Assembly (NCBI GenBank): GCA_900544295.1
Contig: UQUO01000005.1
Location: forward strand, 91,407-155,406
Length of the DNA stretch: 64,000 nt
DNA from: an uncultured Eubacteriales bacterium
GTDB lineage: Bacteria; Bacillota; Clostridia; Oscillospirales; Oscillospiraceae
Direction: 5' to 3'
Part shown: piece by piece, positions 1 through 64,000 of the stretch
Layout of the letters: each line of letters starts with the position of its first letter
Numbering within the stretch: the first letter of the stretch is position 1
Notes under the pieces: model-generated
The model's input: the letters and a program-made list of their open reading frames with translations, nothing else
Databases searched by the model: none
Told to the model about the DNA's origin: nothing
Made by a program: the position numbers and the translations under genes

Positions 1-155
1 GAGACGCCCTTGTCTCTGAGCCTGGAATTCCACAAGCCGATCTGCCGGAGCAGCTCACCCGGCTCTGTGGTATCCACGCAGAAGAGCGTGCCGGTCTTGA
101 GGCTGGCCAGCGTCGGTGCGCCCTGCTCTATCATGTATTTTTCCAGCGGCGCCAT
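1..155 (-). CDS. DUF3793 family protein, 3' part cut by window edge
   Basis: The minus strand reads from an ATG at 155 and stays open to the window edge, giving 51 residues that begin MAPLEKYMIEQGAPTLASL and include KTGTLFCVDT. The 'CAPTLAGLKTGSLF' type of opening is characteristic of DUF3793 proteins, which in Clostridia often sit beside flavodoxin, FeoAB and DUF2325 genes. The start lies 3 nt after the stop of the upstream DUF2325 gene (TGA GAG ATG), so the two are surely co-transcribed. Function is unknown; a link to iron or heme handling is an inference from typical neighbours. The C-terminal part is outside the window. Confidence 0.7.
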   Translation of the reverse strand, partial: MAPLEKYMIEQGAPTLASLKTGTLFCVDTTEPGELLRQIGLWNSRLRDKGV

Positions 156-158
156 CTC

Positions 159-446
159 TCACACCGCCGCACAGTGTTCCATGAGCGCCGCACGCAGGGC
201 AGTACCGCTGCTGGTGAGCACCCGCGCAACGGGCACGTCGTTCTTCTTCGCCTCGGCGATGACGCTCAGCGCCATCTTGTGCGAGACCGTGCTTATAAAA
301 AGTATCAGCAGGTCTGGTGTACCTACCTTCTTTTTAAGGGAGCCGTTCTCCTTCGTAAAAACCTTGGCCTTGCAGCCGTGCTCACGGCAAATGCTCTCGT
401 ACTTGCCCGCCATACACTCGTTCCCGCCCACTATGACTACGCTCAT
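159..446 (-). CDS. DUF2325 domain protein
   Basis: A 95-residue protein beginning MSVVIVGGNECM and containing GCKAKVFT, GTPDLLILF and the STVSHKMA segment, which together match the small DUF2325 family. The ATG at 446 is preferred over upstream in-frame GTG (455) and ATG (452), because the purine-rich AAAGGTG site at 456-461 is too close to those two. It is the first gene of a minus-strand pair with the DUF3793 gene. DUF2325 proteins are frequent neighbours of ferrous-iron transport genes in Clostridia. The biochemical role is unknown. An inverted repeat upstream (497-514) may be its operator. Confidence 0.75.
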   Translation of the reverse strand: MSVVIVGGNECMAGKYESICREHGCKAKVFTKENGSLKKKVGTPDLLILFISTVSHKMALSVIAEAKKNDVPVARVLTSSGTALRAALMEHCAAV

Positions 447-461
447 ATTCATCACCTTTCC

Positions 462-514
462 TAGTTAGTCTGGGCTAATCTATGCGCTTAAAAAATAGTT
501 AGTGCTATCTAACT
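462..514. promoter_or_regulatory. Inverted repeats upstream of the DUF2325 gene (possible DtxR-type metal operator)
   Basis: AGTTAG at 497-502 and CTAACT at 509-514 form a perfect inverted repeat with a 6-nt centre. A second, imperfect TAGTTAG...CTAATCTA pair lies at 462-482, next to the start codon. GTTAG/CTAAC half-sites resemble operators of DtxR/IdeR-type metal regulators. The assignment is inference from that resemblance and from the iron-associated gene family downstream. Confidence 0.4.
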
Positions 515-576
515 TGCAGAATTATATTACTACATCCCTGTGCGCAGGTCAAGTATTTTTTTGCCGCGGCCTGTTT

Positions 577-606
577 TGATGCAAATTTGATACAAGCCCG
601 TGTTAT
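577..606 (+). promoter_or_regulatory. Upstream element shared with the second solute-binding gene
   Basis: This 30-nt stretch begins TGATGCAAA, has GATACAA in the middle and ends TGTTAT. It matches 42011-42040 at 24 of 30 positions. Both copies lie just upstream of a solute-binding lipoprotein gene at a similar distance. TGTTAT may be the -10 hexamer; the -35 is unclear. It is likely a shared promoter or regulator site. Confidence 0.45.
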
Positions 607-630
607 CCTGGCGGAAAAGGGGGCGTATAC

Positions 631-2607
631 ATGAAAAAACTCATCTCCTGGCTGCTCCTGTGCGCTCTTTTGCTCTCTCTCGCAGCCTGCGGAAGCAGTG
701 GACAGGTCGTCTCGCCAACATCGGATTCCGGCGACTGGGGCGGGCGCGGGCAGCCCTTCGCGCTGAAAAGCGTGGAGCTTCCGGGTCAGGCGCTGGGACT
801 CGCCGCCTGCGGCGATGCGCTCTGCGTGCTCGTCCAGGGCGAGGCCCGCGCGCTCTACAGTGTCGAGGACGGGCAGCTTGTGCAGCTGGGCTATTCCGAG
901 GCAGACGGCGCGGCGGGACGCATGACGGCGGATGAGTCCGGTGTCTGGCTCACGCTTATCGGTGCAGATGGCTCTGGCCCGCGCCTGGCACACTATCCGC
1001 TGGACGGCAACAGCGCAGACGCTTACATTGAGCCGGACGCGCAGGACTGCACTCGCCTGGCCTATGGCAGTGGACTGATCTGGCTCTATGACAGCGCCCT
1101 TGGGCGGCTGCTGGCGCTGAAGCCGGACGGGACCGAGTCGCTCCGCTTGGAGCTGGACGAGCCGGTCTACAGTCTTGCGCCCATTGAAAACGGGACAATG
1201 GCCCAGAGCCGGGAAACGCTGCTGCGCTGCACGGCGAATGGCGTCGCCGATGCCGGGGCCTGCTCCGGCTCAATTTGGTCCTCGGATGACGGCGGCTGGC
1301 TTGAAACAGATGCCGACGGTCTCTGGCACAGCACTGAAGCCGGGCGCGAGGCCGTGGCCATCTGGGCCGAGTGCGGCATCTCGCTGTCTGACATCACAGC
1401 GCTCACACCGCTTGACGGGAGCTACGCCCTCATAAGCGGCGACGCGCTATGGCTGCTAGAGCCCGCCGCGCCGGATGACATTGAGCCCCGGCGCGAGGTG
1501 TCAGTCTACTGTCTCGACCCGGGCGCCGATGACTTCCTCGGCCCGGTGCTCGCCGCCGTCAACGCCGCGGAGCCTGCGCTCTACGCCTACACGCTGCACG
1601 ACCCGGACGCGGACATGGAGACGCGCATCTCTACGCTCGCGGCGCTCTATGCCTCCGGTGAGGGGCCGGAGCTCATCTGCCTGGGCGGCATCGACCCGCT
1701 GGACTACATTGGCTCAGGCTGGTTTGCGGATATCTACGACCTTATGGAGAGCCAGGGCGGCATGAGCCGCGACGAGCTGGTTGCACCGGGACCCTACGAG
1801 CTGGGCGGCGCGCTCTACTCCCTCCCCGCCGCTTTCGGCATCAGCACCATGCTGGGCCGCGAGAGCCGCTTCGGGCAGTATTACAGCCTCTACGCTCCCG
1901 ACATCATAGACCTCGACAGTAAAATAAGCCCCGATCAGGTCCTCAGCCGGGATGAGCTGTACAGCCTGATATGCACCACCCTCGCGGCGCGGCTCCGCCT
2001 CGGCGAGCTGCCTGAGGCGGAGTCGCTGACGGCGCTGCTCGAACTGGCGGCAGAGCCTAGGAAAACATCCGAATACATCCCGCCCGAGGAAGCCTTCGGG
2101 GCGGACATGGTAATGCTGGGCTACCAATATCTCTACAATGCCCGCTCCCTCGCGGAAGCCGAGGCCGCGGCGGGCTGCGAGCTCTGGCCGGTGGGCGCGC
2201 CCACGGCGGACGGGGCCTGCGGCTCCGCGGCGAGGACGCTCATAAGCTGGGCCGTCAGCGCCGCCTACGCGGAAAACGGCGACGGCTGGGCGCTGCTCCA
2301 GGCCCTGCTCCGTCTGCCCGAGGCGAATGTTTTCGCTGAGACGCCCATGTACCGTCAGCTGTTCGAGGCCCAGCTGCAAGAGTTATCCTTCCCGGACGAG
2401 GAGTTCCTGCCCGCCGTCACCGAGCGGCAGCGTGACTGCTTTCTCGGCCTGCTGGACGAGCTGGAGCTGGCCGCATACACGACCTCGCCCCTGCTCGATA
2501 TCGTCTCCGAAGAGGGCGTGGCGCTGCGTGCGGGCGCTCAGACGCCCGAGGGCGCGGCGCAGCTCATCCTGGAGCGTGCGGCACTGTACCGGTCAGAGCA
2601 TGGCTGA
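631..2607 (+). CDS. Extracellular solute-binding lipoprotein with N-terminal propeller-like region
   Basis: A 658-residue protein. Residues 1-20 are a lipoprotein signal with lipobox LAAC (lipidated Cys20). Residues about 45-280 are made of short repeated segments rich in Trp-Leu and Asp-Gly pairs (for example VWLTLIGADGSG, LIWLYDSALG), suggesting a beta-propeller-like domain. Residues about 285-658 look like a family-1 extracellular solute-binding domain (PELICLGGIDPLDY; C-terminal AQLILERAALYRSEHG). Such proteins normally feed an ABC importer, but no permease or ATPase gene is nearby, so it may serve an unlinked transporter or act as a sensor. Its C-terminal motif is mirrored in the damaged gene at 42062. 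Confidence 0.65.
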   Translation: MKKLISWLLLCALLLSLAACGSSGQVVSPTSDSGDWGGRGQPFALKSVELPGQALGLAACGDALCVLVQGEARALYSVEDGQLVQLGYSEADGAAGRMTADESGVWLTLIGADGSGPRLAHYPLDGNSADAYIEPDAQDCTRLAYGSGLIWLYDSALGRLLALKPDGTESLRLELDEPVYSLAPIENGTMAQSRETLLRCTANGVADAGACSGSIWSSDDGGWLETDADGLWHSTEAGREAVAIWAECGISLSDITALTPLDGSYALISGDALWLLEPAAPDDIEPRREVSVYCLDPGADDFLGPVLAAVNAAEPALYAYTLHDPDADMETRISTLAALYASGEGPELICLGGIDPLDYIGSGWFADIYDLMESQGGMSRDELVAPGPYELGGALYSLPAAFGISTMLGRESRFGQYYSLYAPDIIDLDSKISPDQVLSRDELYSLICTTLAARLRLGELPEAESLTALLELAAEPRKTSEYIPPEEAFGADMVMLGYQYLYNARSLAEAEAAAGCELWPVGAPTADGACGSAARTLISWAVSAAYAENGDGWALLQALLRLPEANVFAETPMYRQLFEAQLQELSFPDEEFLPAVTERQRDCFLGLLDELELAAYTTSPLLDIVSEEGVALRAGAQTPEGAAQLILERAALYRSEHG

Positions 2608-2610
2608 GCG

Positions 2611-4971
<2,361 letters not shown>

Positions 4972-5048
4972 TCAAGGAAAATTCGGCACTTTCAACGTAC
5001 CTGTATCATTGTATGCCGCCTCCGCCCCATTGTGACGGCACAAAAAAA

Positions 5049-5072
5049 CCGCCCCCTGCATGTAGGGGGCGG
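5049..5072 (-). terminator. queA: Intrinsic terminator of queA
   Basis: Stem CCGCCCCCT/AGGGGGCGG with a 6-nt loop, followed on the minus strand by GGTTTTTTTG. It lies 17 nt beyond the queA stop. Confidence 0.9.
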
Positions 5073-5088
5073 CCCATGGTCATTTTAT

Positions 5089-6111
5089 TCAGCTGATAAA
5101 CATCGCGTCACCAAACGAGAAGAAGCGGTAGCGCTTTTCAACGGCCTCCTTGTATGCCGCAAGGACATGTTCGCGGCCGGCGAGAGCGGAGACAAGCATT
5201 ATCAGAGTGCTCTCAGGCAGGTGGAAGTTAGTAATGAGGGCGCCGAGGCACTTAAATTTGTAGCCGGGGTAAATGAAGATGTTGGTCCAGCCGGATTTGG
5301 CATCCATCGTACCGTCTTCATTGGCAAAGCTCTCGACCGTGCGGCAGGAGGTAGTGCCGACGCAGACGATTCTGCCTCCCGCACGCTTTGTCTCGGTTAT
5401 TATACGCGCCGTCTCCTCCGGAATGATGCAGAATTCGGAGTGCATCTCGTGCTCCTCGATGTCCTCCGCCTTCACAGGGCGGAAGGTGCCGAGGCCGACG
5501 TGCAGCGTGACGAAGCATTCACGCACTCCCTTTTCAGCAATCTTAGCCAGTAGCTCTTTGGTAAAATGCAGGCCCGCCGTCGGCGCGGCGGCGCTGCCCA
5601 GCTCGCGGGAGTACACGGTCTGGTAGCGCTCCCCGTCCTCCAGCTCCGCCTTGATATACGGAGGCAGAGGCATACGTCCCAGGCGCTCCAGCACTTCGAG
5701 GAATATGCCGTCGTACTTGAACTCGATAATGCGGTTTCCACCCTCCGCGACCTCAAGAACTTCGGCTTCGAGCTCGCCGCCGCCGAAGATGAGGCGCGTG
5801 CCGGGTTTCGCCTTGCGTCCCGGGCGGGTCATGCACTCCCAGCGCCCGCCGCCGAGGTCGCGCAGAAGCAGGACTTCCACCGCCCCGCCCGTCTCCCGCG
5901 CGCCCATGAGCCGCGCGGGCAGCACGCGCGAATCATTCATCACCAGGCAGTCGCCGGGGCGGAGCAGCTCAGGCAGCTCGGAAAACACGCGATGCTCCGT
6001 CGCGCCGCTGACCTTATCCAGGCAAAGCAGCCGCGAGGCGTCCCGTCGCTCCAGCGGCGTCTGCGCGATGAGCTCTTCGGGCAGATAGAAACTAAAATCC
6101 GATGTCTTCAT
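5089..6111 (-). CDS. queA: S-adenosylmethionine:tRNA ribosyltransferase-isomerase
   Basis: A 340-residue protein of normal QueA length. It transfers and isomerises the ribose of S-adenosylmethionine onto 7-aminomethyl-7-deazaguanine at the wobble position of tRNA, giving epoxyqueuosine. Family signatures include the N-terminal [52 protein letters not shown] and [15 protein letters not shown]. It follows the SpoIID-like gene by 16 nt and has its own strong terminator. Other queuosine genes are not in the window. Confidence 0.97.
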
Positions 6112-6127
6112 GCGCTGTGCCTCTGTA

Positions 6128-7855
6128 TCAATAGGTATAGGTAGCCGACGCGAGGGTGATGTCGGTGTAGTAGAAGTTGACTATCTGGTCGTAGGTAAAG
6201 CCGTAAGTCTTGGCCATGGCGTAGGCGCCGAACTGGCTCATACCGAGGCTGTGGCCCCAGCCGCTGCCGATGAAAGTGACGCTGTCGCCATTTTCGCTTA
6301 TCTCAAAGGAGATGCTCTTCAGGCCCAGCGTAGAGGTGCAGAATTCATAGCAGGCCTTCCCGCTGAAGCTGGCGCTGCGGCCGTTGGAGTCCGTGAGCTT
6401 CATGCCGATGACGTTGCCGGTGTCGGAGTAAGTGATCTCGATGCTGTCCGCAGAGGCGATGGAGAAACCAAGGGTATTCGCCTTTTCAGCCAACTGGCTG
6501 CGTGTCAAGGTGTCGGTCCAGCTGCTGTTGGCGTTTATGCTCGCGGCAGCAGCCTCAAAGCTGTCCACCTTGCCGCGCAGATAGCCCACGGCGTTGCCTG
6601 TGATGTTCTCGCTGTCCTCCGTCGCGCCGCCGTTGGAGGAGCAGTACATGGCTGAAATAGGCTCGCCCGCGTAAAGTATGTAGATGCCGGCGGTCTGTTC
6701 CACAGCGGCGTCCGAGGTACTTGTCGCGCCGGTGAGTCCGCGGTAGACCTGGCTGTAGGTGTCGTTCGTCACGTCAAAGCCGTAGTAGGAGTTGGCGTTG
6801 AAATGGCTTGCGGCGTAGGTGCGGGCGCAGAGGGCCTGGGCCTTGAGGGCCTCTATGGGCCAGCTGCCGCTCATCTCGTAGGGGATGACGCCTTTGACGT
6901 AGTCCTCGATGTCAACTATGTTTATGACAGTGAGCTTGTCTCCGCTGCGGCGGACGTATTCAAAGTCGCCGTGGTAGCGGTAGCCCTTGAACCAGGTGAC
7001 GGCAGGCTCATAGCTGGTCTGCGGGCTGACGGCGAGGTTCAGATCCTTGCCGCAGTCGAACTCAAATAGTATGGTCCCGTCCGTCGTGCGGCATACTGTG
7101 ACGCAGTACTGCGAGGCGGTGTAGACCTGGCCGCCGGTACCGGACCAGCTGAGGGCGGCCTGCGCCTCGGCGGAGGTAGCATAGCTGCCGTAAAGGGCGT
7201 AATAAGCGCCGTTGTAGTAGGCCGGGAAACCGCCGTATTGCGAAGCGGCGTTGGCCGCCTCCTCAAAGCTCATGTAGCTGCCCGGCAGGAGGATGTGGTA
7301 GCAGCCGAGGCTCGCGCCGCTGCTGATGGTGACGTTTTTGTCCATCGCCATGGTTATGGCCGTCTCGGTTGTGTAGCCGACCTGGTGAAAGATGCGGTTG
7401 GAGTCGTAATACCCGAAGAGATAGCCGCTGCCGACATCGTTTTCAAGGTTGGCGGACTCAAGCGTACTGTTGCGGATGCTGCTCGTGCCGTCGTAGTAGT
7501 AGAGGCCGACACGGAACTTGGAATAGGGCAGGCTTATCCGCCCGGTCACGGAAAGGTGCTCCGGCGTAGGCGAGACCTCGTCCCTGCCCGGGCGAGTCGA
7601 GGAGCCGGAGGAACCGGAGCTGCCGCCCACGGTGGTAAGGCCGTCCGCCGTCATGACAGCGGCGTCACCCGAAACAAAAGAGGTGCCGCCCTCCCCTATC
7701 GCGTAGGCTGAGCCGAGGCCCCCGGTCAGGACGCTGTTCGAGTCGTTAACATAGATATCCCCCGCAGCGGCCGCCGGAACAGCCGGAAATAGCCCCGCGA
7801 TGAACAGCAGGGCCAGTATAAATGCGGGTATGGCGTTCAATCTCTTCATTTTCAT
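6128..7855 (-). CDS. SpoIID/LytB domain protein, secreted
   Basis: A 575-residue protein with a Sec signal (residues 1-31, ending PAAAA). Residues about 190-260 include a SPOR-like segment ([29 protein letters not shown]). A SpoIID domain spans about 290-570, with [31 protein letters not shown], and the C-terminal [17 protein letters not shown] motif. SpoIID is a peptidoglycan lytic transglycosylase used in engulfment; proteins with this longer architecture are often sporulation or wall proteins rather than the canonical SpoIID. Start ATG 7855 has AAAGGTGA upstream. Co-transcription with queA is likely. Confidence 0.85.
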
Positions 7856-7876
7856 TTGTTCACCTTTTGACGTTTG

Positions 7877-7905
7877 TTGACTGGCATAAATGCAGGTGGT
7901 AAAAT
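7877..7905 (+). promoter_or_regulatory. Sigma-A promoter of the asd-dapA-dapB operon
   Basis: TTGACT at 7877-7882 and TAAAAT at 7900-7905 with a 17-nt spacer. It implies a leader of about 150 nt before asd. I see no lysine-riboswitch or T-box signature in that leader. Confidence 0.75.
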
Positions 7906-8061
7906 ATTAAATTGCTAAAGGGCCAACAGGTTATTGCCTTTTTCGACTTATTATGTCATTATAAAGGCTGATACAGAGAATTGCAAGCGTTATGTCACCC
8001 GGTATTATTTAACTGGCCGGTGAATATACTGTTTCGCATGGCTGAAAGGAAGGAATTTGGC

Positions 8062-9147
8062 ATGGAGAAACTCAAAGTCGGAGTCATCGGAGGAACCGGC
8101 ATGGTCGGCCAGCGCTACGTGACGCTGATAGCCAACCACCCGTGGTTCGAGCTGGCCGCCATCGCGGCGAGCGCCCGCAGCGCGGGCAAAACCTATGAGG
8201 AGGCCGTGGGCGCCAAGTGGGCTCTTGACGACCCCATGCCTGAGTGCGCGAAGAAGCTCGTCGTCAAGAACGCCGCGGACGTCGCGGACGTGGTAAAAGA
8301 CGTCGATTTTGTCTTCTCCGCCGTCGATATGAAGAAAGAGGAGATCCTCGCGCTTGAGGAGGAGTATGCCAAGGCCGAGTGCCCCGTCGTCTCCAACAAC
8401 AGCGCCAACCGCTGGACCCCGGACGTGCCGATGGTCATACCCGAGATAAACCCGGAGCATTTCGCCGTCATCGCGGACCAGAAGAAGCGCCTTGGCACCA
8501 AGCGCGGCTTTATCGCCGTCAAGTCCAACTGCTCCATCCAGAGCTATGTTCCCGCCCTCTCCCCCTTCAGGGATACCTTCGGCCTCGACAAGATCCTTGT
8601 CTGCACCTACCAGGCAATATCCGGCGCAGGCAAGACCTTCAAGACCTGGCCCGAGATGGTCGATAACGTCATCCCCTACATTGGCGGCGAAGAGGAGAAG
8701 AGCGAGCAGGAGCCCATGAAGGTCTGGGGCCGCGTGGAAAACGGCGTCATCGTGAACGCGAAAAAGCCGCTCATCACCGCCCAGTGCCTGCGCGTCGCCG
8801 CAGCGAACGGCCACATGGCCGCAGTGTTTGTGAGCTTCGACAAGAAGCCCACGATGGACGAGATGAAGGCCGTCTGGGCGTCCTATAAGGGCCGCGCCCA
8901 GGAGCTGGAGCTGCCCAGCGCGCCGAAGCAGTTCCTGCGCTATTTCGAGGAGCCTGACCGTCCGCAGACGAGGCTCGACCGTATGAACGAGGGCGGCATG
9001 CAGATAAGCATCGGCCGCCTGCGCCCCGACACGCAGTATGACTACAAGTTCGTCTGCCTCTCTCACAACACCCTGCGCGGCGCCGCCGGCGGGGCCGTCG
9101 AGCTGGCCGAGCTGCTCTGCGCCGAGGGTTATATAAGCGCAAAATAA
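8062..9147 (+). CDS. asd: Aspartate-semialdehyde dehydrogenase
   Basis: A 361-residue enzyme that reduces aspartyl phosphate to aspartate semialdehyde with NADPH, at the branch point to lysine, methionine and threonine. N-terminal GVIGGTGMVGQRY is the NADP-binding loop. SNCSIQSYVPAL holds the catalytic Cys; the length and sequence resemble the archaeal/fungal-type Asd rather than the E. coli type. The start is ATG 8062, placed by AAGGAAGG and by the N-terminal glycine motif; longer upstream frames have no ribosome binding site. First gene of the lysine/diaminopimelate operon. Confidence 0.95.
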   Translation: MEKLKVGVIGGTGMVGQRYVTLIANHPWFELAAIAASARSAGKTYEEAVGAKWALDDPMPECAKKLVVKNAADVADVVKDVDFVFSAVDMKKEEILALEEEYAKAECPVVSNNSANRWTPDVPMVIPEINPEHFAVIADQKKRLGTKRGFIAVKSNCSIQSYVPALSPFRDTFGLDKILVCTYQAISGAGKTFKTWPEMVDNVIPYIGGEEEKSEQEPMKVWGRVENGVIVNAKKPLITAQCLRVAAANGHMAAVFVSFDKKPTMDEMKAVWASYKGRAQELELPSAPKQFLRYFEEPDRPQTRLDRMNEGGMQISIGRLRPDTQYDYKFVCLSHNTLRGAAGGAVELAELLCAEGYISAK

Positions 9148-9175
9148 GCCCTAACATCTGAAGGAGGTTTGTAAA

Positions 9176-10066
9176 ATGGCCAAGACACCGATATTCACCG
9201 GCTCATGTACCGCCATAGTCACGCCATACCTCGAAAACGGCGTCGATTACGAGAAATATGCCGAACTCATCGACTTCCAGTACGAGGGCGGCACCTCCGC
9301 CATCCTCGTCTGCGGCACGACGGGCGAGAACCCGACGCACACCGAGGAAGAGCACAACAAGCTCGTCGAGCTCACCGTAAAGAAATGCGCCGGGCGCATG
9401 AAGACCATCGTCGGCGTCGGCGGCTATAATACCGCCCACGTCCTGGAGCAGGCCAAGCAGGCCGAAGCCTGCGGCGCGGACGGCATCCTCATGGTCACGC
9501 CCTACTATAACAAGAGCACCCAGAAGGGCCTAATAGAGCACTTCACCTACGTCGCTGACAGGGTCAGCGTGCCGATGATCCTCTACAACGTCCCCGGCCG
9601 CACCGGCATAGGCATCAAGCCCGCCACCTACAAGGTCCTCTCCAAGCACCCGAACATCAACGGCGTCAAGGAGGCCAGCGGCAACATCGCCGAATTCGCC
9701 CTCACCCGCTCCATATGCGGGGATGACCTGGTGTTCTGGTCCGGCAACGACTCAGACACCGTGCCGATGATGGCTCTTGGCGCCGTTGGCGTCATATCCG
9801 TGGCCTCGAACATCATCCCCAAGGACGTGGCTAAGCTCTGCGAGCTGGGCCTCGCGGGCGACTTCAAGGCCGCCGCCGCGGAGTATTTCCGCCTGGCCGA
9901 CTTCTTCGACAAGCTCTTCATCGAGACGAACCCCATCCCCGTCAAGACCGCCATGAACGTTGCGGGCATGAACGTCGGCAAGCTGCGTCTGCCCCTCGTT
10001 GATATGGACCCGGCCAACCTTGAAAAGCTCAAGGTCTCCATGCGCGGCGTGGGCCTCGAAGTGTAA
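9176..10066 (+). CDS. dapA: 4-hydroxy-tetrahydrodipicolinate synthase
   Basis: A 296-residue enzyme condensing pyruvate with aspartate semialdehyde. It shows CGTTGENPTHTEEEH, GVGGYNT, the catalytic Tyr region MVTPYYNKSTQKG, ILYNVPGRTG and the Schiff-base lysine in NGVKEASGN. Start ATG 9176 follows a strong GAAGGAGG. It lies 28 nt after asd. The product feeds cell-wall diaminopimelate, lysine and, in spore formers, dipicolinate. Confidence 0.97.
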   Translation: MAKTPIFTGSCTAIVTPYLENGVDYEKYAELIDFQYEGGTSAILVCGTTGENPTHTEEEHNKLVELTVKKCAGRMKTIVGVGGYNTAHVLEQAKQAEACGADGILMVTPYYNKSTQKGLIEHFTYVADRVSVPMILYNVPGRTGIGIKPATYKVLSKHPNINGVKEASGNIAEFALTRSICGDDLVFWSGNDSDTVPMMALGAVGVISVASNIIPKDVAKLCELGLAGDFKAAAAEYFRLADFFDKLFIETNPIPVKTAMNVAGMNVGKLRLPLVDMDPANLEKLKVSMRGVGLEV

Positions 10067-10092
10067 TTCACAGATACAAAGAGGGAATCCAT

Positions 10093-10860
10093 ATGCTAAA
10101 GATGATAGTCTCCGGCTGCAACGGACACATGGGCCAATGTGTCGTGTGCGGCTGCGCGGAGCTGGAGGGCGTGGAGATAGTCGCGGGCTTCAACCGCACG
10201 CCGGTGAAGAAGAACTGCTTCGAGGTCTATTCCGACCCCATGAGCTACGAGGGACCGGCGGACGTCGTCGTGGATTTCTCGAACCCCGCGAACCTTGACG
10301 GGCTGCTGGAGTTCTGCCTGCTGAGGAAGATACCCATAGTCCTGTGTACGACGGGTTACTCTGAGGAGCAGCTGAAGGACATTGAGAAAGCCGCGGCGCG
10401 CATACCGGTGTTCAAGTCCGGCAACATGTCGCTGGGAATAAACCTCATGATGCAGCTCGTGAAGCGGGCCTCCGCCGTGCTGGGCGAGAGTTTTGACGTC
10501 GAGATAGTGGAAAAGCACCACCGCCGCAAGGTGGACGCGCCGAGCGGCACGGCCCTGATGCTGGCAGACGCCGCCGCCTCTTCCCTGCCCTATAAAGCCG
10601 AGGAGGTCTTCGAGCGGCACAGTGTCCGGCAGCCTCGACGGCGCGAGGAGATAGGCATCTCCTCCATCCGCGGCGGCACCATCGTCGGCGAGCACGAGGT
10701 CATCTTCGCCGGGCATGACGAGGTGTTCGAGATGAAGCACTCGGCGCTCTCCCGCGAGGTCTTTGCCAGCGGCGCAATAGCCGCGGCGAGGTTTATCGCC
10801 GGGGTAAAGGCTCCGGGCATGTATAACATGGACGACTTGCTCAGAGATGTCATGAAATGA
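10093..10860 (+). CDS. dapB: 4-hydroxy-tetrahydrodipicolinate reductase
   Basis: A 255-residue enzyme for the next step after DapA. It has the nucleotide-binding N-terminus MIVSGCNGHMGQCV, DFSNPANLDGLLEF, LCTTGYSEEQ, the catalytic EKHHRRKVDAPSGTA motif, and SIRGGTIVGEHEV. It ends the asd-dapA-dapB operon, 26 nt after dapA, and is followed by a strong terminator. Confidence 0.96.
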   Translation: MLKMIVSGCNGHMGQCVVCGCAELEGVEIVAGFNRTPVKKNCFEVYSDPMSYEGPADVVVDFSNPANLDGLLEFCLLRKIPIVLCTTGYSEEQLKDIEKAAARIPVFKSGNMSLGINLMMQLVKRASAVLGESFDVEIVEKHHRRKVDAPSGTALMLADAAASSLPYKAEEVFERHSVRQPRRREEIGISSIRGGTIVGEHEVIFAGHDEVFEMKHSALSREVFASGAIAAARFIAGVKAPGMYNMDDLLRDVMK

Positions 10861-10867
10861 AAAAGGC

Positions 10868-10893
10868 GCCCTCCGGGAGTTCCCGGAGGGCGT
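10868..10893. terminator. Bidirectional terminator between dapB and the HD gene
   Basis: A perfect 12-bp stem starting CGCCCTCCGGGA with a 2-nt loop. It has T-rich sequence to the right and an A-run to the left, so it serves the convergent genes on both strands. Confidence 0.9.
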
Positions 10894-10910
10894 TGCTTTT
10901 ATATCTTATT

Positions 10911-11456
10911 TCACTCCGCAGTCATGGCTTCGAGCGTCATGGCGGCGAGCTCAGGCATCGTTATTCCCAGTAGCTCCGCCCCCTTGGCAATGATGTCTCT
11001 GGAACAGCCTGCGGCGAACTTCTTGTCCTTGAACTTTTTCATAACGGACTTCGCGTCCATGCCTTCAAAACCAGTGGGGCGCATGAGGGAAGCGGCCCAG
11101 ATGAGGCCCGTGAGCTCGTCCGTAGCAAAGAGTATCTTCTCCATATAGCGCTCCGGCTCGGCGTCGCTGCATATCCCCCAGCCGTGACTGACTACGGCGT
11201 GAACAACGCCTGCGTCTATGTCCAGCTCGCGCAGCAGCACGTCAGCGCGCCTGCAGTGCTCCTCGGGCCATTGCTCGAAGTCTATGTCGTGCAGGATACC
11301 GACTGCCTGCCAATAGTCCTCCATGCCCGGGTCATACTTGCCGGCCAGGTAACGCATGACCTTGCCGACGGTCTCAGCGTGCTGGATGTGGAAGGCTTCT
11401 TTATTGTAGCGCTTGGTCAGTTCGAGGGCCTGTTCCGGCGTGGGAATATAGCTCAT
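10911..11456 (-). CDS. HD-domain phosphohydrolase-like protein
   Basis: A 181-residue protein with HAETVGKVMRYLA, then the HD pair in AVGILHDIDFEQWPEEH and a second His in AVVSHGWG. HD proteins hydrolyse phosphomonoesters or nucleotides with a bound metal. The substrate of this short, single-domain type is not known. Start ATG 11456 follows GGAGGTAAGGAC. It is a single-gene unit convergent with dapB. Confidence 0.8.
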   Translation of the reverse strand: MSYIPTPEQALELTKRYNKEAFHIQHAETVGKVMRYLAGKYDPGMEDYWQAVGILHDIDFEQWPEEHCRRADVLLRELDIDAGVVHAVVSHGWGICSDAEPERYMEKILFATDELTGLIWAASLMRPTGFEGMDAKSVMKKFKDKKFAAGCSRDIIAKGAELLGITMPELAAMTLEAMTAE

Positions 11457-11518
11457 ATGTCCTTACCTCCACAAAACTTGATTGCATAATATTACGCCAG
11501 TTTTGCGGAAAATGCAAG

Positions 11519-14089
11519 CTATTTCCCATCCTTATACCCGCACACGGCGCGGTTTGACACGGCGTCGAGCCAGCAGCGCAGGCCCTTCGGCTCCGTCACG
11601 CGGAACATATGGGCAAGCTCCGGCATGTTCGGGCATATCTCCGGAAACTTGTCTGGAAGCTCATCAAGCAGCTCCGGGCGGTAGCTGAGGGTGCGGCGGT
11701 CGTTCCATATGGCGCAGTAGAAGATCTCCGCCTCTACGAGGTCCTGGAACATGTGGCTGCCGTAGCTCAGCTCCGGCATGTAGCCCGCCCTGTCGTCCGA
11801 CACCTCGCAGACCCCGGCAAAGCCCGAAATGTCCGCAAAACTGCACGGCACGCCCAGCTCCGGAGAGCTGGTGCCGAGCCTGCCCGGCGCGAGCAGGAGG
11901 ATTTTCTTGTCCTTGCCCTTATAATAGCGGTTTATAAGCCCCACAGCTGTGGCGGCCATTCGTTTTTTGGAATAGGGATATTCGTAGTACGCCTTGGCGT
12001 CTATTTGGATAACGACGTCGATGTCCGTCACCGTGGACATGCCCATGGAGGAGTCGTCCAGGCTGAAGAAGGTGTCCTCCTCCGGTAGCTCCGGCACCAC
12101 CACCTTGCCGCCCGGCTGGCCAACGTATAGCGGGCGGCATTGGAGCAGGTTTATGACAAAATCGCCGTATTCGTCCGTGTTGACGGCGTATTCGATGTCA
12201 ACCGGCGTGCCGTAGACGTTTTCCAGCGTCTTGAGCAGGGACTGCATGATTTGCGGGAAGCGCGTGCGCTCCAGCAGGCCCTGGCAGCTTATGAACCAGA
12301 CCTCGTCGCGGATGCCTATTTCACGCAGGGAGGCTTCGGCCTCATAGTCGCGCTCGAACATCAGGTCGTGAAACCAGTCGGGCAGGAAGTGGTGGACGAC
12401 GTCCATGCTTACGCTGCGGAAGGCCTGGCGTTCGCGGTCGATGACGTCCACGTTGTGCTGGGAGAAGCGGTGCATATCCGCGACATTTGCGTGAGTGCGC
12501 GCAGCCGGGCGGTCGAGGTTTACGAGCCGCGGGTAGTCGTCCTCCGTCCTGTCCACCGCCTTGGTGCCGAGGCCGACGACAAGGCGAAGCATGCCCGCCG
12601 TGGGGTCGGCGTCGTGGCTGGTCTTGTAAAGGCAGCGGCTGTAACCCACGCCCGCGACTCCGGGCAGGTAGTACGGCCCGGCCCAGGAACCTGAGACGCG
12701 CTGGACGAGGATGGACATCTGCTCGTCCTTCTTCTCCAGCCCGCGCTGGAGGCGGTATTCCAGGGCGGAAATGTCCATTGTGCTGGCGTAGACCTTGCGC
12801 ACTGCGTCTTCAAAGGCGGCCAGGCGCTTTTCCAGCGGCCCGAAGTTCACGCAGAACACGGACTCATACTTCCCCGCAAAGGCGTTGCCGAAGCCGTCCT
12901 CAAGAAAGCTCGAAGAGCGTACTATGATGGGGCTCTGCCCGTAGTACGAGAGCATGGCCTTGAACTGTTCGCGTATGTTCTCCGGGAAGCTGCCGGAGAG
13001 CAGGGCCTGCTTGAGCTCCTCCGCCTTGGCAAAGTAGCCCTCTTCAGTGCGCTGCTCTATGCGGGTCTTCCAGCAGTTGTTGCTGACGATGTATGTGTAA
13101 AAGACATCGGAGCCTATATAGAATGAGTCATGCGGCTCGTTGTGCTCGCGGAAGTCCGGCAGGCAGACGTCGGCTATTTTGCGGGCCAGCAGCATGCCGC
13201 AGGCTTTGCCGCCTATGGCGCCGCTGCCTATCATGCGGTCGCGCAGGGAGAAATAGTCCTTCGGCTCGAACAGCTGGTGGATGAGCTTTTGGACGTGAGG
13301 GTCCTTGGACATCATGCTCTCAAGGATCTTGCGCTCAGTCTCGTCCCGGAACTTGCCCCGGCCGAATTCCAGCTTGGCCAGGGCGAAAAAGCGGTCGTGG
13401 CTGTCCAGGTTCTGGTCCTGCGTGTGGGCCGAGATGTCGTCCAGCAGCTTGTAGTAGCGGCTGAGGGCAACGCCGCCGTCCAGGGGCTTGAACGGGCCTC
13501 CGCTGCGGCTGACGTGCGGCAGGTAGATGTTGACGGACTCGCGGTCCATCGCCTTGAGCGTGTGTATGTACACAGCGCTGTCGCTGGTGTATACGTCTAT
13601 CAGCACCTGTGTCGTGTCGCGGATGCTGGCCATTGTCTCAAACGAGTGACGCCCGCGTATGACCGGGAAATAGGCCACAGTGTTCAGCTCATAGAGGTAG
13701 GGACAGGTGACGCGGAAGAAATTGCCCATCATCTGGTCCGTGTGCCAGGCGACCTGAAGCTCTGACAGGCAGTCGAAAATGTAAAATGCGCCCTCCCCTT
13801 CCTCGGTTATGCGGTTGTAGATGTTAACGGTGAAGGGCTCAAATCCCTGCATGGGGTCGAACTCAAATACCTTCAAGCCCGGTCCGGGGCTGAACATACT
13901 CTCATGCCGCGTGTAGTGCATGTAAATAAGGTTGCGTCCATCCTTCATCGCCTGCCTTGCGAAAGCCTCCGCAAACAGGCGGTATTCATCCAGTCCCGAC
14001 ACCTGCCAGACCACGTTGTCGCCCATGCGGATGTAGTCGAACACCTCGTCCACACCGGGATATCCGCTCGGTATCCTCTCAAAAGCCAC
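11519..14089 (-). CDS. PEP/pyruvate-binding domain protein with RecA-like N-terminal region
   Basis: An 856-residue protein. Residues 1-260 open with SGYPGVDEVFDYIRMGDNVV and contain GRNLIYMHYT and FYIFDCLSELQ, which looks like a KaiC/RAD55-type fold without the Walker A lysine loop. Residues about 290-660 resemble the ATP-grasp (PPDK_N) domain of PEP synthase: GGKACGMLLARK, SPIIVRSSSFLEDGFGNAFAGKYESV, DISALEYRLQRGL, INLLQCRPLY. The phosphohistidine swivel domain and the PEP-binding barrel of true PEP synthase are absent. It may phosphorylate another partner or be a sensor. Conserved proteins of this kind exist in Firmicutes, but I know no assigned function. Confidence 0.6.
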   Translation of the reverse strand: MAFERIPSGYPGVDEVFDYIRMGDNVVWQVSGLDEYRLFAEAFARQAMKDGRNLIYMHYTRHESMFSPGPGLKVFEFDPMQGFEPFTVNIYNRITEEGEGAFYIFDCLSELQVAWHTDQMMGNFFRVTCPYLYELNTVAYFPVIRGRHSFETMASIRDTTQVLIDVYTSDSAVYIHTLKAMDRESVNIYLPHVSRSGGPFKPLDGGVALSRYYKLLDDISAHTQDQNLDSHDRFFALAKLEFGRGKFRDETERKILESMMSKDPHVQKLIHQLFEPKDYFSLRDRMIGSGAIGGKACGMLLARKIADVCLPDFREHNEPHDSFYIGSDVFYTYIVSNNCWKTRIEQRTEEGYFAKAEELKQALLSGSFPENIREQFKAMLSYYGQSPIIVRSSSFLEDGFGNAFAGKYESVFCVNFGPLEKRLAAFEDAVRKVYASTMDISALEYRLQRGLEKKDEQMSILVQRVSGSWAGPYYLPGVAGVGYSRCLYKTSHDADPTAGMLRLVVGLGTKAVDRTEDDYPRLVNLDRPAARTHANVADMHRFSQHNVDVIDRERQAFRSVSMDVVHHFLPDWFHDLMFERDYEAEASLREIGIRDEVWFISCQGLLERTRFPQIMQSLLKTLENVYGTPVDIEYAVNTDEYGDFVINLLQCRPLYVGQPGGKVVVPELPEEDTFFSLDDSSMGMSTVTDIDVVIQIDAKAYYEYPYSKKRMAATAVGLINRYYKGKDKKILLLAPGRLGTSSPELGVPCSFADISGFAGVCEVSDDRAGYMPELSYGSHMFQDLVEAEIFYCAIWNDRRTLSYRPELLDELPDKFPEICPNMPELAHMFRVTEPKGLRCWLDAVSNRAVCGYKDGK

Positions 14090-14189
14090 GTTCTCGCCTC
14101 CCTTTTTGTCTGCTTTGCATATATTCTACTATATACCCGCCCGAATTTCACCACATTTTTTACATTTTTTCGCCGCGCCGCCAAAAAAA

Positions 14190-14213
14190 GGCCCCGCGCC
14201 TGCGCGCGGGGCC
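14190..14213 (-). terminator. Intrinsic terminator of the zinc-ribbon/lipoprotein operon
   Basis: 10-bp stem GGCCCCGCGC with a 4-nt loop, followed on the minus strand by a run of seven T residues. Confidence 0.9.
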
Positions 14214-14258
14214 CGGAGGGGATGGGCCAAAGGCCGCTTGGAGGGGTCGGCTCTTTGG

Positions 14259-15014
14259 TCAGGAGTATTTTTCGCCTATGTAGATGCCCATGTTTCCGCC
14301 CTGGCAGACCATCTCGAACATCGCGCCGCCGCTGTTGAAGGCGCGGACGGCGTAACGCCCGCCGGACGCGGTCTGGTCGTCTATCGTCTCGTCCACCGTG
14401 AAGCCCGCGGCCCTGACGTCGGCGTAGTAGAGCTTGCCCTGCTCCACCGTGACTCCGGCGTAGTAGACGGCCCAGTTGCTGCCGCCGCGGTTCTCGACGC
14501 GGCTGAGGGCGCCGACGCCCGGCTCGGGGATAAAGGCGGCGTACCCCGTCCCGGGGAAGCTGAGTTCATCGGTTTGGAGGTCGTCCCCGCCGATGTTTAT
14601 GACGTCGTCCCAGTCCGTGCCGCTTATCACGCCGCCGGACGGCGTCACGGCCGCCGGGCTCTCCCTGCCGCCGAACACGCCCGCCAGCCAGAGCACTATC
14701 ACGACGGCGATCAACGTTACGGCGGCGATGGCGGCTATGATGATAGCGTTCCTGCCTGCTCCGGCCTTCTTTGCGGGCTTTTCTGGCCGCGCGGGCCTCT
14801 GGCCCGCCGTCTGCGCCGCGCCGCCGTCACGCTGGGGCGCGCCGCACTTGGGGCAGAAGGCCGTGCCCGGCCTGAGCTGAGCTCCGCATCTCGCGCAGAA
14901 GGCCGCGGCCTCCTGCTCCTGCGGGGCGGGCTCCACATACTTGGCGCCGCACTCGCAGCAGAACAGCTCTCCGTCCTGTAGCTCCGCGCCGCATTTGGGG
15001 CACATCCTTGACAT
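14259..15014 (-). CDS. Double zinc-ribbon membrane protein
   Basis: A 251-residue protein. Two CxxC-x(n)-CxxC zinc ribbons occupy residues 5-25 and 39-57, followed by a basic Pro-rich linker, a single transmembrane helix at about 88-110 (IIIAAIAAVTLIAVVIVLWL) and an extracellular domain of about 135 residues. The outer domain (AFIPEPGVGALSRVE; FTVDETIDDQTASGGRY) is not one I recognise. It is the last gene of a five-gene operon in which zinc-ribbon membrane proteins alternate with lipoproteins. The cytoplasmic ribbons could dock to a shared partner. Confidence 0.6.
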   Translation of the reverse strand: MSRMCPKCGAELQDGELFCCECGAKYVEPAPQEQEAAAFCARCGAQLRPGTAFCPKCGAPQRDGGAAQTAGQRPARPEKPAKKAGAGRNAIIIAAIAAVTLIAVVIVLWLAGVFGGRESPAAVTPSGGVISGTDWDDVINIGGDDLQTDELSFPGTGYAAFIPEPGVGALSRVENRGGSNWAVYYAGVTVEQGKLYYADVRAAGFTVDETIDDQTASGGRYAVRAFNSGGAMFEMVCQGGNMGIYIGEKYS

Positions 15015-15026
15015 CGTCTTACCTCC

Positions 15027-16355
15027 TTAATTTGTGAGCGGCAGCAGCCCCAGCGCCGTTGCGAGGCCGCAGTTGAGCACATAGCAGCCTCCGCTGCCGT
15101 CCCCGTAGCCGTTCTGTATGTAGTCCAGCCACTCCTGCTGGGTCTTGTAGGTCACTATGCTGTCCACGTTTTCGCCGTCCAGGGGCAGGATGGTCGTCTC
15201 GATGAGGTAATACTCGCCCGTGTTGGGCCAGGCCTCCACCGCCACCTGCGCGTGGCCGGGCGGGAAGATGAGAAAGACGTTCATGCCCGCCGATTGCAGC
15301 GCGCTGGCGATGGTCAGCGAGGTCTCGATGCACACGCCGCTCTTGCTCGAGAGCGTGTCGTCCGGCAGCTGCACGCGCTGGAGCATCTTGTCCCCGCTCC
15401 GGCTCATGGAATACCAGGCGTTGTTGTAGCGCACGCCCATCTCGCTCATAGCGCCCTGCAGGGCCAGGGCCTGGTAATAGGTGTTCAGCTCGATGTTGCT
15501 GCCAAAGAGGCCGGAGTCCTGATAGCCCTGCATCATGTCGAACTGCCCGCCCGTGTAGCCGGTAATGAAGTCCACCGCGTTGCGCTTCAGCTCCAGCACG
15601 CCCGGCGACTCCGGCGTGAGGAAGGAGAGGTAGTAGTCCCAGCTGGACACGCCCAGCACGGGGTCGTAGTTTATCATGTCGAACTTGCTCATTATCTGGA
15701 TGGGCAGGGTGTCCTGTATGACGGGCTTGCCGCTGTCGATGTCCGTCACGGAGAAGACTATCTGCGCCTGCTTGGCCGAGCCGAGGCTCAGCTCTCCCGT
15801 CAGCACGGGCGGGTGGATGTAAAACTGCGTCAGCTGGCTGCCCAGGGTGAATTTCTGCTCGTACACCTGCGTGAAGCCCGGCACCTCCGCCCTTATCATC
15901 ACGTCCCGCTCCCCGCCCTCGCTGGTGGCGCGCACGAGGAGGATGTAGTCCGTAGTGTTGTAGAGCGAGGGGTAGATGGAGTCCACGGCCTCGTAGTCTA
16001 TCTCTATCTCGGGCTCGCGGGACATGTAGCTGTAGCTCACGGCCGGAAGCTCGCCCGCGGGGCGCAGGCTCTCGATGTAGGGCAGGCCCCAATACCAGCC
16101 CGCCGCGCCCAGGCCGCCCAGCAGCACGAGCACGATGAGCGCCGTCACGAGCCGCCTCAGCCCGCGCCTCGGCCGCCGCTCCTTGACGGCGGCCGGCGCA
16201 GAGGGCTGTTCAGCGACTGGCGCCGCGGCGGGTTCCGGGATGGGTTCTGCTATCGGCTCCGCGACCGGCTCGGGGTGGCGCACCTCGGCGCCGCACTGGG
16301 GGCAGAAGCTCTTGCCCTCGCGGAGCGGAGCGCCGCATTTGCCGCAATGCTTCAC
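15027..16355 (-). CDS. Zinc-ribbon membrane protein with transglutaminase-like domain
   Basis: A 442-residue protein. The start is taken at GTG 16355 (MKHCGKCGAPLREGKSF), because GAGGGGG lies 7 nt upstream; a longer GTG at 16373 has no site. One zinc ribbon (residues 4-24), a Pro/Glu linker, a transmembrane helix at about 78-100, then a large outer domain. Residues about 320-400 show a Cys-His-acid order (SGVCIETSLTIASALQ, PPGHAQVAVE, YYLIETT) typical of transglutaminase/papain-like proteases or amidases. Substrate unknown. It overlaps or abuts the lipoprotein gene upstream. Confidence 0.6.
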   Translation of the reverse strand: MKHCGKCGAPLREGKSFCPQCGAEVRHPEPVAEPIAEPIPEPAAAPVAEQPSAPAAVKERRPRRGLRRLVTALIVLVLLGGLGAAGWYWGLPYIESLRPAGELPAVSYSYMSREPEIEIDYEAVDSIYPSLYNTTDYILLVRATSEGGERDVMIRAEVPGFTQVYEQKFTLGSQLTQFYIHPPVLTGELSLGSAKQAQIVFSVTDIDSGKPVIQDTLPIQIMSKFDMINYDPVLGVSSWDYYLSFLTPESPGVLELKRNAVDFITGYTGGQFDMMQGYQDSGLFGSNIELNTYYQALALQGAMSEMGVRYNNAWYSMSRSGDKMLQRVQLPDDTLSSKSGVCIETSLTIASALQSAGMNVFLIFPPGHAQVAVEAWPNTGEYYLIETTILPLDGENVDSIVTYKTQQEWLDYIQNGYGDGSGGCYVLNCGLATALGLLPLTN

Positions 16356-16369
16356 AACGCCGCACCCCC

Positions 16370-17230
16370 TCACATCGCCCGGAGCAGCGCGGCGCAGTTT
16401 TCCGCCAGCTCCGTGCCCAGCTCGCCGACCCAGCCGCCCAGGCGCTCGCCCACCTTCTCGTACTGGAGGTTGAAGTCCCGCGTCAGCATGACGCTGTAGT
16501 CGTAGTTCTCCTTCTCCACCCGCACGAGCATATAGATGCCCGCGGCGAGGCGCAGGGGGTCGTTCAGCTGCACGCCTATGTACTGCTCGTTCAGGATGGC
16601 CATGAAGTGGGAGAGGCGGCTGATGTACAGCTTGTAGGTCTCGGCCATGAAGGCCGGGCAGTCCAGCTGCGACATGGCCGTGCTCGCCTCGTCCACGGCG
16701 TAGTAGAGGTCGTAGATCCTGTCCTTGTCCGTGTCGTAGGCAGAGGCGTCAAAGGAGGACAGGGGCTGCGCGACCTCGTTAAAGGCGAAGTAGAAGTCCA
16801 TGATGTCCGCCATATCCTCCAGCGCGCTCTCCACCTCGGAGAAATACTTCGCCGCCGCCTCGTAGGTGAGGTCAACGCTCTCCTGCCCGCAGGGGCGCAG
16901 GGACGAGGCCCAGGCGGAGTAAGCCGCGACCGTCTCGAGATAGCCCGCCAGCTCCGCCTGCTTCTGCCTGACCTCCTCGGTTTTGTCCTCGGGGACGTAG
17001 GTCTCGCCGTTCTGGCGGGCGGCGTCGTTTTCCTCTATGTTCTTTTCGGAATTTGTGACCTGCCATTCAATTATGGCGTTGACGCTGCCTATCATCTGCG
17101 CCGTAGAGGCGACGCGGTCCCTGACGCCCTCGACGTTCGCCCGCTCGGCGCTGTACCCGGCGGGCGCGGCGGAGGCGCAGCCCGTCAGCAGCAGGCAGAG
17201 TATCATCGCCGCAGCTGTGACTCGTTTCAC
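16370..17230 (-). CDS. Helical lipoprotein of the zinc-ribbon operon
   Basis: A 286-residue protein. It begins at GTG 17230, 4 nt after a GAGGTGG site. The signal MKRVTAAAMILCLLLTGCAS has lipobox LTGC. The mature part is rich in acidic helices (EEVRQKQAELAGYLE, SEVESALEDMADIMDFYFAF). No family is recognised. Position third in the operon, between two zinc-ribbon membrane proteins, suggests an extracytoplasmic partner of those proteins. Confidence 0.6.
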   Translation of the reverse strand: MKRVTAAAMILCLLLTGCASAAPAGYSAERANVEGVRDRVASTAQMIGSVNAIIEWQVTNSEKNIEENDAARQNGETYVPEDKTEEVRQKQAELAGYLETVAAYSAWASSLRPCGQESVDLTYEAAAKYFSEVESALEDMADIMDFYFAFNEVAQPLSSFDASAYDTDKDRIYDLYYAVDEASTAMSQLDCPAFMAETYKLYISRLSHFMAILNEQYIGVQLNDPLRLAAGIYMLVRVEKENYDYSVMLTRDFNLQYEKVGERLGGWVGELGTELAENCAALLRAM

Positions 17231-17241
17231 ATTCCACCTCG

Positions 17242-18708
17242 CTATGTATAGAGCTCCTGCCAGTTTGTCGGAACGTTCAGGGAGTCGTTCGTGACATAGA
17301 TGTCGCCCGAGTCCGTCTCGTAGACGTGGTCGTAATACGTTGGCACCTTGACGGTGCTGCCGTCGGAAGTCGTGTAGTCGTCGCGGTCGTAGATGTAGTC
17401 GCTCCACATGTCCGTGACCCGGTCGTTCGTGTCCGAGCTGCTGCTGTAGTCGTTCATGAGCTGGCTCTGTATCTCCGTCGCCGCCTGTATCTGGTTCGTG
17501 AGCTGCTGCGCCAGGAGGTTCTCGATGTAGGCGCGGTACTGCTCCACGAGGTAGTAGAACTCCGGCGATACGCTGCTGTTGGACACGAAGGTCAGAAACT
17601 CGTTCTGCATCGACGTGAGCGCCTGCTCGCTCTCGGCCGTGAAGATATAGGTGAAGGGCACGCACCAGTATATCTCGTTCACCGTGATGGAGCTGTTCTG
17701 CACCACCCACGAGGTCTGGTAGGCCCAGACCAGCGTGAACACTTCGATGTACTCCGTCTGCCCGCTCTGCGTCGTGACCGCGTACCTGTTGTCCACCACC
17801 GTGCTCTCATAGCCGACGAGGTTCGCGCTCATGCCCAGGTTCGCCAGGGACTGCACCAGCGAATAGCCCGTCTGATAGGCGTGCTGCTCCGCGGTGGATT
17901 TGAGCGCGCTGAGGCTCTGCGAATCTATGCTGCTCGAGCTCAGCTTCTGCGCGCCCGTACAGCCTATGCCCGAGAGCATCATCTCGACAAACTGCTCCGC
18001 CGTGCGGTACTGCCGGTGTATCCTGTAGGTCGTCGGGTCGGTCTCGTTCTCGCCGAGGGAGTTGAAGATGCTGTCCGTCTGGTAGTAGCTCATGGTGCTG
18101 ATGAGCTGGAAGCTGCGCTGCCCGTCGGGCGAGACGGCGCTCAGCTGCGTCATGCCGGGATAGTTGCCGTAGCTGCTCCACTGCACCTGCTCCGACACCT
18201 GCCAGTCGTCCGGCGCCGTTATCCGGCCCACGACCATGTTGAGGCCCGAGTCCGTCAGCCGGCTCACGCGCATGAAGGTGCCGCGCTGCCGCAGTTCGGC
18301 CTCGCTTAGCGTGCCTCCGCCGCTGTCCGGCTGCGGCTGGGATGTGGCCGGCGCCGTGCCGGGCTTGGAGGCGCCGCCGGCTCCACTGCCGCTGTCGCCG
18401 TCCTGGGGCGTGCCTGACTGGCCCTGCCAGGTCGGCGCAGGCTCGCTGCCGCGCCCGTCCCTGTTACCCAATGTCACGCTCAGCACCACGACCAGCACGA
18501 CCACGACAAGGCCGATCGCGCATGCTATGAGCGCGCGCTTGCTGCCGACCTTGCGGCGCCATCTCGCCTTCACCTCGGCGCTGGCTGCGGCCCAGATCTC
18601 GCTGCCGCTCAGCCTGCTCCGCTTCGGGCTGCTCACCGGAGCGCCGCATTTCGTACAGAATGCCGCCCCGTCGGGCAGCTGCGCCCCGCATTTCGTACAG
18701 AAGCTCAT
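17242..18708 (-). CDS. Double zinc-ribbon membrane protein, long outer domain
   Basis: A 488-residue protein. ATG 18708 (MSFCTKCGAQLPDGAAF) is chosen over GTG 18717, because AAGGGTG sits 6 nt upstream of it. A CxxC-x10-CxxC ribbon (residues 4-20), a basic stretch, a transmembrane helix at about 62-84, a Ser/Gly/Pro linker and a globular domain of about 350 residues with many Tyr, Ser and Gln. SSSDTNDRVTDMWSDYIYDRDDY near the C-terminus is distinctive. No family is recognised. The upstream lipoprotein gene ends 1 nt before the start (TGA T ATG), implying translational coupling. Confidence 0.6.
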   Translation of the reverse strand: MSFCTKCGAQLPDGAAFCTKCGAPVSSPKRSRLSGSEIWAAASAEVKARWRRKVGSKRALIACAIGLVVVVLVVVLSVTLGNRDGRGSEPAPTWQGQSGTPQDGDSGSGAGGASKPGTAPATSQPQPDSGGGTLSEAELRQRGTFMRVSRLTDSGLNMVVGRITAPDDWQVSEQVQWSSYGNYPGMTQLSAVSPDGQRSFQLISTMSYYQTDSIFNSLGENETDPTTYRIHRQYRTAEQFVEMMLSGIGCTGAQKLSSSSIDSQSLSALKSTAEQHAYQTGYSLVQSLANLGMSANLVGYESTVVDNRYAVTTQSGQTEYIEVFTLVWAYQTSWVVQNSSITVNEIYWCVPFTYIFTAESEQALTSMQNEFLTFVSNSSVSPEFYYLVEQYRAYIENLLAQQLTNQIQAATEIQSQLMNDYSSSSDTNDRVTDMWSDYIYDRDDYTTSDGSTVKVPTYYDHVYETDSGDIYVTNDSLNVPTNWQELYT

Positions 18709-18709
18709 A

Positions 18710-19489
18710 TCATGCACCCTTGTAAGTGTCGATGACTATCTGCGCCATCGCGCCCCAGATGCCGCGGACGTAGAGGGCCTTGCCCGTCGCGGCGTCGAGC
18801 TCGATCTCCACGAGGCAGGGCCAGTTGTACTCGTCGGTGTAGGTGAAATAGTAGTAGTTCGGCTCGGAGACGATGCTGGAGTCGAAGGTGTAGCCGTTGC
18901 TCGAGAGCACCTGCTTGCACTCGTCTAGGGTCATGCCCACCGTCGCGCCGCCCACCTTGATTATCGAGGTCGGGTCGGTCACGGCCACGAGCTGCACCGT
19001 CCAGTTGCCGTCAAAGGGGTCGACGAAGAACATGAACAGGACGTTCGAGTAGGAGAGTATCTCCGTCTGCACCGTCCCGGCGTCCTCGTAGCCGGGCAGG
19101 CCGCAGGTGGAGTAGTCGAGGGTGCTGTCCACGGCCACCCTGTCCTGCGGCTCGCCGAAGTACTCGATGAGCTCGTCGGGAGTGAGCGGGTAGCCGGAAA
19201 AGTCCAGCCAGTCGTAGAGGAAGTCGTCCAGGTTTACCTCCTGGCCACCGCCCTCGCTGCCGCCGTCGTCCGGCGCGGCGCTGGGCTGCGCGTCGGTGGG
19301 CGCGGGCTCGGAGCTGGGCAGGGGCGCGACGGAGGGCGCCGCCGAGGGGGTCGGGGCCGGGGGCGGGGTGACTCCGCCCACGTCGCCCAGGGCGCCGCCG
19401 ATCTCCTCCGGCTCAGTTTTGCCGCAGGCGCTCAGCGCGCCCAGCAGCATGACAAGCGCAAGGGCAAGTGCAAGGCTTTTCTTTTTCAT
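18710..19489 (-). CDS. Lipoprotein, first gene of the zinc-ribbon operon
   Basis: A 259-residue protein. ATG 19489 has GGAGG 5 nt upstream; the ATG at 19501 lacks a site. The signal ends LSACGK (lipobox). A Pro/Ser/Ala-rich linker (residues 35-95) leads to a domain of about 150 residues with LIEYFGEPQDRVAVD and LDECKQVLSSNGYTFDS. The latter pair, a duplicated 'GMTLDECKQVL' type helix, is reminiscent of SmpA/OmlA-like or BLIP-like small folds. The role is unknown. It heads a five-gene operon. Confidence 0.55.
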   Translation of the reverse strand: MKKKSLALALALVMLLGALSACGKTEPEEIGGALGDVGGVTPPPAPTPSAAPSVAPLPSSEPAPTDAQPSAAPDDGGSEGGGQEVNLDDFLYDWLDFSGYPLTPDELIEYFGEPQDRVAVDSTLDYSTCGLPGYEDAGTVQTEILSYSNVLFMFFVDPFDGNWTVQLVAVTDPTSIIKVGGATVGMTLDECKQVLSSNGYTFDSSIVSEPNYYYFTYTDEYNWPCLVEIELDAATGKALYVRGIWGAMAQIVIDTYKGA

Positions 19490-19696
19490 GTTGTCCTCCA
19501 TATTCAGCAAGGTTTCTGACACGGGCCGGGCGGGCCGCCGCGGAGGGCGTATCGGTCCGGCGCGGGAGCTCAAACCTCCCCCACTTAAGTATATTATCAA
19601 AGCCTTTGCTCCGCCAGTTCGGAAAACGCGAGGGGCGCAGCGGCCGGGGTTCGGAATACGAACCCCGCCAAACCCCTCTCCTGCGGACGTCGGCGC

Positions 19697-19725
19697 TTGA
19701 TGCGCGGCGGTTTTTGTTATATAAT
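19697..19725 (+). promoter_or_regulatory. Sigma-A promoter of the membrane protein/LuxR pair
   Basis: TTGATG at 19697-19702 and a perfect TATAAT at 19720-19725 with a 17-nt spacer, 35 nt before the start codon at 19760. Confidence 0.8.
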
Positions 19726-19759
19726 TACATGATATGTGTAACAGGGCGGTGAGCAGAGA

Positions 19760-20911
19760 ATGGTTCAGAATAGATACGCGCGCTTGGCTCCGGGCCTGTT
19801 TTTCGCTGTTTACCTCCTGGCATTCCTGCTCATCGAGTTCGCCGTGAACGACAATGCCGCGATGCTGTTCGGCGCAAAGAGCGTGAACGGCATCTACTCC
19901 GCCGGGCTCTGCTGCACGGCGCTGGGCTATCTGGCCTTCCCGCTCCTGCGCAGGCTCACCAAGGGCGAGCGGGCTAGGCTGCTCGTCTTGACGCTTATCT
20001 GCCTGCTGCTCGTCGCCTCCGTCGTTCCTCTCATGCTCGCGCCCAGGCCCTTCTTCCTGCCCTGCGCCTTTCTCAGCCTGCTCTGCGCAGGGTATATCGG
20101 CGGCATGGCGCACTACTTTCTGGCGCTCGCGCTACAAAACTCGCGCTGCACCGGCCGCGTCGTCGGCTTCGCCATTGCCGTGGAGAGCCTGCTGCAGTTT
20201 TTCATCCAGTCCTATCTTGAAACGGCCCCGCTGCTCATCGCCTCAGTCGCCGTCTGCGTGGCCGCCATCTTCTTCATCGTCCGTTTCCCGCCCGGCGACT
20301 GGGTGCTGGACAATCCCCTGCCCTACGGCGAGGGCGGCGTCCCGCCCGGGCGCAAGCTGGCCGTCGCCGGGGCGACGGTCTGCCTCATGTCGGTCATAGT
20401 CTCCCTGGACGACACCATCGCCGTCTTCCTGCACGCGGAGGGCAGCGTCGACCTCACGGGCGTCGTGCGCCTGTCTTACGCCGGGGCCGTCCTGCTGTTC
20501 GGCTTCGTCGCGGACATCAAAAAGCGGGCCTACCTCCCTTTCATGGCGGCCTGCGTGCTCGCAGGCTCCACGCTGATGTTCGCCTTTCTCGACAGCCCGG
20601 AGACCTATTCTATAAACGCCGTGCTGCTCTACATACTCTCCGCCTCGAGCGTCGTCTATCTCACCGTCGCCTTCCTGGACCTCGCGCCGAGGACGGCGCA
20701 CCCGGAGCTCTGGGCGGGCATGGGGCGCGTCCTGCGCTCCTTCTCCGTCGCGGCGACGGCGGTGCCCTTCATCCGGCTTTACGACGCGGCGGGGCACGCG
20801 GTGATGATGGCCGTGGCCTTTGCGGCGACGGTGGCGGTGCTGGTGCTCTTCTTTGCGGACGGGCAGTTCTCCCCCGGCAGGGCGGAGTCCGCGGCCCGCG
20901 CCCGGGCGTGA
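19760..20911 (+). CDS. Polytopic membrane protein, sensor half of a split LuxR-type regulator
   Basis: A 383-residue protein with about ten to twelve hydrophobic segments and few charges (LFFAVYLLAFLLIEFAVND; LCCTALGYLAFPLL; VCVAAIFFIVRF). It resembles the MFS-like N-terminal half of LuxR-type regulators common in Eggerthellaceae and some Clostridia, where the membrane part and the HTH are one polypeptide. Here the frame stops at 20911 and the HTH lies in another frame overlapping by 4 nt (GTGA). Either the gene has been split by an indel or it is a genuinely two-gene version. Confidence 0.65.
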   Translation: MVQNRYARLAPGLFFAVYLLAFLLIEFAVNDNAAMLFGAKSVNGIYSAGLCCTALGYLAFPLLRRLTKGERARLLVLTLICLLLVASVVPLMLAPRPFFLPCAFLSLLCAGYIGGMAHYFLALALQNSRCTGRVVGFAIAVESLLQFFIQSYLETAPLLIASVAVCVAAIFFIVRFPPGDWVLDNPLPYGEGGVPPGRKLAVAGATVCLMSVIVSLDDTIAVFLHAEGSVDLTGVVRLSYAGAVLLFGFVADIKKRAYLPFMAACVLAGSTLMFAFLDSPETYSINAVLLYILSASSVVYLTVAFLDLAPRTAHPELWAGMGRVLRSFSVAATAVPFIRLYDAAGHAVMMAVAFAATVAVLVLFFADGQFSPGRAESAARARA

Positions 20912-21138
20912 GCGGGCTGGCCGGGTTCGCGGAGAAATACGGCCTCACGCCCCGCGAGACGGACGTCCTCGCCGCCGCGCTGTACAATGACAAGGCCCCC
21001 AAGGAGATCGCCTACGACCTTCAGATATCCGAGCGCATCGTCCAGCGCTACTTCAACTCCATTTACGAGAAGACAGGCACCCAGGGCCGCGTGGGACTGA
21101 CGCTGCTCTACTCCGGCTTCACGATAAACGAAGACTGA
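20908..21138 (+). CDS. LuxR-family HTH protein, output half
   Basis: A 76-residue protein from GTG 20908. It holds a full LuxR HTH: LTPRETDVLAAALYNDKAPKEIA, then ISERIVQRYFNSIYEKTGTQGR. It overlaps the stop of the membrane gene by GTGA, which favours translational coupling. The absence of any sensor domain of its own fits a role as the DNA-binding arm of the upstream membrane protein. There is no sensor kinase nearby. Confidence 0.75.
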   Translation: MSGLAGFAEKYGLTPRETDVLAAALYNDKAPKEIAYDLQISERIVQRYFNSIYEKTGTQGRVGLTLLYSGFTINED

Positions 21139-21165
21139 GCGTTCGTGACACGAACGCTCAGTCTT
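21131..21165. terminator. Terminator between the LuxR gene and xdhC
   Basis: A 17-bp inverted repeat (AAGACTGAGCGTTCGTG and its complement) around a single A, followed by TTTT on the plus strand. The stop codon of the HTH gene lies inside the left arm. Confidence 0.85.
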
Positions 21166-21186
21166 TTCCACTCTGCCGAGCAGGGC

Positions 21187-21672
21187 TTATTTTCCCAGGG
21201 TCTCGTCCAGGGCGCGGCGCACGGCTCGGAAGATGTTCTCGTAGCCCGTGCAGCGGCAGAGGTGTCCGGCAAGCTGCTTGCGGAGCTGCTCGTCCGTCAG
21301 GTCCTCGCCGCGGTTCAATATCTCCTGCCCCGTCAGCAGGAAGCCCGGCGTGCAGAAGCCGCACTGGATGGCGCCCTCGTCCACAAAAGCCTGCTGTATG
21401 GGCGAAAGGCTCCCGTCCGGGCCGCTCAGGCCGTCAACGGTGAGGATGTCCTTCCCGTCCGCCCATGCGGCAAGGTAGATGCAGGAGTTGTAGGTCTCCC
21501 CGTCAATGAGCACGGTGCAGGCACCGCACTCACCTACCTCGCAGCCTTTTTTCACGGAGGTGAGCGAAAAGTCGTCCCTCAAAAGGTCGGTCAGCGAGGC
21601 GCGGACGTCCACCATCTTGTCCACCGCCCTGCCGTTTATCGTGCAGCGTATGCGTTTGAACTGTCTGTCCAT
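21187..21672 (-). CDS. xdhC: Xanthine dehydrogenase-type 2Fe-2S subunit
   Basis: A 161-residue subunit. The N-terminal plant-type 2Fe-2S cluster is C-x4-CGAC (KKGCEVGECGACTVLIDGE), and the second cluster lies in AIQCGFCTPGF and HLCRCTGYENI. It passes electrons from the molybdenum centre to FAD. ATG 21672 shares one base with the stop of the FAD subunit gene (TGATG). Family members hydroxylate purines or aromatic heterocycles; the substrate is not fixed by this sequence. Confidence 0.93.
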   Translation of the reverse strand: MDRQFKRIRCTINGRAVDKMVDVRASLTDLLRDDFSLTSVKKGCEVGECGACTVLIDGETYNSCIYLAAWADGKDILTVDGLSGPDGSLSPIQQAFVDEGAIQCGFCTPGFLLTGQEILNRGEDLTDEQLRKQLAGHLCRCTGYENIFRAVRRALDETLGK

Positions 21673-22553
21673 CACAGCCTCCCTCCCGCTCTCTCGACGC
21701 TCTCGCACAGTGCGCGGAAGGCGCACTCCTCCGCCACGTGCAGGCGGAAGGCGCGGCTGGCGCGCCATGAATCGCGCGGGCTTATCTCGGCCACGGCGGC
21801 GCGGGCAAACTCGCGTGCTGTCTCCTCCGTGCAGGGCGCGCCGGCGAAGGCGCGCTCCGTCTCCGGGCAGCGGCTGGGTACAGGTCCCGCCACGCCGTAG
21901 GCTATGCGCACGCGCTCCAGACTCCTGCCGTCCTCCGAGAGCCGGGCGTTTACGGAACAGCCCAGGGTGGAGATGTCCAGCGCCTCGCGCGTGGAATACT
22001 TGATGTAGCGCCCGAAGCAGCGCTCCCAGCTCTCGCGCGGGATGTATATCGCGGTCAGCAGCTCGTCCGGGCCCACGTCCGTCCTGCCCGGCCCGAGGTA
22101 GAATTCGGCGATGCCGAGCCGCCTTGTGCCGCCCGCGCCCGTGAGCTCCAGCTCCGCGTCGCAGGCGAAAAGGGTCGGGGCCGTGTCGGCGGAGGTGACG
22201 CCGTTGCAGATATTCCCGCCGACGGTGCCGATGTTGCGTATCTGAGGCCCGCCGACCTCGTCCGCCGCCTCGCCCAGGACGGGCATCCGCTCCCTTATAA
22301 GCGTATCGGCTGCGAGCTGTGAAAAGCTCGTGAGCGGCCCGATCTTCAGCGTCCCGTCCGGCATTTCGCAGACGCCAGCGAGCTCCGCAATGCCGCGGAT
22401 GGAGATGAGCTCCGCGCCCGTGAGCTTGCCGTCCCGTATCTTCACGAGCAGGTCGGAGCCGCCCGCGATCAGCCTCGCCTCCGGGTGGGCGCGGCGGAGC
22501 TCGATCGCCTCCGCGACGGAGGCGGCCTCGTACAGTGCCGTTATATCATACAT
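21672..22553 (-). CDS. xdhB: Xanthine dehydrogenase-type FAD subunit
   Basis: A 293-residue subunit with the FAD-binding motifs ARLIAGGSDLLVKIRDGK and VGGPQIRNIGTVGGNICNGVTSADTAP, plus the CO-dehydrogenase flavoprotein C-terminal domain (DISTLGCSVNARL). Its start overlaps the end of the molybdenum subunit gene by 8 nt, and its stop overlaps the next start, so the three subunits are coupled. Confidence 0.93.
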   Translation of the reverse strand: MYDITALYEAASVAEAIELRRAHPEARLIAGGSDLLVKIRDGKLTGAELISIRGIAELAGVCEMPDGTLKIGPLTSFSQLAADTLIRERMPVLGEAADEVGGPQIRNIGTVGGNICNGVTSADTAPTLFACDAELELTGAGGTRRLGIAEFYLGPGRTDVGPDELLTAIYIPRESWERCFGRYIKYSTREALDISTLGCSVNARLSEDGRSLERVRIAYGVAGPVPSRCPETERAFAGAPCTEETAREFARAAVAEISPRDSWRASRAFRLHVAEECAFRALCESVERAGGRL

Positions 22554-24837
22554 CGGCTTTGCCTCCTTCCTGCGCCCTGAAAAGGGCTTCCGGCGTTATG
22601 GGTATGGCGTTGAAGGCCAGGCCCGTGGCCTGCAATATCGCATTGCGTATGGCCGGCGCAGGCGGGCAAGCCGGCGGCTCGCCCAGGGCCTTGGTGCCGA
22701 AGGGGCTGGTGGGCTCCGCGTTCTCGCAGAAGAGGGCCTCCATGCGCGGGTGGTCCATAAAGGTGAGCAGCTTGTAGTCGAGCAGGTTCGCGTTCAGCGG
22801 CCTGCCGGTTTTCTCGTCAAACAGAAGCTTTTCCGACAGCGCGTAGCCCAACCCCATCGACATGCCGCCGTGTACCTGCGCCTCAGCGAGCTTGGGGTTC
22901 ACCAGCTTGCCGCAGTCGTGTACGTTCATAAGGCGCAGGACCTTGACCTTGCAGAGCTTCATATCCACCTCCACCTCGGCATAGGAACAGCCGAAGGAGT
23001 AGGCGTTGGACTTTATCTGTGCCGTGGCCTCGGCAGTGATGTGCCGGCTGTCCTCCATCGAGTACAGCGCCTCCGTCGCCAGCTCCGCGAGGGACATGAG
23101 CGCCTCGCCGTCCGGCGTGCGGATCAGCTTGCCCTCCACGAGGTCGAGGTTCGAGACGGGCAGGCGCGTCAGCTTGTGGGCGTAGTTCAATATCTTCTCC
23201 CGCAGGATGCGGCCCGTCTTGCTGATGGCAAAGCCGCCCACATAGGTCTGGCGCGAGGCGTAGGCCCCGCTGCCGTAGGGGGTCACATCCGTGTCCTGCG
23301 ACGAGACGACGTGAACGCTCCCGAAGGGGACGCCCACAGCGTCGGCGGCCATCTGTGCGTAAACAGTGTCGCAGCCCTGGCCTATCTCAGTCTCACCAGT
23401 CTGCACCTGGATGGAGCCGTCCTGATTGAGCACCATGCGGCAGGACGAGGACTCCAGCGAGATGGGCCAGACGCCGGTGTTGTACCAGTAGAGCGCCATG
23501 CCCACGCCCCGGCGGATATCCCCCGTCTGCGGCTTTGAATACTCGGCGTGCAGCCGCTCAAAGTCCGTGGCCTTTGCGCCCGCCTCCATGCAGGCGCGGA
23601 AGCTGTCGCTCCAGTTGACGTTTTTGGAAAACTCGTCCTTGTAGCCCTTGGGCATGGCTATCCTGCGCCGCAGCTCCAGCGGGCTCATGCCCAGGGCCTT
23701 GGCCACGTCGTCGATGTGCGCCTCCCCGGCGAAGGTGGCCTGGGGTATGCCGTAGCCGCGCATCGCGCCCGCGGGCGGGAGGTTGGTGAAGGCGGTCCAG
23801 GCGTCGCACTCCACGTTCGGGCAGGGGTATATCTGCGGGAAGGAGTTCATCCCCTTGGCGGCGATGCCGTGCCCGTGGGAGGCGTAGGCGCCCTGATTCG
23901 ACCAGCACTCCAGCTTTCGCGCGGCAAATGTGCCGTCCGGGCGCACCCAGGAAATGATGTGGCTGCGTATGGCGTGGCGGACGCGGTTGCAGTGGAAGGT
24001 CTCCTCCCGCGTACACTCTATGCGCACGGGCCTGCCGCCGAGCTGAGTGGTCAGCCAGGCGCAAAGCGGCTCATACAGCGCGTCCTGCTTGTTGCCGAAG
24101 CCGCCGCCTATGTAGGGCTTGATGATGCGCACCCGCCCCCAGGGAATGCCCAGGGCCTGGCCGACGATGCGGCGGACGATGTGCGGTATCTGTGTGGAGG
24201 TGACGACCACGACGCGGCCGCCCTCCATATAGGCCCAGCAGTTGTGATTTTCGATGTGGCAGTGCTGGACGGTGGGCGTGTCGTACCAGCCTTCGACCTT
24301 GATGAGCCCCGGCTCCTTGATGGCCGCCTCGTAGTCGCCCATCCTCACGCTGCTGTGACCGAGGACATTCCCCGGGAAAGCCTCGTGCAGCTGCGGCGCG
24401 CCCGGCTCCATTGCCTTCTGGACGTCAAGAACGAAGGACAGCGGCTCGTACTCGACCTCTATCTCTCGCAGGGCCTTCTGCGCCGTAAGCTCGTCCTGCG
24501 CGACGACCACGGCGATCTCGTCGCCCCAGAAGCGGACGTGGTCCGTGAGCAGCAGCCTGTCCGCCACGTCCTGGTGCTCCGGCTCCGTAGACCAGGGGTG
24601 GCCCGCGGTCGGGAAATAATTCTTCGGCACATCGAAGCAGGTGAAGACTGCCTCGACCCCATCCATCGCCCGCGCTTTCTCAGCATCGATGCGCTTTACC
24701 AGCGCGTGGGCCTTCTCCGCGTGAAGTATCTTTGCCGTCAGCGCCCTCCTGTCGCAGAGGTCGGCGGCGTACATGGCGCGGCCTGCGGCCTTGTCGCGCG
24801 CGTCCACGCGCGGCACGGATCTGCCAACATAGCTCAA
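22546..24837 (-). CDS. xdhA: Xanthine dehydrogenase-type molybdenum-binding subunit
   Basis: A 763-residue large subunit, first gene of the operon. It has the N-terminal a/b hammerhead domain (RVDARDKAAGRAMYAADL), PYIGGGFGNKQD, GAMRGYGIPQ, TEIGQGCDTVYAQ, and the C-terminal KALGEPPACPPAPA, where the Glu is the expected catalytic base of molybdenum hydroxylases. It is of the separate-subunit type, unlike the single-chain enzyme at 27051. The nucleotidyltransferase gene at 24968 is divergent and may supply its cofactor. Confidence 0.92.
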   Translation of the reverse strand: MSYVGRSVPRVDARDKAAGRAMYAADLCDRRALTAKILHAEKAHALVKRIDAEKARAMDGVEAVFTCFDVPKNYFPTAGHPWSTEPEHQDVADRLLLTDHVRFWGDEIAVVVAQDELTAQKALREIEVEYEPLSFVLDVQKAMEPGAPQLHEAFPGNVLGHSSVRMGDYEAAIKEPGLIKVEGWYDTPTVQHCHIENHNCWAYMEGGRVVVVTSTQIPHIVRRIVGQALGIPWGRVRIIKPYIGGGFGNKQDALYEPLCAWLTTQLGGRPVRIECTREETFHCNRVRHAIRSHIISWVRPDGTFAARKLECWSNQGAYASHGHGIAAKGMNSFPQIYPCPNVECDAWTAFTNLPPAGAMRGYGIPQATFAGEAHIDDVAKALGMSPLELRRRIAMPKGYKDEFSKNVNWSDSFRACMEAGAKATDFERLHAEYSKPQTGDIRRGVGMALYWYNTGVWPISLESSSCRMVLNQDGSIQVQTGETEIGQGCDTVYAQMAADAVGVPFGSVHVVSSQDTDVTPYGSGAYASRQTYVGGFAISKTGRILREKILNYAHKLTRLPVSNLDLVEGKLIRTPDGEALMSLAELATEALYSMEDSRHITAEATAQIKSNAYSFGCSYAEVEVDMKLCKVKVLRLMNVHDCGKLVNPKLAEAQVHGGMSMGLGYALSEKLLFDEKTGRPLNANLLDYKLLTFMDHPRMEALFCENAEPTSPFGTKALGEPPACPPAPAIRNAILQATGLAFNAIPITPEALFRAQEGGKADV

Positions 24838-24873
24838 GCAGCGCTCCCCCTTCCGTGATCCATATCTTCTTAT

Positions 24874-24902
24874 ATTATATCCTTAGTCGGTTCGACCTGC
24901 AA
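24874..24902 (-). promoter_or_regulatory. Promoter of the xdh operon
   Basis: On the minus strand TTGCAG (24897-24902) and TATAAT (24874-24879) with a 17-nt spacer, about 36 nt before the xdhA start. Confidence 0.6.
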
Positions 24903-24910
24903 CAACATCC

Positions 24911-24939
24911 TTGACGCGCGGCGGCTTTACCTCTATACT
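24911..24939 (+). promoter_or_regulatory. Promoter of the nucleotidyltransferase gene
   Basis: TTGACG at 24911-24916 and TATACT at 24934-24939 with a 17-nt spacer. It is back to back with the xdh promoter, so a single regulator could control both. Confidence 0.75.
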
Positions 24940-24967
24940 TTTACCAGCAAATCTTGGGAGGCGTTGC

Positions 24968-25546
24968 ATGGAAAGGCCGCAAATAGGCTGTATACTCATG
25001 GCTGCAGGAGCCTCGGCGCGTTTCGGCTCGGACAAGCTGGCAGCGGAGCTGGGCGGGCGGAGCCTGCTGCGCCGCGCCTGCGAGGCTGTGCCTGCCATGC
25101 GCTTTCGCCGCGTCTGCATTGTGACGGCGCGTGCCGAGGGCGAGGCGCTGGCGCGCGAGTTCGGCTTTCAGCTGGTGCGCAACGACCGGCCGGAGCTGGG
25201 CGCGAGCCTGACGGTGCGCCTCGGACTCTCTGCCCTTCAGGACTGCGACGCCGCGCTCTTCATGACCGCCGACCAGCCGCTGCTGCGGCGCGAAACGGTG
25301 GAACGCCTTCTGGACGCCTGGTCGCGCGAGCCGGGGCGCATCGCCGCTCTCGCCCACAGCGGCGTGCGCGGGAACCCGGTCGTCTTCCCAGCCGCCTGCT
25401 TCCCCGAGCTGATGACCCTGGAAGGCGACCGCGGCGGCTCCGCCGTGATAAAGCGCCACCCCGGGTCCCTGCTGCTGTTAGAAGCCGAGGCTCGTGAGCT
25501 TATGGATGTGGACTATTTATCAGACCTTGAAAGCCTGAAGGAGTGA
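24968..25546 (+). CDS. MobA/MocA-like nucleotidyltransferase
   Basis: A 192-residue NTP-transferase. MAAGASARFGSDKLAAEL is the nucleotide-binding signature of MocA/MobA-type enzymes and MTADQPLLRRETV holds the metal-binding Asp. MocA attaches CMP to molybdopterin to make the cytosine dinucleotide cofactor used by the xanthine dehydrogenase family. Start ATG 24968 has GGGAGG upstream. Position between two molybdenum hydroxylase loci supports a cofactor role. The exact nucleotide (CTP or GTP) cannot be read here. Confidence 0.8.
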   Translation: MERPQIGCILMAAGASARFGSDKLAAELGGRSLLRRACEAVPAMRFRRVCIVTARAEGEALAREFGFQLVRNDRPELGASLTVRLGLSALQDCDAALFMTADQPLLRRETVERLLDAWSREPGRIAALAHSGVRGNPVVFPAACFPELMTLEGDRGGSAVIKRHPGSLLLLEAEARELMDVDYLSDLESLKE

Positions 25547-25552
25547 GAGAAA

Positions 25553-27001
25553 ATGAAGCGTATCACGGCAATTCTGCTATGTTTCCTGCTGGTTTTTTTC
25601 GTCTCCGCCTGCGGTTCAGTGGTTTCCCCCTCCCCCGCCGCCACGGCAGCCGTACCTCAGACGCCCGAGCCCACCCCGGCGCCGGACTACAGCCTCCAGG
25701 CCGCGGAGGCTGCAAACACCTGCGTAGTCAATATGTTCACCCTCGGTTACGACGACGCACGGGTCACACGCTTCGACTTCAACTCCGACGGCGTGGAGGA
25801 CTGGCTGGTCTTCAAGCAGACTGAAAACCCCCAGGGCGCGTGGCTGACGCTCGACGGCTCTGAGCCTGCCTACTGTCCCGTCATCCTCTATGATTCCAGC
25901 GCGGCCGGGGACATACACCTCTACTATTCCGCCCCCCTCGGGACTGCGGTCTTAAATAAGTTTTACTCCACCGCGGGCTATTCCGAGTCCGTATACTACG
26001 GCTTTGACGGCTTCGTCGGCGCTGAGCTGGCCTATTTCAAGAGCAGCTGGGATGAGGGCGACGCCTGGCAGCTCCAGGGTGTGATGTGTACCCAGGAGGA
26101 GATGGACGCCTACATAGCCTCTCTTTCGCTCAGCGAACCCGGCGAGAGCGTCTCCGTCAGCGGATACCGTGAGTTCAGTCTCGACCTGCCCTCGGAGGCG
26201 CTGGGCGATGTCGCGCGAAAGCTGGACGCCATGTCTTTCGCCTCCTGCCTGGCCTCCGGCGACATTGACGGCGACGGGCAGGCGGATTACATGTTCCGGC
26301 TCAGCCGCGAATACTACGGCGTCGAGTGCCTGGGCGAGCTCTATCTCATGAGCGGCAGCATGCTTACGGATTATGACAGCTACGCCGCAGGCACATGGAC
26401 GGACTGTTGCCTCGTATTGAGCTCAAACAGCGGCAGCCCCAAGGGCTGCGTGGTATTTGACCACTTGGACTATGAGGCTCGTTTCCGCGAGGCAGTCTTC
26501 GCCTCCGGTGCCGAGCTTGCGGGCCTCGGCGCGGATGGGCAGTACAGGCTGCGCCTTTATTCCGACCTCATGTCCGAGACCGCAGGCGGCTGGCTGGCCT
26601 ATGCTGAGCTCATGCAGCGCGTGACCGTCACCGACGAGGCGCTTCGTGCATCGCTCGGCGATGAGTACGACGTGAGTTACGGAGACGGATACGAACGAAT
26701 ATATGCCGAAAAGGCGGACTTTATCTATTACCGCCACTCCGAAGATGAGCCCTGGACGGTCTGCTATATGTCCGAACTCGCAGCAACGGACCGCATCGCC
26801 TCCGGCGTTGTCTTTGTCCCGGACACGGCGGGGTTTGACGACTGGTACTGCGAGACGATGTTCGGCATCGCCCGTGAGGTCGCCACTTTGCCGGAGCTCT
26901 TCGACATGCCCGGCGTTTTCCCCTCGCTTTACAGCGAAGAGGTACTTGTAGATGTATCCGGCGGCGAAATAACGCTCGTCACGCTCCCCTACTCGCCGTA
27001 A
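25553..27001 (+). CDS. Lipoprotein with FG-GAP/EF-hand-like calcium loops
   Basis: A 482-residue protein. The signal MKRITAILLCFLLVFFVSACGS has lipobox VSAC. Two Asp-rich loops (FDFNSDGVEDWLVF and GDIDGDGQADYMFRL) match the VCBS/FG-GAP calcium-binding pattern, suggesting a partial beta-propeller. It starts 6 nt after the nucleotidyltransferase gene and may be co-transcribed with it. No function is assigned; there is no obvious link to molybdenum metabolism beyond position. Confidence 0.6.
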   Translation: MKRITAILLCFLLVFFVSACGSVVSPSPAATAAVPQTPEPTPAPDYSLQAAEAANTCVVNMFTLGYDDARVTRFDFNSDGVEDWLVFKQTENPQGAWLTLDGSEPAYCPVILYDSSAAGDIHLYYSAPLGTAVLNKFYSTAGYSESVYYGFDGFVGAELAYFKSSWDEGDAWQLQGVMCTQEEMDAYIASLSLSEPGESVSVSGYREFSLDLPSEALGDVARKLDAMSFASCLASGDIDGDGQADYMFRLSREYYGVECLGELYLMSGSMLTDYDSYAAGTWTDCCLVLSSNSGSPKGCVVFDHLDYEARFREAVFASGAELAGLGADGQYRLRLYSDLMSETAGGWLAYAELMQRVTVTDEALRASLGDEYDVSYGDGYERIYAEKADFIYYRHSEDEPWTVCYMSELAATDRIASGVVFVPDTAGFDDWYCETMFGIAREVATLPELFDMPGVFPSLYSEEVLVDVSGGEITLVTLPYSP

Positions 27002-27009
27002 AATGCAAA

Positions 27010-27040
27010 AAGCCCCCGATTCGTGAGGAATCGGGGGCTT
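27010..27040. terminator. Bidirectional terminator
   Basis: A 13-bp stem AAGCCCCCGATTC with a 5-nt loop, flanked by an A-run on the left and T residues on the right. It lies between the convergent lipoprotein and molybdenum hydroxylase genes. Confidence 0.9.
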
Positions 27041-27050
27041 TTCAGCGCTT

Positions 27051-29630
27051 TCAGTGCTTCTTGCTGTAATATGTGTCCTCCAGCGGGAGGCTGGTGCGGA
27101 ACTTGCCGTCGCGGAAGTAGTATGCGCCCTGAACGGCGGGGGCCGTCGGGATGGCGGATATCTCGCCTATGCCCTTGGAGCCGTAGGCGAAGGGCAGCAG
27201 CTCGTCCTTCTCGACGTAGATGGCATGGATATCGGGGATCTGCGTAGAGTGCAGCAGGCCGAGAGTGCCGTAGCGAGCCGTGGGAACGCAGTCCTCCAGC
27301 GGAAAAGTCTCGGTCAGGGCATAGCCCATGCCCATGAGCACGCCGCCCTCAATCTGGCCCTGAATGGAGGTGGGGTTCACGACCCTGCCGGAGTCGTGCG
27401 CCGCATAGACCTCCTTGACCTTGCCCTCGTCGTCGAGCACGACAACGTGTGCGGCGAAGCCGTAGGCCACGTGGCTCTTCGGGAAGGGCACGTCCGCGCC
27501 GAGCTTGTCGGTGGGGTCAAAGAACTCCGCAAAATACTCCTTACCCTCCAGCTTGGAGAGGTCTCCGCCCGCCTCGTCGAGGTCCTTTTTTAGGTCCACG
27601 GCGGCCATGCGCACGGCCTCGCCGGTGATGAGGGTCTGGCGGGAGCCGGAGGTAGTGCCGGAGTCGGGCGAGAGCTCGGAGTTGCTGCCCATGTTCTTCA
27701 TCTGGGACAGCGGCAGGCCCGTGGTCTGGGCCAGCTCCTGCAGGAAGATGGTGGCGCAGCCCTGGCCGATGTCCGAGGCCGCGGAGTAGAGCTGGACAAC
27801 GCCGTCGTGTACCTCAAGACGGCAGCGGCCCTTGTCGGGCAGGCCGACGCCGACGCCGGAATTCTTCATGGCGCAGGCAATGCCGACGCGGCCGGGATTG
27901 GCGTCATAGGCGGGCTTGACGGCCAGCAGGCACTCCTTGAGCGCCGTGGAGACGTCAGCTATCTGCCCGTTGGGCAGTACCTTGCCCGGCTCGATGGCGT
28001 TGCGGTAGCGGATCTCCCAGGGGGAGATGCCGACCTTCTCGGCCAGGAGGTTTATTATGCTCTCAAGCGCAAATTCGCTCTGCGTAACGCCGAAGCCGCG
28101 GAAAGCGCCCGCGGGCGGGTTGTTGGTGTAGTAGCTGTAACCACGAATGTCGGTGTTCTGGTAGCAGTAGGGGCCGACGGAGTGGGTGCAGGCGCGCTCC
28201 AGAACGGGGCCGGAAAGCGAGGCGTAAGCGCCGGTATCGAAGTATATCTCACAGTCGAGGCCGGTGAAGATGCCATCCTCGTCGCAGCCGAGAGTGAAGG
28301 TGGCCTCCATGTAGTGGCGCTTCGGGTGGAAGTTGATGGACTCCTGCCTGGAGAAGCGGAACTTGACGGGCCTTCCCACCTTCAGCGCGCAGAGCACGGC
28401 CACGTGCTGGGCGGAGACGTCCTCCTTGCCGCCGAAACCGCCGCCGACGTATTTGTTCTCGACCACGACGCGGCGCTGTTCCCAGCCGAGCATGATTGCA
28501 ATCTCCTTGCGGGTGTCGTAAACGCCCTGGTCGGAGGTGTAGACCTTGACGCCGTCCTTGTACGGGAAGGCGACAGCACACTCGGGTTCGAGGAAAGCGT
28601 GCTCGGTGAAGGGGGTGACGAAGCTCTTCGTCACGGTGTACTTGGACTCCGCCAGCGCCTTCTTGGCGTCGCCGCGTACGACGTGGCGCTGCTGGCAGAG
28701 GTTGCCGTTGGGGTGCAGCTTCGGCGCGCCCGGGGCCTTGGCCTCCTGGACGTTGCGCACGGGCTCAAGGACCTCATAATCGACCTTCACGAGCTTGCGG
28801 GCCTTGTCAACTATCTCCTGCGTCTCGCCGACGACGAGGCAGATGGCGTCGCCCACCATGCGGGTTATATCGCCCTTGGCTATCATGACGTCCCAGTCCT
28901 GCTGAATGTGTCCGACCTTGTTGTTCGGCACGTCCTCCGCCGTCAGGACGGCGAGGACGCCGGGGAGCGCCTCGGCCTTGGAGGTGTCTATGTCCAGTAT
29001 GCGGGCCCGGGCGTACTTGGAGCGCACCGCGCCGCCGTAGACCATGCCCTCCATCTCGATGTCGTCGCAGTACTCGCCGTAGCCGAGGACCTTCGGGCGC
29101 ACGTCGGTGCGGAAGGCACGCTGACCGACGCCGAACTCGTCGCCCTTTTCAAGCTCGGGGTCAATTTCAGCGTCGCCGCGCAGGATGGCGGCCGCGAGGG
29201 TGATGCCCTCGATTATCTTTTTGTAGCCGGTGCAGCGGCAGATGTTGCCGCGCAGGGCGACCTTTATCTGGTCCTCGCTGGGGTCAGGCACCTTGTCTAT
29301 GAGCGCCTTGCCGGCCATGACCATGCCCGGTATGCAGAAGCCGCACTGGACCGCGCCCACCTTGCCGAAGGCATAGACAAAGGCCTCCTGCTCGTCGTGG
29401 GTCAGGCCCTCGACGGTGACTATGCTGCGGCCCACGGCCTTCTTGGTCGTGAGGACGCAGGACTTGACGGCACGGCCGTCCACAATGATAGTGCAGGTGC
29501 CGCAGGCGCCCTCGCTGCAGCCGTCCTTGACGGACTTGAGGTTCAAATCGTCGCGGAGATAGCGCAGGAGGGGCTTGTCCTCTGCGGTGCTGCGGGTAAT
29601 TCCGTTTACTTTGAATACGTACTCAGCCAT
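27051..29630 (-). CDS. Single-chain molybdenum hydroxylase, selenium-dependent xanthine dehydrogenase type
   Basis: An 859-residue enzyme joining the 2Fe-2S region (CSEGACGTCTII, VGAVQCGFCIPGM, GNICRCTGYKKI; residues 1-155) to the molybdenum domain (KVLGYGEYCDDIEMEGM, YVGGGFGGKED, GAFRGFGVTQSEF, SDIGQGCATIF, GSKGIGEISAIPTAPA). It lacks an FAD domain. This architecture and length match the selenium-dependent molybdenum hydroxylase family, where a labile selenium ligand at the molybdenum centre is required. ATG 29630 is chosen for the GGAGGTGG site. Substrate is probably a purine or related heterocycle; selenium dependence is an inference, since selD and yqeB/yqeC are not visible. Confidence 0.8.
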   Translation of the reverse strand: MAEYVFKVNGITRSTAEDKPLLRYLRDDLNLKSVKDGCSEGACGTCTIIVDGRAVKSCVLTTKKAVGRSIVTVEGLTHDEQEAFVYAFGKVGAVQCGFCIPGMVMAGKALIDKVPDPSEDQIKVALRGNICRCTGYKKIIEGITLAAAILRGDAEIDPELEKGDEFGVGQRAFRTDVRPKVLGYGEYCDDIEMEGMVYGGAVRSKYARARILDIDTSKAEALPGVLAVLTAEDVPNNKVGHIQQDWDVMIAKGDITRMVGDAICLVVGETQEIVDKARKLVKVDYEVLEPVRNVQEAKAPGAPKLHPNGNLCQQRHVVRGDAKKALAESKYTVTKSFVTPFTEHAFLEPECAVAFPYKDGVKVYTSDQGVYDTRKEIAIMLGWEQRRVVVENKYVGGGFGGKEDVSAQHVAVLCALKVGRPVKFRFSRQESINFHPKRHYMEATFTLGCDEDGIFTGLDCEIYFDTGAYASLSGPVLERACTHSVGPYCYQNTDIRGYSYYTNNPPAGAFRGFGVTQSEFALESIINLLAEKVGISPWEIRYRNAIEPGKVLPNGQIADVSTALKECLLAVKPAYDANPGRVGIACAMKNSGVGVGLPDKGRCRLEVHDGVVQLYSAASDIGQGCATIFLQELAQTTGLPLSQMKNMGSNSELSPDSGTTSGSRQTLITGEAVRMAAVDLKKDLDEAGGDLSKLEGKEYFAEFFDPTDKLGADVPFPKSHVAYGFAAHVVVLDDEGKVKEVYAAHDSGRVVNPTSIQGQIEGGVLMGMGYALTETFPLEDCVPTARYGTLGLLHSTQIPDIHAIYVEKDELLPFAYGSKGIGEISAIPTAPAVQGAYYFRDGKFRTSLPLEDTYYSKKH

Positions 29631-29649
29631 TGTGTCCACCTCCGTTTGC

Positions 29650-30192
29650 TCAAAGCTGCGGCCCGAGAATGCCGAAAGCGTCCTTTATGACGCCCCTCGG
29701 GCACTTCGAGGCGCACATGCCGCAGGAGACGCAGAGGCTCTCGTCTATGACAGGGTGGTTGTCCTCAAGCCTGATGGCCCCCATGGGGCAGTTTTTCACG
29801 CATATTCCGCAGGCGATGCAGCCCGCATCGCAGACCTTGCGGGTCTCCGGGCCGCTGTCGCGGCTGCTGCACGAGACGACGATGTTCTGTTCCGCCGGCA
29901 CGAGGCGGATAATGCCCTGCGGGCAGGCCTTGACGCACAGTCCACATCCGATGCACTTCGACCTGTCCACCTCGGCAACGCCCTTTGCGCCGACCTTGAT
30001 GGCTCCCAGCTTACATGCCGCGGCACAGCTGCCCAGTCCCAGACAGCCCCAACGACATTCCAAAATCCCCCCGGGATAGTCCGCAAGCGCCTGGCGGCAG
30101 TCCCCTGTCAGCGCCTCGCGCGGCACCTTGCGCTTTGCGAGCTCGCCCCCGGAACAGCCGACAGCCGCCACCTTTTTTGCCTTCTGCGCCAT
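29650..30192 (-). CDS. RnfB-like polyferredoxin
   Basis: A 180-residue protein with four iron-sulfur motifs: CRWGCLGLGSCAAACK, CIGCGLCVKACPQG, CIACGICVKNCPMG and CVSCGMCASKCPRG. The order and flanking residues match the C-terminal part of RnfB without its membrane anchor. ATG 30192 with GGAAGGGGC is preferred over the ATG at 30231, which has no site. It is 19 nt before the molybdenum hydroxylase and likely carries electrons to or from that FAD-less enzyme. Confidence 0.85.
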   Translation of the reverse strand: MAQKAKKVAAVGCSGGELAKRKVPREALTGDCRQALADYPGGILECRWGCLGLGSCAAACKLGAIKVGAKGVAEVDRSKCIGCGLCVKACPQGIIRLVPAEQNIVVSCSSRDSGPETRKVCDAGCIACGICVKNCPMGAIRLEDNHPVIDESLCVSCGMCASKCPRGVIKDAFGILGPQL

Positions 30193-30348
30193 TGTCAGTC
30201 GCCCCTTCCACCTCAGCTTAAATTTTTTCATTAGAGCACAAATTCTTTTAGATTATCATACTATAAACAAACACAAAACACAAGGGGTCAGGCTGAGTTT
30301 TTTTGTAAATTCCGTGATTCTTTTTAGAAGTAAACGCCATGCTTAAAA

Positions 30349-30372
30349 CGCCCGCCCGTTTCCGGGCGGGCG
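30349..30372 (-). terminator. Intrinsic terminator of the SLH gene
   Basis: 10-bp stem CGCCCGCCCG with a 4-nt loop, followed on the minus strand by TTTTAAGC. It lies 18 nt beyond the stop. Confidence 0.85.
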
Positions 30373-30390
30373 CTTGGTTCATGTGTTGTT

Positions 30391-32484
30391 TTACGCTTCG
30401 AGATAACGCATGATGAGCGTCGCTGCGGCGGCGCGGCTGGCGCTCGCCGCAGGGCTCACAGCGCCCGTCTCGTCGCCCTCGACGAGGCCGGTGGCCCAGG
30501 CCCAGCACATGGCTTGCTGTGCCCAGGCGCTGATGCTGCCCGCGTCCGGCACACGGCTGAGGTCAGCCGTATACACTGGCTCGCCCGCGAGGCGCCACAG
30601 CATTGTAACGAACTCCTCACGCGTGATGGCCGCGTCCGGGTTCTCGCCGTCGGAGACTCCCTTGGCCGCAGCCCACTCCTGGGCCTTGGCGTACCAGCTC
30701 GCACCGCCGTCGGTGTCCACGCCGCTGGCGCGGGCAAGGATGGTCCAGACCATGGCGCGGGTCAGCGTGCCGTTCGGAGCGAAGGAGCCCTCCGCGACGC
30801 CGTCCATGAGGCCCTTGGCGCAGACGTATTCCACAGCCTCGTAATACCAGTCGGAAGCGGCGACGTCGCCGAAGTCCACGGCGGGCGTCTCAGGCTTCGG
30901 CTCCGTGGGCTTGCTCTCTGGCTGGCCCGGCTCCGTCGTGCCGCCCTGTGACCCGCCAAAGCCGGGAAAAGTGCCCGAGTCGGGATGGGACACCCAGGAG
31001 GCGGTAAAAGTCATGTTGCCGTCCACCTTGACGCTGTCGCCGGCGCTGTAGCTCTCGCCGCCGCACTGCCAGCCGTGGAAGGCGTAGCCGCTCCTGTCTG
31101 CGTTGGGAAGAGTCGTGTTTTCGCCCTTGATGACGTTGTAGTATTTGGCAACGTCGCCGTAGCCGTAGTCAAGGGTGACGACCCAGTTGTTCGGCATCTG
31201 ACCGCCGCCGGAGACGAGGCCCTCGGTCTCTCCGTTTTCGTAGTATGTGCCTTTGTTGTCCAGTGTACCGCCGATGACGACCTTGCCGTTATTCGTCATC
31301 GTCGCGCCCGCCTCGACCGTGAGCATACTGCCCTCGGGTACAGTAAGCGTGCTGCCCTCAGGTACGGTGAGAGTGGCACCCGCAGGTACGACGGCGCCGT
31401 CCGGGGCCTTCGCGCTGCCCTCTACCGTGCCGGCCGTGCCGTTGAACACGACGTTGTTCGAGGCGTCAATGCCCTCATAGCTGCTGCAATCCAGCCAGCA
31501 GTTGTTGATGTTCACTTTTCCTCCTATGCTGCGGCCAACAGCTTTGGCGGTTGAAGTGAACACGCAGTCGTGTATGTTCAAATCTTCGTGTCCCACGGCG
31601 ACGGCGTAGTCGCTCTCGGCCTTGACTGTGACAATGCCGCCGCTGATGTTCACACCATAGTCGGCATAGACTCCGGCGTAGATCGCGTAGTTCTCGCTCG
31701 TTACGCCGCCGCTGTAGGCGTAGAGGCTGCCGCCGCTGATGCTTATGTCGCCGTCGCAATACGCCGCATAGTCCCCGGCGGCGTTGAGGAGCACCTCGCC
31801 GCCGGAAATATTCAACTGATATCCAACGCTCAGCGCCTTGCCCTGGACGCCCGTGGTCCTTGCCTCCAGCTTGCCGCCGCTGACGTTCAGGGTGTTGGCT
31901 TTGATGGCGTTTTTGTTGTTCGCGTTTGTGACGTGCAGCTGGCCTCTATCGGATACAGTCAGGGTACCGTTGACGTTCACCGCCTCAGAATCCGCCCGAT
32001 GCTCAATGTTCACCACGGCGGTACCCCAGACGTTGAGGTCATAACTGGTGTGGATAGAGAAGCCCTGGCTGCAATAGATTTTGACAGTGCCGCTTTCAAA
32101 GTTAATATTGCTCATCGCGGCCACTGCGGACATGGCCTCTTCGCCCGTGTATGTCAGCTCAAGCGTGCCGCTGCCTTTGAGCGTCAGCCTGCCCCTGGAC
32201 ACAATGCTGCCGCCCACCTTATTGTTGCCGGTGAATTCCACGGCGGCAGAACCGGAAACTTCGTTGAATATTATGGAGCCGACCACAGCGTTATTCAGCT
32301 TCAGGGTGTTGCTCCCCTCGTCGTAGGAGACCGTGCCGTTGCCTAGCACGTCCGCGGCGTTGTCGCTCGTAACCTGTGTGTTGCCGACAAAAACGCCGTA
32401 TTCAATAGCGGCCATCGCCCCAGCGGGCAGAAGCGATACGCAGAGGACGAGGGACAGGAGCAGGACCAGCAGCTTTTTTCTCAT
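30391..32484 (-). CDS. SLH-domain surface protein
   Basis: A 697-residue secreted protein. The signal MRKKLLVLLLSLVLCVSLLP ends at AMAA. Residues about 26-400 are repeated short beta segments (LTLKGSGTLELTY, LNISGGEVLLNA, GSTLTVPEGSMLTV), a carbohydrate-binding-like parallel beta solenoid. Residues about 430-500 form a Listeria/Bacteroides-type (InlB B-like) repeat (GYGDVAKYYNVIKGENTTLPN, GYAFHGWQCGG). A Pro/Glu linker precedes three SLH domains (about 560-697; WYYEAVEYVCAKGLMDGVAEGSF), which anchor to secondary wall polymers. It is a single-gene unit. Confidence 0.88.
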   Translation of the reverse strand: MRKKLLVLLLSLVLCVSLLPAGAMAAIEYGVFVGNTQVTSDNAADVLGNGTVSYDEGSNTLKLNNAVVGSIIFNEVSGSAAVEFTGNNKVGGSIVSRGRLTLKGSGTLELTYTGEEAMSAVAAMSNINFESGTVKIYCSQGFSIHTSYDLNVWGTAVVNIEHRADSEAVNVNGTLTVSDRGQLHVTNANNKNAIKANTLNVSGGKLEARTTGVQGKALSVGYQLNISGGEVLLNAAGDYAAYCDGDISISGGSLYAYSGGVTSENYAIYAGVYADYGVNISGGIVTVKAESDYAVAVGHEDLNIHDCVFTSTAKAVGRSIGGKVNINNCWLDCSSYEGIDASNNVVFNGTAGTVEGSAKAPDGAVVPAGATLTVPEGSTLTVPEGSMLTVEAGATMTNNGKVVIGGTLDNKGTYYENGETEGLVSGGGQMPNNWVVTLDYGYGDVAKYYNVIKGENTTLPNADRSGYAFHGWQCGGESYSAGDSVKVDGNMTFTASWVSHPDSGTFPGFGGSQGGTTEPGQPESKPTEPKPETPAVDFGDVAASDWYYEAVEYVCAKGLMDGVAEGSFAPNGTLTRAMVWTILARASGVDTDGGASWYAKAQEWAAAKGVSDGENPDAAITREEFVTMLWRLAGEPVYTADLSRVPDAGSISAWAQQAMCWAWATGLVEGDETGAVSPAASASRAAAATLIMRYLEA

Positions 32485-32516
32485 GAGTTTACCTCCATTC
32501 GTGTCGTCTGGTGCGG

Positions 32517-33677
32517 CTATTTGAGCGCTGAGAAGTAGGCCTCTATCTCGGCGCGCGCGGCCTTGCAGCTGCCCTGGAGCATGGCGTCGGAGCCGCCGCC
32601 GCGGCCTGATATGGCGGCGTTTATCTCCTTTGCGAGCGCGCGCAGCTGTCGCGTGCGGCTGCCGATGATGTACTTGTAGTCCCCGTCCCGGCCGGCAAAT
32701 CCTGCGCAGAGCACGCCCGCCAGCTCAGAACCGGCGTTCACCAGCTCGCGGAGAGTCACCATGTCGATGTCTTCCTCAAAGATACAGATGCTGCCATCCG
32801 TAGGCCGCAGGACGGCGGATTTGAGCTGCAAGATCTCTCGCTTTAGGCGCGTGAGCTCCACCTTGCGTTCCTCCTGCTCGGACATTATGCGCGCGATGGC
32901 CGCGCCGGTCTCAAGCCGCTTTGCCGAGAGCGCGGCGGAAACGGCGGCGTTGTTGCGGTGCAGGGCCTCGTAGTCCGCAAGGGCCGCCTCGCCGCAGAGG
33001 ATGCTCAATCGCGTCCCGCCCCGGTGACGCATGCTGTCGATTATTTTGACGACGCCGACCTCGCCAGTGTTCCCGACATGCGGCGCGCAGCAGGCGCAGC
33101 GGTCCACGCCCTCTATTTCGACTATGCGCACCTCGCCGGAGAGCTCTTTCTTGCTGCGGTATTCCATCTCCGCCAGCTCACCCGGCGAGGGCAGCAGCGT
33201 CCGCACCGGCACATTGCGCCAGACGGCGCGGTTGGTCTCCAGCTCCGCTCGGGCCAGGTCCTCGTGGCTCAGCTCGGCGTTGAAGTCTATGGTGATGTCC
33301 TCCGCGCCCATGTGGAAACCTACGTTGTCGCAGCCAAAGAGGCGGTGTACCGTGCCGGAGAGTATGTGTTCCCCCGAATGTCCCTGCATCCGAGCAAAGC
33401 GGAGCGGCCAGTTGAGCTTTCCCTCGACCAGCGCGCCCGGCTCCAGCGGCTCCGGGACGAGGTGGACAACGTCCTCCCCCTCCTCACGCAGGCCGAGGAG
33501 ATTGAGGCCCGAGAGCTCACCCTCGTCCGCCTCCTGACCCCCGCCGCCGGGGAAAAACGCCGTCCTGTCGAGCTTTACGGCCCAGCCCTTCTCATCCCTT
33601 GCACAGGAGAGCACGCGGGCAGTGAAGCGGGCGAGATGGCCGTTCTGGTAATACAGTTTTTCAGTCAAGTCCTTCAC
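32517..33677 (-). CDS. Alanyl-tRNA editing protein, AlaX-L type
   Basis: A 386-residue free-standing homologue of the AlaRS editing and C-terminal domains. It hydrolyses Ser- or Gly-mischarged tRNA-Ala. The zinc motifs are QGHSGEHILSG (HxxxH) and CACCAPHVGNTGEV (CxxxH). The C-terminal DHHA1-like region ends with SGRGGGSDAMLQGS. The usual AlaRS catalytic core is absent. The stop of the SLH gene region lies upstream on the same strand, but the 33-nt gap and separate function suggest an independent gene. Confidence 0.9.
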   Translation of the reverse strand: MKDLTEKLYYQNGHLARFTARVLSCARDEKGWAVKLDRTAFFPGGGGQEADEGELSGLNLLGLREEGEDVVHLVPEPLEPGALVEGKLNWPLRFARMQGHSGEHILSGTVHRLFGCDNVGFHMGAEDITIDFNAELSHEDLARAELETNRAVWRNVPVRTLLPSPGELAEMEYRSKKELSGEVRIVEIEGVDRCACCAPHVGNTGEVGVVKIIDSMRHRGGTRLSILCGEAALADYEALHRNNAAVSAALSAKRLETGAAIARIMSEQEERKVELTRLKREILQLKSAVLRPTDGSICIFEEDIDMVTLRELVNAGSELAGVLCAGFAGRDGDYKYIIGSRTRQLRALAKEINAAISGRGGGSDAMLQGSCKAARAEIEAYFSALK

Positions 33678-33732
33678 CTCTTATACTATTAATTTTAACA
33701 CAGCCCGTCCCTCGCGGCAAGCGCCGCCTTGC

Positions 33733-33761
33733 TTGACGATGGAGATGGGATATTATATAAT
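33733..33761 (+). promoter_or_regulatory. Sigma-A promoter of the GT4 operon
   Basis: TTGACG at 33733-33738 and TATAAT at 33756-33761, 17-nt spacer. A start near 33768 leaves a short leader and rules out start codons upstream of it for the glycosyltransferase. Confidence 0.8.
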
Positions 33762-33791
33762 AAGTGGAATCAATTCCGGGAGGGATACCAA

Positions 33792-34871
33792 CTGAGGATA
33801 CTCTTTCTCATAAACTTTGCGGGCAAGGCGGGGACGGAAAAATACGTCGAGAATCTCGTCCGCATCTTCTCCGCAGCCGATAACGACTGCCGCCTCGCCT
33901 ACAATATCTCGGGCGAGCTGTCGGAGAAGCTGGCCGCGCGCGGCGTGCCCTGCTTCCAGATAAAGCTGGACGGCAACCCCCTCGCCGCGGCAAAGCAGCT
34001 GGCCGCCTACTGCCGGGAGCATGAAATCGAGGTAATACACGCGCAGTACCCGCGCGAGAACATCATCGCCCTGCTCTCCCTGCGGCACTACGCTGCGCCC
34101 AAGGTGGTGTATACTAACCACCTGACCATCCGCAGCGGCCTCAAGTGGCGGGTGCTCAACCGTATCTTTACCCCGCGCGACCACAAGATCATCGCCGTCT
34201 GCCGCGAGGGGCGGGACATCATGGTGCAAAACGGCGTCTGCCCGGAGCGCATAGAGGTCATCTACAACGGCGTGGAGCCGGAAAAGGCCCCCGTGCGCGA
34301 CCTCTCCGTCCGTCCGGAGCTGGGCGTCGGCGAGGGTGAGTTCATGCTGACCATCCTGGCGCGCTACGCGCCGGAAAAGGGCCTCTTCTTCCTGCTGGAC
34401 GCCCTGGCGGAGCTGAAAAAGCTCACGGACAAGCCCTTCCGCTGCGTCATCTGCGGCGATGGGGAGCAGTTTGACGAGGTGAAGCAGAAGGCGCAGGCCC
34501 TGGGCCTGGGCGAGACGGTCATTCAAACCGGCTTCAGGCGGGATGCAGGGCGCATCCTGCGCGCCTCGGACATCTACCTCAACACCAGCTCCTGCAACGA
34601 GGCCATGAGCTTCGCAATACTTGAAGCCATGAACTGCGCGCTGCCCCTGGTCGTCACAGACGTCGGCGGCAACCGCGACCTAGCGGAGACGAACATTCCC
34701 TGCGGCTTCGTCGTTCAGTATGGCGATGTGTCCGGTTTTGCCTCGGCCATCCTCCGGCTCATGGAGGACGAGGCGCTCTACAAGCAGTTCTCGGCGGATG
34801 CCCTGCGCAAGGTTTCCGAGGAGTTTGACCTCGAAAAGCTGGCCTGGGACGTCTACCGCGCATATCAATAA
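33792..34871 (+). CDS. Glycosyltransferase family 4 protein (CTG start)
   Basis: A 359-residue GT-B enzyme. The N-terminus RILFLINFAGKAGTEKYVENL is the usual opening of GT4 enzymes, and the C-terminal half has YAPEKGLFFLLDAL, GDGEQFDEV and the EX7E-type segment SSCNEAMSFAILEAM. The only start consistent with the promoter and with GGGAGGGA (33778-33785) is a CTG at 33792, spaced by 6 nt. No ATG, GTG or TTG is available in that interval. It begins a cluster with DUF4330, an O-antigen-ligase-like protein and an ECF component, likely for surface glycan synthesis. Confidence 0.85.
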   Translation: MRILFLINFAGKAGTEKYVENLVRIFSAADNDCRLAYNISGELSEKLAARGVPCFQIKLDGNPLAAAKQLAAYCREHEIEVIHAQYPRENIIALLSLRHYAAPKVVYTNHLTIRSGLKWRVLNRIFTPRDHKIIAVCREGRDIMVQNGVCPERIEVIYNGVEPEKAPVRDLSVRPELGVGEGEFMLTILARYAPEKGLFFLLDALAELKKLTDKPFRCVICGDGEQFDEVKQKAQALGLGETVIQTGFRRDAGRILRASDIYLNTSSCNEAMSFAILEAMNCALPLVVTDVGGNRDLAETNIPCGFVVQYGDVSGFASAILRLMEDEALYKQFSADALRKVSEEFDLEKLAWDVYRAYQ

Positions 34872-34889
34872 CACATTTGGAGGCACATC

Positions 34890-35372
34890 ATGATCGACGA
34901 AAAAGGCAGACTGTTCGGAAAGGTCAACATCGTTGACCTGCTCATCGTTATAATAATCCTCGCCGCGGGCTCGTTCCTGGGCATGAAGCTCCTCGGCCCT
35001 GACAGCGCCGTCGCCAACACCCAGAAGGTCCGCGTCACGCTCTACTGCGAAGAGACGCCGAATTACGTCGCAGAGCAGCTTGAAGCCGGCGCCGAGGTCT
35101 GGGACAGCGAAAACAACGTCACCCTCGGCTACCTCACCGACTGGCGCACCGGCGACAGCAAGAGCGCCGTCACCGACGTCACCGGCAAGGTCGTGGAGAT
35201 CACCCGCGAGGACTATTGCTCCGCCACGCTGGTCTGCGAGGGCGAAGGCGTAATGGGTACGCACGGCGTCACGATAGGCGGCACGCTCTACGGCGCGGGC
35301 CAGTCCATGAGCGTGTATTTCAACGACTGCAAACTCTTCCTGCGCGTTCAGAGCATCGAGGTCATCGAGTGA
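34890..35372 (+). CDS. DUF4330 family protein
   Basis: A 160-residue protein starting MIDEKGRLFGKVNIVDLLIVI. A single N-terminal transmembrane helix (residues 14-36) precedes an extracytoplasmic domain with GKVVEITREDYCS and GTHGVTIGGTLYGAGQSMSVYF. This matches DUF4330, usually found with polysaccharide genes in Clostridia. Function is unknown. It lies 18 nt after the GT4 gene. Confidence 0.85.
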   Translation: MIDEKGRLFGKVNIVDLLIVIIILAAGSFLGMKLLGPDSAVANTQKVRVTLYCEETPNYVAEQLEAGAEVWDSENNVTLGYLTDWRTGDSKSAVTDVTGKVVEITREDYCSATLVCEGEGVMGTHGVTIGGTLYGAGQSMSVYFNDCKLFLRVQSIEVIE

Positions 35373-35408
35373 TAATGGCCTCAGTTCCTGAAAGCGAGGT
35401 GTTCCGCG

Positions 35409-36932
35409 TTGCTCTCTAACAGCATACTTGGGCGGCTGTACGGCTGGTGGCTCTACAGCGCCATATACCGCCTCCTGCGCGGCATATACCGGCCCTTCTC
35501 CCGCGCCTTTCCTCACAGTGCGGTAGTGCGCTTCCTGCGCCGCGCGCCGAAGGTCGAGGTCTGGTACGGTGCAAGCCTCTTTACGAGGATAGTGAACGCG
35601 GTGTGGGATTTCCTGCTGCGCATATTCGGGGCGCTCTTCCGCTGGTTACGGCCCGCGGCGCAGACCAGCGTCATAGTCAGGCTCGTCTCAGGCTCCGTGC
35701 TGCTGAGGTTTGAAGTCCTGCTGGGCGGCTTTGTGTTCCTCATGTTCATCGTCCCGCACGCCTATTGGTCGAACTCCTACGCCGTACTCGCGGCCGTGGG
35801 CTTTTTCGGGCTGTGGTTCCTCACGACCTCGGCCGGCAAGCGCGAGAAGCTCTATCCCAAGGCCCTGGGCCTGCCCTTCCTGCTCTTCGTGTTCGCCTGC
35901 GTGGGCAGCCTCATCTTCACCAGCGCCCTGAGCGACAGCGTGAGGATACTCAGCTTCTTCATCTCCGCCTTCCTGCTCTGCTTCGTGATAACGGCGGACA
36001 CGACGGACGAACGGAGGCTGCGCTCACTTATGGCCTGGATATATGCCGCCGTCATCCTTACTTCGCTCTACGCCATCGCGCAGAGGTTCATGGGCGTCGA
36101 GGTCAGCGCCTCGTACACGGACCTCGACCTCAACGCGGGCGTCCCCGGGCGCGTGTATTCGACGCTGGACAACCCCAACAACTACGCGGAGTTCCTCGTC
36201 CTCTTCACGCCCCTGTGCGTCTCCTTCGCCATGAACCGGCAGAACCCCACGCTCCGCTTTGTGCTCAGCTGCTGCGTCGTGTTCCCGCTGGCAGCCATAG
36301 TTATGACTTACTCGCGCTCCAGCTGGCTCTCGCTGGCCGTGGCGGCGGTGGTATTCGTCTATTACGTGGACAAGCGGCTCATACCCATCGGCTTTGTGTG
36401 CATACCGCTCGTCATACCCTTCCTGCCGGACAGCATCATCACGCGCTTTTCCACCATCTTCAACTCGCACGACAGCTCGGCCAGCCACCGTATACGCACC
36501 TGGCAGAGCCTGCTGCCCATGCTGCGCGACCACGGCTTCACCGGCATCGGCATGGGTCCCACCACATTCGCGGACCTCTACCCCAGCTACGCGCTCACCG
36601 GCGCTACCAAGGGCGTATACCACACGCAGATGCTCTACATGGAACTTTTTATCGAGACAGGCGCGCTTGGCTTTGTCTCCTTCATGTGGCTGATGCTCCG
36701 CGAGGTGAAGAATGCGGCCTTTGCCCTCTTCCGCGCCCCGGGGCGCGAGACGCGCGGTGCGCTCATCGGCTGCTGCGCCTCCTTTATAGGCATCGCCGTG
36801 GCCTCAGTGTTCGAGTATATCTGGTTCTATCCCCGCGTGCTCTTTGCATTCTTTATTCTCCTCGGCATTTGCCTTGCGTGCATACACATGTGCCGGGCAG
36901 GACAGGAGGCTTCCAGCGTTGAAAGGCAATAA
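35409..36932 (+). CDS. O-antigen ligase family membrane protein
   Basis: A 507-residue polytopic membrane protein with about eleven to twelve helices. The Wzy/WaaL-like region includes LDNPNNYAEFLVLFTPL, MTYSRSSWLSLAVA, and the outer loop HRIRTWQSLLPMLRDHGFTGIGMG followed by YHTQMLYMELFIETGALGF. Such proteins polymerise or ligate surface glycans. Start TTG 35409 follows GAGGTG. It completes a three-gene glycan unit and overlaps the next gene by 14 nt. Confidence 0.85.
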   Translation: MLSNSILGRLYGWWLYSAIYRLLRGIYRPFSRAFPHSAVVRFLRRAPKVEVWYGASLFTRIVNAVWDFLLRIFGALFRWLRPAAQTSVIVRLVSGSVLLRFEVLLGGFVFLMFIVPHAYWSNSYAVLAAVGFFGLWFLTTSAGKREKLYPKALGLPFLLFVFACVGSLIFTSALSDSVRILSFFISAFLLCFVITADTTDERRLRSLMAWIYAAVILTSLYAIAQRFMGVEVSASYTDLDLNAGVPGRVYSTLDNPNNYAEFLVLFTPLCVSFAMNRQNPTLRFVLSCCVVFPLAAIVMTYSRSSWLSLAVAAVVFVYYVDKRLIPIGFVCIPLVIPFLPDSIITRFSTIFNSHDSSASHRIRTWQSLLPMLRDHGFTGIGMGPTTFADLYPSYALTGATKGVYHTQMLYMELFIETGALGFVSFMWLMLREVKNAAFALFRAPGRETRGALIGCCASFIGIAVASVFEYIWFYPRVLFAFFILLGICLACIHMCRAGQEASSVERQ

Positions 36933-37455
36933 AAAGCTCATATACGCCGCCCTTTTCGCGGCGCTCTGCTGCGTCATAACCATGTACCCCAAATTCCCAA
37001 CGCTTTTCGGCTATATCCATGCCGGCGACGCGCTGGTACTGCTCGGCGCATATGTGCTCGGGCCGCTGTGGGGCGCGCTGGCGGCGGCGCTCGGCTCCAG
37101 CCTGGCAGACCTCATGGCGGGTTATGTGCAGTATTTCCCCGGCACCTTTGTCATCAAGGCGGTAATGTCCCTGATAGCCGGAGCGCTGCTGCTCAAGTTC
37201 GGCGAGAAGCGCCCAGTGCTCACCACCGTGCTCGCTGGGCTTGCCGCCGAGTGCGTCATGATACTCGGCTACTTCGCCTACGAAGGGCTGCTGCTCGGCT
37301 ACGGCTGGGGCGCCGCCGGGAGCATACCCACAAATATCGTCCAGGGCATCTTCGGGGCCGCTGCCTCCTCCGCCCTCTTCGCCGCGCTCATAAAAACGCC
37401 CTGCGCCAGGCGCGAGCTCGGCCTCAGCTTCAACCGCGACCCTGACAAGCGATAA
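36919..37455 (+). CDS. ECF transporter S component
   Basis: A 178-residue membrane protein with about five to six helices, starting at TTG 36919 behind AGGAGG. KKLIYAALFAALCCVITMY, GYIHAGDALVLLGAYVLGPLWGALAAALGSSLADL is the typical S-component pattern, where the protein binds a vitamin or similar small molecule and docks to an EcfT/EcfA module encoded elsewhere. Substrate cannot be told. It overlaps the O-antigen-ligase-like gene. Confidence 0.85.
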   Translation: MKGNKKLIYAALFAALCCVITMYPKFPTLFGYIHAGDALVLLGAYVLGPLWGALAAALGSSLADLMAGYVQYFPGTFVIKAVMSLIAGALLLKFGEKRPVLTTVLAGLAAECVMILGYFAYEGLLLGYGWGAAGSIPTNIVQGIFGAAASSALFAALIKTPCARRELGLSFNRDPDKR

Positions 37456-37490
37456 GGCCACGTAAATTCCTGTGAAACGAGGTGAAAACC

Positions 37491-39017
37491 TTGCCGAATA
37501 AAACGATCCTTCGGGAAAAGCTCAAAGAATCTGTCTCCTCAGTGCTGCCAATTGCACTCATAGTCGCAGTGCTGTGCCTGGGCTTCGTGCCGGTGACAAC
37601 AGACCTCATGCTGGCTTTTCTGCTCGGCACCATACTGCTCATAGTCGGCATGGGCTTCTTCACCCTCGGCGCGGAGGCGAGCATGACGCAGATAGGCAGC
37701 CTGACCGGCGCGCGCATCACAAAGTCGCGCCGTCTTTCGCTCATACTCATTATAAGTTTCGTGCTCGGCATCGCCATCACCGTGGCGGAGCCGGACCTCA
37801 CCGTGCTCGCCTCCAACGTGCCGCACATCAACACAACGGTGCTCATCATCACCGTCTCCGTCGGAGTTGGCCTCTTCCTCGTCATCTGTATGCTTCGCAT
37901 ACTATTTGCAGTGCAGCTGCGCTGGGTGCTGCTTGGAAGCTACATAGTCGTCTTTGCCCTTGCAGTTTTTTCGGATGCCGACTTCCTCAGCGTCGCCTTT
38001 GACTCCGGCGGTGTCACGACAGGACCGATGACCGTACCCTTCATCATGGCGCTGGGCGTCGGCGTGGCCTCCATACGAAGCGACAAAAACGCCGAGGCCG
38101 ACAGCTTCGGCCTCGTGGCGCTCTGCTCCATCGGCCCCATCCTTGCCGTCATGATACTCGGTTTCGTCTATGAGATGGAGGACGGCACCGTCGCATCCTC
38201 CGTCATCCACAGCTATGCAGACACGGTCGAACTCGGCGGCGGCTATCTGCGGGCCATACCGCACTACATGGGCGAGGTGGCGTCAGCCCTCGCGCCCATC
38301 GTGGCCTTTTTCCTGCTGTTCCAAATCATCTCGCTCCGGCTGAGGAAGCTGCCTTTCCTTCGCATAGTCATCGGCCTTGTCTATACCTACGTCGGCCTTG
38401 TGCTCTTCCTTGTTGGCGTGAACGTCGGCTTTTCCTCCCTCGGCACCATTCTCGGACAGAAGCTGGCCGAGAGTACGGCCTGGCTGCTAGTGCCGGTGGC
38501 CATGGTCATGGGCTGGTTCATCATCTCCGCTGAGCCCGCGGTGCATGTGCTGAATAAGCAAGTCGAAGAGATAAGCGCCGGGGCCGTCTCGGAGCGGGCT
38601 ATGGGCCTGAGCCTCTCCATAGCCATCGCGCTCGCCACAGGCCTCGCGATGGTGAGAGTTCTTACAGGCATATCAATACTTTGGTTTATCGTCCCCGGCT
38701 ACGCGTTGGCTCTGGGCATGAGCTTTTTCGTACCGCCCATTTTCACCGCCATCGCCTTTGACTCCGGCGGCGTCGCCTCCGGTCCCATGACGGCCACCTT
38801 CATGCTGCCCTTTGCCATGGGCGCCTGCGAGGCCGTTGGCGGAAATGTGCTGACGGATGCCTTTGGCCTTGTTTCGCTCGTTGCGATTTTGCCGCTCATC
38901 ACCGTGCAGGTCATGGGCGCTGTCTACCTCGTGCGCTCGAAGCGCTCGCGCGAGGCTGTGGATGTCACTCAGCTGGCGGACAACGAGATAATCGAGCTCT
39001 GGGAGGTGGCCTCATGA
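37491..39017 (+). CDS. DUF1538 membrane protein, two-repeat
   Basis: A 508-residue protein with about twelve helices, made of two homologous DUF1538 halves, each with the same re-entrant-like motif (VAFDSGGVTTGPMTVPF and IAFDSGGVASGPMTATF). Start TTG 37491 is preferred because GAGGTG at 37479-37484 is spaced correctly from it, while GTG 37482 lies inside that site. DUF1538 proteins are paired with PII-type regulators and are likely transporters of an unknown ion or small molecule. The next gene starts inside its stop codon (ATGA). Confidence 0.85.
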   Translation: MPNKTILREKLKESVSSVLPIALIVAVLCLGFVPVTTDLMLAFLLGTILLIVGMGFFTLGAEASMTQIGSLTGARITKSRRLSLILIISFVLGIAITVAEPDLTVLASNVPHINTTVLIITVSVGVGLFLVICMLRILFAVQLRWVLLGSYIVVFALAVFSDADFLSVAFDSGGVTTGPMTVPFIMALGVGVASIRSDKNAEADSFGLVALCSIGPILAVMILGFVYEMEDGTVASSVIHSYADTVELGGGYLRAIPHYMGEVASALAPIVAFFLLFQIISLRLRKLPFLRIVIGLVYTYVGLVLFLVGVNVGFSSLGTILGQKLAESTAWLLVPVAMVMGWFIISAEPAVHVLNKQVEEISAGAVSERAMGLSLSIAIALATGLAMVRVLTGISILWFIVPGYALALGMSFFVPPIFTAIAFDSGGVASGPMTATFMLPFAMGACEAVGGNVLTDAFGLVSLVAILPLITVQVMGAVYLVRSKRSREAVDVTQLADNEIIELWEVAS

Positions 39018-39685
39018 TTATGGACTTTGTCGCTGCCATCGTGGACAGGTCGCGCGCCGACGAAATGGTGGAGGTATACAGCAGTCACGGCATGCCCCTC
39101 GTGCTCTCAATGCTCGGAAAGGGCACTGCCACGAGCGAGCACCTGAGCCTGTACGGCCTTGAGGCCACGGAAAAGGCGCTTGTCGCCACTGTCGCCTGCG
39201 GGGACATGACAAAGCAGCTCATAAAAAGCGCCAAACGGCGGCTTTTCATCGATATCCCCGGCAACGGCATCATGCTTGCCGTGCCGGTAAAAAGCGTGGG
39301 AGGAGGGCGCACCTTGGCATTCCTGACAGGCAACGCCGCACCTGACGGCGCGGTCCCGGAGCTCAGCTTCGAGTACGAGCTGATAATGATCATTCTGAAC
39401 GACGGCCACACCGACACAGTCATGGACGCCGCACGTTCTGCCGGCGCCGCCGGAGGCACCGTGCTGCATGCCAAAGGCACGGGCGCAAAGCAGGCCGAGC
39501 GCTTCCTGGGCGTCTCAATCGCCGAGGAAAAGGAGCTTATCATAATCGTCTCCAAGGCAGCGGAAAAGGCTGCAATCATGAAAGCCGTGGCTGAAAACTG
39601 CGGCCCAGGCACGCCGCCCGGCGCAATATCCTTCTCCCTGCCCATTTCCGCCGTCGCAGGCCTGCGCGTGCTGGAGGACGACTAA
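39014..39685 (+). CDS. Tandem PII-like regulatory protein
   Basis: A 223-residue protein with two PII-like halves. The first runs from MDFVAAIVDRSRADEMVEV to about residue 95, the second has MIILNDGHTDTVMDAARSAGAAGGTVLHAKGTG and SIAEEKELIIIVSK. PII proteins sense adenine nucleotides or 2-oxoglutarate and bind partner transporters. The ATGA overlap with the DUF1538 gene indicates it controls that transporter. Confidence 0.8.
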   Translation: MIMDFVAAIVDRSRADEMVEVYSSHGMPLVLSMLGKGTATSEHLSLYGLEATEKALVATVACGDMTKQLIKSAKRRLFIDIPGNGIMLAVPVKSVGGGRTLAFLTGNAAPDGAVPELSFEYELIMIILNDGHTDTVMDAARSAGAAGGTVLHAKGTGAKQAERFLGVSIAEEKELIIIVSKAAEKAAIMKAVAENCGPGTPPGAISFSLPISAVAGLRVLEDD

Positions 39686-39697
39686 AGGAGGCGCAGC

Positions 39698-39973
39698 ATG
39701 AGACAATGCATGGATGCTGAAAACCTGCACCGCAGGCTCCGCAAGATAATCGGCCAGGTCCAGGCCATAGACCGCATGGTGGACGAGGATGTACCCTGCG
39801 AGGACATACTCTCCCAGATAAACGCCGCTAAGTCCGCCCTGCACCGCGCTGGACAGGTAGTGCTCGAAGGCCACATCAAGCACTGCGTGCGCGACGGGAT
39901 CGAGCACGGCGACGCCGACAAGACCATCGAGAGCTTCACCAAGGCCGTGGAGCGCTTCTCAAATATGGGCTGA
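39698..39973 (+). CDS. CsoR/RcnR-type metal-sensing repressor
   Basis: A 91-residue DUF156 protein. The metal ligands of the CsoR type are present and correctly spaced: Cys34, His59 and Cys63 (CED...HIKHC). CsoR releases DNA when it binds copper or a similar metal. Strong AAAGGAGG start. It precedes the P-type ATPase and a palindromic operator, its likely target. It lies 12 nt after the PII-like gene. Confidence 0.9.
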   Translation: MRQCMDAENLHRRLRKIIGQVQAIDRMVDEDVPCEDILSQINAAKSALHRAGQVVLEGHIKHCVRDGIEHGDADKTIESFTKAVERFSNMG

Positions 39974-39990
39974 CCCCCTGCCCCCGCCCC

Positions 39991-40042
39991 TTGACAAGGC
40001 GCGGGGGTAGGTCTATATTATACCTATACCCCCATAGGTATA
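39991..40042 (+). promoter_or_regulatory. Promoter and CsoR-type operator of the metal ATPase gene
   Basis: TTGACA (39991-39996) and TATATT (40014-40019), 17-nt spacer. An inverted repeat TATACCTAT / ATAGGTATA around ACCCCC occupies 40019-40042, over the transcription start. Position and AT/GC pattern fit a CsoR-family operator. Confidence 0.8.
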
Positions 40043-40052
40043 TGAAAGGCGG

Positions 40053-41933
40053 ATGTTTATGGAGCGGCTGGAGGCCCTGCTTGAATGGGGCGGAGTAAAG
40101 AAAGACGTTGTCTGTCTCGTGCTTGGCGGCATTTCCCTGTTGGTCAGCATATTTGAGCTCGCGCCGGGACTTCCTTTTGACGCGGCATGGATGGCCATCA
40201 TTCTCTGCGGCGTGCCTATCGTACTGGAGGCCGTCATCGGGCTCGTCACAGCCTTTGACATCAAGGCTGACGTGCTCGTCTCAATGGCGCTCATCGCCTC
40301 TGTTATCATCGGCGAGGACTTTGCCGCAGGCGAGGTGGCCTTCATCATGCAGCTGGGCGCGCTGCTGGAGGACCTGACGGTCGCCCGAGCGCGCGCGGGC
40401 ATTGAGAAGCTCGTGCAGCTCACGCCGCAGACCGCGCGGCGCATAAGCGCCTCCGGCGAGGAGACCGTCCCCGCCGAGAGCGTGCAGGTAGGAGACCTCC
40501 TGCGCGTCCTGCCGGGCGAGACGATACCTGTGGACGGCGTCATCGTCTCGGGTGTCACCTCTGTAAACCAGGCCGTCATGACCGGCGAAAGCCTGCCCGT
40601 GGACAAGGCCCCCGGCGACGAGGTTTCAAGCGGCACGGTGAATCAGTTCGGCTCCTTCGACATGCGCGCGTCAAAAGTCGGTGAGGACAGCTCCATCCAG
40701 CGCATGATACGTCTTGTCCAGTCTGCGGATGCCGGAAAGGCCAAGATCGTCGGCCTTGCGGACCGCTGGGCCACCTGGGTCGTGGTCACGGCCCTGCTGG
40801 CGGCGGGGATAACCTGGGCCGTCACAGGCGAGATAATCCGCGCCGTCACCATACTTGTCGTGTTCTGCCCCTGCGCCCTTGTGCTGGCGACGCCTACGGC
40901 CATCATGGCAGCCATCGGCAACGCGACGAAACACGGTTTTCTAGTGCGTGAGGGCGACGCGCTGGAGCGGTTGGCCAAGGTAAGGCGCGTCTGCTTCGAC
41001 AAAACAGGCACACTGACGACAGGCCGCCCCGAGGTCTCCGCCGTCCGCAGCTTTGACGCAGCGCTGGATGAGTCGGAGCTCTACCGCCTGGCGGCGGGCG
41101 TCGAGGCCCGCAGCGAGCATCCTCTGGGCAAGGCCATAGTCTCCGGCTGGCGCAAGGGCGCGGACACTCAGCTGCCCGCGGCGGAGGACTTCGTCATGCT
41201 CCCCGGCCGCGGTGTCAGCGCCACCGTAGATGGCCGCCGCGTGCTGGCCGGCAACCCGGAGCTGCTTGCCTCCGAGGGCGCTGCGCCCTCTCGGGAGATG
41301 CTCGCCTCCGCCGAGGAATACCGCGCGCGGGGCTGCACGGTGATCTACATAGCCGTCTGCGGCGTGGCGGCGGGCTTTATTGCCGTCTCGGACACTCTCC
41401 GCCCCGACATGGCAGGGACCATAGCCGCCGTGCGCGAGGCGGGTGCGGAGCCGGTCCTGCTCACCGGAGACCACCGCAACGCCGCCGAGACCATCGCCGC
41501 CGAAGTTGGCATAGACCTGTATAAATACGAGTGCCTGCCCGAGGACAAGCTGAACTGGATAGACGAGTCCCAGGCCCAGGGCCTGCCCGTATGCATGATA
41601 GGCGACGGCATCAACGACGCTCCCGCCCTCAAGCGCGCTTGCACCGGCATCGCAATGGGCGGCGTGGGCAGCGACATCGCTATAGACGCCGCGGACATCG
41701 CCCTTGTGAACGACGAGATACGCGAGCTGCCCCACCTCCTGCGCCTCTCGCGCCGGATGATGGGGACGATAAAGCTGAACCTGACCTTCTCCATGGCCCT
41801 GAACTTCGCCGCCATCGCGCTGGCGATAACGGGCATGCTGGATCCCGTTGTCGGCGCGCTTGTACACAACGCGGGCTCGGTGCTCGTCATCATAAACTCC
41901 GCCTTCCTGCTGGGCTGGCGAAGTCTGAAATAA
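40053..41933 (+). CDS. Heavy-metal-translocating P-type ATPase
   Basis: A 626-residue P1B ATPase without the N-terminal metal-binding domain. It has the CPC membrane motif (VFCPCALVLATPTA), the phosphorylation motif DKTGTLTTGRP, the HP-type segment EARSEHPLG and the hinge GDGINDAPALKRA. The C-terminal membrane motif ALVHNAGSVLVIINSA does not clearly fit the copper or zinc subclasses, so the substrate is open. ATG 40059 has better spacing to GAAAGG than 40053 and may be the true start. Confidence 0.88.
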   Translation: MFMERLEALLEWGGVKKDVVCLVLGGISLLVSIFELAPGLPFDAAWMAIILCGVPIVLEAVIGLVTAFDIKADVLVSMALIASVIIGEDFAAGEVAFIMQLGALLEDLTVARARAGIEKLVQLTPQTARRISASGEETVPAESVQVGDLLRVLPGETIPVDGVIVSGVTSVNQAVMTGESLPVDKAPGDEVSSGTVNQFGSFDMRASKVGEDSSIQRMIRLVQSADAGKAKIVGLADRWATWVVVTALLAAGITWAVTGEIIRAVTILVVFCPCALVLATPTAIMAAIGNATKHGFLVREGDALERLAKVRRVCFDKTGTLTTGRPEVSAVRSFDAALDESELYRLAAGVEARSEHPLGKAIVSGWRKGADTQLPAAEDFVMLPGRGVSATVDGRRVLAGNPELLASEGAAPSREMLASAEEYRARGCTVIYIAVCGVAAGFIAVSDTLRPDMAGTIAAVREAGAEPVLLTGDHRNAAETIAAEVGIDLYKYECLPEDKLNWIDESQAQGLPVCMIGDGINDAPALKRACTGIAMGGVGSDIAIDAADIALVNDEIRELPHLLRLSRRMMGTIKLNLTFSMALNFAAIALAITGMLDPVVGALVHNAGSVLVIINSAFLLGWRSLK

Positions 41934-41936
41934 TGT

Positions 41937-41965
41937 AATGCCCCGGAGTTGTGCTCCGGGGCATT
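41937..41965 (+). terminator. Terminator of the metal ATPase gene
   Basis: 12-bp stem AATGCCCCGGAG with a 5-nt loop, followed by TTGTT. Confidence 0.85.
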
Positions 41966-42010
41966 TTGTTGGTATCATACAGCTTTCACGTCCAATTCTT
42001 GTCGGCCAAA

Positions 42011-42040
42011 TGATGCAAACAGGATACAAATCCATGTTAT
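42011..42040 (+). promoter_or_regulatory. Second copy of the solute-binding gene upstream element
   Basis: Same TGATGCAAA ... GATACAA ... TGTTAT layout as 577-606, with 24 of 30 positions identical. It lies 22 nt before the start codon at 42062. Confidence 0.45.
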
Positions 42041-42061
42041 TATGATTTTGAGGTGGTGGTC

Positions 42062-42910
42062 ATGAGGAAAACAGCGCTCCTGCTCGCCCTGCTCCTGCTG
42101 CTGAGCTCCTGCGGCGCGCCCGTACAAGAGCCGCCGGAGCCGAGCGCGGCAAAGCCCTCCGCCGTCCCCTGGGAGGGCCCCGGCGGTCAGTACATATTGC
42201 GCCCTGCCTCGCCTGATGAGATCGGGCAAAAGACCGAGCTCACGCTGGCGATCTTTGCAGATACGCCGTATATCGACGCGCGCGTCGCGGCGTTCAACTC
42301 GCGCAGTGAAGAATACGAAATCAGAATCGTCAACTACGCCGCCGAAGCAGGCAGCCTCGCAAACGCGCGCCTGCGGCTGAATACCGAACTCGGCTCAGGC
42401 GGCGGTCCGGACATGGTGTGCTTCCCCTGGCAGGATATCGACGAGCTGGGCGCCCTGAACCTGATTGCCCGGGACATGCTCGTGGACATGACGCCCTGGC
42501 TCGACTCGGACATAGGCCGCGCGAACCTGATGGTCTGGGACGCGCTGTCTGAGTACGGCGGCGTGTACGTCATCAGCGACGCCTTCTCCTGCGAGTGCAT
42601 GTACGATCTGAAGGAGGTCTTCGGCGAACGCCGCGGCATGACGATACAGGAATACCTGGACCTTGAGGCGTCCCTGGAACCCTGGCAGGACATGTGCTAT
42701 CACATGGATCCCGCCTATTTCATTGAAGTCGTCAGCCGCCGCTACATGCGCGGGGCAATTGACTGGGAGACCGGGACCTGCGACTTCGATAACCCCGAAT
42801 TCATCATTAAAGACGAGGCCGCCTCCTATCTCTCCGGTGCGCAGAGTGCCGAAGATACGGCGAGGGGCATTCAGGAACGGATGAGCATTTACGTCTCTGA
42901 GCAATCGTAT
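42062..42910 (+). pseudogene. Solute-binding lipoprotein with internal deletion, ICE inserted at its 3' end
   Basis: From ATG 42062 (site GAGGTGG) it encodes a lipoprotein signal (LLSSCGAP) and an extracellular solute-binding domain (GPDMVCFPWQDIDEL, GGVYVISDAFSCECMYD). After DFDNPEFI, near residue 248, the sequence jumps to a C-terminal segment GAQSAEDTARGIQERMSIY that matches the very end of the 631-2607 protein (GAQTPEGAAQLILERAALY). About 130 residues of the domain are therefore missing, without a frameshift. The natural end lies near 42908; beyond it the frame runs 28 codons into ICE sequence. The protein is probably non-functional. Confidence 0.6.
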
Positions 42911-42959
42911 GAATGTTTCATATTAGGAAAACACACTGCCAGAAATGGTGTGGCGGGCA

Positions 42960-44639
42960 TTAGCCCGCCGCGGCGGGAATTTCAGAAATGTTAATTTCAA
43001 TGTATTCGGCAATTCTGCGAAACTCGTCAGCAAACTTGAATTTCACGCTGATATTGCCGTTTTCGTAAACCTTGATGTAGTTTACAAGATCAATGAGGAT
43101 TTCCCGGTTGAGCGTTTCAATGTTCTGGTGTTTCTTAAAGGCCACCAGCGCCGGATGCTCGCTGTCAACGCCGTTTGCCAGTTCCGCCCGTTCAGCGGCT
43201 AGCCGTTCCAGCACATCAGAGATGGAGCTTATTTGCCGTTCATAGTCAGCCTTCATTGTCCGGTAGTCCTGTTGGGTAATTTCCCCGTCTTTCCAGTCTT
43301 GATAAAGAGACTGTTTGTAGCGGGTAATTTTCGCCAGTTCCTTTTCCTTTGCGGCAATCAGATCATCCAGTCGGAATGACTGGCTTTTTTTGACTGGAGC
43401 CAAGTTGATACGGGCAAGTATCTCCGAAAAGGAAACGGCCAGATGTACCTGTTGACGGACGGCAAACAGGACGGCGGCTTCCAGCCGCTCATGCTTGATT
43501 GAGTGCATAGAGCAGGCAGTCCGGGAGCGGTATTTGTAGGTAGAGCAGGCGTAATACACATTTTTCCCGCTCTGGCTCCGTGTAATGGATTTTCCGCAAT
43601 CCGCACAACGGAGAAAACCGCTGAACAGGTGGAGCTCCTTTTTCCGTGGGGCCGTCCGGGTGTCCCGTTTCAACAGGGCCTGTACCTTTTCAAAGGTTTC
43701 CCGGTCTATAATCGCCTCGTGGGTATCGGCCACCCGCACCCATTCATCCTCCGGCACCGTCTCAATCTCATGTACCTTATAGCTTTTCACACGGCGGCGG
43801 CCCTGTACCAAATCCCCGGTATAAATCGGGTTGGTAAGAATGTTTGTAAGCACCCGATCTCCCCACATGGGATTATCTGATACCGAACAGGAATAGGGCA
43901 GGCCCTTATTTTTTCGGTAGGTTGTCGGGCTGGGGATGCCGTGGTCGTTTAGGTGGTAGACGATAGCCCGCCTTGTTTCCCCTTGCAAAGTCTTGTTATA
44001 AATGAGCTTTACAATCTCGGCGGCCTCGGGATCGACAATCAACTGGTGTTTGTCTTTCGGATCTTTTATGTAGCCGTAGGGGGCAAAGGAGCCGATGTAC
44101 TGGCCGTTGCGCCGCTTATAGTCAAACACCTGGCGGATTTTCTTTGAAGTCTGATAGCAGTATTGATCGTTCATTACATTTGTAATCGGAACAATAATGC
44201 TGGAAACGCTGTCCGGGTTGAGGTAGCTGTCCACATTTTCAGCAAGGCTAATAAAACGGACGCCCATCTGCACAAACAGGTTGTCAATCAGACTTCCCGC
44301 ATCGCTGTAATTCCGGGCAAAACGGGAAAGGTCTTTTACCACAACACAGTTGATTTTCCCACTCATTACATCGGCCAGAAGCCGCTGGAAATTTTCGCGG
44401 TTGGCATCCGTCCCCGTGTGTCCATCGTCCACATATTCGGAAACGCTTTCAAATTCCTCAATGTGCTTTTGGTAAAAATCATTCAGCAGGTCGCGCTGGT
44501 TTTTTACGCTGTTGCTATCGTCTTTTCCTTTTTTCAAATCTTCTTTGGAAAGCCGGATATATTCGCCCAGCCGCCAGCGCCGGATCGTATAAGAGGGAGA
44601 GAAACTCTGTTGAAACCCTCTGTTTTTTGTTCGTGACAT
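42960..44639 (-). CDS. Large serine recombinase (site-specific integrase)
   Basis: A 559-residue recombinase. The catalytic Ser31 lies in EYIRLSKED; VVVKDLSRFARNY holds the conserved catalytic Arg region. A recombinase domain (PYGYIKDPKDKHQLIVD; WVRVADTHEAIIDRETFEKV), a zinc ribbon (LRCADCGKSI ... YYACSTYKYRSRTACS) and a C-terminal coiled coil follow. It integrates and excises the ICE between short att sites without accessory cofactors other than directionality factors. ATG 44639 follows GGAAGGAGG. Promoter at 44671-44699. It sits right at the left end, as in Tn4451/Tn5397-like elements. Confidence 0.93.
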   Translation of the reverse strand: MSRTKNRGFQQSFSPSYTIRRWRLGEYIRLSKEDLKKGKDDSNSVKNQRDLLNDFYQKHIEEFESVSEYVDDGHTGTDANRENFQRLLADVMSGKINCVVVKDLSRFARNYSDAGSLIDNLFVQMGVRFISLAENVDSYLNPDSVSSIIVPITNVMNDQYCYQTSKKIRQVFDYKRRNGQYIGSFAPYGYIKDPKDKHQLIVDPEAAEIVKLIYNKTLQGETRRAIVYHLNDHGIPSPTTYRKNKGLPYSCSVSDNPMWGDRVLTNILTNPIYTGDLVQGRRRVKSYKVHEIETVPEDEWVRVADTHEAIIDRETFEKVQALLKRDTRTAPRKKELHLFSGFLRCADCGKSITRSQSGKNVYYACSTYKYRSRTACSMHSIKHERLEAAVLFAVRQQVHLAVSFSEILARINLAPVKKSQSFRLDDLIAAKEKELAKITRYKQSLYQDWKDGEITQQDYRTMKADYERQISSISDVLERLAAERAELANGVDSEHPALVAFKKHQNIETLNREILIDLVNYIKVYENGNISVKFKFADEFRRIAEYIEINISEIPAAAG

Positions 44640-44670
44640 TGTTCCTCCTTCCCTATCACATTACACTTAT

Positions 44671-44699
44671 ATTATAACTCTGTCCCATAGGGACAACAA
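44671..44699 (-). promoter_or_regulatory. Recombinase promoter with everted GGGACA operator
   Basis: On the minus strand TTGTTG (44694-44699) and TATAAT (44671-44676), spacer 17. TGTCCCATAGGGACA (44681-44695) is a perfect palindrome filling the spacer. The same arrangement recurs at 50591-50619. Confidence 0.75.
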
Positions 44700-44710
44700 G
44701 GATGGCTCCG

Positions 44711-44733
44711 CCTCGGGACACTTTGTCTCGAAG
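44711..44733. repeat. ICE palindrome copy 1
   Basis: Core GGGACA-CTT-TGTCTC with CCTC before and GAAG after. It lies upstream of the recombinase promoter. Confidence 0.9.
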
Positions 44734-44755
44734 CTGGGGCAGGCCGCAGCCGAAG

Positions 44756-45022
44756 TCACAGCCCGCTTTTTTGCCGGATCAAATAGTCCGTCAAAGTGTC
44801 CTGCAAAGACGGCCCGCCCTCCGCAAATTCAATTTTCACACCGACTCCGCCGATGTTGAAGCAGTACAGATTTTTGGCAACTTGCAAAAACCTTGTGACG
44901 CGCTCTTTGCGGGAAAGGGCGTTATCAAAGGTCATACCGCTCACATCGGGCAGAGACTCAGGGGAAACTGCGCCAATGTCAACGCTTTTCATTTGTTCCA
45001 GTTCCTGTGCGGTTAATCTCAC
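44756..45022 (-). CDS. DUF6870-like small ICE protein
   Basis: An 88-residue protein starting at GTG 45022, 7 nt after AAGGAGG. The sequence runs RLTAQELEQMKSVDIGAVSPE, then LPDVSGMTFDNALSRKERV and NLYCFNIGGVGVKIEF. This layout matches small ICE-encoded proteins of the DUF6870 type. Function is unknown. Longer in-frame extensions lack a ribosome binding site. Confidence 0.65.
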   Translation of the reverse strand: MRLTAQELEQMKSVDIGAVSPESLPDVSGMTFDNALSRKERVTRFLQVAKNLYCFNIGGVGVKIEFAEGGPSLQDTLTDYLIRQKSGL

Positions 45023-45126
45023 GGTAAAACCTCCTTTGTTCAGATTGATAAACGCCTCCCGGTTGTCCTGTGGGGAAACGCGAAAAGGCGGCACCGCATA
45101 AGTGCCGCCCTTTGGCCTGTCCTCAC

Positions 45127-45149
45127 ATCGGGACACAATGTCTCGAAGT
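45127..45149. repeat. ICE palindrome copy 2
   Basis: Core GGGACA-CAA-TGTCTC-GAAG, just downstream of the stop codon of the 66-residue gene. Confidence 0.9.
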
Positions 45150-45349
45150 TAATAGGGGCCGTTTTCGTAATGGTGCTGGGCCTCTTCCAGCGTTTTGAAA
45201 TCAAATACATAATGGAGCTCACCGACAACGCGCCTGATGTCCTCGGGGGAAAAACCACAGTTTTCCATCGCATAGATCACATATCCCCGGCAGGCGTTGT
45301 TGCTCCACGGCTCGGCCAGCATCGCGGCCAATGCGGGATCGTATTTCAT
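45149..45349 (-). CDS. Small conserved-type ICE protein
   Basis: A 66-residue protein (start MKYDPALAAMLAEPWSNNA; then GYVIYAMENCGFSPEDIRRVV and FDFKTLEEAQHHY). It starts with ATG 45349 behind AAAGGGGG. The composition is that of a real soluble protein. I recognise no domain; position among small regulatory ICE genes is the only hint. Confidence 0.55.
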   Translation of the reverse strand: MKYDPALAAMLAEPWSNNACRGYVIYAMENCGFSPEDIRRVVGELHYVFDFKTLEEAQHHYENGPY

Positions 45350-45683
45350 TTTTCAATTCCCCCTTTGATAAAATTTAGGGAACGCCGCGCCCATTTCCTT
45401 GACCTGTCCAAAGACAACTATACTCGGCGTGGCGCTCCCTCGCAGACGAGAGGGCGGCCCGGAGGGACAGGCGGCCAACCTGTCCACTGCCGGATCGTGG
45501 CCGTAGGGTGGCCGGGCCCACTTGCGGCGCTGGTGTTGTTCGCTCATTTTCCTTTGGGAAAAGTCACCGCGCACCCGCCGCCTGGCTCCCCGGATTGCAC
45601 TCGGGGCCGCCCTTGTTCATCTGCGGAGAAAAGAAAACCTCCTCTCATAAACCGAGACATTTTTGGATGATATTCGGACTGGT
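45350..45683. other. 334-nt stretch without a convincing gene
   Basis: Open frames here have no ribosome binding site or family. The sequence is GC-rich with short hairpins (CTCGcagaCGAG near 45438) and no good promoter. It could encode a leader RNA for the genes downstream on the minus strand. Confidence 0.4.
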
Positions 45684-46106
45684 TCAGCGTGATTTTTTCA
45701 AATATTTTTTCATGTTCTCCAAACCGCGCTCCACAGCCCGCCGCACTGCGCTTTCGTCAACACCTTCCGCTTCAGCTACTTCAGAATAGGTCTTGCCAAG
45801 AATGACGCAGGCATCCACACGGCGGCCCTGGACTTCGGGCAGAGAGTTAAGCGCGTTCCACAGACGGATAAAGAGTTCCATCCGTTCCAAGAGCTCCTGG
45901 GGCGTGGGCTCATGCAGGCAGGCCGAGTATTCAATCCCGTCCTCACAGTCAAGAGAATACTGCGCCTTGTGCCGGGAGAGCCGCCGCTGGTAGGCCATTT
46001 CATAACGGGCATCCGCAAGAAAGACCTCCGCTACTTCGTCAGAAACCTCAATAAACTGATCCTGGGTGTACCAATAATAAAAATCTTTCAGATTGACTAT
46101 AGCCAT
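45684..46106 (-). CDS. Sigma-70-family-like ICE factor
   Basis: A 140-residue protein. The C-terminal part is a region-4-like helix-turn-helix: NSLPEVQGRRVDACVILGKTYSEVAEAEGVDESAVRRAVERGLENMKKYL. The N-terminal part (SDEVAEVFLADARYEMAYQRRLSRHKAQYSLD) is shared by many small sigma-like factors of Clostridial conjugative elements. It may activate transfer genes. ATG 46106 has GGAGG upstream. It has no anti-sigma neighbour. Confidence 0.8.
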   Translation of the reverse strand: MAIVNLKDFYYWYTQDQFIEVSDEVAEVFLADARYEMAYQRRLSRHKAQYSLDCEDGIEYSACLHEPTPQELLERMELFIRLWNALNSLPEVQGRRVDACVILGKTYSEVAEAEGVDESAVRRAVERGLENMKKYLKKSR

Positions 46107-46605
46107 AATGAACCTCCGTTTCGGTGTTGGGTGGATGAGTGACCGAAACGGGGCTCGGCGGGGAGCGACACCCTGGGGAGCTGCTCTGTACCTCGGGACA
46201 CTTTGTCTCGAAGTGCAGATAACAAAAAACGCCTGCGCGACACAAAGCCACGCAAGCGCACGAAGTTATATATTCATTTATGTACTGCCAAACTTCACAT
46301 CCACCGCCGGACTGATCCTGCTGGACGGGTGGGCTTTTTTTGACAGGTTAGGGGGATGGAAAAGGAAAAAGGACACGGCGATACCTCCCGGACACCGCCG
46401 TATCCTTAAAAAAGGGCGACTTTAATACACCCCCCGCAATCTCATTTTTTGAAAAGAAAACGGCGGCTTGAAATTTGTTATTTCAAAACCGCCGTAAGGC
46501 TACTGTATTTTGTTTTGGCGCATGAATACCCAGCCGCCGAAACAACGGTTTTTTTATTATCCCGTTGGGCGGCTATTCTGTCCATTTATTAGCCATGAGT
46601 AAAAA
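46107..46605. other. 499-nt region of hairpins between the sigma-like gene and cargo
   Basis: There is no gene. It holds a stem CCGTTTCGGT/ACCGAAACGG (46116-46151), a palindrome copy at 46191, a large hairpin around 46364-46410 (AAGGACACGGCG paired with CGCCGTATCCTT) with T-tract on the minus strand, a hairpin near 46461-46497 (ACGGCGG arms) and another near 46530-46574. The last three could be terminators isolating the cargo genes from the ICE operon. Confidence 0.5.
46191..46213. repeat. ICE palindrome copy 3
   Basis: Core GGGACA-CTT-TGTCTC-GAAG in the leader of the sigma-like gene; identical in the core to copy 1. Confidence 0.9.
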
Positions 46606-47349
46606 TTACCTTTCTATTTTTACTTCCTTGAATTTGGTTTGCACTTTGCTGGACTGAATGTTATTATCAATCCAGCTATATAAAATATCTAATTGCGGTT
46701 GGGTATGGAACCAGTGTTCTCCCGGCTCCCATATTGTTAATTCGCTATGATAAGTTTTCGCAAATGCCTCTACGGTATCACGATCTGTAAGATGGTCTTT
46801 TCCTGCATATAAAATTTTTGTTGGGACTTTCCATTGAGTGACCGGATTATTTGCTGCATACTCCCAATATTTCCACGAAAGCGTTTGTCCGAAAGATGTA
46901 GGAATAGTTTGCTCGTGTCTAAGTCTTTCTTGCGAAACATTGGCCCATGACATCATCTTTTGAATAAGCGACTTCATATCAAGAACTGGGGAAACAAATA
47001 AACACTTTTCCAGATTTTCATTTTTGAAACTTAGCATACTGAACCATGCCCCAATACTATTCGCAAATAGTGCAATATCTGCCCAGCGGTTTTTGGCATA
47101 TTGCATCACAGTTAGAAGCTCTGGTACAATAGTCCACGGATTAAATAAATCACATTCCTCTTTTCTTTCACCATGCTCGGGTAGATCAATACTTAATACT
47201 TGCCATCCATAACGATTTGCAATAGACGCAAATGCTTCTGCTTCTTCTTTATATCCTCCTTGACCGTGTATATAAAGATAGACTTTAGAGGATGTATCCC
47301 CCCATATGATTGCAGGAATGTTTTTGATATTCAAATGTTCATTAGCCAT
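46606..47349 (-). CDS. Alpha/beta hydrolase (AT-rich cargo)
   Basis: A 247-residue alpha/beta hydrolase. YLYIHGQGGYKEEAEAF is the oxyanion-hole region, LFANSIGAWFS the nucleophile elbow (Ser in place of GxSxG with Asn first), AGKDHLTDRD the acid and EHWFHT the catalytic His. Its DNA is much richer in A+T than the surrounding ICE, so it was acquired from another source. The substrate is unknown: an esterase, a lactonase or a drug-modifying enzyme are all possible. It is divergent from a TetR regulator whose operator overlaps its promoter. Confidence 0.8.
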   Translation of the reverse strand: MANEHLNIKNIPAIIWGDTSSKVYLYIHGQGGYKEEAEAFASIANRYGWQVLSIDLPEHGERKEECDLFNPWTIVPELLTVMQYAKNRWADIALFANSIGAWFSMLSFKNENLEKCLFVSPVLDMKSLIQKMMSWANVSQERLRHEQTIPTSFGQTLSWKYWEYAANNPVTQWKVPTKILYAGKDHLTDRDTVEAFAKTYHSELTIWEPGEHWFHTQPQLDILYSWIDNNIQSSKVQTKFKEVKIER

Positions 47350-47389
47350 TGATGTAACCTCTCATCCGAAACGCTATTAGAATTAGTTC

Positions 47390-47437
47390 AAATACTAATC
47401 TAATTAGTATTTTACAGAATGCCTCTCTCTTTGTCAA
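47390..47437 (-). promoter_or_regulatory. Hydrolase promoter with TetR-type operator
   Basis: On the minus strand TTGACA (47432-47437) and TAAAAT (47409-47414), 17-nt spacer. A perfect palindrome with 10-bp arms AAATACTAAT around CTA (47390-47412) covers the -10 and the start. It is well placed for repression by the divergent TetR protein. Confidence 0.85.
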
Positions 47438-47468
47438 GAGCTACACGGCAGGAACCCTAACTTTATTA

Positions 47469-47497
47469 TTGACTACGCTAACGTCATTAGCTAAAAT
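47469..47497 (+). promoter_or_regulatory. tetR-type gene promoter with inner repeat
   Basis: TTGACT (47469-47474) and TAAAAT (47492-47497), 17-nt spacer. GCTAA-N5-TTAGC (47477-47491) lies in the spacer and shares CTAA/TTAG with the hydrolase operator, suggesting autoregulation. Confidence 0.75.
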
Positions 47498-47531
47498 GGT
47501 TATAGGAGAATATAAAATTGAGAGGTGCACT

Positions 47532-48110
47532 ATGCGTGTTTCAAAAGCGTTGGTAATAGAAACGGCTTCACAAATAGCAGACGAACAAGGCTTAAACAGT
47601 CTATCTCTAAAAGCAGTTGCAGAAAAATTGAATGTACGGACACCATCCCTTTATAATCATATTGAAAGCCTTGATGATTTACTTAGAGAAGTAGCTCATA
47701 AAGGGATGCGCTCTATGAATGAGCAAATGGCGCAGGCAGCTATTGGAAAGTCCGGCGATACGGCCTTGAAAGGTGTTAGCGTTGAATATTTGAATTTTAT
47801 TATTGAACACCCTGGAGTATATGAAACTATTCAGTGGGCTACATGGCATGGTACAGAAGAAACAGCTCAAATATTTGGAAACTATATTAAGATTTTATCA
47901 ACGATAATTTCGTCATATAATTTTCCATCTGAAAGCACAAATGAAATATTGAACCTTTTTACCGGATTTCTGCATGGCTTTACCACTTTACAAGTGCGTT
48001 ATGCCTTTTCTGATCCGCAGAAAGTCCGAGATGAGCTCTGTAATGCTGTGGATACGATAATGTTAGGTGTTTACCAAAAGTATGACAGTCACATCGAAAA
48101 CGAGCAATAA
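47532..48110 (+). CDS. TetR/AcrR-family regulator (AT-rich cargo)
   Basis: A 192-residue repressor. The N-terminal HTH is VIETASQIADEQGLNSLSLKAVAEKLNVRTPSLYNHI; the C-terminal ligand domain (GVSVEYLNFIIEHPGVYETI, GFLHGFTTLQV) is of the WHG/TetR_C type. ATG 47532 follows GAGGTG. Divergent from the hydrolase gene and AT-rich like it, so the two form one cargo module. It probably represses the hydrolase until its ligand appears. Confidence 0.88.
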   Translation: MRVSKALVIETASQIADEQGLNSLSLKAVAEKLNVRTPSLYNHIESLDDLLREVAHKGMRSMNEQMAQAAIGKSGDTALKGVSVEYLNFIIEHPGVYETIQWATWHGTEETAQIFGNYIKILSTIISSYNFPSESTNEILNLFTGFLHGFTTLQVRYAFSDPQKVRDELCNAVDTIMLGVYQKYDSHIENEQ

Positions 48111-48161
48111 GTCTAACATGAAAATAAATAGTCAGTAGAATGAAATAAGCAATCGTTCAAA

Positions 48162-48201
48162 TAATATCACCTGAAATATAAAATTACATTAGGTGATATT
48201 A
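48162..48201 (+). promoter_or_regulatory. Inverted repeat over the XRE gene ribosome binding site
   Basis: TAATATCACCT (48162-48172) and AGGTGATATTA (48191-48201) are perfect 11-bp arms. The right arm contains the Shine-Dalgarno site and the A of the start codon. It can act as a DNA operator or, in RNA, fold to hide the start. Confidence 0.6.
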
Positions 48202-48560
48202 TGAAGATTGAGAGAGATGAACGACGATTTGATTTTCACGATATAGGACTTGCCATCAAACGGGCAAGGGAGGCCAGCGGGATGACGCAGGAGCAACTGG
48301 CCTACATTGTTGACCGGGCTCCGCGCACCATCATGTATAACGAGAATGACGGCCAGCACCCCAGCCTCAATACCTTTTATCAGATGGTGACAATGTTCGA
48401 TATATCGGTAGATCAATATTTCTATCCGTCCAAGAACAAAGGGAGCGAGTGCAGAAAGCGGATTGACGCCATGCTCAACGCCCTGGACGAAAAAGAACTA
48501 AAAATTGTAGAAGCCACGATCCAAGCGATGAAAGCGGCTAAAGAAACGGAGGATGCGTAA
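48201..48560 (+). CDS. XRE-family HTH regulator
   Basis: A 119-residue protein. HTH: GLAIKRAREASGMTQEQLAYIVDRAPRTIMYNENDG, followed by SLNTFYQMVTMFDISVDQYF. The C-terminal 40 residues are helical and charged. It is one of few plus-strand ICE genes and is probably a regulator of ICE excision and transfer. The start codon is embedded in an inverted repeat. It has its own terminator. Confidence 0.85.
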   Translation: MKIERDERRFDFHDIGLAIKRAREASGMTQEQLAYIVDRAPRTIMYNENDGQHPSLNTFYQMVTMFDISVDQYFYPSKNKGSECRKRIDAMLNALDEKELKIVEATIQAMKAAKETEDA

Positions 48561-48585
48561 GAAAAAGCGTGTGCCTCCGTTTTTT
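48545..48585 (+). terminator. Terminator of the XRE gene
   Basis: AACGGAGG (48545-48552) pairs with CCTCCGTT (48574-48581), followed by TTTT. The stop codon at 48558 lies in the loop. Confidence 0.7.
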
Positions 48586-48704
48586 GCGCCACTTTCGGGG
48601 TTTGCACAAAACGGCAAGCAATTCGGGTGTGGCCACACTCCGAAATTTTCACAGGCCGCAGGCCCGTGAAAATGCTTGTTGGGGAGCTCCCCAAACCCGC
48701 TGGA
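48586..48704. other. Non-coding stretch between the XRE and relaxase genes
   Basis: There is no gene with a ribosome binding site. It includes the stems TTTTCACAGGCC/GGCCCGTGAAAA (around 48646-48672) and GGGGAGCTCCCC (48681-48692). I recall similar sequence recurring in gut Firmicute genomes, which suggests a dispersed repeat. Copy 4 of the palindrome follows at 48705. Confidence 0.35.
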
Positions 48705-48727
48705 CTTCGGGACAAATTGTCCCAAAG
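48705..48727. repeat. ICE palindrome copy 4
   Basis: Core GGGACA-AAT-TGTCCC-AAAG. Pairing extends outward through GGACTT/AAAGTCC, giving arms of 14 nt with one mismatch. Confidence 0.9.
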
Positions 48728-48761
48728 TCCCGGCGCGAGCGCCTGTTGGATGCGGCCCGGG

Positions 48762-50168
48762 CTAACGCTCCTGGGCCTTATTTTCCCGCCCGTCCGTATG
48801 GCCGAGCAGATAATCAATGTTTGCCTTGACCGCAACAGCCTGCCGCATATCCGCCTGGGCCTTGCGATATTCCGCATAAAGGGCCTTTTTCTTTTCGGAG
48901 AGCTCCCGGCGCTCCTTTTTCAGCGCGTCCATTTTCGGGAGCTTCGCCCCGCCTAAAAGATCATTCATGGCAGCCTTCGCCGTCCGGTATGCGGCCAGCT
49001 CCGCTTCATGCTGGGCCAAATATTTTTTGCTGTACCGGGCCGCCTTATAGCCATCAAACACGGGCCGGGTTTTTGCAAAATCCACCGTAGCACCCATGAG
49101 CTGTACGGTATGGGAGAGGGCAGCCTCGGTTTCCCGGAGCTTCCCGGCCAGGGCGTGAAAGCGATCCACCGCCGCCTCAGTGCTGGCCGCCAGCTCCTCA
49201 TATTCTGTGAGCTTGTGCTCCTGGAGATATTGGAGTGCGGCGGCCATCTGTTTCAAGTTGTAGACCTTCGCCCACCGCGCATAGGCCGGGCCTTTGCCCT
49301 GTGCCATACGCTCCCTAATATCAATAATCAGATTGACGCGCCGGGGCGGAGCCGGGCTGTCCTTCGGGAGCTCCGGGATGGGACGCTCCCCGGCAATCAC
49401 CGCCCGGATGTCATCGGGATCAAAGCCGGGGCCCAGGACAGAAGCCCGCAGGCGGGTGTACTTATCCTGCCCAGGAGCCAGGAACGAGATCACGCCGCCC
49501 CGCCCATGCTTTACTTGAAAGCCGGACTCCTCCATAAGCCGCAGGAACGCCGCAAAGTCGGTGGGCTTTTTCCCCAGGGCCTCCACGATGGCCCACCGCA
49601 CCCGCTGTTGTGCAGAGGGCGGCTTTTCCCCGATCCACTGGCCATAGTGGAGAAAACGGCCCTTGCTGTGCTGTTTCGGATTTTGAATGACGGACAGTTC
49701 ATGCTCAATGCACACCCGGTCAGAGAGCCGCCGCAGAGCAAAGGACGAGCCGATGAAGTTATGAAACTTCCGGGAGCAGTCAAAGGCCGTGGAATTGAAA
49801 TAAATATGGTTATGCGGATGCCCCTTGTCAATATGGGTACAAACGAAAAACTGGTACTTGCCCTTTGTCCAGCGCATGGCCGTTTCATAGCCGATTTTGT
49901 TGGCCTCCTCCGGCGTAACCTCACCGGGAGGAAACGCCTGCCGGATCTGAAAGAACAGGGCCCCGCGTTCCACAGCCCGGCCCGTTTCTGCCTGGTACTG
50001 GCTCTTCGTCAGAAGAAACTCAGCGGGGGCCGATGCCGGATCGCAGAGGTAGGCAGACACAGCTCCTATCTTTTTCGGATTGAGCCCGTAGGCAAACCGA
50101 TCTTCCATCGTCTGGACAGCAGTTTTTCCTGCCGCTACCTTGTAGGGCCGGATGTAAGTTGTAGCGAT
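48762..50168 (-). CDS. MOBP-type relaxase (apparent ATC start)
   Basis: A 468-residue relaxase. With ATC 50168 as start, the N-terminus is MATTYIRPYKVAAGKTAVQ, as expected for this family; AAAGGAGG ends 7 nt upstream. The first in-frame ATG (50108) has no site and would remove 20 conserved residues. AYGLNPKKI probably holds the nicking Tyr, and THIDKGHPHNHIYFNS is the metal-binding histidine triad. The C-terminal half is coiled-coil. It nicks oriT and leads the strand through the secretion channel. MobC and a 54-residue protein are upstream in the same direction. Confidence 0.85.
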   Translation of the reverse strand: MATTYIRPYKVAAGKTAVQTMEDRFAYGLNPKKIGAVSAYLCDPASAPAEFLLTKSQYQAETGRAVERGALFFQIRQAFPPGEVTPEEANKIGYETAMRWTKGKYQFFVCTHIDKGHPHNHIYFNSTAFDCSRKFHNFIGSSFALRRLSDRVCIEHELSVIQNPKQHSKGRFLHYGQWIGEKPPSAQQRVRWAIVEALGKKPTDFAAFLRLMEESGFQVKHGRGGVISFLAPGQDKYTRLRASVLGPGFDPDDIRAVIAGERPIPELPKDSPAPPRRVNLIIDIRERMAQGKGPAYARWAKVYNLKQMAAALQYLQEHKLTEYEELAASTEAAVDRFHALAGKLRETEAALSHTVQLMGATVDFAKTRPVFDGYKAARYSKKYLAQHEAELAAYRTAKAAMNDLLGGAKLPKMDALKKERRELSEKKKALYAEYRKAQADMRQAVAVKANIDYLLGHTDGRENKAQER

Positions 50169-50224
50169 AGCCGCGCCTCCTTTCTGAAAAAAGACGGCGG
50201 CTGTGCTCCAGCCGCCGCAAAGGA

Positions 50225-50247
50225 CTTCGGGACAAATTGTCCCAAAG
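50225..50247. repeat. ICE palindrome copy 5
   Basis: Core GGGACA-AAT-TGTCCC-AAAG between the relaxase start and the CD1845-type gene stop. Confidence 0.9.
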
Positions 50248-50249
50248 CA

Positions 50250-50543
50250 TCATCCCGCAATAAAGGTCTTTAACGAGTAGTTGAGATCATCCAGCTTGCA
50301 GACCAGCCACTCGGCTGCGGCGGGCAGGCCGAAAGGAGAAAGCAGAAAAGCAAGCACCAGCCCGGTGATCCCCCATTGTGGATTGCTCTGAATGAACAGC
50401 TCGAACAGGCCGCACACTGCAAGGATAAGGGACAGGATGCCAAGCACCCAGGACGCAAGGGAAACGCTGAAACTGAGGAGTGCGACAATCAGCGTAAGAG
50501 CCAGCACAGCAGGAGCCGCGATGATTTTCAGAATGATCCGCAT
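50250..50543 (-). CDS. CD1845-like ICE membrane protein
   Basis: A 97-residue membrane protein with three hydrophobic segments (IIAAPAVLALTLIVALLSFS, LGILSLILAVCGLFELFI, GLVLAFLLSPFGLPAAAEWLV) and a short C-terminal tail. It matches the CD1845-type proteins in Clostridial conjugative elements. Function is unknown. ATG 50543 behind AGGAGGT. Its own promoter is at 50591-50619. Confidence 0.75.
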   Translation of the reverse strand: MRIILKIIAAPAVLALTLIVALLSFSVSLASWVLGILSLILAVCGLFELFIQSNPQWGITGLVLAFLLSPFGLPAAAEWLVCKLDDLNYSLKTFIAG

Positions 50544-50590
50544 GGCTTGATACCTCCTTATTTTTGTTGATGGTTTACCTCTATATGACT

Positions 50591-50619
50591 ATTATACCTC
50601 TGTCCCGGAGGGACAACAA
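50591..50619 (-). promoter_or_regulatory. Second promoter with everted GGGACA operator
   Basis: On the minus strand TTGTTG (50614-50619) and TATAAT (50591-50596), spacer 17. TGTCCCGGAGGGACA (50601-50615) lies in the spacer. It drives the CD1845-type gene and perhaps the relaxase. Confidence 0.75.
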
Positions 50620-50640
50620 GGATGCCTCCGGCTTTCAGCA

Positions 50641-50663
50641 CCTCGGGACAAAGTGTCCCGAAG
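50641..50663. repeat. ICE palindrome copy 6
   Basis: Core GGGACA-AAG-TGTCCC with fully paired CTTCG flanks on one side and CTCG on the other; upstream of the second promoter, as copy 1 is upstream of the first. Confidence 0.9.
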
Positions 50664-50704
50664 TAGTGAAAGCCGGGGAACGGCAAAACCGCTCCCCGGC
50701 AGGA

Positions 50705-51052
50705 TTAACGCTCCACAATAGCAGACAGTTTTTTCAAAAGTTCGGACAATGGCTCCCACAGCTTTTCATAGTCCCGTTGCAGGGCTTTAATTTCCTCGGG
50801 ATAGATCCCGCCGTAGGTATTGGCCTGGATTGCCACTTGATTGAGATTGTTTGAGCACCGCCGCTGGAGCGACACCAGCTCCCGGACAGGCGAAAGGTCA
50901 ACATGGAGCACATACCCATTTAACGCCATTTTCCGCATATAGGCCCCCATGTTTCGGATGCCCGCTTCGGCCATGCGTTCCCGGATCAGCGCCTGCTCCT
51001 CCTCCGACACCATCACATGAAGATTGATCGGGCGGCGGCGTTTCTTTGTCAT
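50705..51052 (-). CDS. mobC: MobC relaxosome protein
   Basis: A 115-residue ribbon-helix-helix-type protein (NLHVMVSEEEQALIRERMAEAG; NMGAYMRKMALNGYV; CSNNLNQVAIQANTYG). MobC binds oriT next to the relaxase and helps strand opening. The conserved C-terminal NNLNQ segment is clear. ATG 51052 overlaps the stop of the upstream 54-residue gene. Confidence 0.93.
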   Translation of the reverse strand: MTKKRRRPINLHVMVSEEEQALIRERMAEAGIRNMGAYMRKMALNGYVLHVDLSPVRELVSLQRRCSNNLNQVAIQANTYGGIYPEEIKALQRDYEKLWEPLSELLKKLSAIVER

Positions 51053-51213
51053 CGTTCCTCCCGTTCCAGACTGCGGCTGGCCCGGGGTGGCTCCTTTACC
51101 TTGTCTAAAGGCTTCTCCCGCTCCCGGGGGCTTGCGGAGATCGGAGCATGAAATTCCCGGTAAAGTCGCATCCCCTCCTGGTCGGCAAGCTCCTGTTCTC
51201 GCTTTTTCTCCAT
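51049..51213 (-). CDS. 54-residue protein coupled to MobC
   Basis: ATG 51213 has AGGAGG 8 nt upstream; the stop overlaps the mobC start (ATGA). The protein is highly charged (starts MEKKREQELADQEGMRLYRE, ends SRSLEREER) and predicted helical. The strict coupling to mobC supports a real gene that short-ORF filters would skip. No family is recognised. Confidence 0.6.
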   Translation of the reverse strand: MEKKREQELADQEGMRLYREFHAPISASPREREKPLDKVKEPPRASRSLEREER

Positions 51214-51225
51214 AACACAGACCTC

Positions 51226-51834
51226 CTATCTATCGTCCCGGCTGGGACTTTTCTTTTCCGGCGCATCTGGGGCCCGCTGTTCCCGGGCCTTGCGTCCGGC
51301 CTCTTTCATCTGCTCGGCAATCGGCGGCTTCTTTGCCGCACCGCGCTCCGGCACAGGTTCACGGCCTTCGGGATTGTCATGGGCGGGCCGCAGCTCATAA
51401 TCGGCTATCTGCTTTTCTGTCAGCGGGTGGAGATACCAAAGCTCACCCCATGCCCGGAATGACTCGCCCTCCACAGGTTGGCGGGTATTGTAGTTGAGAT
51501 GAGCCACAGGCAGGTTGTCCTTCGGGCGGGGATAGGTAGCTATATCCACGGGCCGCTGGGTAGAGTAATACTTGAAAAAATCCGGGCCGGAGGTTTCCAG
51601 CCGGGAAACGCCATACTGCTTTTCATAGCTGAACACACGGCGGTTATAGTCCCCGATGGCCTCACATTCCCCGTTGAAGTAATGGCCCCAATAGTAATCC
51701 CGTTTCCCGTCCTCCTGGGTAAACTGCCAGGTCACAAATGGATTAGGGGCCTTGAAATTTTCCCCCAGCGCAAAGCCCCGGCCATTGTCAAACAAAACAG
51801 ACTGCCGGATCACATAGCCTTGATTGCTTTCCAG
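51226..51834 (-). CDS. Conserved-type ICE protein (CTG start)
   Basis: A 202-residue protein. A CTG at 51834 lies 6 nt after a perfect AAGGAGGT and gives MESNQGYVIRQSVLFDNGRG; the first GTG at 51813 has no site. The body (FVTWQFTQEDGKRDYYWGHYF; YYSTQRPVDIATYPR; FRAWGELWYLHPLTEKQIADYEL) is a known type of ICE protein without an assigned role. The C-terminal 50 residues are charged and low in complexity. Confidence 0.65.
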   Translation of the reverse strand: MESNQGYVIRQSVLFDNGRGFALGENFKAPNPFVTWQFTQEDGKRDYYWGHYFNGECEAIGDYNRRVFSYEKQYGVSRLETSGPDFFKYYSTQRPVDIATYPRPKDNLPVAHLNYNTRQPVEGESFRAWGELWYLHPLTEKQIADYELRPAHDNPEGREPVPERGAAKKPPIAEQMKEAGRKAREQRAPDAPEKKSPSRDDR

Positions 51835-51860
51835 AGTAGCACCTCCTTAAAAAGCGGGCA

Positions 51861-51883
51861 CTTCGGGACAAATTGTCCCAAAG
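51861..51883. repeat. ICE palindrome copy 7
   Basis: Core GGGACA-AAT-TGTCCC-AAAG, 27 nt upstream of the CTG-start gene. Confidence 0.9.
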
Positions 51884-51998
51884 TCCCACAGCGTAAATGT
51901 TGACAGCATCCGGGCCGAAACGGGGCAGGCCATACTCTGATACGGCCCGCCCCAAAACAGGCCCTGGAAAGCCTTGATACAAGCGGGTTTTGATGGGC

Positions 51999-52367
51999 CT
52001 AATTGTCAACACCCCAGCCCCGCTTTTTCCGCATATATTCCCTCTGCTGGCGGCGGTGGGCTTTCTTTGCACAGGCCGCCGAGCAGTATGCCTGCCGACG
52101 ATCCGGGGGAACGGGCCCGCCGCAGACCGGGCAGACCTTAAAATCCGGCCTGGGCCCCTCGGTCAAGAGGGCCGCCTCCAGCGCCGGATCAAGGGGCAGG
52201 ACGGCCTCCCGGAAATAGCGGCAGTAAGCGCCCGTCCAGCATTTCCCCAGCATATAGCACTCACAGTCCAGCGGCAGGCACCCGCACTCCCGGTCATAGT
52301 TGGCGCACCACTTTACCACAAGGGAGCGGATGGCCGCTTTCTCCTCCCGGGTAAGTTCGCGGGACAT
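51999..52367 (-). CDS. Cysteine-rich VLP-type protein
   Basis: A 122-residue protein with many cysteines (CANYDRECGCLPLDCECYMLGKCW; CPVCGGPVPPDRR; YCSAACAKKAHRRQQ). It matches the cysteine-rich VLP domain proteins of conjugative elements. The C-terminus is a zinc-ribbon-like, basic DNA-binding type segment. Function unknown. ATG 52367 is 5 nt after the stop of the next upstream small gene. Confidence 0.8.
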   Translation of the reverse strand: MSRELTREEKAAIRSLVVKWCANYDRECGCLPLDCECYMLGKCWTGAYCRYFREAVLPLDPALEAALLTEGPRPDFKVCPVCGGPVPPDRRQAYCSAACAKKAHRRQQREYMRKKRGWGVDN

Positions 52368-52371
52368 GGCC

Positions 52372-52548
52372 TCACCTCCCGCCAGCCGGGGCTTTCAAAA
52401 GTTCCCGGTAGCAGGACACACAGCCGATGCCCCGCCAGTAGGGACACCCGGAGCACCGGGAGCCCCTGGGCGGCTTCGGCGTGGCCGGAGCCTGGGGGCG
52501 GGGCTTCTGCTTCATCATTGTTTCAAAGGGGCTGTTGGTAAATCTCAT
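52372..52548 (-). CDS. 58-residue Cys-containing protein overlapping the virB4 stop
   Basis: ATG 52548 overlaps the stop of the VirB4 fusion gene (ATGA). The sequence begins MRFTNSPFETMMKQKPRP, then a Pro-rich stretch and CSGCPYWRGIGCVSCYREL with four closely spaced cysteines, a likely zinc site. It stops just before the cysteine-rich VLP gene. Coupled overlaps on both sides support a real gene. Confidence 0.65.
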   Translation of the reverse strand: MRFTNSPFETMMKQKPRPQAPATPKPPRGSRCSGCPYWRGIGCVSCYRELLKAPAGGR

Positions 52549-55268
52549 TTGCCAGCCTCCTCTCCGTCATCGTCCTCCTCGTCCCAGGGCGGGCCGTCAT
52601 CCTCCTCGTCCCCGTAGGGTTCCCCGCCGTCATAGCCATCCAGCTCCCCGCCGTAGTCCTCCTCGGGTTCAGCGGCTTTCTCATGTTTCGGGCGGTAAAT
52701 CTTAAAGTACCAGCCAGCCCCGCCGCCAATCACCGCCACGGCCAGCACCAGCAGAAGCATCCCCATATTGCCGCCTGTTTCCGGCTCGGCCTCCTCCGGG
52801 GCGGGTTCCCCGGTTTCCTCCGTTTCCACGGGCTCCGGCTCCACGCCCGCGCACTCGGTCATATTGACAGCGCAGACCGGGCAATCCGTATTGACAGCCC
52901 CTGCCGCGCATTTTTCAGAGCAGGAGCAGGCGGCCTGTTCCACCCCGGCAGCCTCCGCCGCAGCCAGCAGATCGGCCTCGTCCGTCATGCTCAAAAAGTA
53001 GGTTTCATACTGCTCGCCTTCCTCATCCACAGGCTTGTCATAGTCAATGACAATGTAGGAAAGCTGGTGCTCGGAAATGCCGAGCTGTTTTGCCAAAATC
53101 GTCCGGTCACTTTGGGCCTGGGACAGCAGGATCATAAAATCCGTGTTGTCGAGAATGTTCTCAATCTCCCGGCTGGCCAAAAGGTCTTTCACATTCTGCG
53201 TAAGTGCGCTGGGGACACAGCCCTTTTTGCGGAGCATCTTCCAGACCGCCACAAAGTAGCTGGCGGTCAGAGGATCGCGGAGCAGGACATGGAACTCGTC
53301 AAAGTAGCACCAGGTCGCCACGCCCTCCCGGAAGTTGGTGTCCACCGCCTGGGAGACAAACTCGTTTGTGATGTGCATGGCAATCTTGCGGAGGTTTTCT
53401 CCCATGTTCTTGAGCACGATGCACACCACCCGGCTGTCCGTCTTTACATTGGTGGGATGGTTAAAGAGATTGAGGGAGCCTGTACAGTAGAGCTCCAGGG
53501 CGGTTGCCACCCGGCGGGCCTCCGGCTCCGGCTGTTTGAGAAGCTCCTCGTACAAGTCCTGCAACAGCGGCGTTTTTTCCGTGGCAAGCCCCAGGGCCTG
53601 CTCCCGGTAGACCAGCCGCACACAGCGGTCAACCACCGTCTTTTCGATAGGCTGTAAGCCGTCCTTGCCGCCTACCACCAGCTCGCACAGGGAAAGCAAA
53701 AAATCCGCCTTCATGGAGAGCGGGCTTTCCCCGGCGGTCATGTTGAGCTCCACATCCATCGGGTTTAAGTGGTGGGGGCTGTCCGGGGCAATCTCGATCA
53801 CCTGGCCGCCCAGCCTGCGAACCAGCGGGGCATATTCCCCCATTGGATCGACAATCAAAATCCGATCCTGGGGGATGGCAAGGAACACATTTAGAAGCTC
53901 CCTTTTTGCGGCGAAAGATTTTCCCGAGCCGGTAGAGCCCAAGTAAAGCCCATTGGCCGACTTCAGCTTTTTGCGGTCAGCCATGATGACATTGTGGGAA
54001 AGGGCGTTCATGCCGTAGTAGAGGGCCTGTCCAGCCATCCGCAGCTCCCTTGTCATAAAGGGAATGAAAATCGCCGTGGAGCTGGTTGTCATGCCGCGTT
54101 TAATCTCCACCTCGTTATAGCCAAGAGCCAGCGAGGACACAAAGCCCTGTTCCTGTTGCCAGTCAAGACGCTTTAAGGAACAGTTGTATTTCTGCGCGAT
54201 GCCGCCAACGGTAAACACATCGTTTTCCAGCCGCTGGCGGGTGGGGGCAAAGTTTACCACCGTGAAAGTGAGCAGGAACATCCTCTCGTTGCGGGACTGG
54301 AGGTCGGCCAGAAGCTCCGCCGCGTCCTTGCTGAATGTGATAAGGTCGGGCGGCAGGATGTCGGGATCGTACCCGGCCCGCACCGCCTTGCGCTGTTCCT
54401 CTACCTTCATTTTTCCGATGTCGGAGATTTTGCCCTTGATGGTCTTAATGGCCTTGAGCTGATCCACCGTCTGAATATGGAGCGTGACCGTCATTTCCGC
54501 ATCCATCTCCAAAATCTCCGCAAGGAGCTTGTCGGAGAGCTCGGACGCTAAAATCTGCAAGTAGGATACCGCGCCCCAATACTGGCCGATCCGGAATGAA
54601 CGGGACTGCCGAAAGTCGAAGCTGTCCGGGGCAATAAAGTCCTTTGTGCCGAGCCCGGTCTGCGGAATGTCCTTCCATGAAAAGCGGAACGGCTCCCGGT
54701 TTCCCGGGTGCATCTGGCTATAAAGCAAGGCCAGCCTTGCCCGCCCGTCCATCGGCTCACAGGGAACACCCAGCCGCTTGAAGTTTCCCATCACATCGGC
54801 CTCCACCCGTTCCAGGCGGGGGCGGGCCTCCGCGATCCCTTCGGCGGGTATGCCGAAAGTGATGTATTTGGAGCGTTCAATGCCGTTGTTGCTTTTGGCG
54901 ATCTGATTTTTCAGCATCCCGGTAAATTCCTCCCGGACGCTGTTAAAATCGTCATCCGCCTGGGGAATATTTACCTTGTAGCGGCTCCTGGAATGGGAAC
55001 GGCGGTTGATAAAGGAAAGCTGGAACGGCAGAGTGCTGTCAAAGTAGTTGAGGAACGAGCTCCAGCCGCCGAAAATCGCCGTCTGATCCTCGGTGCTTGC
55101 CACGGAATAATTGATGTCCTCATATTCCACGGTCTTTGTATAGAGCCCGCCGGGGAGCTTGCACACCCCGTCCGGGTGCATCGCCAGATAGGGGATCGTC
55201 TGCTGGACGGATAGGGCCGCCCGGCTGTTACCCCTTCCGGGACTGTTTTTGCTTTTTGCCTTTCGCAA
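52545..55268 (-). CDS. VirB4-type ATPase fused in frame to a DUF4366-like membrane tail
   Basis: A 907-residue protein. TTG 55268 is preferred over ATG 55274, which touches the AGGAGG site. Residues 1-735 are a VirB4/TraE-type secretion ATPase: Walker A GSTGSGKSFAAKREL near 448, ILIVDPMGEYAPLV, FDEFHVLLRDP, ALTQNVKDLLAS, and AKQLGISEHQLSYI. From about residue 736 the sequence changes to VIDYDKPVDEEGEQYETYFL, a Cys-rich CSCSEKC...CPVCAV segment, a transmembrane helix and an acidic tail, which is the C-terminal part of DUF4366/CD1107-type proteins. The end of VirB4, the cell-wall hydrolase gene and DUF4315 that normally intervene are absent. Confidence 0.8.
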   Translation of the reverse strand: MRKAKSKNSPGRGNSRAALSVQQTIPYLAMHPDGVCKLPGGLYTKTVEYEDINYSVASTEDQTAIFGGWSSFLNYFDSTLPFQLSFINRRSHSRSRYKVNIPQADDDFNSVREEFTGMLKNQIAKSNNGIERSKYITFGIPAEGIAEARPRLERVEADVMGNFKRLGVPCEPMDGRARLALLYSQMHPGNREPFRFSWKDIPQTGLGTKDFIAPDSFDFRQSRSFRIGQYWGAVSYLQILASELSDKLLAEILEMDAEMTVTLHIQTVDQLKAIKTIKGKISDIGKMKVEEQRKAVRAGYDPDILPPDLITFSKDAAELLADLQSRNERMFLLTFTVVNFAPTRQRLENDVFTVGGIAQKYNCSLKRLDWQQEQGFVSSLALGYNEVEIKRGMTTSSTAIFIPFMTRELRMAGQALYYGMNALSHNVIMADRKKLKSANGLYLGSTGSGKSFAAKRELLNVFLAIPQDRILIVDPMGEYAPLVRRLGGQVIEIAPDSPHHLNPMDVELNMTAGESPLSMKADFLLSLCELVVGGKDGLQPIEKTVVDRCVRLVYREQALGLATEKTPLLQDLYEELLKQPEPEARRVATALELYCTGSLNLFNHPTNVKTDSRVVCIVLKNMGENLRKIAMHITNEFVSQAVDTNFREGVATWCYFDEFHVLLRDPLTASYFVAVWKMLRKKGCVPSALTQNVKDLLASREIENILDNTDFMILLSQAQSDRTILAKQLGISEHQLSYIVIDYDKPVDEEGEQYETYFLSMTDEADLLAAAEAAGVEQAACSCSEKCAAGAVNTDCPVCAVNMTECAGVEPEPVETEETGEPAPEEAEPETGGNMGMLLLVLAVAVIGGGAGWYFKIYRPKHEKAAEPEEDYGGELDGYDGGEPYGDEEDDGPPWDEEDDDGEEAGK

Positions 55269-55617
55269 TCGCATCCTCCTTTCTCACAGCGCCCCGCCCG
55301 GTAAACGGGGCGTAAATGTTTTCTGTCTGATAGTGCCGAGCCCCGGGCCGCAGGAATTTGGCCCGGATGATGTTATGAACCACTTTTTCAAAGGGGAGCC
55401 CGTCTTTTTCATACATCGCCAGCAGGAACGCCGGGAGCATGACCGCCAGCATAAGGAACATGGCCCCGGTATTCCCCAAGGGCTCCCGCGCCAGCAGATA
55501 GGACGGGATGCCGATGGCCGCCGCCCCGCCAAAGCAGATGAGCTGGCGCTTTGTCAAATTGAACGCCATCTTCGTTTTGATTTTGGATAAGTCGTTCGGT
55601 ACATTCACATAGGGCAT
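55228..55617 (-). CDS. PrgI-family type IV secretion protein
   Basis: A 129-residue protein with two transmembrane helices (LICFGGAAAIGIPSYLL; GAMFLMLAVMLPAFLLAMY) and the family features YVNVPNDLSKIKTK and NIIRAKFLRPG. PrgI is the VirB3-like inner-membrane component next to VirB4, and its gene overlaps the VirB4 start by about 40 nt. ATG 55617 behind GGAGG. Confidence 0.9.
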   Translation of the reverse strand: MPYVNVPNDLSKIKTKMAFNLTKRQLICFGGAAAIGIPSYLLAREPLGNTGAMFLMLAVMLPAFLLAMYEKDGLPFEKVVHNIIRAKFLRPGARHYQTENIYAPFTGRGAVRKEDAIAKGKKQKQSRKG

Positions 55618-56198
55618 GGATCAACCTCCTTTCTCACCCCGGGGACTTCGGGACAATTTGTCCCAAAGTCCGGGACGGTGCTTTCCACCTCGTTTCCCCA
55701 TACATCCCAGCCGGGCGGCGTCTGTCTTGCGAACAGCTCCACCCGGGGCAGATCGCCCATGAGGGCAACAATCTTTTCCCGGGCCTCGTCCGGCTTTTTG
55801 CTGTGGGCTTCAATGGGGGAAATGATAAACTGGTGGATATTGGCCGCCTGCCGCTTCGGATGCCCTTTTGTTGCCAGCAGGCAGACCTCCGCATTTCCCC
55901 TCGTCCAAAAGCCCAGGCCGTAAAACCAGCTATCAGCCTTCCGGTTTTTCTTCAGCCAGACGAAAGCCACGGACTTATACTGAAAGCCCCACGCCTTAAT
56001 CAGCCGCAGGGCCTCGGGGAGCTGGGGGAAAGTCGCCCACAAAAAAAGCGCGCTGTCCGGGGCCGCCAGATCTGCCACCGGGAGCGCACATAACTCGTCA
56101 ATCCCCATTGTGGGATAATGGTGCTCCGCCGCCCCTTGCAGGCCCTTTTGGGCGTACCGCCACGGGGGATCGGCGTAAATGATAGAATATCGTCCGAT
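55605..56198 (-). CDS. MT-A70-family methyltransferase (apparent ATC start)
   Basis: A 197-residue adenine methyltransferase-like protein. The first ATG in frame (56108) would remove the catalytic DPPW motif. Starting at ATC 56198, 7 nt after AAAGGAG, gives MGRYSIIYADPPWRYAQKG. Later features are ALFLWATFPQLPEAL, SVAFVWLKKNRK and WGNEVEST. MT-A70 enzymes methylate N6 of adenine. The last 20 residues come from palindrome copy 8 (DFGTNCPEV). It overlaps the prgI gene. Confidence 0.8.
   Translation of the reverse strand: MGRYSIIYADPPWRYAQKGLQGAAEHHYPTMGIDELCALPVADLAAPDSALFLWATFPQLPEALRLIKAWGFQYKSVAFVWLKKNRKADSWFYGLGFWTRGNAEVCLLATKGHPKRQAANIHQFIISPIEAHSKKPDEAREKIVALMGDLPRVELFARQTPPGWDVWGNEVESTVPDFGTNCPEVPGVRKEVDPCPM
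55646..55668. repeat. ICE palindrome copy 8 (inside coding sequence)
   Basis: Core GGGACA-ATT-TGTCCC-AAAG within the 3' part of the MT-A70 gene, read as FGTNCPEV. Confidence 0.9.
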
Positions 56199-56200
56199 AG

Positions 56201-56995
56201 TTACACTCCTTTCTCCCCGGCCTCCACCGCCAAGCGTGCCACGCGGATGCGCTCACTGGCGGCGGCGTAAAAGGCCGGAGCCGTTTCAAAGCAGACGAAG
56301 CGGCGGCCAGCATTGAGGGCGGCAACGGCGGTTGTGCCGGAGCCCGCGCAGATGTCGGCCACCAGCTCGCCGGGCCGGGTGTAGGTCTTGATGAAATACT
56401 CGCACAGCTCCACGGGCTTTTGTGTGGGATGGATGCCGCCTGTCACCGTGGGGACAAACAGCACATTTCCCGGATAGCGCCGCCCATCGCTGGACTCGTA
56501 GCTCTGCCGCTCGAATTTTCCATAGTTCGGGCTGGTGCCGCTGCGGGCATGGACGCGGCTGTACGGCTTGCCGTAAGTAAACTGCGGATTGTAAAGCGGG
56601 GCTTTCTGATAGAACACCAAAATATTCTCCGACTTTTTCAGCGGGGCCCGGTTTGCATTGAGAAATCCCGTCCCGCGCTCCTTGTACCAGATCCACTCAT
56701 AGCGAAGCATGGAGAGGTTGGAGGCCCCCAGCACCTTGTCATAGGGACATTGAGCAAAGAACAGCACCGCACCCTCCGGCTTGACCGCCCATTTCACTGC
56801 CTCCCATAATTCCGGGAGCGGCAACGGCACATCCCAAAAGTTGCGGGTAGTGCCGTAGGGCGGATCGGTCAAGAGCATATCCACCGAATGACGGGGAAGG
56901 GAGCGCAGGCCCTCGATGCCGTCCATCAGAAACAGCCCCTCCGTGAGCCCCGGGGACTTCTGGACAATTTGTCCCAAAGCCGCCTTATCGGTCAT
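56201..56995 (-). CDS. DNA methyltransferase, N6/N4 type
   Basis: A 264-residue methyltransferase. ATG 56995 has GGAGG 6 nt upstream. The catalytic LTDPPYG motif comes before the S-adenosylmethionine site DICAGSGTTAVAAL, the order of the beta class. NYGKFERQSYESSDGRRYPG and HPTQKPVELCEYFI are typical. It has no restriction partner in view, so it may protect ICE DNA in new hosts. Codons 7-15 come from palindrome copy 9 (LGQIVQKSPG). Confidence 0.88.
   Translation of the reverse strand: MTDKAALGQIVQKSPGLTEGLFLMDGIEGLRSLPRHSVDMLLTDPPYGTTRNFWDVPLPLPELWEAVKWAVKPEGAVLFFAQCPYDKVLGASNLSMLRYEWIWYKERGTGFLNANRAPLKKSENILVFYQKAPLYNPQFTYGKPYSRVHARSGTSPNYGKFERQSYESSDGRRYPGNVLFVPTVTGGIHPTQKPVELCEYFIKTYTRPGELVADICAGSGTTAVAALNAGRRFVCFETAPAFYAAASERIRVARLAVEAGEKGV
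56957..56979. repeat. ICE palindrome copy 9 (inside coding sequence)
   Basis: Core TGGACA-ATT-TGTCCC-AAAG (first half-site with one change). It is read near the N-terminus of the methyltransferase. Confidence 0.85.
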
Positions 56996-57236
56996 CCCTT
57001 GCCTCCTTGCCCTTCGCCGGGACAGGCCGGGCGGCGTTTTCACGGGCGGCCTGCGCCCGCCCTTCCGCTAACTGCCGGGCAATCGTCTTTGCGTCATCCC
57101 TTCCGCCCAGCAATTCCCGCTTTTGCATAACGGCTTCTGTTTCCGCCATAAAGCGGGCAACATCCGCCTCGTTAAAGTCCTCCGGCGCTTTTCCGTACCA
57201 CAGGCGCGTCCCGTCGGGCCCATATCTTCTCGGCAT
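56985..57236 (-). CDS. Small ICE protein of unknown function
   Basis: An 83-residue protein (MPRRYGPDGTRLWYGKAPED; DVARFMAETEAVMQKRELL; TIARQLAEGRAQAARENAA). It is highly charged and helical, a type seen recurrently beside methyltransferases in these elements. It overlaps the methyltransferase start. ATG 57236 behind AAGGGGTG. Confidence 0.6.
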   Translation of the reverse strand: MPRRYGPDGTRLWYGKAPEDFNEADVARFMAETEAVMQKRELLGGRDDAKTIARQLAEGRAQAARENAARPVPAKGKEARDDR

Positions 57237-57251
57237 ATAACACCCCTTTCC

Positions 57252-58118
57252 TTAATGCGCTCCAAAGATGCTTTTTGAAATTGTCCCGGTTTTGAACAGC
57301 ATAAAGCAAAGCAAAACCGTATAGCCCACGGCTCCCCATATTGCGCCGATGGGATCTCCGCCTGTGGCGATCCCTTGAATGAGCACCGCATAGATGCCCA
57401 CGCACAGCAGGATCAAAAGCCCCTGGAAACCGATGGCGAACAGGGACTTTAGATAATTCTGCCCCATGCTCCCCATTTCACGGTTGGACAGGGTAGCCAC
57501 CGGGATGGGCGCTAAACTGGTCAGCATATAGATTTCCAGCATACGGCCATAAATCAGAACGAAAATCACGATATTCAGCGCGGTCATGGTAAAGCCAATA
57601 AAGATCGACTGGAGCCACAGGCCCAAAAGGGAACCCAGCCCCATTGTCTCCAGCGTGGCCTCCAAATCCGCCAGCATATCCGGCGAAATATCCGTGGAGC
57701 CCTGGATCACCCCCGCCGAGCTTGCAATCACGCTCTGCGACACATCAAAAATCGCGTTGACGATATTGAATGTGTTGGAGAGGATAAGGATGGCCGCCGC
57801 CGTTTTGAAAATCCACTTGAAAAACATCCAAGTGTCGATGTCGTGTAAGTTATTACGGTCTATGAGCATTTGAATGAGCTCATACACCGCCACATAGGTC
57901 AGGACTAACCCGGCAATCGGTAAAATTACCGTTTCGGAAATCTGGCGGATAAGGGAGAAAACCCCGGCGTTCCATGCCGCCGGGGTTGTTCCCACCTCTC
58001 CCGCAATCTCCCCGACTCGGGCGTTTACCGTATCAAACAGGCCGCTCAGATTGCCTAAAATGCCTTCAATGAGCAGGCTTTTGAGCCAGTCGGTCAGCCA
58101 GTCGGTGAGAAATCCCAT
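57252..58118 (-). CDS. VirB6/TrbL-like conjugal transfer membrane protein
   Basis: A 288-residue protein with about six transmembrane helices: ILPIAGLVLTYVAVYELIQML, IFKTAAAILILSNTFNIVNA, LLGLWLQSIFIGFTMTALNIVIFVLIYG. A long outer loop (NARVGEIAGEVGTT) is near the N-terminus. It matches the VirB6-like channel subunit next to Maff2 in Clostridial ICEs. ATG 58118, AGGTAG upstream. Confidence 0.8.
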   Translation of the reverse strand: MGFLTDWLTDWLKSLLIEGILGNLSGLFDTVNARVGEIAGEVGTTPAAWNAGVFSLIRQISETVILPIAGLVLTYVAVYELIQMLIDRNNLHDIDTWMFFKWIFKTAAAILILSNTFNIVNAIFDVSQSVIASSAGVIQGSTDISPDMLADLEATLETMGLGSLLGLWLQSIFIGFTMTALNIVIFVLIYGRMLEIYMLTSLAPIPVATLSNREMGSMGQNYLKSLFAIGFQGLLILLCVGIYAVLIQGIATGGDPIGAIWGAVGYTVLLCFMLFKTGTISKSIFGAH

Positions 58119-58129
58119 AAGCCGCTACC

Positions 58130-58342
58130 TTAAAACAGGCCGGACAGCAGAGGGATCAGCGTAGTGCCGAGCAGGATGATGCCGCCGCCCGCCATGAGCT
58201 GCTTCATGCCCTGGCTTTTGGAACCTGGATTGTCGGAACCATAACCTTCCAGGAGGTTGACAACGCCCCACACGCCCAAACCAGCGCCCAGCGCAACAAC
58301 GAGAGTCTGCAAAGTATCAATAGCGGAAGAAAAGAACTGCAT
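58130..58342 (-). CDS. Maff2-family membrane protein
   Basis: A 70-residue protein (LQTLVVALGAGLGVWGVVNLL; GYGSDNPGSKSQGMKQLMAGGG; IILLGTTLIPLLSGLF) with two helices and a Gly-rich loop. This is the Maff2 type, adjacent to VirD4 in Tn1549-like elements, probably a small pilin-like or channel subunit. ATG 58342 follows GGAGG. Confidence 0.9.
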   Translation of the reverse strand: MQFFSSAIDTLQTLVVALGAGLGVWGVVNLLEGYGSDNPGSKSQGMKQLMAGGGIILLGTTLIPLLSGLF

Positions 58343-58410
58343 AGAGCCTCCATTTCTCCGGGTGTTCCCCGGCCATGAAAAAAGCCGCCATCACTGGCGG
58401 CAGGTTACAG

Positions 58411-58433
58411 CTTCGGGACACTTTGTCCCAAAG
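58411..58433. repeat. ICE palindrome copy 10
   Basis: Core GGGACA-CTT-TGTCCC-AAAG between the VirD4 stop and the Maff2 start. Confidence 0.9.
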
Positions 58434-58438
58434 CCCAT

Positions 58439-60292
58439 TTATGCAAAGGCGTCTGGATCGTCGATGTCATCATAGTTGAGGATGTCCTCGTCCTCTTCCG
58501 TGAGCGCATCGTCCGGCACAGCCACCTCATACATCTCACACGCCTCGTTAAGCCCTGGCCGCCTGCGGCGGTTTATGAGCTTGTCGAGGTCAAAAGCGTT
58601 TTTCTGTTTGTCGGCTTCAGCCGTGTATTTATAATTCGGGTGCTTTTTCAGATCATACTTCGGGGAGTAGAACGGGGGCAGGCCCCGAAGCTGTAAAATG
58701 CACTTGTCCCCAGGCATGGTAGCCAGCTCGCTGGGTGTCATCAGCTCCCGGCCCAGCCGCTGGTTATTTTGACTGTAGCTTTCCGACTGCCCACGGGAGC
58801 GGCTGTCGGTCTGCATGGAGATGGTAGCTTTCCCCAGCCAGTTTTCGGATATTTCCTTGATGGTGCTGGCCTCGCGGCCTCCCAGGAATACCACGCTGTC
58901 CATATTTCCGAGAATTGTCTCCGCGTGTTTATCGTAAATGGCCTTGCACTGCGCCAACTGCTGATAAAAGAGCGTCAGCGATACCTCGCGGGAGCGGATC
59001 ACGGCGCAGATTTTTTCGAGCTGGGGCACCTGTCCCGTGTTGGCCGCCTCGTCCCACAGCACCCGTACATGGTGGGGCAGGCGGCCTCCGAAAACATTGT
59101 CGGCCCGTTCACACAGAAGATTGAACATCTGCGAAAAGGCAAGCGCCACAAGAAAGTTATAGGTCTGCGTGGTGTCCGAAATGATAAAGAACACCGCCGT
59201 TTTCCGATCCCCGATGCGGTCAAGCTCCATCTCGTCATAGGCCATAATCTCCCGAAGCTGGGGGATGTCAAAGGGCGCGAGGCGGGCCCCGCAGGAAATC
59301 AGGATCGACTTTGCGGTTTTGCCGCTACTTAATTTATATTTGCGGTACTGTTTGACCGCAAAGCAATCCGGCTTGCGCTTTTCCAGCCCTTTGAACATAT
59401 AGTCCACGGCGTTTAAGTAGTTTTCATCGTCCTCCTTTACTTCCATGCCGGAAATCATATCCACCAGCGTATTCATGTTCCGATCCTCGGCGGGGCCCTC
59501 GAAAATGATATAGGCAATCAAAGCGCAGTACAAAAGCGTTTCGGCCTTCGTCCAGAACGGATCGCCTTCCTTGCCCTCGCCTTTGGTATTGGAAATCAGC
59601 GCATCCACAAATTTAAGGATGTCGGCTTCATTCTTGATATAGGCCAGCGGATTGTAGTGCATGGATTTTGAAAAATCAATGGAATTGAACACCTTGATCC
59701 GATACCCGCGCCGCTGTAAGAAAGATCCCACCTGGGAGAGCACCCCGCCTTTCGGATCGACGCACACATAGCTGCATCCGCCGTTTTTATCCGCGCTGGC
59801 CTGCAAAATCTGCGGCGTGAGCCAGAAGCGGGTTTTGCCCGAGCCGGACGAGCCGATCACACAGGCGTTAAGGTTGCGGGCGTTGGCCGGGTTTTTCGGG
59901 CGGGTGTTCATAGTAAGAAACTCTGTCCCGGTCAAAATGATGTTGTTTTCAAACTTCGGATCGATAAAGGGCTTGATGTCTTTTTCGGTGCCCCAGCGGG
60001 CCGATCCGTATTCTTCATCCCGTCTAAATTTCTTTGCGTTCTTGCTTTTGAAGTAGATCAGCAGGCGGAAGCCTGCCGCACCCACAATGCCGATGAGCCA
60101 GTCAAAGGGAGCAAGCCCCGGCGCAAAGTCGGCAAAGGCCGGGCCGATAGTCTGCCCCAGCCCCATGAGCTTATGGGCGAAATCCGCGCCAGCAGCCAGA
60201 CGGTAAGCCGTCCCCAGCTTTAAGCAGGCCCACAGCACAAACAGATAGGGGATGTTGGGGAGTACATATTTTTTGATGTTATCTGTCCTCAC
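58439..60292 (-). CDS. VirD4-type conjugative coupling ATPase
   Basis: A 617-residue coupling protein. An N-terminal helix pair (about 12-85) precedes Walker A CVIGSSGSGKTRF near residue 150 and Walker B-type VRVLWDEAANTGQVP. EYGSARWGTEKDI and HYNPLAYIKNEADILKFVDA are family markers, with acidic low-complexity at the C-terminus. It delivers the relaxase-DNA complex to the channel. GTG 60292, 7 nt from AAAGGAGG, overlaps the PcfB gene by 14 nt. Confidence 0.93.
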   Translation of the reverse strand: MRTDNIKKYVLPNIPYLFVLWACLKLGTAYRLAAGADFAHKLMGLGQTIGPAFADFAPGLAPFDWLIGIVGAAGFRLLIYFKSKNAKKFRRDEEYGSARWGTEKDIKPFIDPKFENNIILTGTEFLTMNTRPKNPANARNLNACVIGSSGSGKTRFWLTPQILQASADKNGGCSYVCVDPKGGVLSQVGSFLQRRGYRIKVFNSIDFSKSMHYNPLAYIKNEADILKFVDALISNTKGEGKEGDPFWTKAETLLYCALIAYIIFEGPAEDRNMNTLVDMISGMEVKEDDENYLNAVDYMFKGLEKRKPDCFAVKQYRKYKLSSGKTAKSILISCGARLAPFDIPQLREIMAYDEMELDRIGDRKTAVFFIISDTTQTYNFLVALAFSQMFNLLCERADNVFGGRLPHHVRVLWDEAANTGQVPQLEKICAVIRSREVSLTLFYQQLAQCKAIYDKHAETILGNMDSVVFLGGREASTIKEISENWLGKATISMQTDSRSRGQSESYSQNNQRLGRELMTPSELATMPGDKCILQLRGLPPFYSPKYDLKKHPNYKYTAEADKQKNAFDLDKLINRRRRPGLNEACEMYEVAVPDDALTEEDEDILNYDDIDDPDAFA

Positions 60293-60758
60293 GAACCGCC
60301 TCCTTTACCCGTTCCCTCTTGCGGGGCTTTTCCTTTGCAAGCTGATCCGCCGCCTGTTTAAGCTGTTCCCGGATGGGGATGCGGCGGGATTTGGATTTAT
60401 TCAGCACCTTCCGCGAGTATTCAGAAAAGCAGGCGGTGATCGCATCCGCCTGCCCCGACTTGAAAAACAACAGGTATTTGTCTGGCCCGGTTTTATAAAA
60501 GGCATAGTCTACATTCCACTTCCGGGCCACCCGGTCAAAAGCCTTCGTATCCCCGGAAAGCTCAATACTGTTTGTAGCCGCGCCGTGTCCCATGAGCTTT
60601 TTCACGCTCTGCCTGCCGTGGGGCGTTTGGTGTTCCCGGTAAGCCTTGCGGATCTGCCGGCCCACAGCCCCCAGCACATAGGCAAGGCCCCGCGCCGTCA
60701 GCTTGCTGGCCCGGACGGAAATTGCTATGGTGCGCCGGGAAACATCTTCATCAATCAG
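60279..60758 (-). CDS. PcfB-family protein (CTG start)
   Basis: A 159-residue protein. CTG 60758 lies 8 nt after AAAGGAGG and gives MIDEDVSRRTIAISVRASKLTARG, the usual opening of PcfB/DUF3801 proteins; a GTG at 60677 would delete this region. AFYKTGPDKYLLFFKSGQADAITACFSEY is the conserved core. PcfB binds the coupling protein or relaxase-DNA complex. The next gene, VirD4, overlaps it. Confidence 0.82.
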   Translation of the reverse strand: MIDEDVSRRTIAISVRASKLTARGLAYVLGAVGRQIRKAYREHQTPHGRQSVKKLMGHGAATNSIELSGDTKAFDRVARKWNVDYAFYKTGPDKYLLFFKSGQADAITACFSEYSRKVLNKSKSRRIPIREQLKQAADQLAKEKPRKRERVKEAVREDR

Positions 60759-60784
60759 TTATACCGCCTCCTTTCCGGCGGCCA

Positions 60785-60807
60785 CCTCGGGACAAAGTGT
60801 CTCGAAG
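60785..60807. repeat. ICE palindrome copy 11
   Basis: Core GGGACA-AAG-TGTCTC-GAAG between the ArdA stop and the PcfB ribosome binding site. Confidence 0.9.
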
Positions 60808-60813
60808 TGCCGT

Positions 60814-61518
60814 CTATCGTTCCTCACGCTCCTTATTAGAAAGTTTCCGATAGCCTTCCAAAGAAGAACCGTCAATAATCTCCTTGTAGGCCGCCATCTG
60901 TTCCCGGATAGAAAGTTTCGGATAGGAGAAAACTCTGTGCTTGGCGGGGATGTCCTTTGTATCGTGGTAAAACTCCTTGAAGTCCCCGCTGGTCTGGACA
61001 ATATAGCCGCCGGGGGCAAAATGGCCGCCCTCGTTGATGGAAACATCCCGCCCGGATGCTTCATAATCAAAGTAGTCTTTCAGCTCTTCCGGGATCGGCA
61101 AGTCCTCCGCAAAATAGCGGCCCAAATCCTCCTCATTTTCAATGTCGGGATAAAACTCGTAGCAGTCCAGATTTTGCGTGAGGTTGATGAGGTCAGCCAC
61201 GCTGGAAGTGTGCCCGCCGCTGTCGATCACAGCCTCGAATTTCTCCAAATCGCTCTGATCCAGTTCGGAAAGCAGGCAGGCCAGATGATTGAGCTCGTCA
61301 AGGTTTTCGTATTCCGTCAGATAGTCATAGAGCCCCAGCACATCGCCGTCAAAGCTGGTAATGAAAAACTCCTCATACCGCACGCCATCCACGCCGATGC
61401 GCTTTAGGAGCGCCTGCACCTCCTCCGTGGTAGTGGGGAATTTCAGCGTTTCTCCTGCCAGCTCGCCCTCGTTATATTTCCCCAGGTTCGTGATGTAGGC
61501 TTCGAAAAGGGCCGCCAT
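60814..61518 (-). CDS. ardA: ArdA-type anti-restriction protein
   Basis: A 234-residue acidic DNA-mimic protein. It shows FEAYITNLGKYNEGELAGETL at the N-terminus, EEFFITSFDGDVLGLYDYL, LNHLACLLSELDQSDLEKFEAV and the C-terminal VFSYPKLSIREQMAAY. ArdA inhibits type I restriction enzymes after transfer. The high Asp/Glu content agrees. ATG 61518 overlaps the stop of the gene upstream by one base. Confidence 0.92.
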   Translation of the reverse strand: MAALFEAYITNLGKYNEGELAGETLKFPTTTEEVQALLKRIGVDGVRYEEFFITSFDGDVLGLYDYLTEYENLDELNHLACLLSELDQSDLEKFEAVIDSGGHTSSVADLINLTQNLDCYEFYPDIENEEDLGRYFAEDLPIPEELKDYFDYEASGRDVSINEGGHFAPGGYIVQTSGDFKEFYHDTKDIPAKHRVFSYPKLSIREQMAAYKEIIDGSSLEGYRKLSNKEREER

Positions 61519-61859
61519 CAGCGGCGGCCCTGTCCCTTGACGGTAAGGATGCCCTCAAGGGTGGTAGCAGTAATCCCCAGCCGCTGGGCAACGGCGATGT
61601 CGTTTTTCATGGCCTCGGTCATGGTATGGCCGCAGACCACCAGTACATGGGAGCGGCGGAGCAGGTCGCGGCTCATGTCAATGCCGCTTTTGTGCTCCTC
61701 CGGCACTGCGTCATTGAGGAACAAGGGCAGATACAGGGTAGGACAGATGGGCGAAAACCCCGCCTCGTACACCGCCCGACAGTAGCGGGCCGCCTGTTCT
61801 GCGTTTTCACTGTCACCGCCAAGCCATCCGGCGGTAATATAAGCAAGTGGCCGTTTCAT
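61518..61859 (-). CDS. DUF4406-type nucleoside-hydrolase-like protein
   Basis: A 113-residue protein. ATG 61859 has GGAGG 8 nt upstream (a TTG at 61865 is too close). AYITAGWLGGDSENAEQAARYCRAVYEAGFSPICPTL and HVLVVCGHTMTEAMKNDIAVAQRLGI fit the nucleoside 2-deoxyribosyltransferase-like fold of DUF4406 and related families. The enzymatic role is uncertain. It shares a base with the ardA start, so the two are coupled. Confidence 0.7.
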   Translation of the reverse strand: MKRPLAYITAGWLGGDSENAEQAARYCRAVYEAGFSPICPTLYLPLFLNDAVPEEHKSGIDMSRDLLRRSHVLVVCGHTMTEAMKNDIAVAQRLGITATTLEGILTVKGQGRR

Positions 61860-62154
61860 TGTCAAAACCTCCGTTCTTTGAAGAAAGATACTTCAGCCCA
61901 ATCCCCCCGCCCTTTCCCAGTCATGGGAAAGGGGGCGGCTCTGGAGGATATATACCCCCGCCGCGCCGCTGGAAATAGCACAGCCGGGGCAGACCGTAAA
62001 GGGCAGGCCGCCGCAAGCGGCGGTGCGTTGCACCCTTGACGGCCCACTCCCGGCTGTGCAGGAAGATAGGCGGCGACGGGGGATATATCACCACAGAGCC
62101 CTCTGCAGGAGGGGCGGGGCCCCTCGGGACAATTTGTCTCGAAGTGTGGTCGGG
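61860..62154. other. 295-nt hairpin-rich gap
   Basis: There is no convincing gene. A strong stem CCGCCCTTTCCCA with its near-complement (61907-61938), CCGCCGCAAGCGGCGG (62009-62024) and palindrome copy 12 fill it. It may carry a processing or leader signal for DUF4406-ardA. Confidence 0.45.
62122..62144. repeat. ICE palindrome copy 12
   Basis: Core GGGACA-ATT-TGTCTC-GAAG, 11 nt past the ParB stop. Confidence 0.9.
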
Positions 62155-63615
62155 TTACTTGTCTTTTTCCATCTTTTTCGGGGCCTTTGCCAGCTCGGGC
62201 GGCTGTTTCTCCTTCCACTCGTCCAGCAAAGTCATGATCTGCTCCTTCATTTTGGCGGGAGTGGCCTCCTTGCCAAAATACTTCTCCAGTTCGGCCATCG
62301 AAATAATCACGCCGCGATCCTCCTTTTTCTTTTCGCTTAATATGCCGTCAATTATATCGCCGTTAAGTTTGCCCTCCTTATCCAGCTCCCGGAGCTGTTT
62401 CGCCTGGGCCAGAGAGGGGGATGCCTGTTCCCCGTCAATGGAAACGGCAATCAGCCTTTGGTTTTTCGGCTTGATATAGGAAAGCTCCACCGCAGGCATG
62501 AAGCCCATCTTTTTATCGTCCACCTTATCCATGAGCTCCGGGACAAGGTGGTTAAGGCGCAGATACCGCATAACCTTTTTATAGTTCATGCCATGCGCCT
62601 CGCCCACAATCTCAACCGAGCGTTTCCCCACATCGCCCTCGGCCACACCTTTCAGCCGGGAGCCCTGGTGCTTGATGTCCTCTACCTCCAGATCCAAAAG
62701 GGCGGCCAGTTCGCTGGGGAGCGTCTGATCCCTCTGCTTGTTGCTGTCCTTCATGGCCTCCACCGCCTCGTGGTCGGTCATATCCCGGACAATAAAGGGC
62801 ATTTCCTCCAGCCCGGCCAGCTCGCTGCCACGGCAGCGGCGATGGCCTGCCACAATCTCATAGCCGTTTCCGTCCTTTTCCGGGCGGGCAAGTCCGGGTA
62901 CCATAACGCCGTTGAGCTTGATGGATGCCACGGTTTCCTGCATTTTGGCATCGTCCCGCACCTTGAACGGATGGGGGCGGAATGTATGGAACGGATGGAG
63001 CTCGGAAAGTTTCAGATAGACCAGCTTTCCCTCCTCAACAGGGCGGGGCGGCGCAGTCGGCTCCGTCACACCCTGCTCCGGGGGAGCGGCCTCCTTTGCG
63101 GGCTTATCCTTTCCGGCATCCGGGGGAACAGGAACGTCGGGAGCTTTCCCGCCACTTCGGGACAATTTGTCTCGTTTGGACGGCTGGGCCTCGCCGGGGG
63201 CCGCCTTGTCAGCCTTAGAGGGGCGGCCCTTGCGGGGCCCGGACTTTTTGGGTTCCTTTTCAGCCTCCGGCCCGGTGCGTTCCGCCTTATCAGACTTAGG
63301 GGGACGGCCCCGGCGCGGCTTTTCGGTTTTCTCGCTTTCAGCGGCAGGACGATCCAGCGCAGGAGCCCCAGCTTCCGGTTCACGGGATGCCTCTGCCTTT
63401 TCCACCTCGGCCCGGGCCGCCTGCCGCTTTTCTGCCATGAGCGCGTCAATCTGCTCCGCAGAGATTACCACATCGACGGGCTCGGCAGGCCCGGCCTGTT
63501 CCGGCGGGTGTTCGGGAACAGCGGCCTCCCCGTGGGCCGGATCAGCCACAGCGGGCGCGGGGGCCTCTTCGATTTTCTGAACCTCGGGGCCCGTGTTCAG
63601 TTTTTCATCTGCCAT
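62155..63615 (-). CDS. ParB/RepB/Spo0J-type protein with AT-hook-like N-terminus
   Basis: A 486-residue protein. Residues 1-190 are low-complexity and contain two AT-hook-like motifs (RRGRPPKSD and RKGRPSKAD). Residues about 200-330 form the ParB nuclease-like/CTP-binding domain: LKLSELHPFHTFRPHPF, IVAGHRRCRGSELAGLEEMP, MKDSNKQRDQTLPSE. Residues about 345-400 are the HTH (IVGEAHGMNYKKVMRYLRLN). Such proteins partition or stabilise the circular ICE. DKLSRS in the linker comes from palindrome copy 13. The ParA gene is expected to the right, outside the window. Confidence 0.88.
   Translation of the reverse strand: MADEKLNTGPEVQKIEEAPAPAVADPAHGEAAVPEHPPEQAGPAEPVDVVISAEQIDALMAEKRQAARAEVEKAEASREPEAGAPALDRPAAESEKTEKPRRGRPPKSDKAERTGPEAEKEPKKSGPRKGRPSKADKAAPGEAQPSKRDKLSRSGGKAPDVPVPPDAGKDKPAKEAAPPEQGVTEPTAPPRPVEEGKLVYLKLSELHPFHTFRPHPFKVRDDAKMQETVASIKLNGVMVPGLARPEKDGNGYEIVAGHRRCRGSELAGLEEMPFIVRDMTDHEAVEAMKDSNKQRDQTLPSELAALLDLEVEDIKHQGSRLKGVAEGDVGKRSVEIVGEAHGMNYKKVMRYLRLNHLVPELMDKVDDKKMGFMPAVELSYIKPKNQRLIAVSIDGEQASPSLAQAKQLRELDKEGKLNGDIIDGILSEKKKEDRGVIISMAELEKYFGKEATPAKMKEQIMTLLDEWKEKQPPELAKAPKKMEKDK
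63155..63177. repeat. ICE palindrome copy 13 (inside coding sequence)
   Basis: Core GGGACA-ATT-TGTCTC, followed by GTTT instead of GAAG. It is read in the ParB linker as DKLSRS. Confidence 0.85.
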
Positions 63616-64000
63616 TCACTAACCTCCTTTTCGTGAAAGTTGCACAATTTTCGAGCCTAAATTTCTGTAATTATTTTTCTACCTCCTTCCGGTCTATCCA
63701 CGCAAAAAAGCCGCCCAAGATAGCACCTGGACGGCTTTCTGCGTAATGTGATAGATCAAATATTATTTTTTTCGGATTGTAGGCTCCGAAAAGCCTTGTA
63801 TTTACAGCGTTCCTAATAAGAAACAATCATAGGGGGTTGGAGGAACTCGCCGTTTTGTTGCTGCGTTTCTTTACGTTGGTGCTGCCTGTTCCACCCCATT
63901 TCTTTGGTCTTGCCCAAAGAAACGGGGTGGAGCCCCAAAGAAAAGCGCTTTTGGGGTGGTGGCGCCCCCGTGAGGTTTCGGGACCCACCCGCCTCTCCCA
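63616..64000. other. 385-nt region upstream of parB
   Basis: There is no gene. It holds the parB leader, a hairpin AGCCGCCCA/TGGACGGCT near 63707-63735 with T-tract on the minus strand (terminator of a gene further right), a poorly conserved AT-rich stretch, and the inverted repeats described at 63891. Confidence 0.5.
63891..63956. repeat. Adjacent long inverted repeats
   Basis: CCACCCC (63891-63897) and TTTCTTTGG (63899-63907) pair with CCAAAGAAA (63914-63922) and GGGGTGG (63924-63930), one mismatch. Directly after come the palindrome AAAAGCGCTTTT (63941-63952) and CCCC/GGGG flanks. Such stem pairs occur at origins of transfer or replication; no proof here. Confidence 0.5.

Follow-up and report, generated by a model that had tools for sequence, protein, structure and literature searches.

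A palindrome array along an ICE as putative sites of the element's own ParB-family protein

The window, as we call the whole 64-kb stretch of DNA analysed, contains an ICE with a serine recombinase gene at its left end (42,960-44,639, minus strand; Ccr/XisF-type matches below curated cut-offs) and a gene for a 486-aa ParB-family protein (62,155-63,615, minus strand). Across 44,711-63,177 we re-located 13 copies of a 23-bp palindrome, as many as a preliminary description had counted, and its positions were correct to within 1 base. Site 1 (44,711-44,733) follows a DUF6870 gene, site 2 (45,126-45,148) lies immediately past the stop codon of a 66-aa gene, and site 3 (46,191-46,213) is located upstream of a sigma-70 region 4 gene. 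Site 4 (48,705-48,727) begins 34 nt past the relaxase stop codon, site 5 (50,225-50,247) 2 nt past the DUF5699 stop codon and upstream of the relaxase gene, and site 6 (50,641-50,663) 41 nt past that of a NikA/MobC-like gene. Site 7 (51,861-51,883) is found between a 122-aa and a 195-aa gene. Sites 10 (58,411-58,433), 11 (60,785-60,807) and 12 (62,122-62,144) lie 5, 6 and 10 nt past the stop codons of the VirD4, ArdA and ParB genes, respectively.

The remaining three copies, already reported to lie inside reading frames, were recovered as such. Site 8 (55,646-55,668) occupies the final codons of an MT-A70 reading frame, site 9 (56,957-56,979), with a T at base 4 in one arm, the start of a second methyltransferase frame, 5 nt past the stop codon of the preceding gene, and site 13 (63,155-63,177) codons 147-154 of parB, in the linker. 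Altogether, 9 of the 13 copies sit 0-41 nt past the stop codon of a minus-strand gene, the exceptions being those at 46,191, 51,861 (115 nt), 55,646 and 63,155. The claim that most copies lie at gene junctions holds, since 10/13 are intergenic in a region that is 16% intergenic (25% if cargo genes are excluded; P about 2e-6 under random placement at 16%).

A search of the 64 kb for GGGACA-N3-TGTCCC with up to 2 mismatches returned 15 matches, versus 2.46 expected from shuffled sequences (largest shuffle 7). Thirteen of these were the reported copies, and the others, at 15,380 and 39,801, had 2 mismatches each. The centre had been described as three free bases, which was not borne out: it is mostly AAA, TTT, CTT, AAG, ATT or AAT (314 sites at 134 loci among the matches listed).

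The recombinase promoter, TTGTTG-17-TATAAT, lies at 44,671-44,699 on the minus strand. Site 1 is positioned 11 bp upstream of its -35 element, and the spacing is the same in G001, G002 and G007, hence in four ICEs. Most sites have no recognised promoter adjacent to them. TGTCCC-N3-GGGACA, present in two window promoters, was considered as a second operator. Because the copy in the recombinase promoter, the one of the two that was compared, is not kept as this palindrome in G001, G002 or G007, we treated it as incidental.

Outside the window, TYGGGACANNNTGTCYCRA occurred at 75 distinct places in 8 whole genomes, which had been picked for holding the motif and did not include the window's own genome; the reversed control pattern occurred at 0. 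As many as 71 of the 75 places fall in retrieved stretches with ICE or mobilizable-element genes, and the other 4 (G004:3293187, two on G007:C3, and G005:548470) were not retrieved. Within the genomes searched, this supports the proposed specificity of the palindrome for such elements. Mobilizable-element stretches without ParB also bear sites, in some cases with two specificities adjacent to each other. Neither ICE nor mobV/rep genes were present at 25 of the 134 pattern loci, which were left out of the study.

A comparison of orthologous junctions, as the preliminary description had recommended, showed that the array is fixed in its gene slots. In 11 related ICE regions, the same slots were occupied in 110 of 119 slot-by-ICE cells, whereas random placement filled a mean of 22 and at most 33 cells in 200 trials. 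The proteins of these slot-sharing ICEs are roughly 40 to 96% identical. Arrays are also respelled in a coordinated manner: G181 carries TTCTGGACA, and G016 and G043 carry TTCGGGYCA, with the slots unchanged. About 10 ICE ParB regions were retrieved, among which G181_1.18, G001_2.75 and G006_0.45 held only 4-5 sites each and the G063_C1 region 2. The first three regions appear to be split by other elements. No palindrome was found in Monoglobus, and the palindrome in Pusillibacter was shortened.

The window protein has a ParB fold with a DNA-binding HTH domain. Its N-terminal CTPase-type domain matched PF02195 (ParB_N) with 54.1 bits (cut-off 26.3), NCBIfam TIGR00180 was matched with 66.4 bits (cut-off 58.45), and the sequence contains a GHRR motif. 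The ParA expected beside ParB in a ParABS cassette was not seen, as the matches listed for array ICEs in 8 genomes included no intact PF13614 (G001, G002, G003, G005, G007, G181, G016 and G043; G006 and the window's own ICE past the window end lay outside this search). The array ICE of G002 retains a broken ParA fragment, which we regard as a fossil, and, by sequence reading, a RepA-like gene upstream of parB. Short ParB relatives adjoin ParA at 7 places.

In the majority of the ParB relatives examined, the gene itself contains such a palindrome, which immediately precedes the HTH and varies in its core. The best palindrome was perfect in 57 of 168 parB genes versus 5 of 840 codon-shuffled genes. 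Under the filter used, 37 of the 168 genes had no in-frame palindrome, and among the 131 in-frame palindromes 119 begin at one alignment column. On average 8.31 of the 9 base pairs of the in-gene palindrome were formed, as opposed to 4.23 after synonymous recoding. With more than 100 ParB genes thus available, most of them containing their own site, a recognition code is open to direct reading and testing.

The half-site consists of TTC, a 4-base core and CA. We compared cores and proteins in a set of 109 (the 131 genes minus 12 off the common column and 10 near-identical ones), made up mostly of short ParBs with one in-gene site and not of array ICEs. With the site-encoding loop set aside, HTH columns 166, 177, 178 and 181 stood out for bases 4-7. 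Residue pairs were linked to base pairs almost without exception: YK to GA (16/16), RN to CC (18/19) and RQ to TG (14/14). Of 81 cases, 38 were covered using donors less than 60% identical, and in all 38 the four residues predicted the whole 4-base core; the nearest homologue gave the right core in 7. Two-base rules with the same donor limit were correct for 67/77 covered cases at bases 6-7 and for 75/78 at bases 4-5. As a control, 200 pairs of variable columns drawn at random never exceeded 45% and 43%, with medians of 20% and 23%.

The rules were then applied to 23 ParBs from new genomes, left after removal of 7 of 30 loci as redundant. At bases 6-7, 14-15 of 19 predictions were correct, with 4 wrong and 4 ParBs unpredicted; at bases 4-5, 9-10 of 16 were correct, with 6 wrong and 7 unpredicted. 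In three of the loci scored as wrong (L346, L353 and L370), the best palindrome is, in our judgement, unlike the slot site. As would be expected of parS-type sites, the palindrome bases vary with HTH residues in the cognate ParB, more weakly so on the new genomes. In the window ParB, the core-linked residues are V334, Y345, K346 and M349, within the HTH part at codons 331-360 (62,536-62,625, minus strand). This type follows the rule at bases 6-7 and breaks it at base 4, where the window carries G instead of the T predicted from V at position 166; in G181/G169 the same four residues are paired with T. Positions 166 and 177 align, in a low-scoring alignment, with Caulobacter Q162 and R173, which are reported parS contacts.

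Judging from sequence, we consider it very likely (probability about 0.93) that the sites are bound by the ICE's own ParB. A shared DNA-binding site had been the last of three options in the preliminary description, and it is the one that the data strongly favour, with this ParB as the putative binder. The palindromes would be loading (parS-like) sites of an orphan ParB-family protein, of which a dimer would read one half-site with each HTH and the core with four HTH residues. ParB, presumably a CTP-dependent sliding clamp, would then load from sites along the whole transfer module. The assignment of ParB as binder together with the array of its sites, from which we infer a function, is highly probable. 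Most likely, ParB would act as KorB does and regulate the recombinase promoter and the transfer operon in concert, probably by silencing them, a role that we propose tentatively and by analogy.

Alternatively, ParB might bind the array to maintain or organise the DNA (by partition, compaction or SMC loading on the excised circle) and not for gene control. Known ParB proteins serve in SMC loading and DNA partition, the short relatives occur, like partition cassettes, as ParA-ParB pairs whose parB gene contains a site, and the RepA-like gene in G002 fits as well. The array ICEs, however, had no intact ParA listed and a broken one in G002, and partition would not require as many as 10-15 sites, each in its fixed gene slot, so that we regard this explanation as rather unlikely. 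Activation of late ICE genes by ParB and its array is more doubtful. A precedent is BisD of ICEclc, an ICE ParB-domain protein that activates ICE promoters with BisC (PMC7423338, available part), and site 1 is placed a short distance upstream of the recombinase -35, in a position used by activators; a single promoter position, however, cannot separate activation from repression.

An mRNA-processing or stability hairpin, also suggested earlier, is very improbable. The many copies shortly past stop codons, the strong stems predicted for minus-strand copies and the terminator-like hairpins that follow 2 copies within 10 nt would suit it. Mismatched pairs on the transcript strand, however, showed no preference for G-U over A-C (62 versus 65 in 127 sites), arguing against wobble tolerance, the core tracks the ParB HTH residues, and Rfam gave no match across 42,900-64,000. 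REP- or RPE-like mobile palindromes, suggested by the many copies and by those inside unbroken reading frames, can practically be dismissed, as divergent ICEs share filled slots without insertion-type presence and absence at orthologous junctions, all slots of an array shift spelling at once, and the spelling follows the ParB HTH.

The proposed ParB docking array points to a candidate regulator of a widespread ICE type. The ParB-site pairs suggest how several such elements may share one cell without cross-talk, and through them a link from ParB-less mobilizable elements to their helper ICEs can be put to the test. A possible, quite speculative picture is that a large, naturally varied collection of ParB-site pairs exists among the mobile elements of gut Clostridia, governed by a near-modular four-residue code, each gene labelled by its own site. 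One branch would have lost ParA and spread a 10-15-copy array that silences transfer genes as KorB does, and ParB-less mobilizable satellites with one or two specificities would sense or exploit helper ICEs.

Six spellings of the 15-bp core were absent from the open-access papers searched. Neither this array nor the code is described in the available parts of open-access publications on ParB specificity, ParB-parS coevolution, ICE ParB/parS in Clostridia, Tn1549 with ParB, BisD, KorB or intragenic parS. ParABS partition systems have been described (PMC12704722, available part), and a ParB-to-Noc specificity switch has been dissected at the bench (PMC7383237, available part). Noc and its NBS sites resemble the system proposed here in that a ParB relative has many scattered sites and a specificity shifted by few HTH-region residues (PMC7383237), whereas our sites are confined to a mobile element in the genomes searched. 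With Spo0J/ParB-parS, the window protein shares the ParB fold and HTH, and the site within the parB gene recalls B. subtilis parS-359 (PMC4442127, available part). The palindrome here is odd, however, its centre being 3 bases long and its core variable, and no intact ParA is listed in the array ICEs. BisD is likewise a ParB-domain regulator of an ICE, if the regulatory role proposed by analogy holds here, but it is proteobacterial and acts as an activator with BisC, and no site array is seen in the available part of its description (PMC7423338). The KorB/OB operators of plasmid RK2 are similar in that one ParB-family protein has several operators, here putative, spread over a conjugative element, some of them a short way upstream of promoters; they differ in that the sites here are spelled differently, the array belongs to Gram-positive ICEs, and many of its sites lie at the 3' ends of genes.

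The near-perfect odd palindrome, with the half-site YTCGGGACA on either side of a 3-base centre, occurs in 13 copies between 44,711 and 63,177 of the window, as the preliminary description had counted. Its absence to the left also held, matches there being limited to two, each with 2 mismatches. The host element is an ICE: its VirB4 and VirD4 fit the CD1110 and CD1115 families, and Pfam matches include relaxase, ArdA, NikA/MobC-like and CD1107-like parts. We take it to be of the Tn1549 kind. The window stops 385 bp past parB, with the other ICE end outside view.

Some features of this ICE deserve mention in their own right. An in-frame fusion (52545-55274) joins VirB4, which extends to about residue 741, with a CD1107-like domain; the compared genomes G001, G002, G003, G006, G007 and G181 have the two parts separate, and two sites lie in the intervening 2 kb or so. 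On the minus strand, hairpins with T runs resemble terminators at 50194-50218 and 58384-58401; the first starts no more than 10 nt past site 5 and the second likewise past site 10, within the transfer operon. A gene pair between the sigma-like and XRE genes (46606-48110) reads as a hydrolase-like protein and a TetR-like regulator, and looks like cargo.

Scans for the motif returned at least 120 stretches from genome contigs, whose record titles point mainly to Clostridia, and 14 from viral contigs. Eight whole genomes, all motif holders, contained 75 distinct motif places, 71 of which fell in examined stretches with ICE or mobilizable-element genes and 4 outside the examined stretches. A reversed control pattern had no match in 8 whole motif-holding genomes.

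Site positions were compared across 11 ICE regions from 10 sources (the window, G001, G002, two regions in G003, G005, G006, G007, G181, G016 and G043). The same genes adjoin sites throughout, despite about 40-96% protein identity, gene by gene. In a scripted count, 110 of 119 slot-by-ICE cells were occupied, or 106 of 115 if the slots on the 5' side of the recombinase and the 3' side of the 88-aa gene, which can record the same site, are counted once; random placement of equal site numbers per span filled a mean of 22 and a maximum of 33 cells (200 trials). The slots are unchanged where the G181 array is spelled TTCTGGACA and the G016 and G043 arrays TTCGGGCCA or TTCGGGTCA. At least 8 sites had the region's own spelling in 10 of the 11 regions, and 5 in the deletion-bearing G003b; among the four best listed spellings per region, those two or more half-site bases apart accounted for at most 4 sites. 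At half-site base 5, the 5' arm of the transcript strand has A against C in 31 of 127 sites of these regions, and the reverse never occurs. This one-sidedness seems to come back in the same slots (recombinase, in-gene and the 3' side of parB), and orientation or affinity may therefore be kept.

The mRNA-processing hairpin, one of the two readings that had been preferred, was not the right one. A REP- or RPE-like mobile palindrome, the other preferred reading, is contradicted by the fixed slots and the respelling of whole arrays. Because arrays are respelled as a whole, a reader is needed that changes along with the array. The remaining proposal, a shared DNA-binding site, can be made specific: from sequence, the palindromes are predicted to be a parS-like array, in element-specific spelling, bound by the ICE's own orphan ParB.

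Most relatives of the window ParB have a palindrome of the same plan within their own gene. The best palindrome was perfect (9 of 9) in 57 of 168 parB genes and in 5 of 840 codon-shuffled genes. With a stricter filter, it stood in the same reading frame in 131 of the 168, and in 119 of these 131 it started at a single alignment column just before the HTH. Synonymous recoding of the stretch kept a mean of 4.23 of 9 pairs, compared with 8.31 observed, a count attained in 0.5% of draws; the stretch is therefore kept as DNA and not merely as peptide. The window ParB and its close relatives instead carry their in-gene site further upstream, in the linker.

For 109 ParBs less than 90% identical, each well-filled protein column was compared with each site base. 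Outside the site-encoding loop, the strongest columns (numbered after a 310-aa relative) were 166 for bases 4-5, 177 and 178 for bases 6-7, and 181 for bases 5-6. A structure model places 177, 178 and 181 on the recognition helix of the HTH and 166 on the preceding helix; the window equivalents are V334, Y345, K346 and M349. Columns associated with base 9 were scattered across the protein, a pattern expected from common ancestry. The residue-to-base rules are near-deterministic: YK goes with GA (16/16), RN with CC (18/19), AR with GC (8/9), RQ with TG (14/14) and DQ with GT (12/14). With donors below 60% identity, the four residues gave the whole core correctly in all 38 covered cases (81 symmetric cores), against 7 for the nearest homologue and 3 for the majority; below 50% identity the numbers were 29 of 29, 0 and 1. 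Two-base rules were right in 67/77 and 75/78, with random pairs of variable columns reaching no more than 45% and 43%.

Thirty further loci came from searching 391 genomes; 7 were redundant given the training set, leaving 23 new ones. For the new ParBs, bases 6-7 were predicted correctly in 14, half correctly in 1 and wrongly in 4, with 4 unpredicted; for bases 4-5 the numbers were 9, 1, 6 and 7. Prediction from the nearest homologue succeeded in 6 of 23 for either base pair. Among five annotated ParBs less than 60% identical, that of Cohnella herbarum fits the code, as do the E. faecalis and S. suis records, whose site had already been used in training; Pusillibacter shows only a shortened site, of the predicted type, and no palindrome was found for the Monoglobus ParB. 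ICE ParBs of the TYKQ and NVKQ types pair with GGGACA and GGG[C/T]CA sites, respectively, as the rules predict. For VYKM, the type of the window ParB, the rules hold at bases 6-7 and fail at base 4: V at 166 would predict T, whereas the window sites have G. T does accompany these four residues in G181 and G169. Between the two VYKM types the stretch leading into the helix differs (GKRS versus GKLS), and a further residue is therefore likely to play a part in the base-4 choice.

ICE genes are present in 85 of 134 loci with the site pattern. In a further 24, the stretch (mostly up to 8 kb) contains what we read as a gene for a MobV-like relaxase or a RepA-like protein, and neither an ICE gene nor a ParB relative. 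Five distinct elements (loci L031, L044, L097 and L095, the last being the G008 element, and the G004 element) each carry a TTCTGGACA site next to a TTCGGGACA site, two ParB specificities side by side. All five are mobilizable elements with no ParB relative in the stretch; the G004 pair lies at L152:17068-17114 and the G008 pair at L154:10641-10687. Such pairs could be docking sites serving two helper ICEs.

ParA adjoins a short ParB at seven places (two in G001, one each in G181 and G016, three in G043). Within the array ICEs of 8 genomes searched, an intact ParA was not among the listed matches. G002 has a stop-broken ParA start with a Walker motif upstream of its array ICE's parB (G002:C1:978334-978546), and a partial ParA next to a short ParB just outside the ICE. 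In our reading, the array ParB is an orphan that has taken on a different role; PMC12704722 describes orphan ParBs encoded outside parAB operons as widespread. Less probably than the silencing proposed below, that role might be activation of genes, as described for BisD (PMC7423338), or DNA organisation. As to promoters, a TGTCCC-N3-GGGACA element, with the hexamers of the sites in the opposite order, stands between -35 and -10 of two of them (44671-44699 and 50591-50619); it was set aside as a site, the recombinase-promoter copy not being kept as that palindrome in G001, G002 and G007. Site 1 ends 11 bp ahead of the -35 of the recombinase promoter, and likewise in these three genomes. According to PMC11790492, KorB operators sit 4-10 bp or 45 to more than 1,000 bp upstream of promoters, and KorB silences at a distance through CTP-dependent sliding. 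This is the model that we favour for the array ParB, which would act in a KorB-like manner, silencing at a distance by CTP-dependent sliding.
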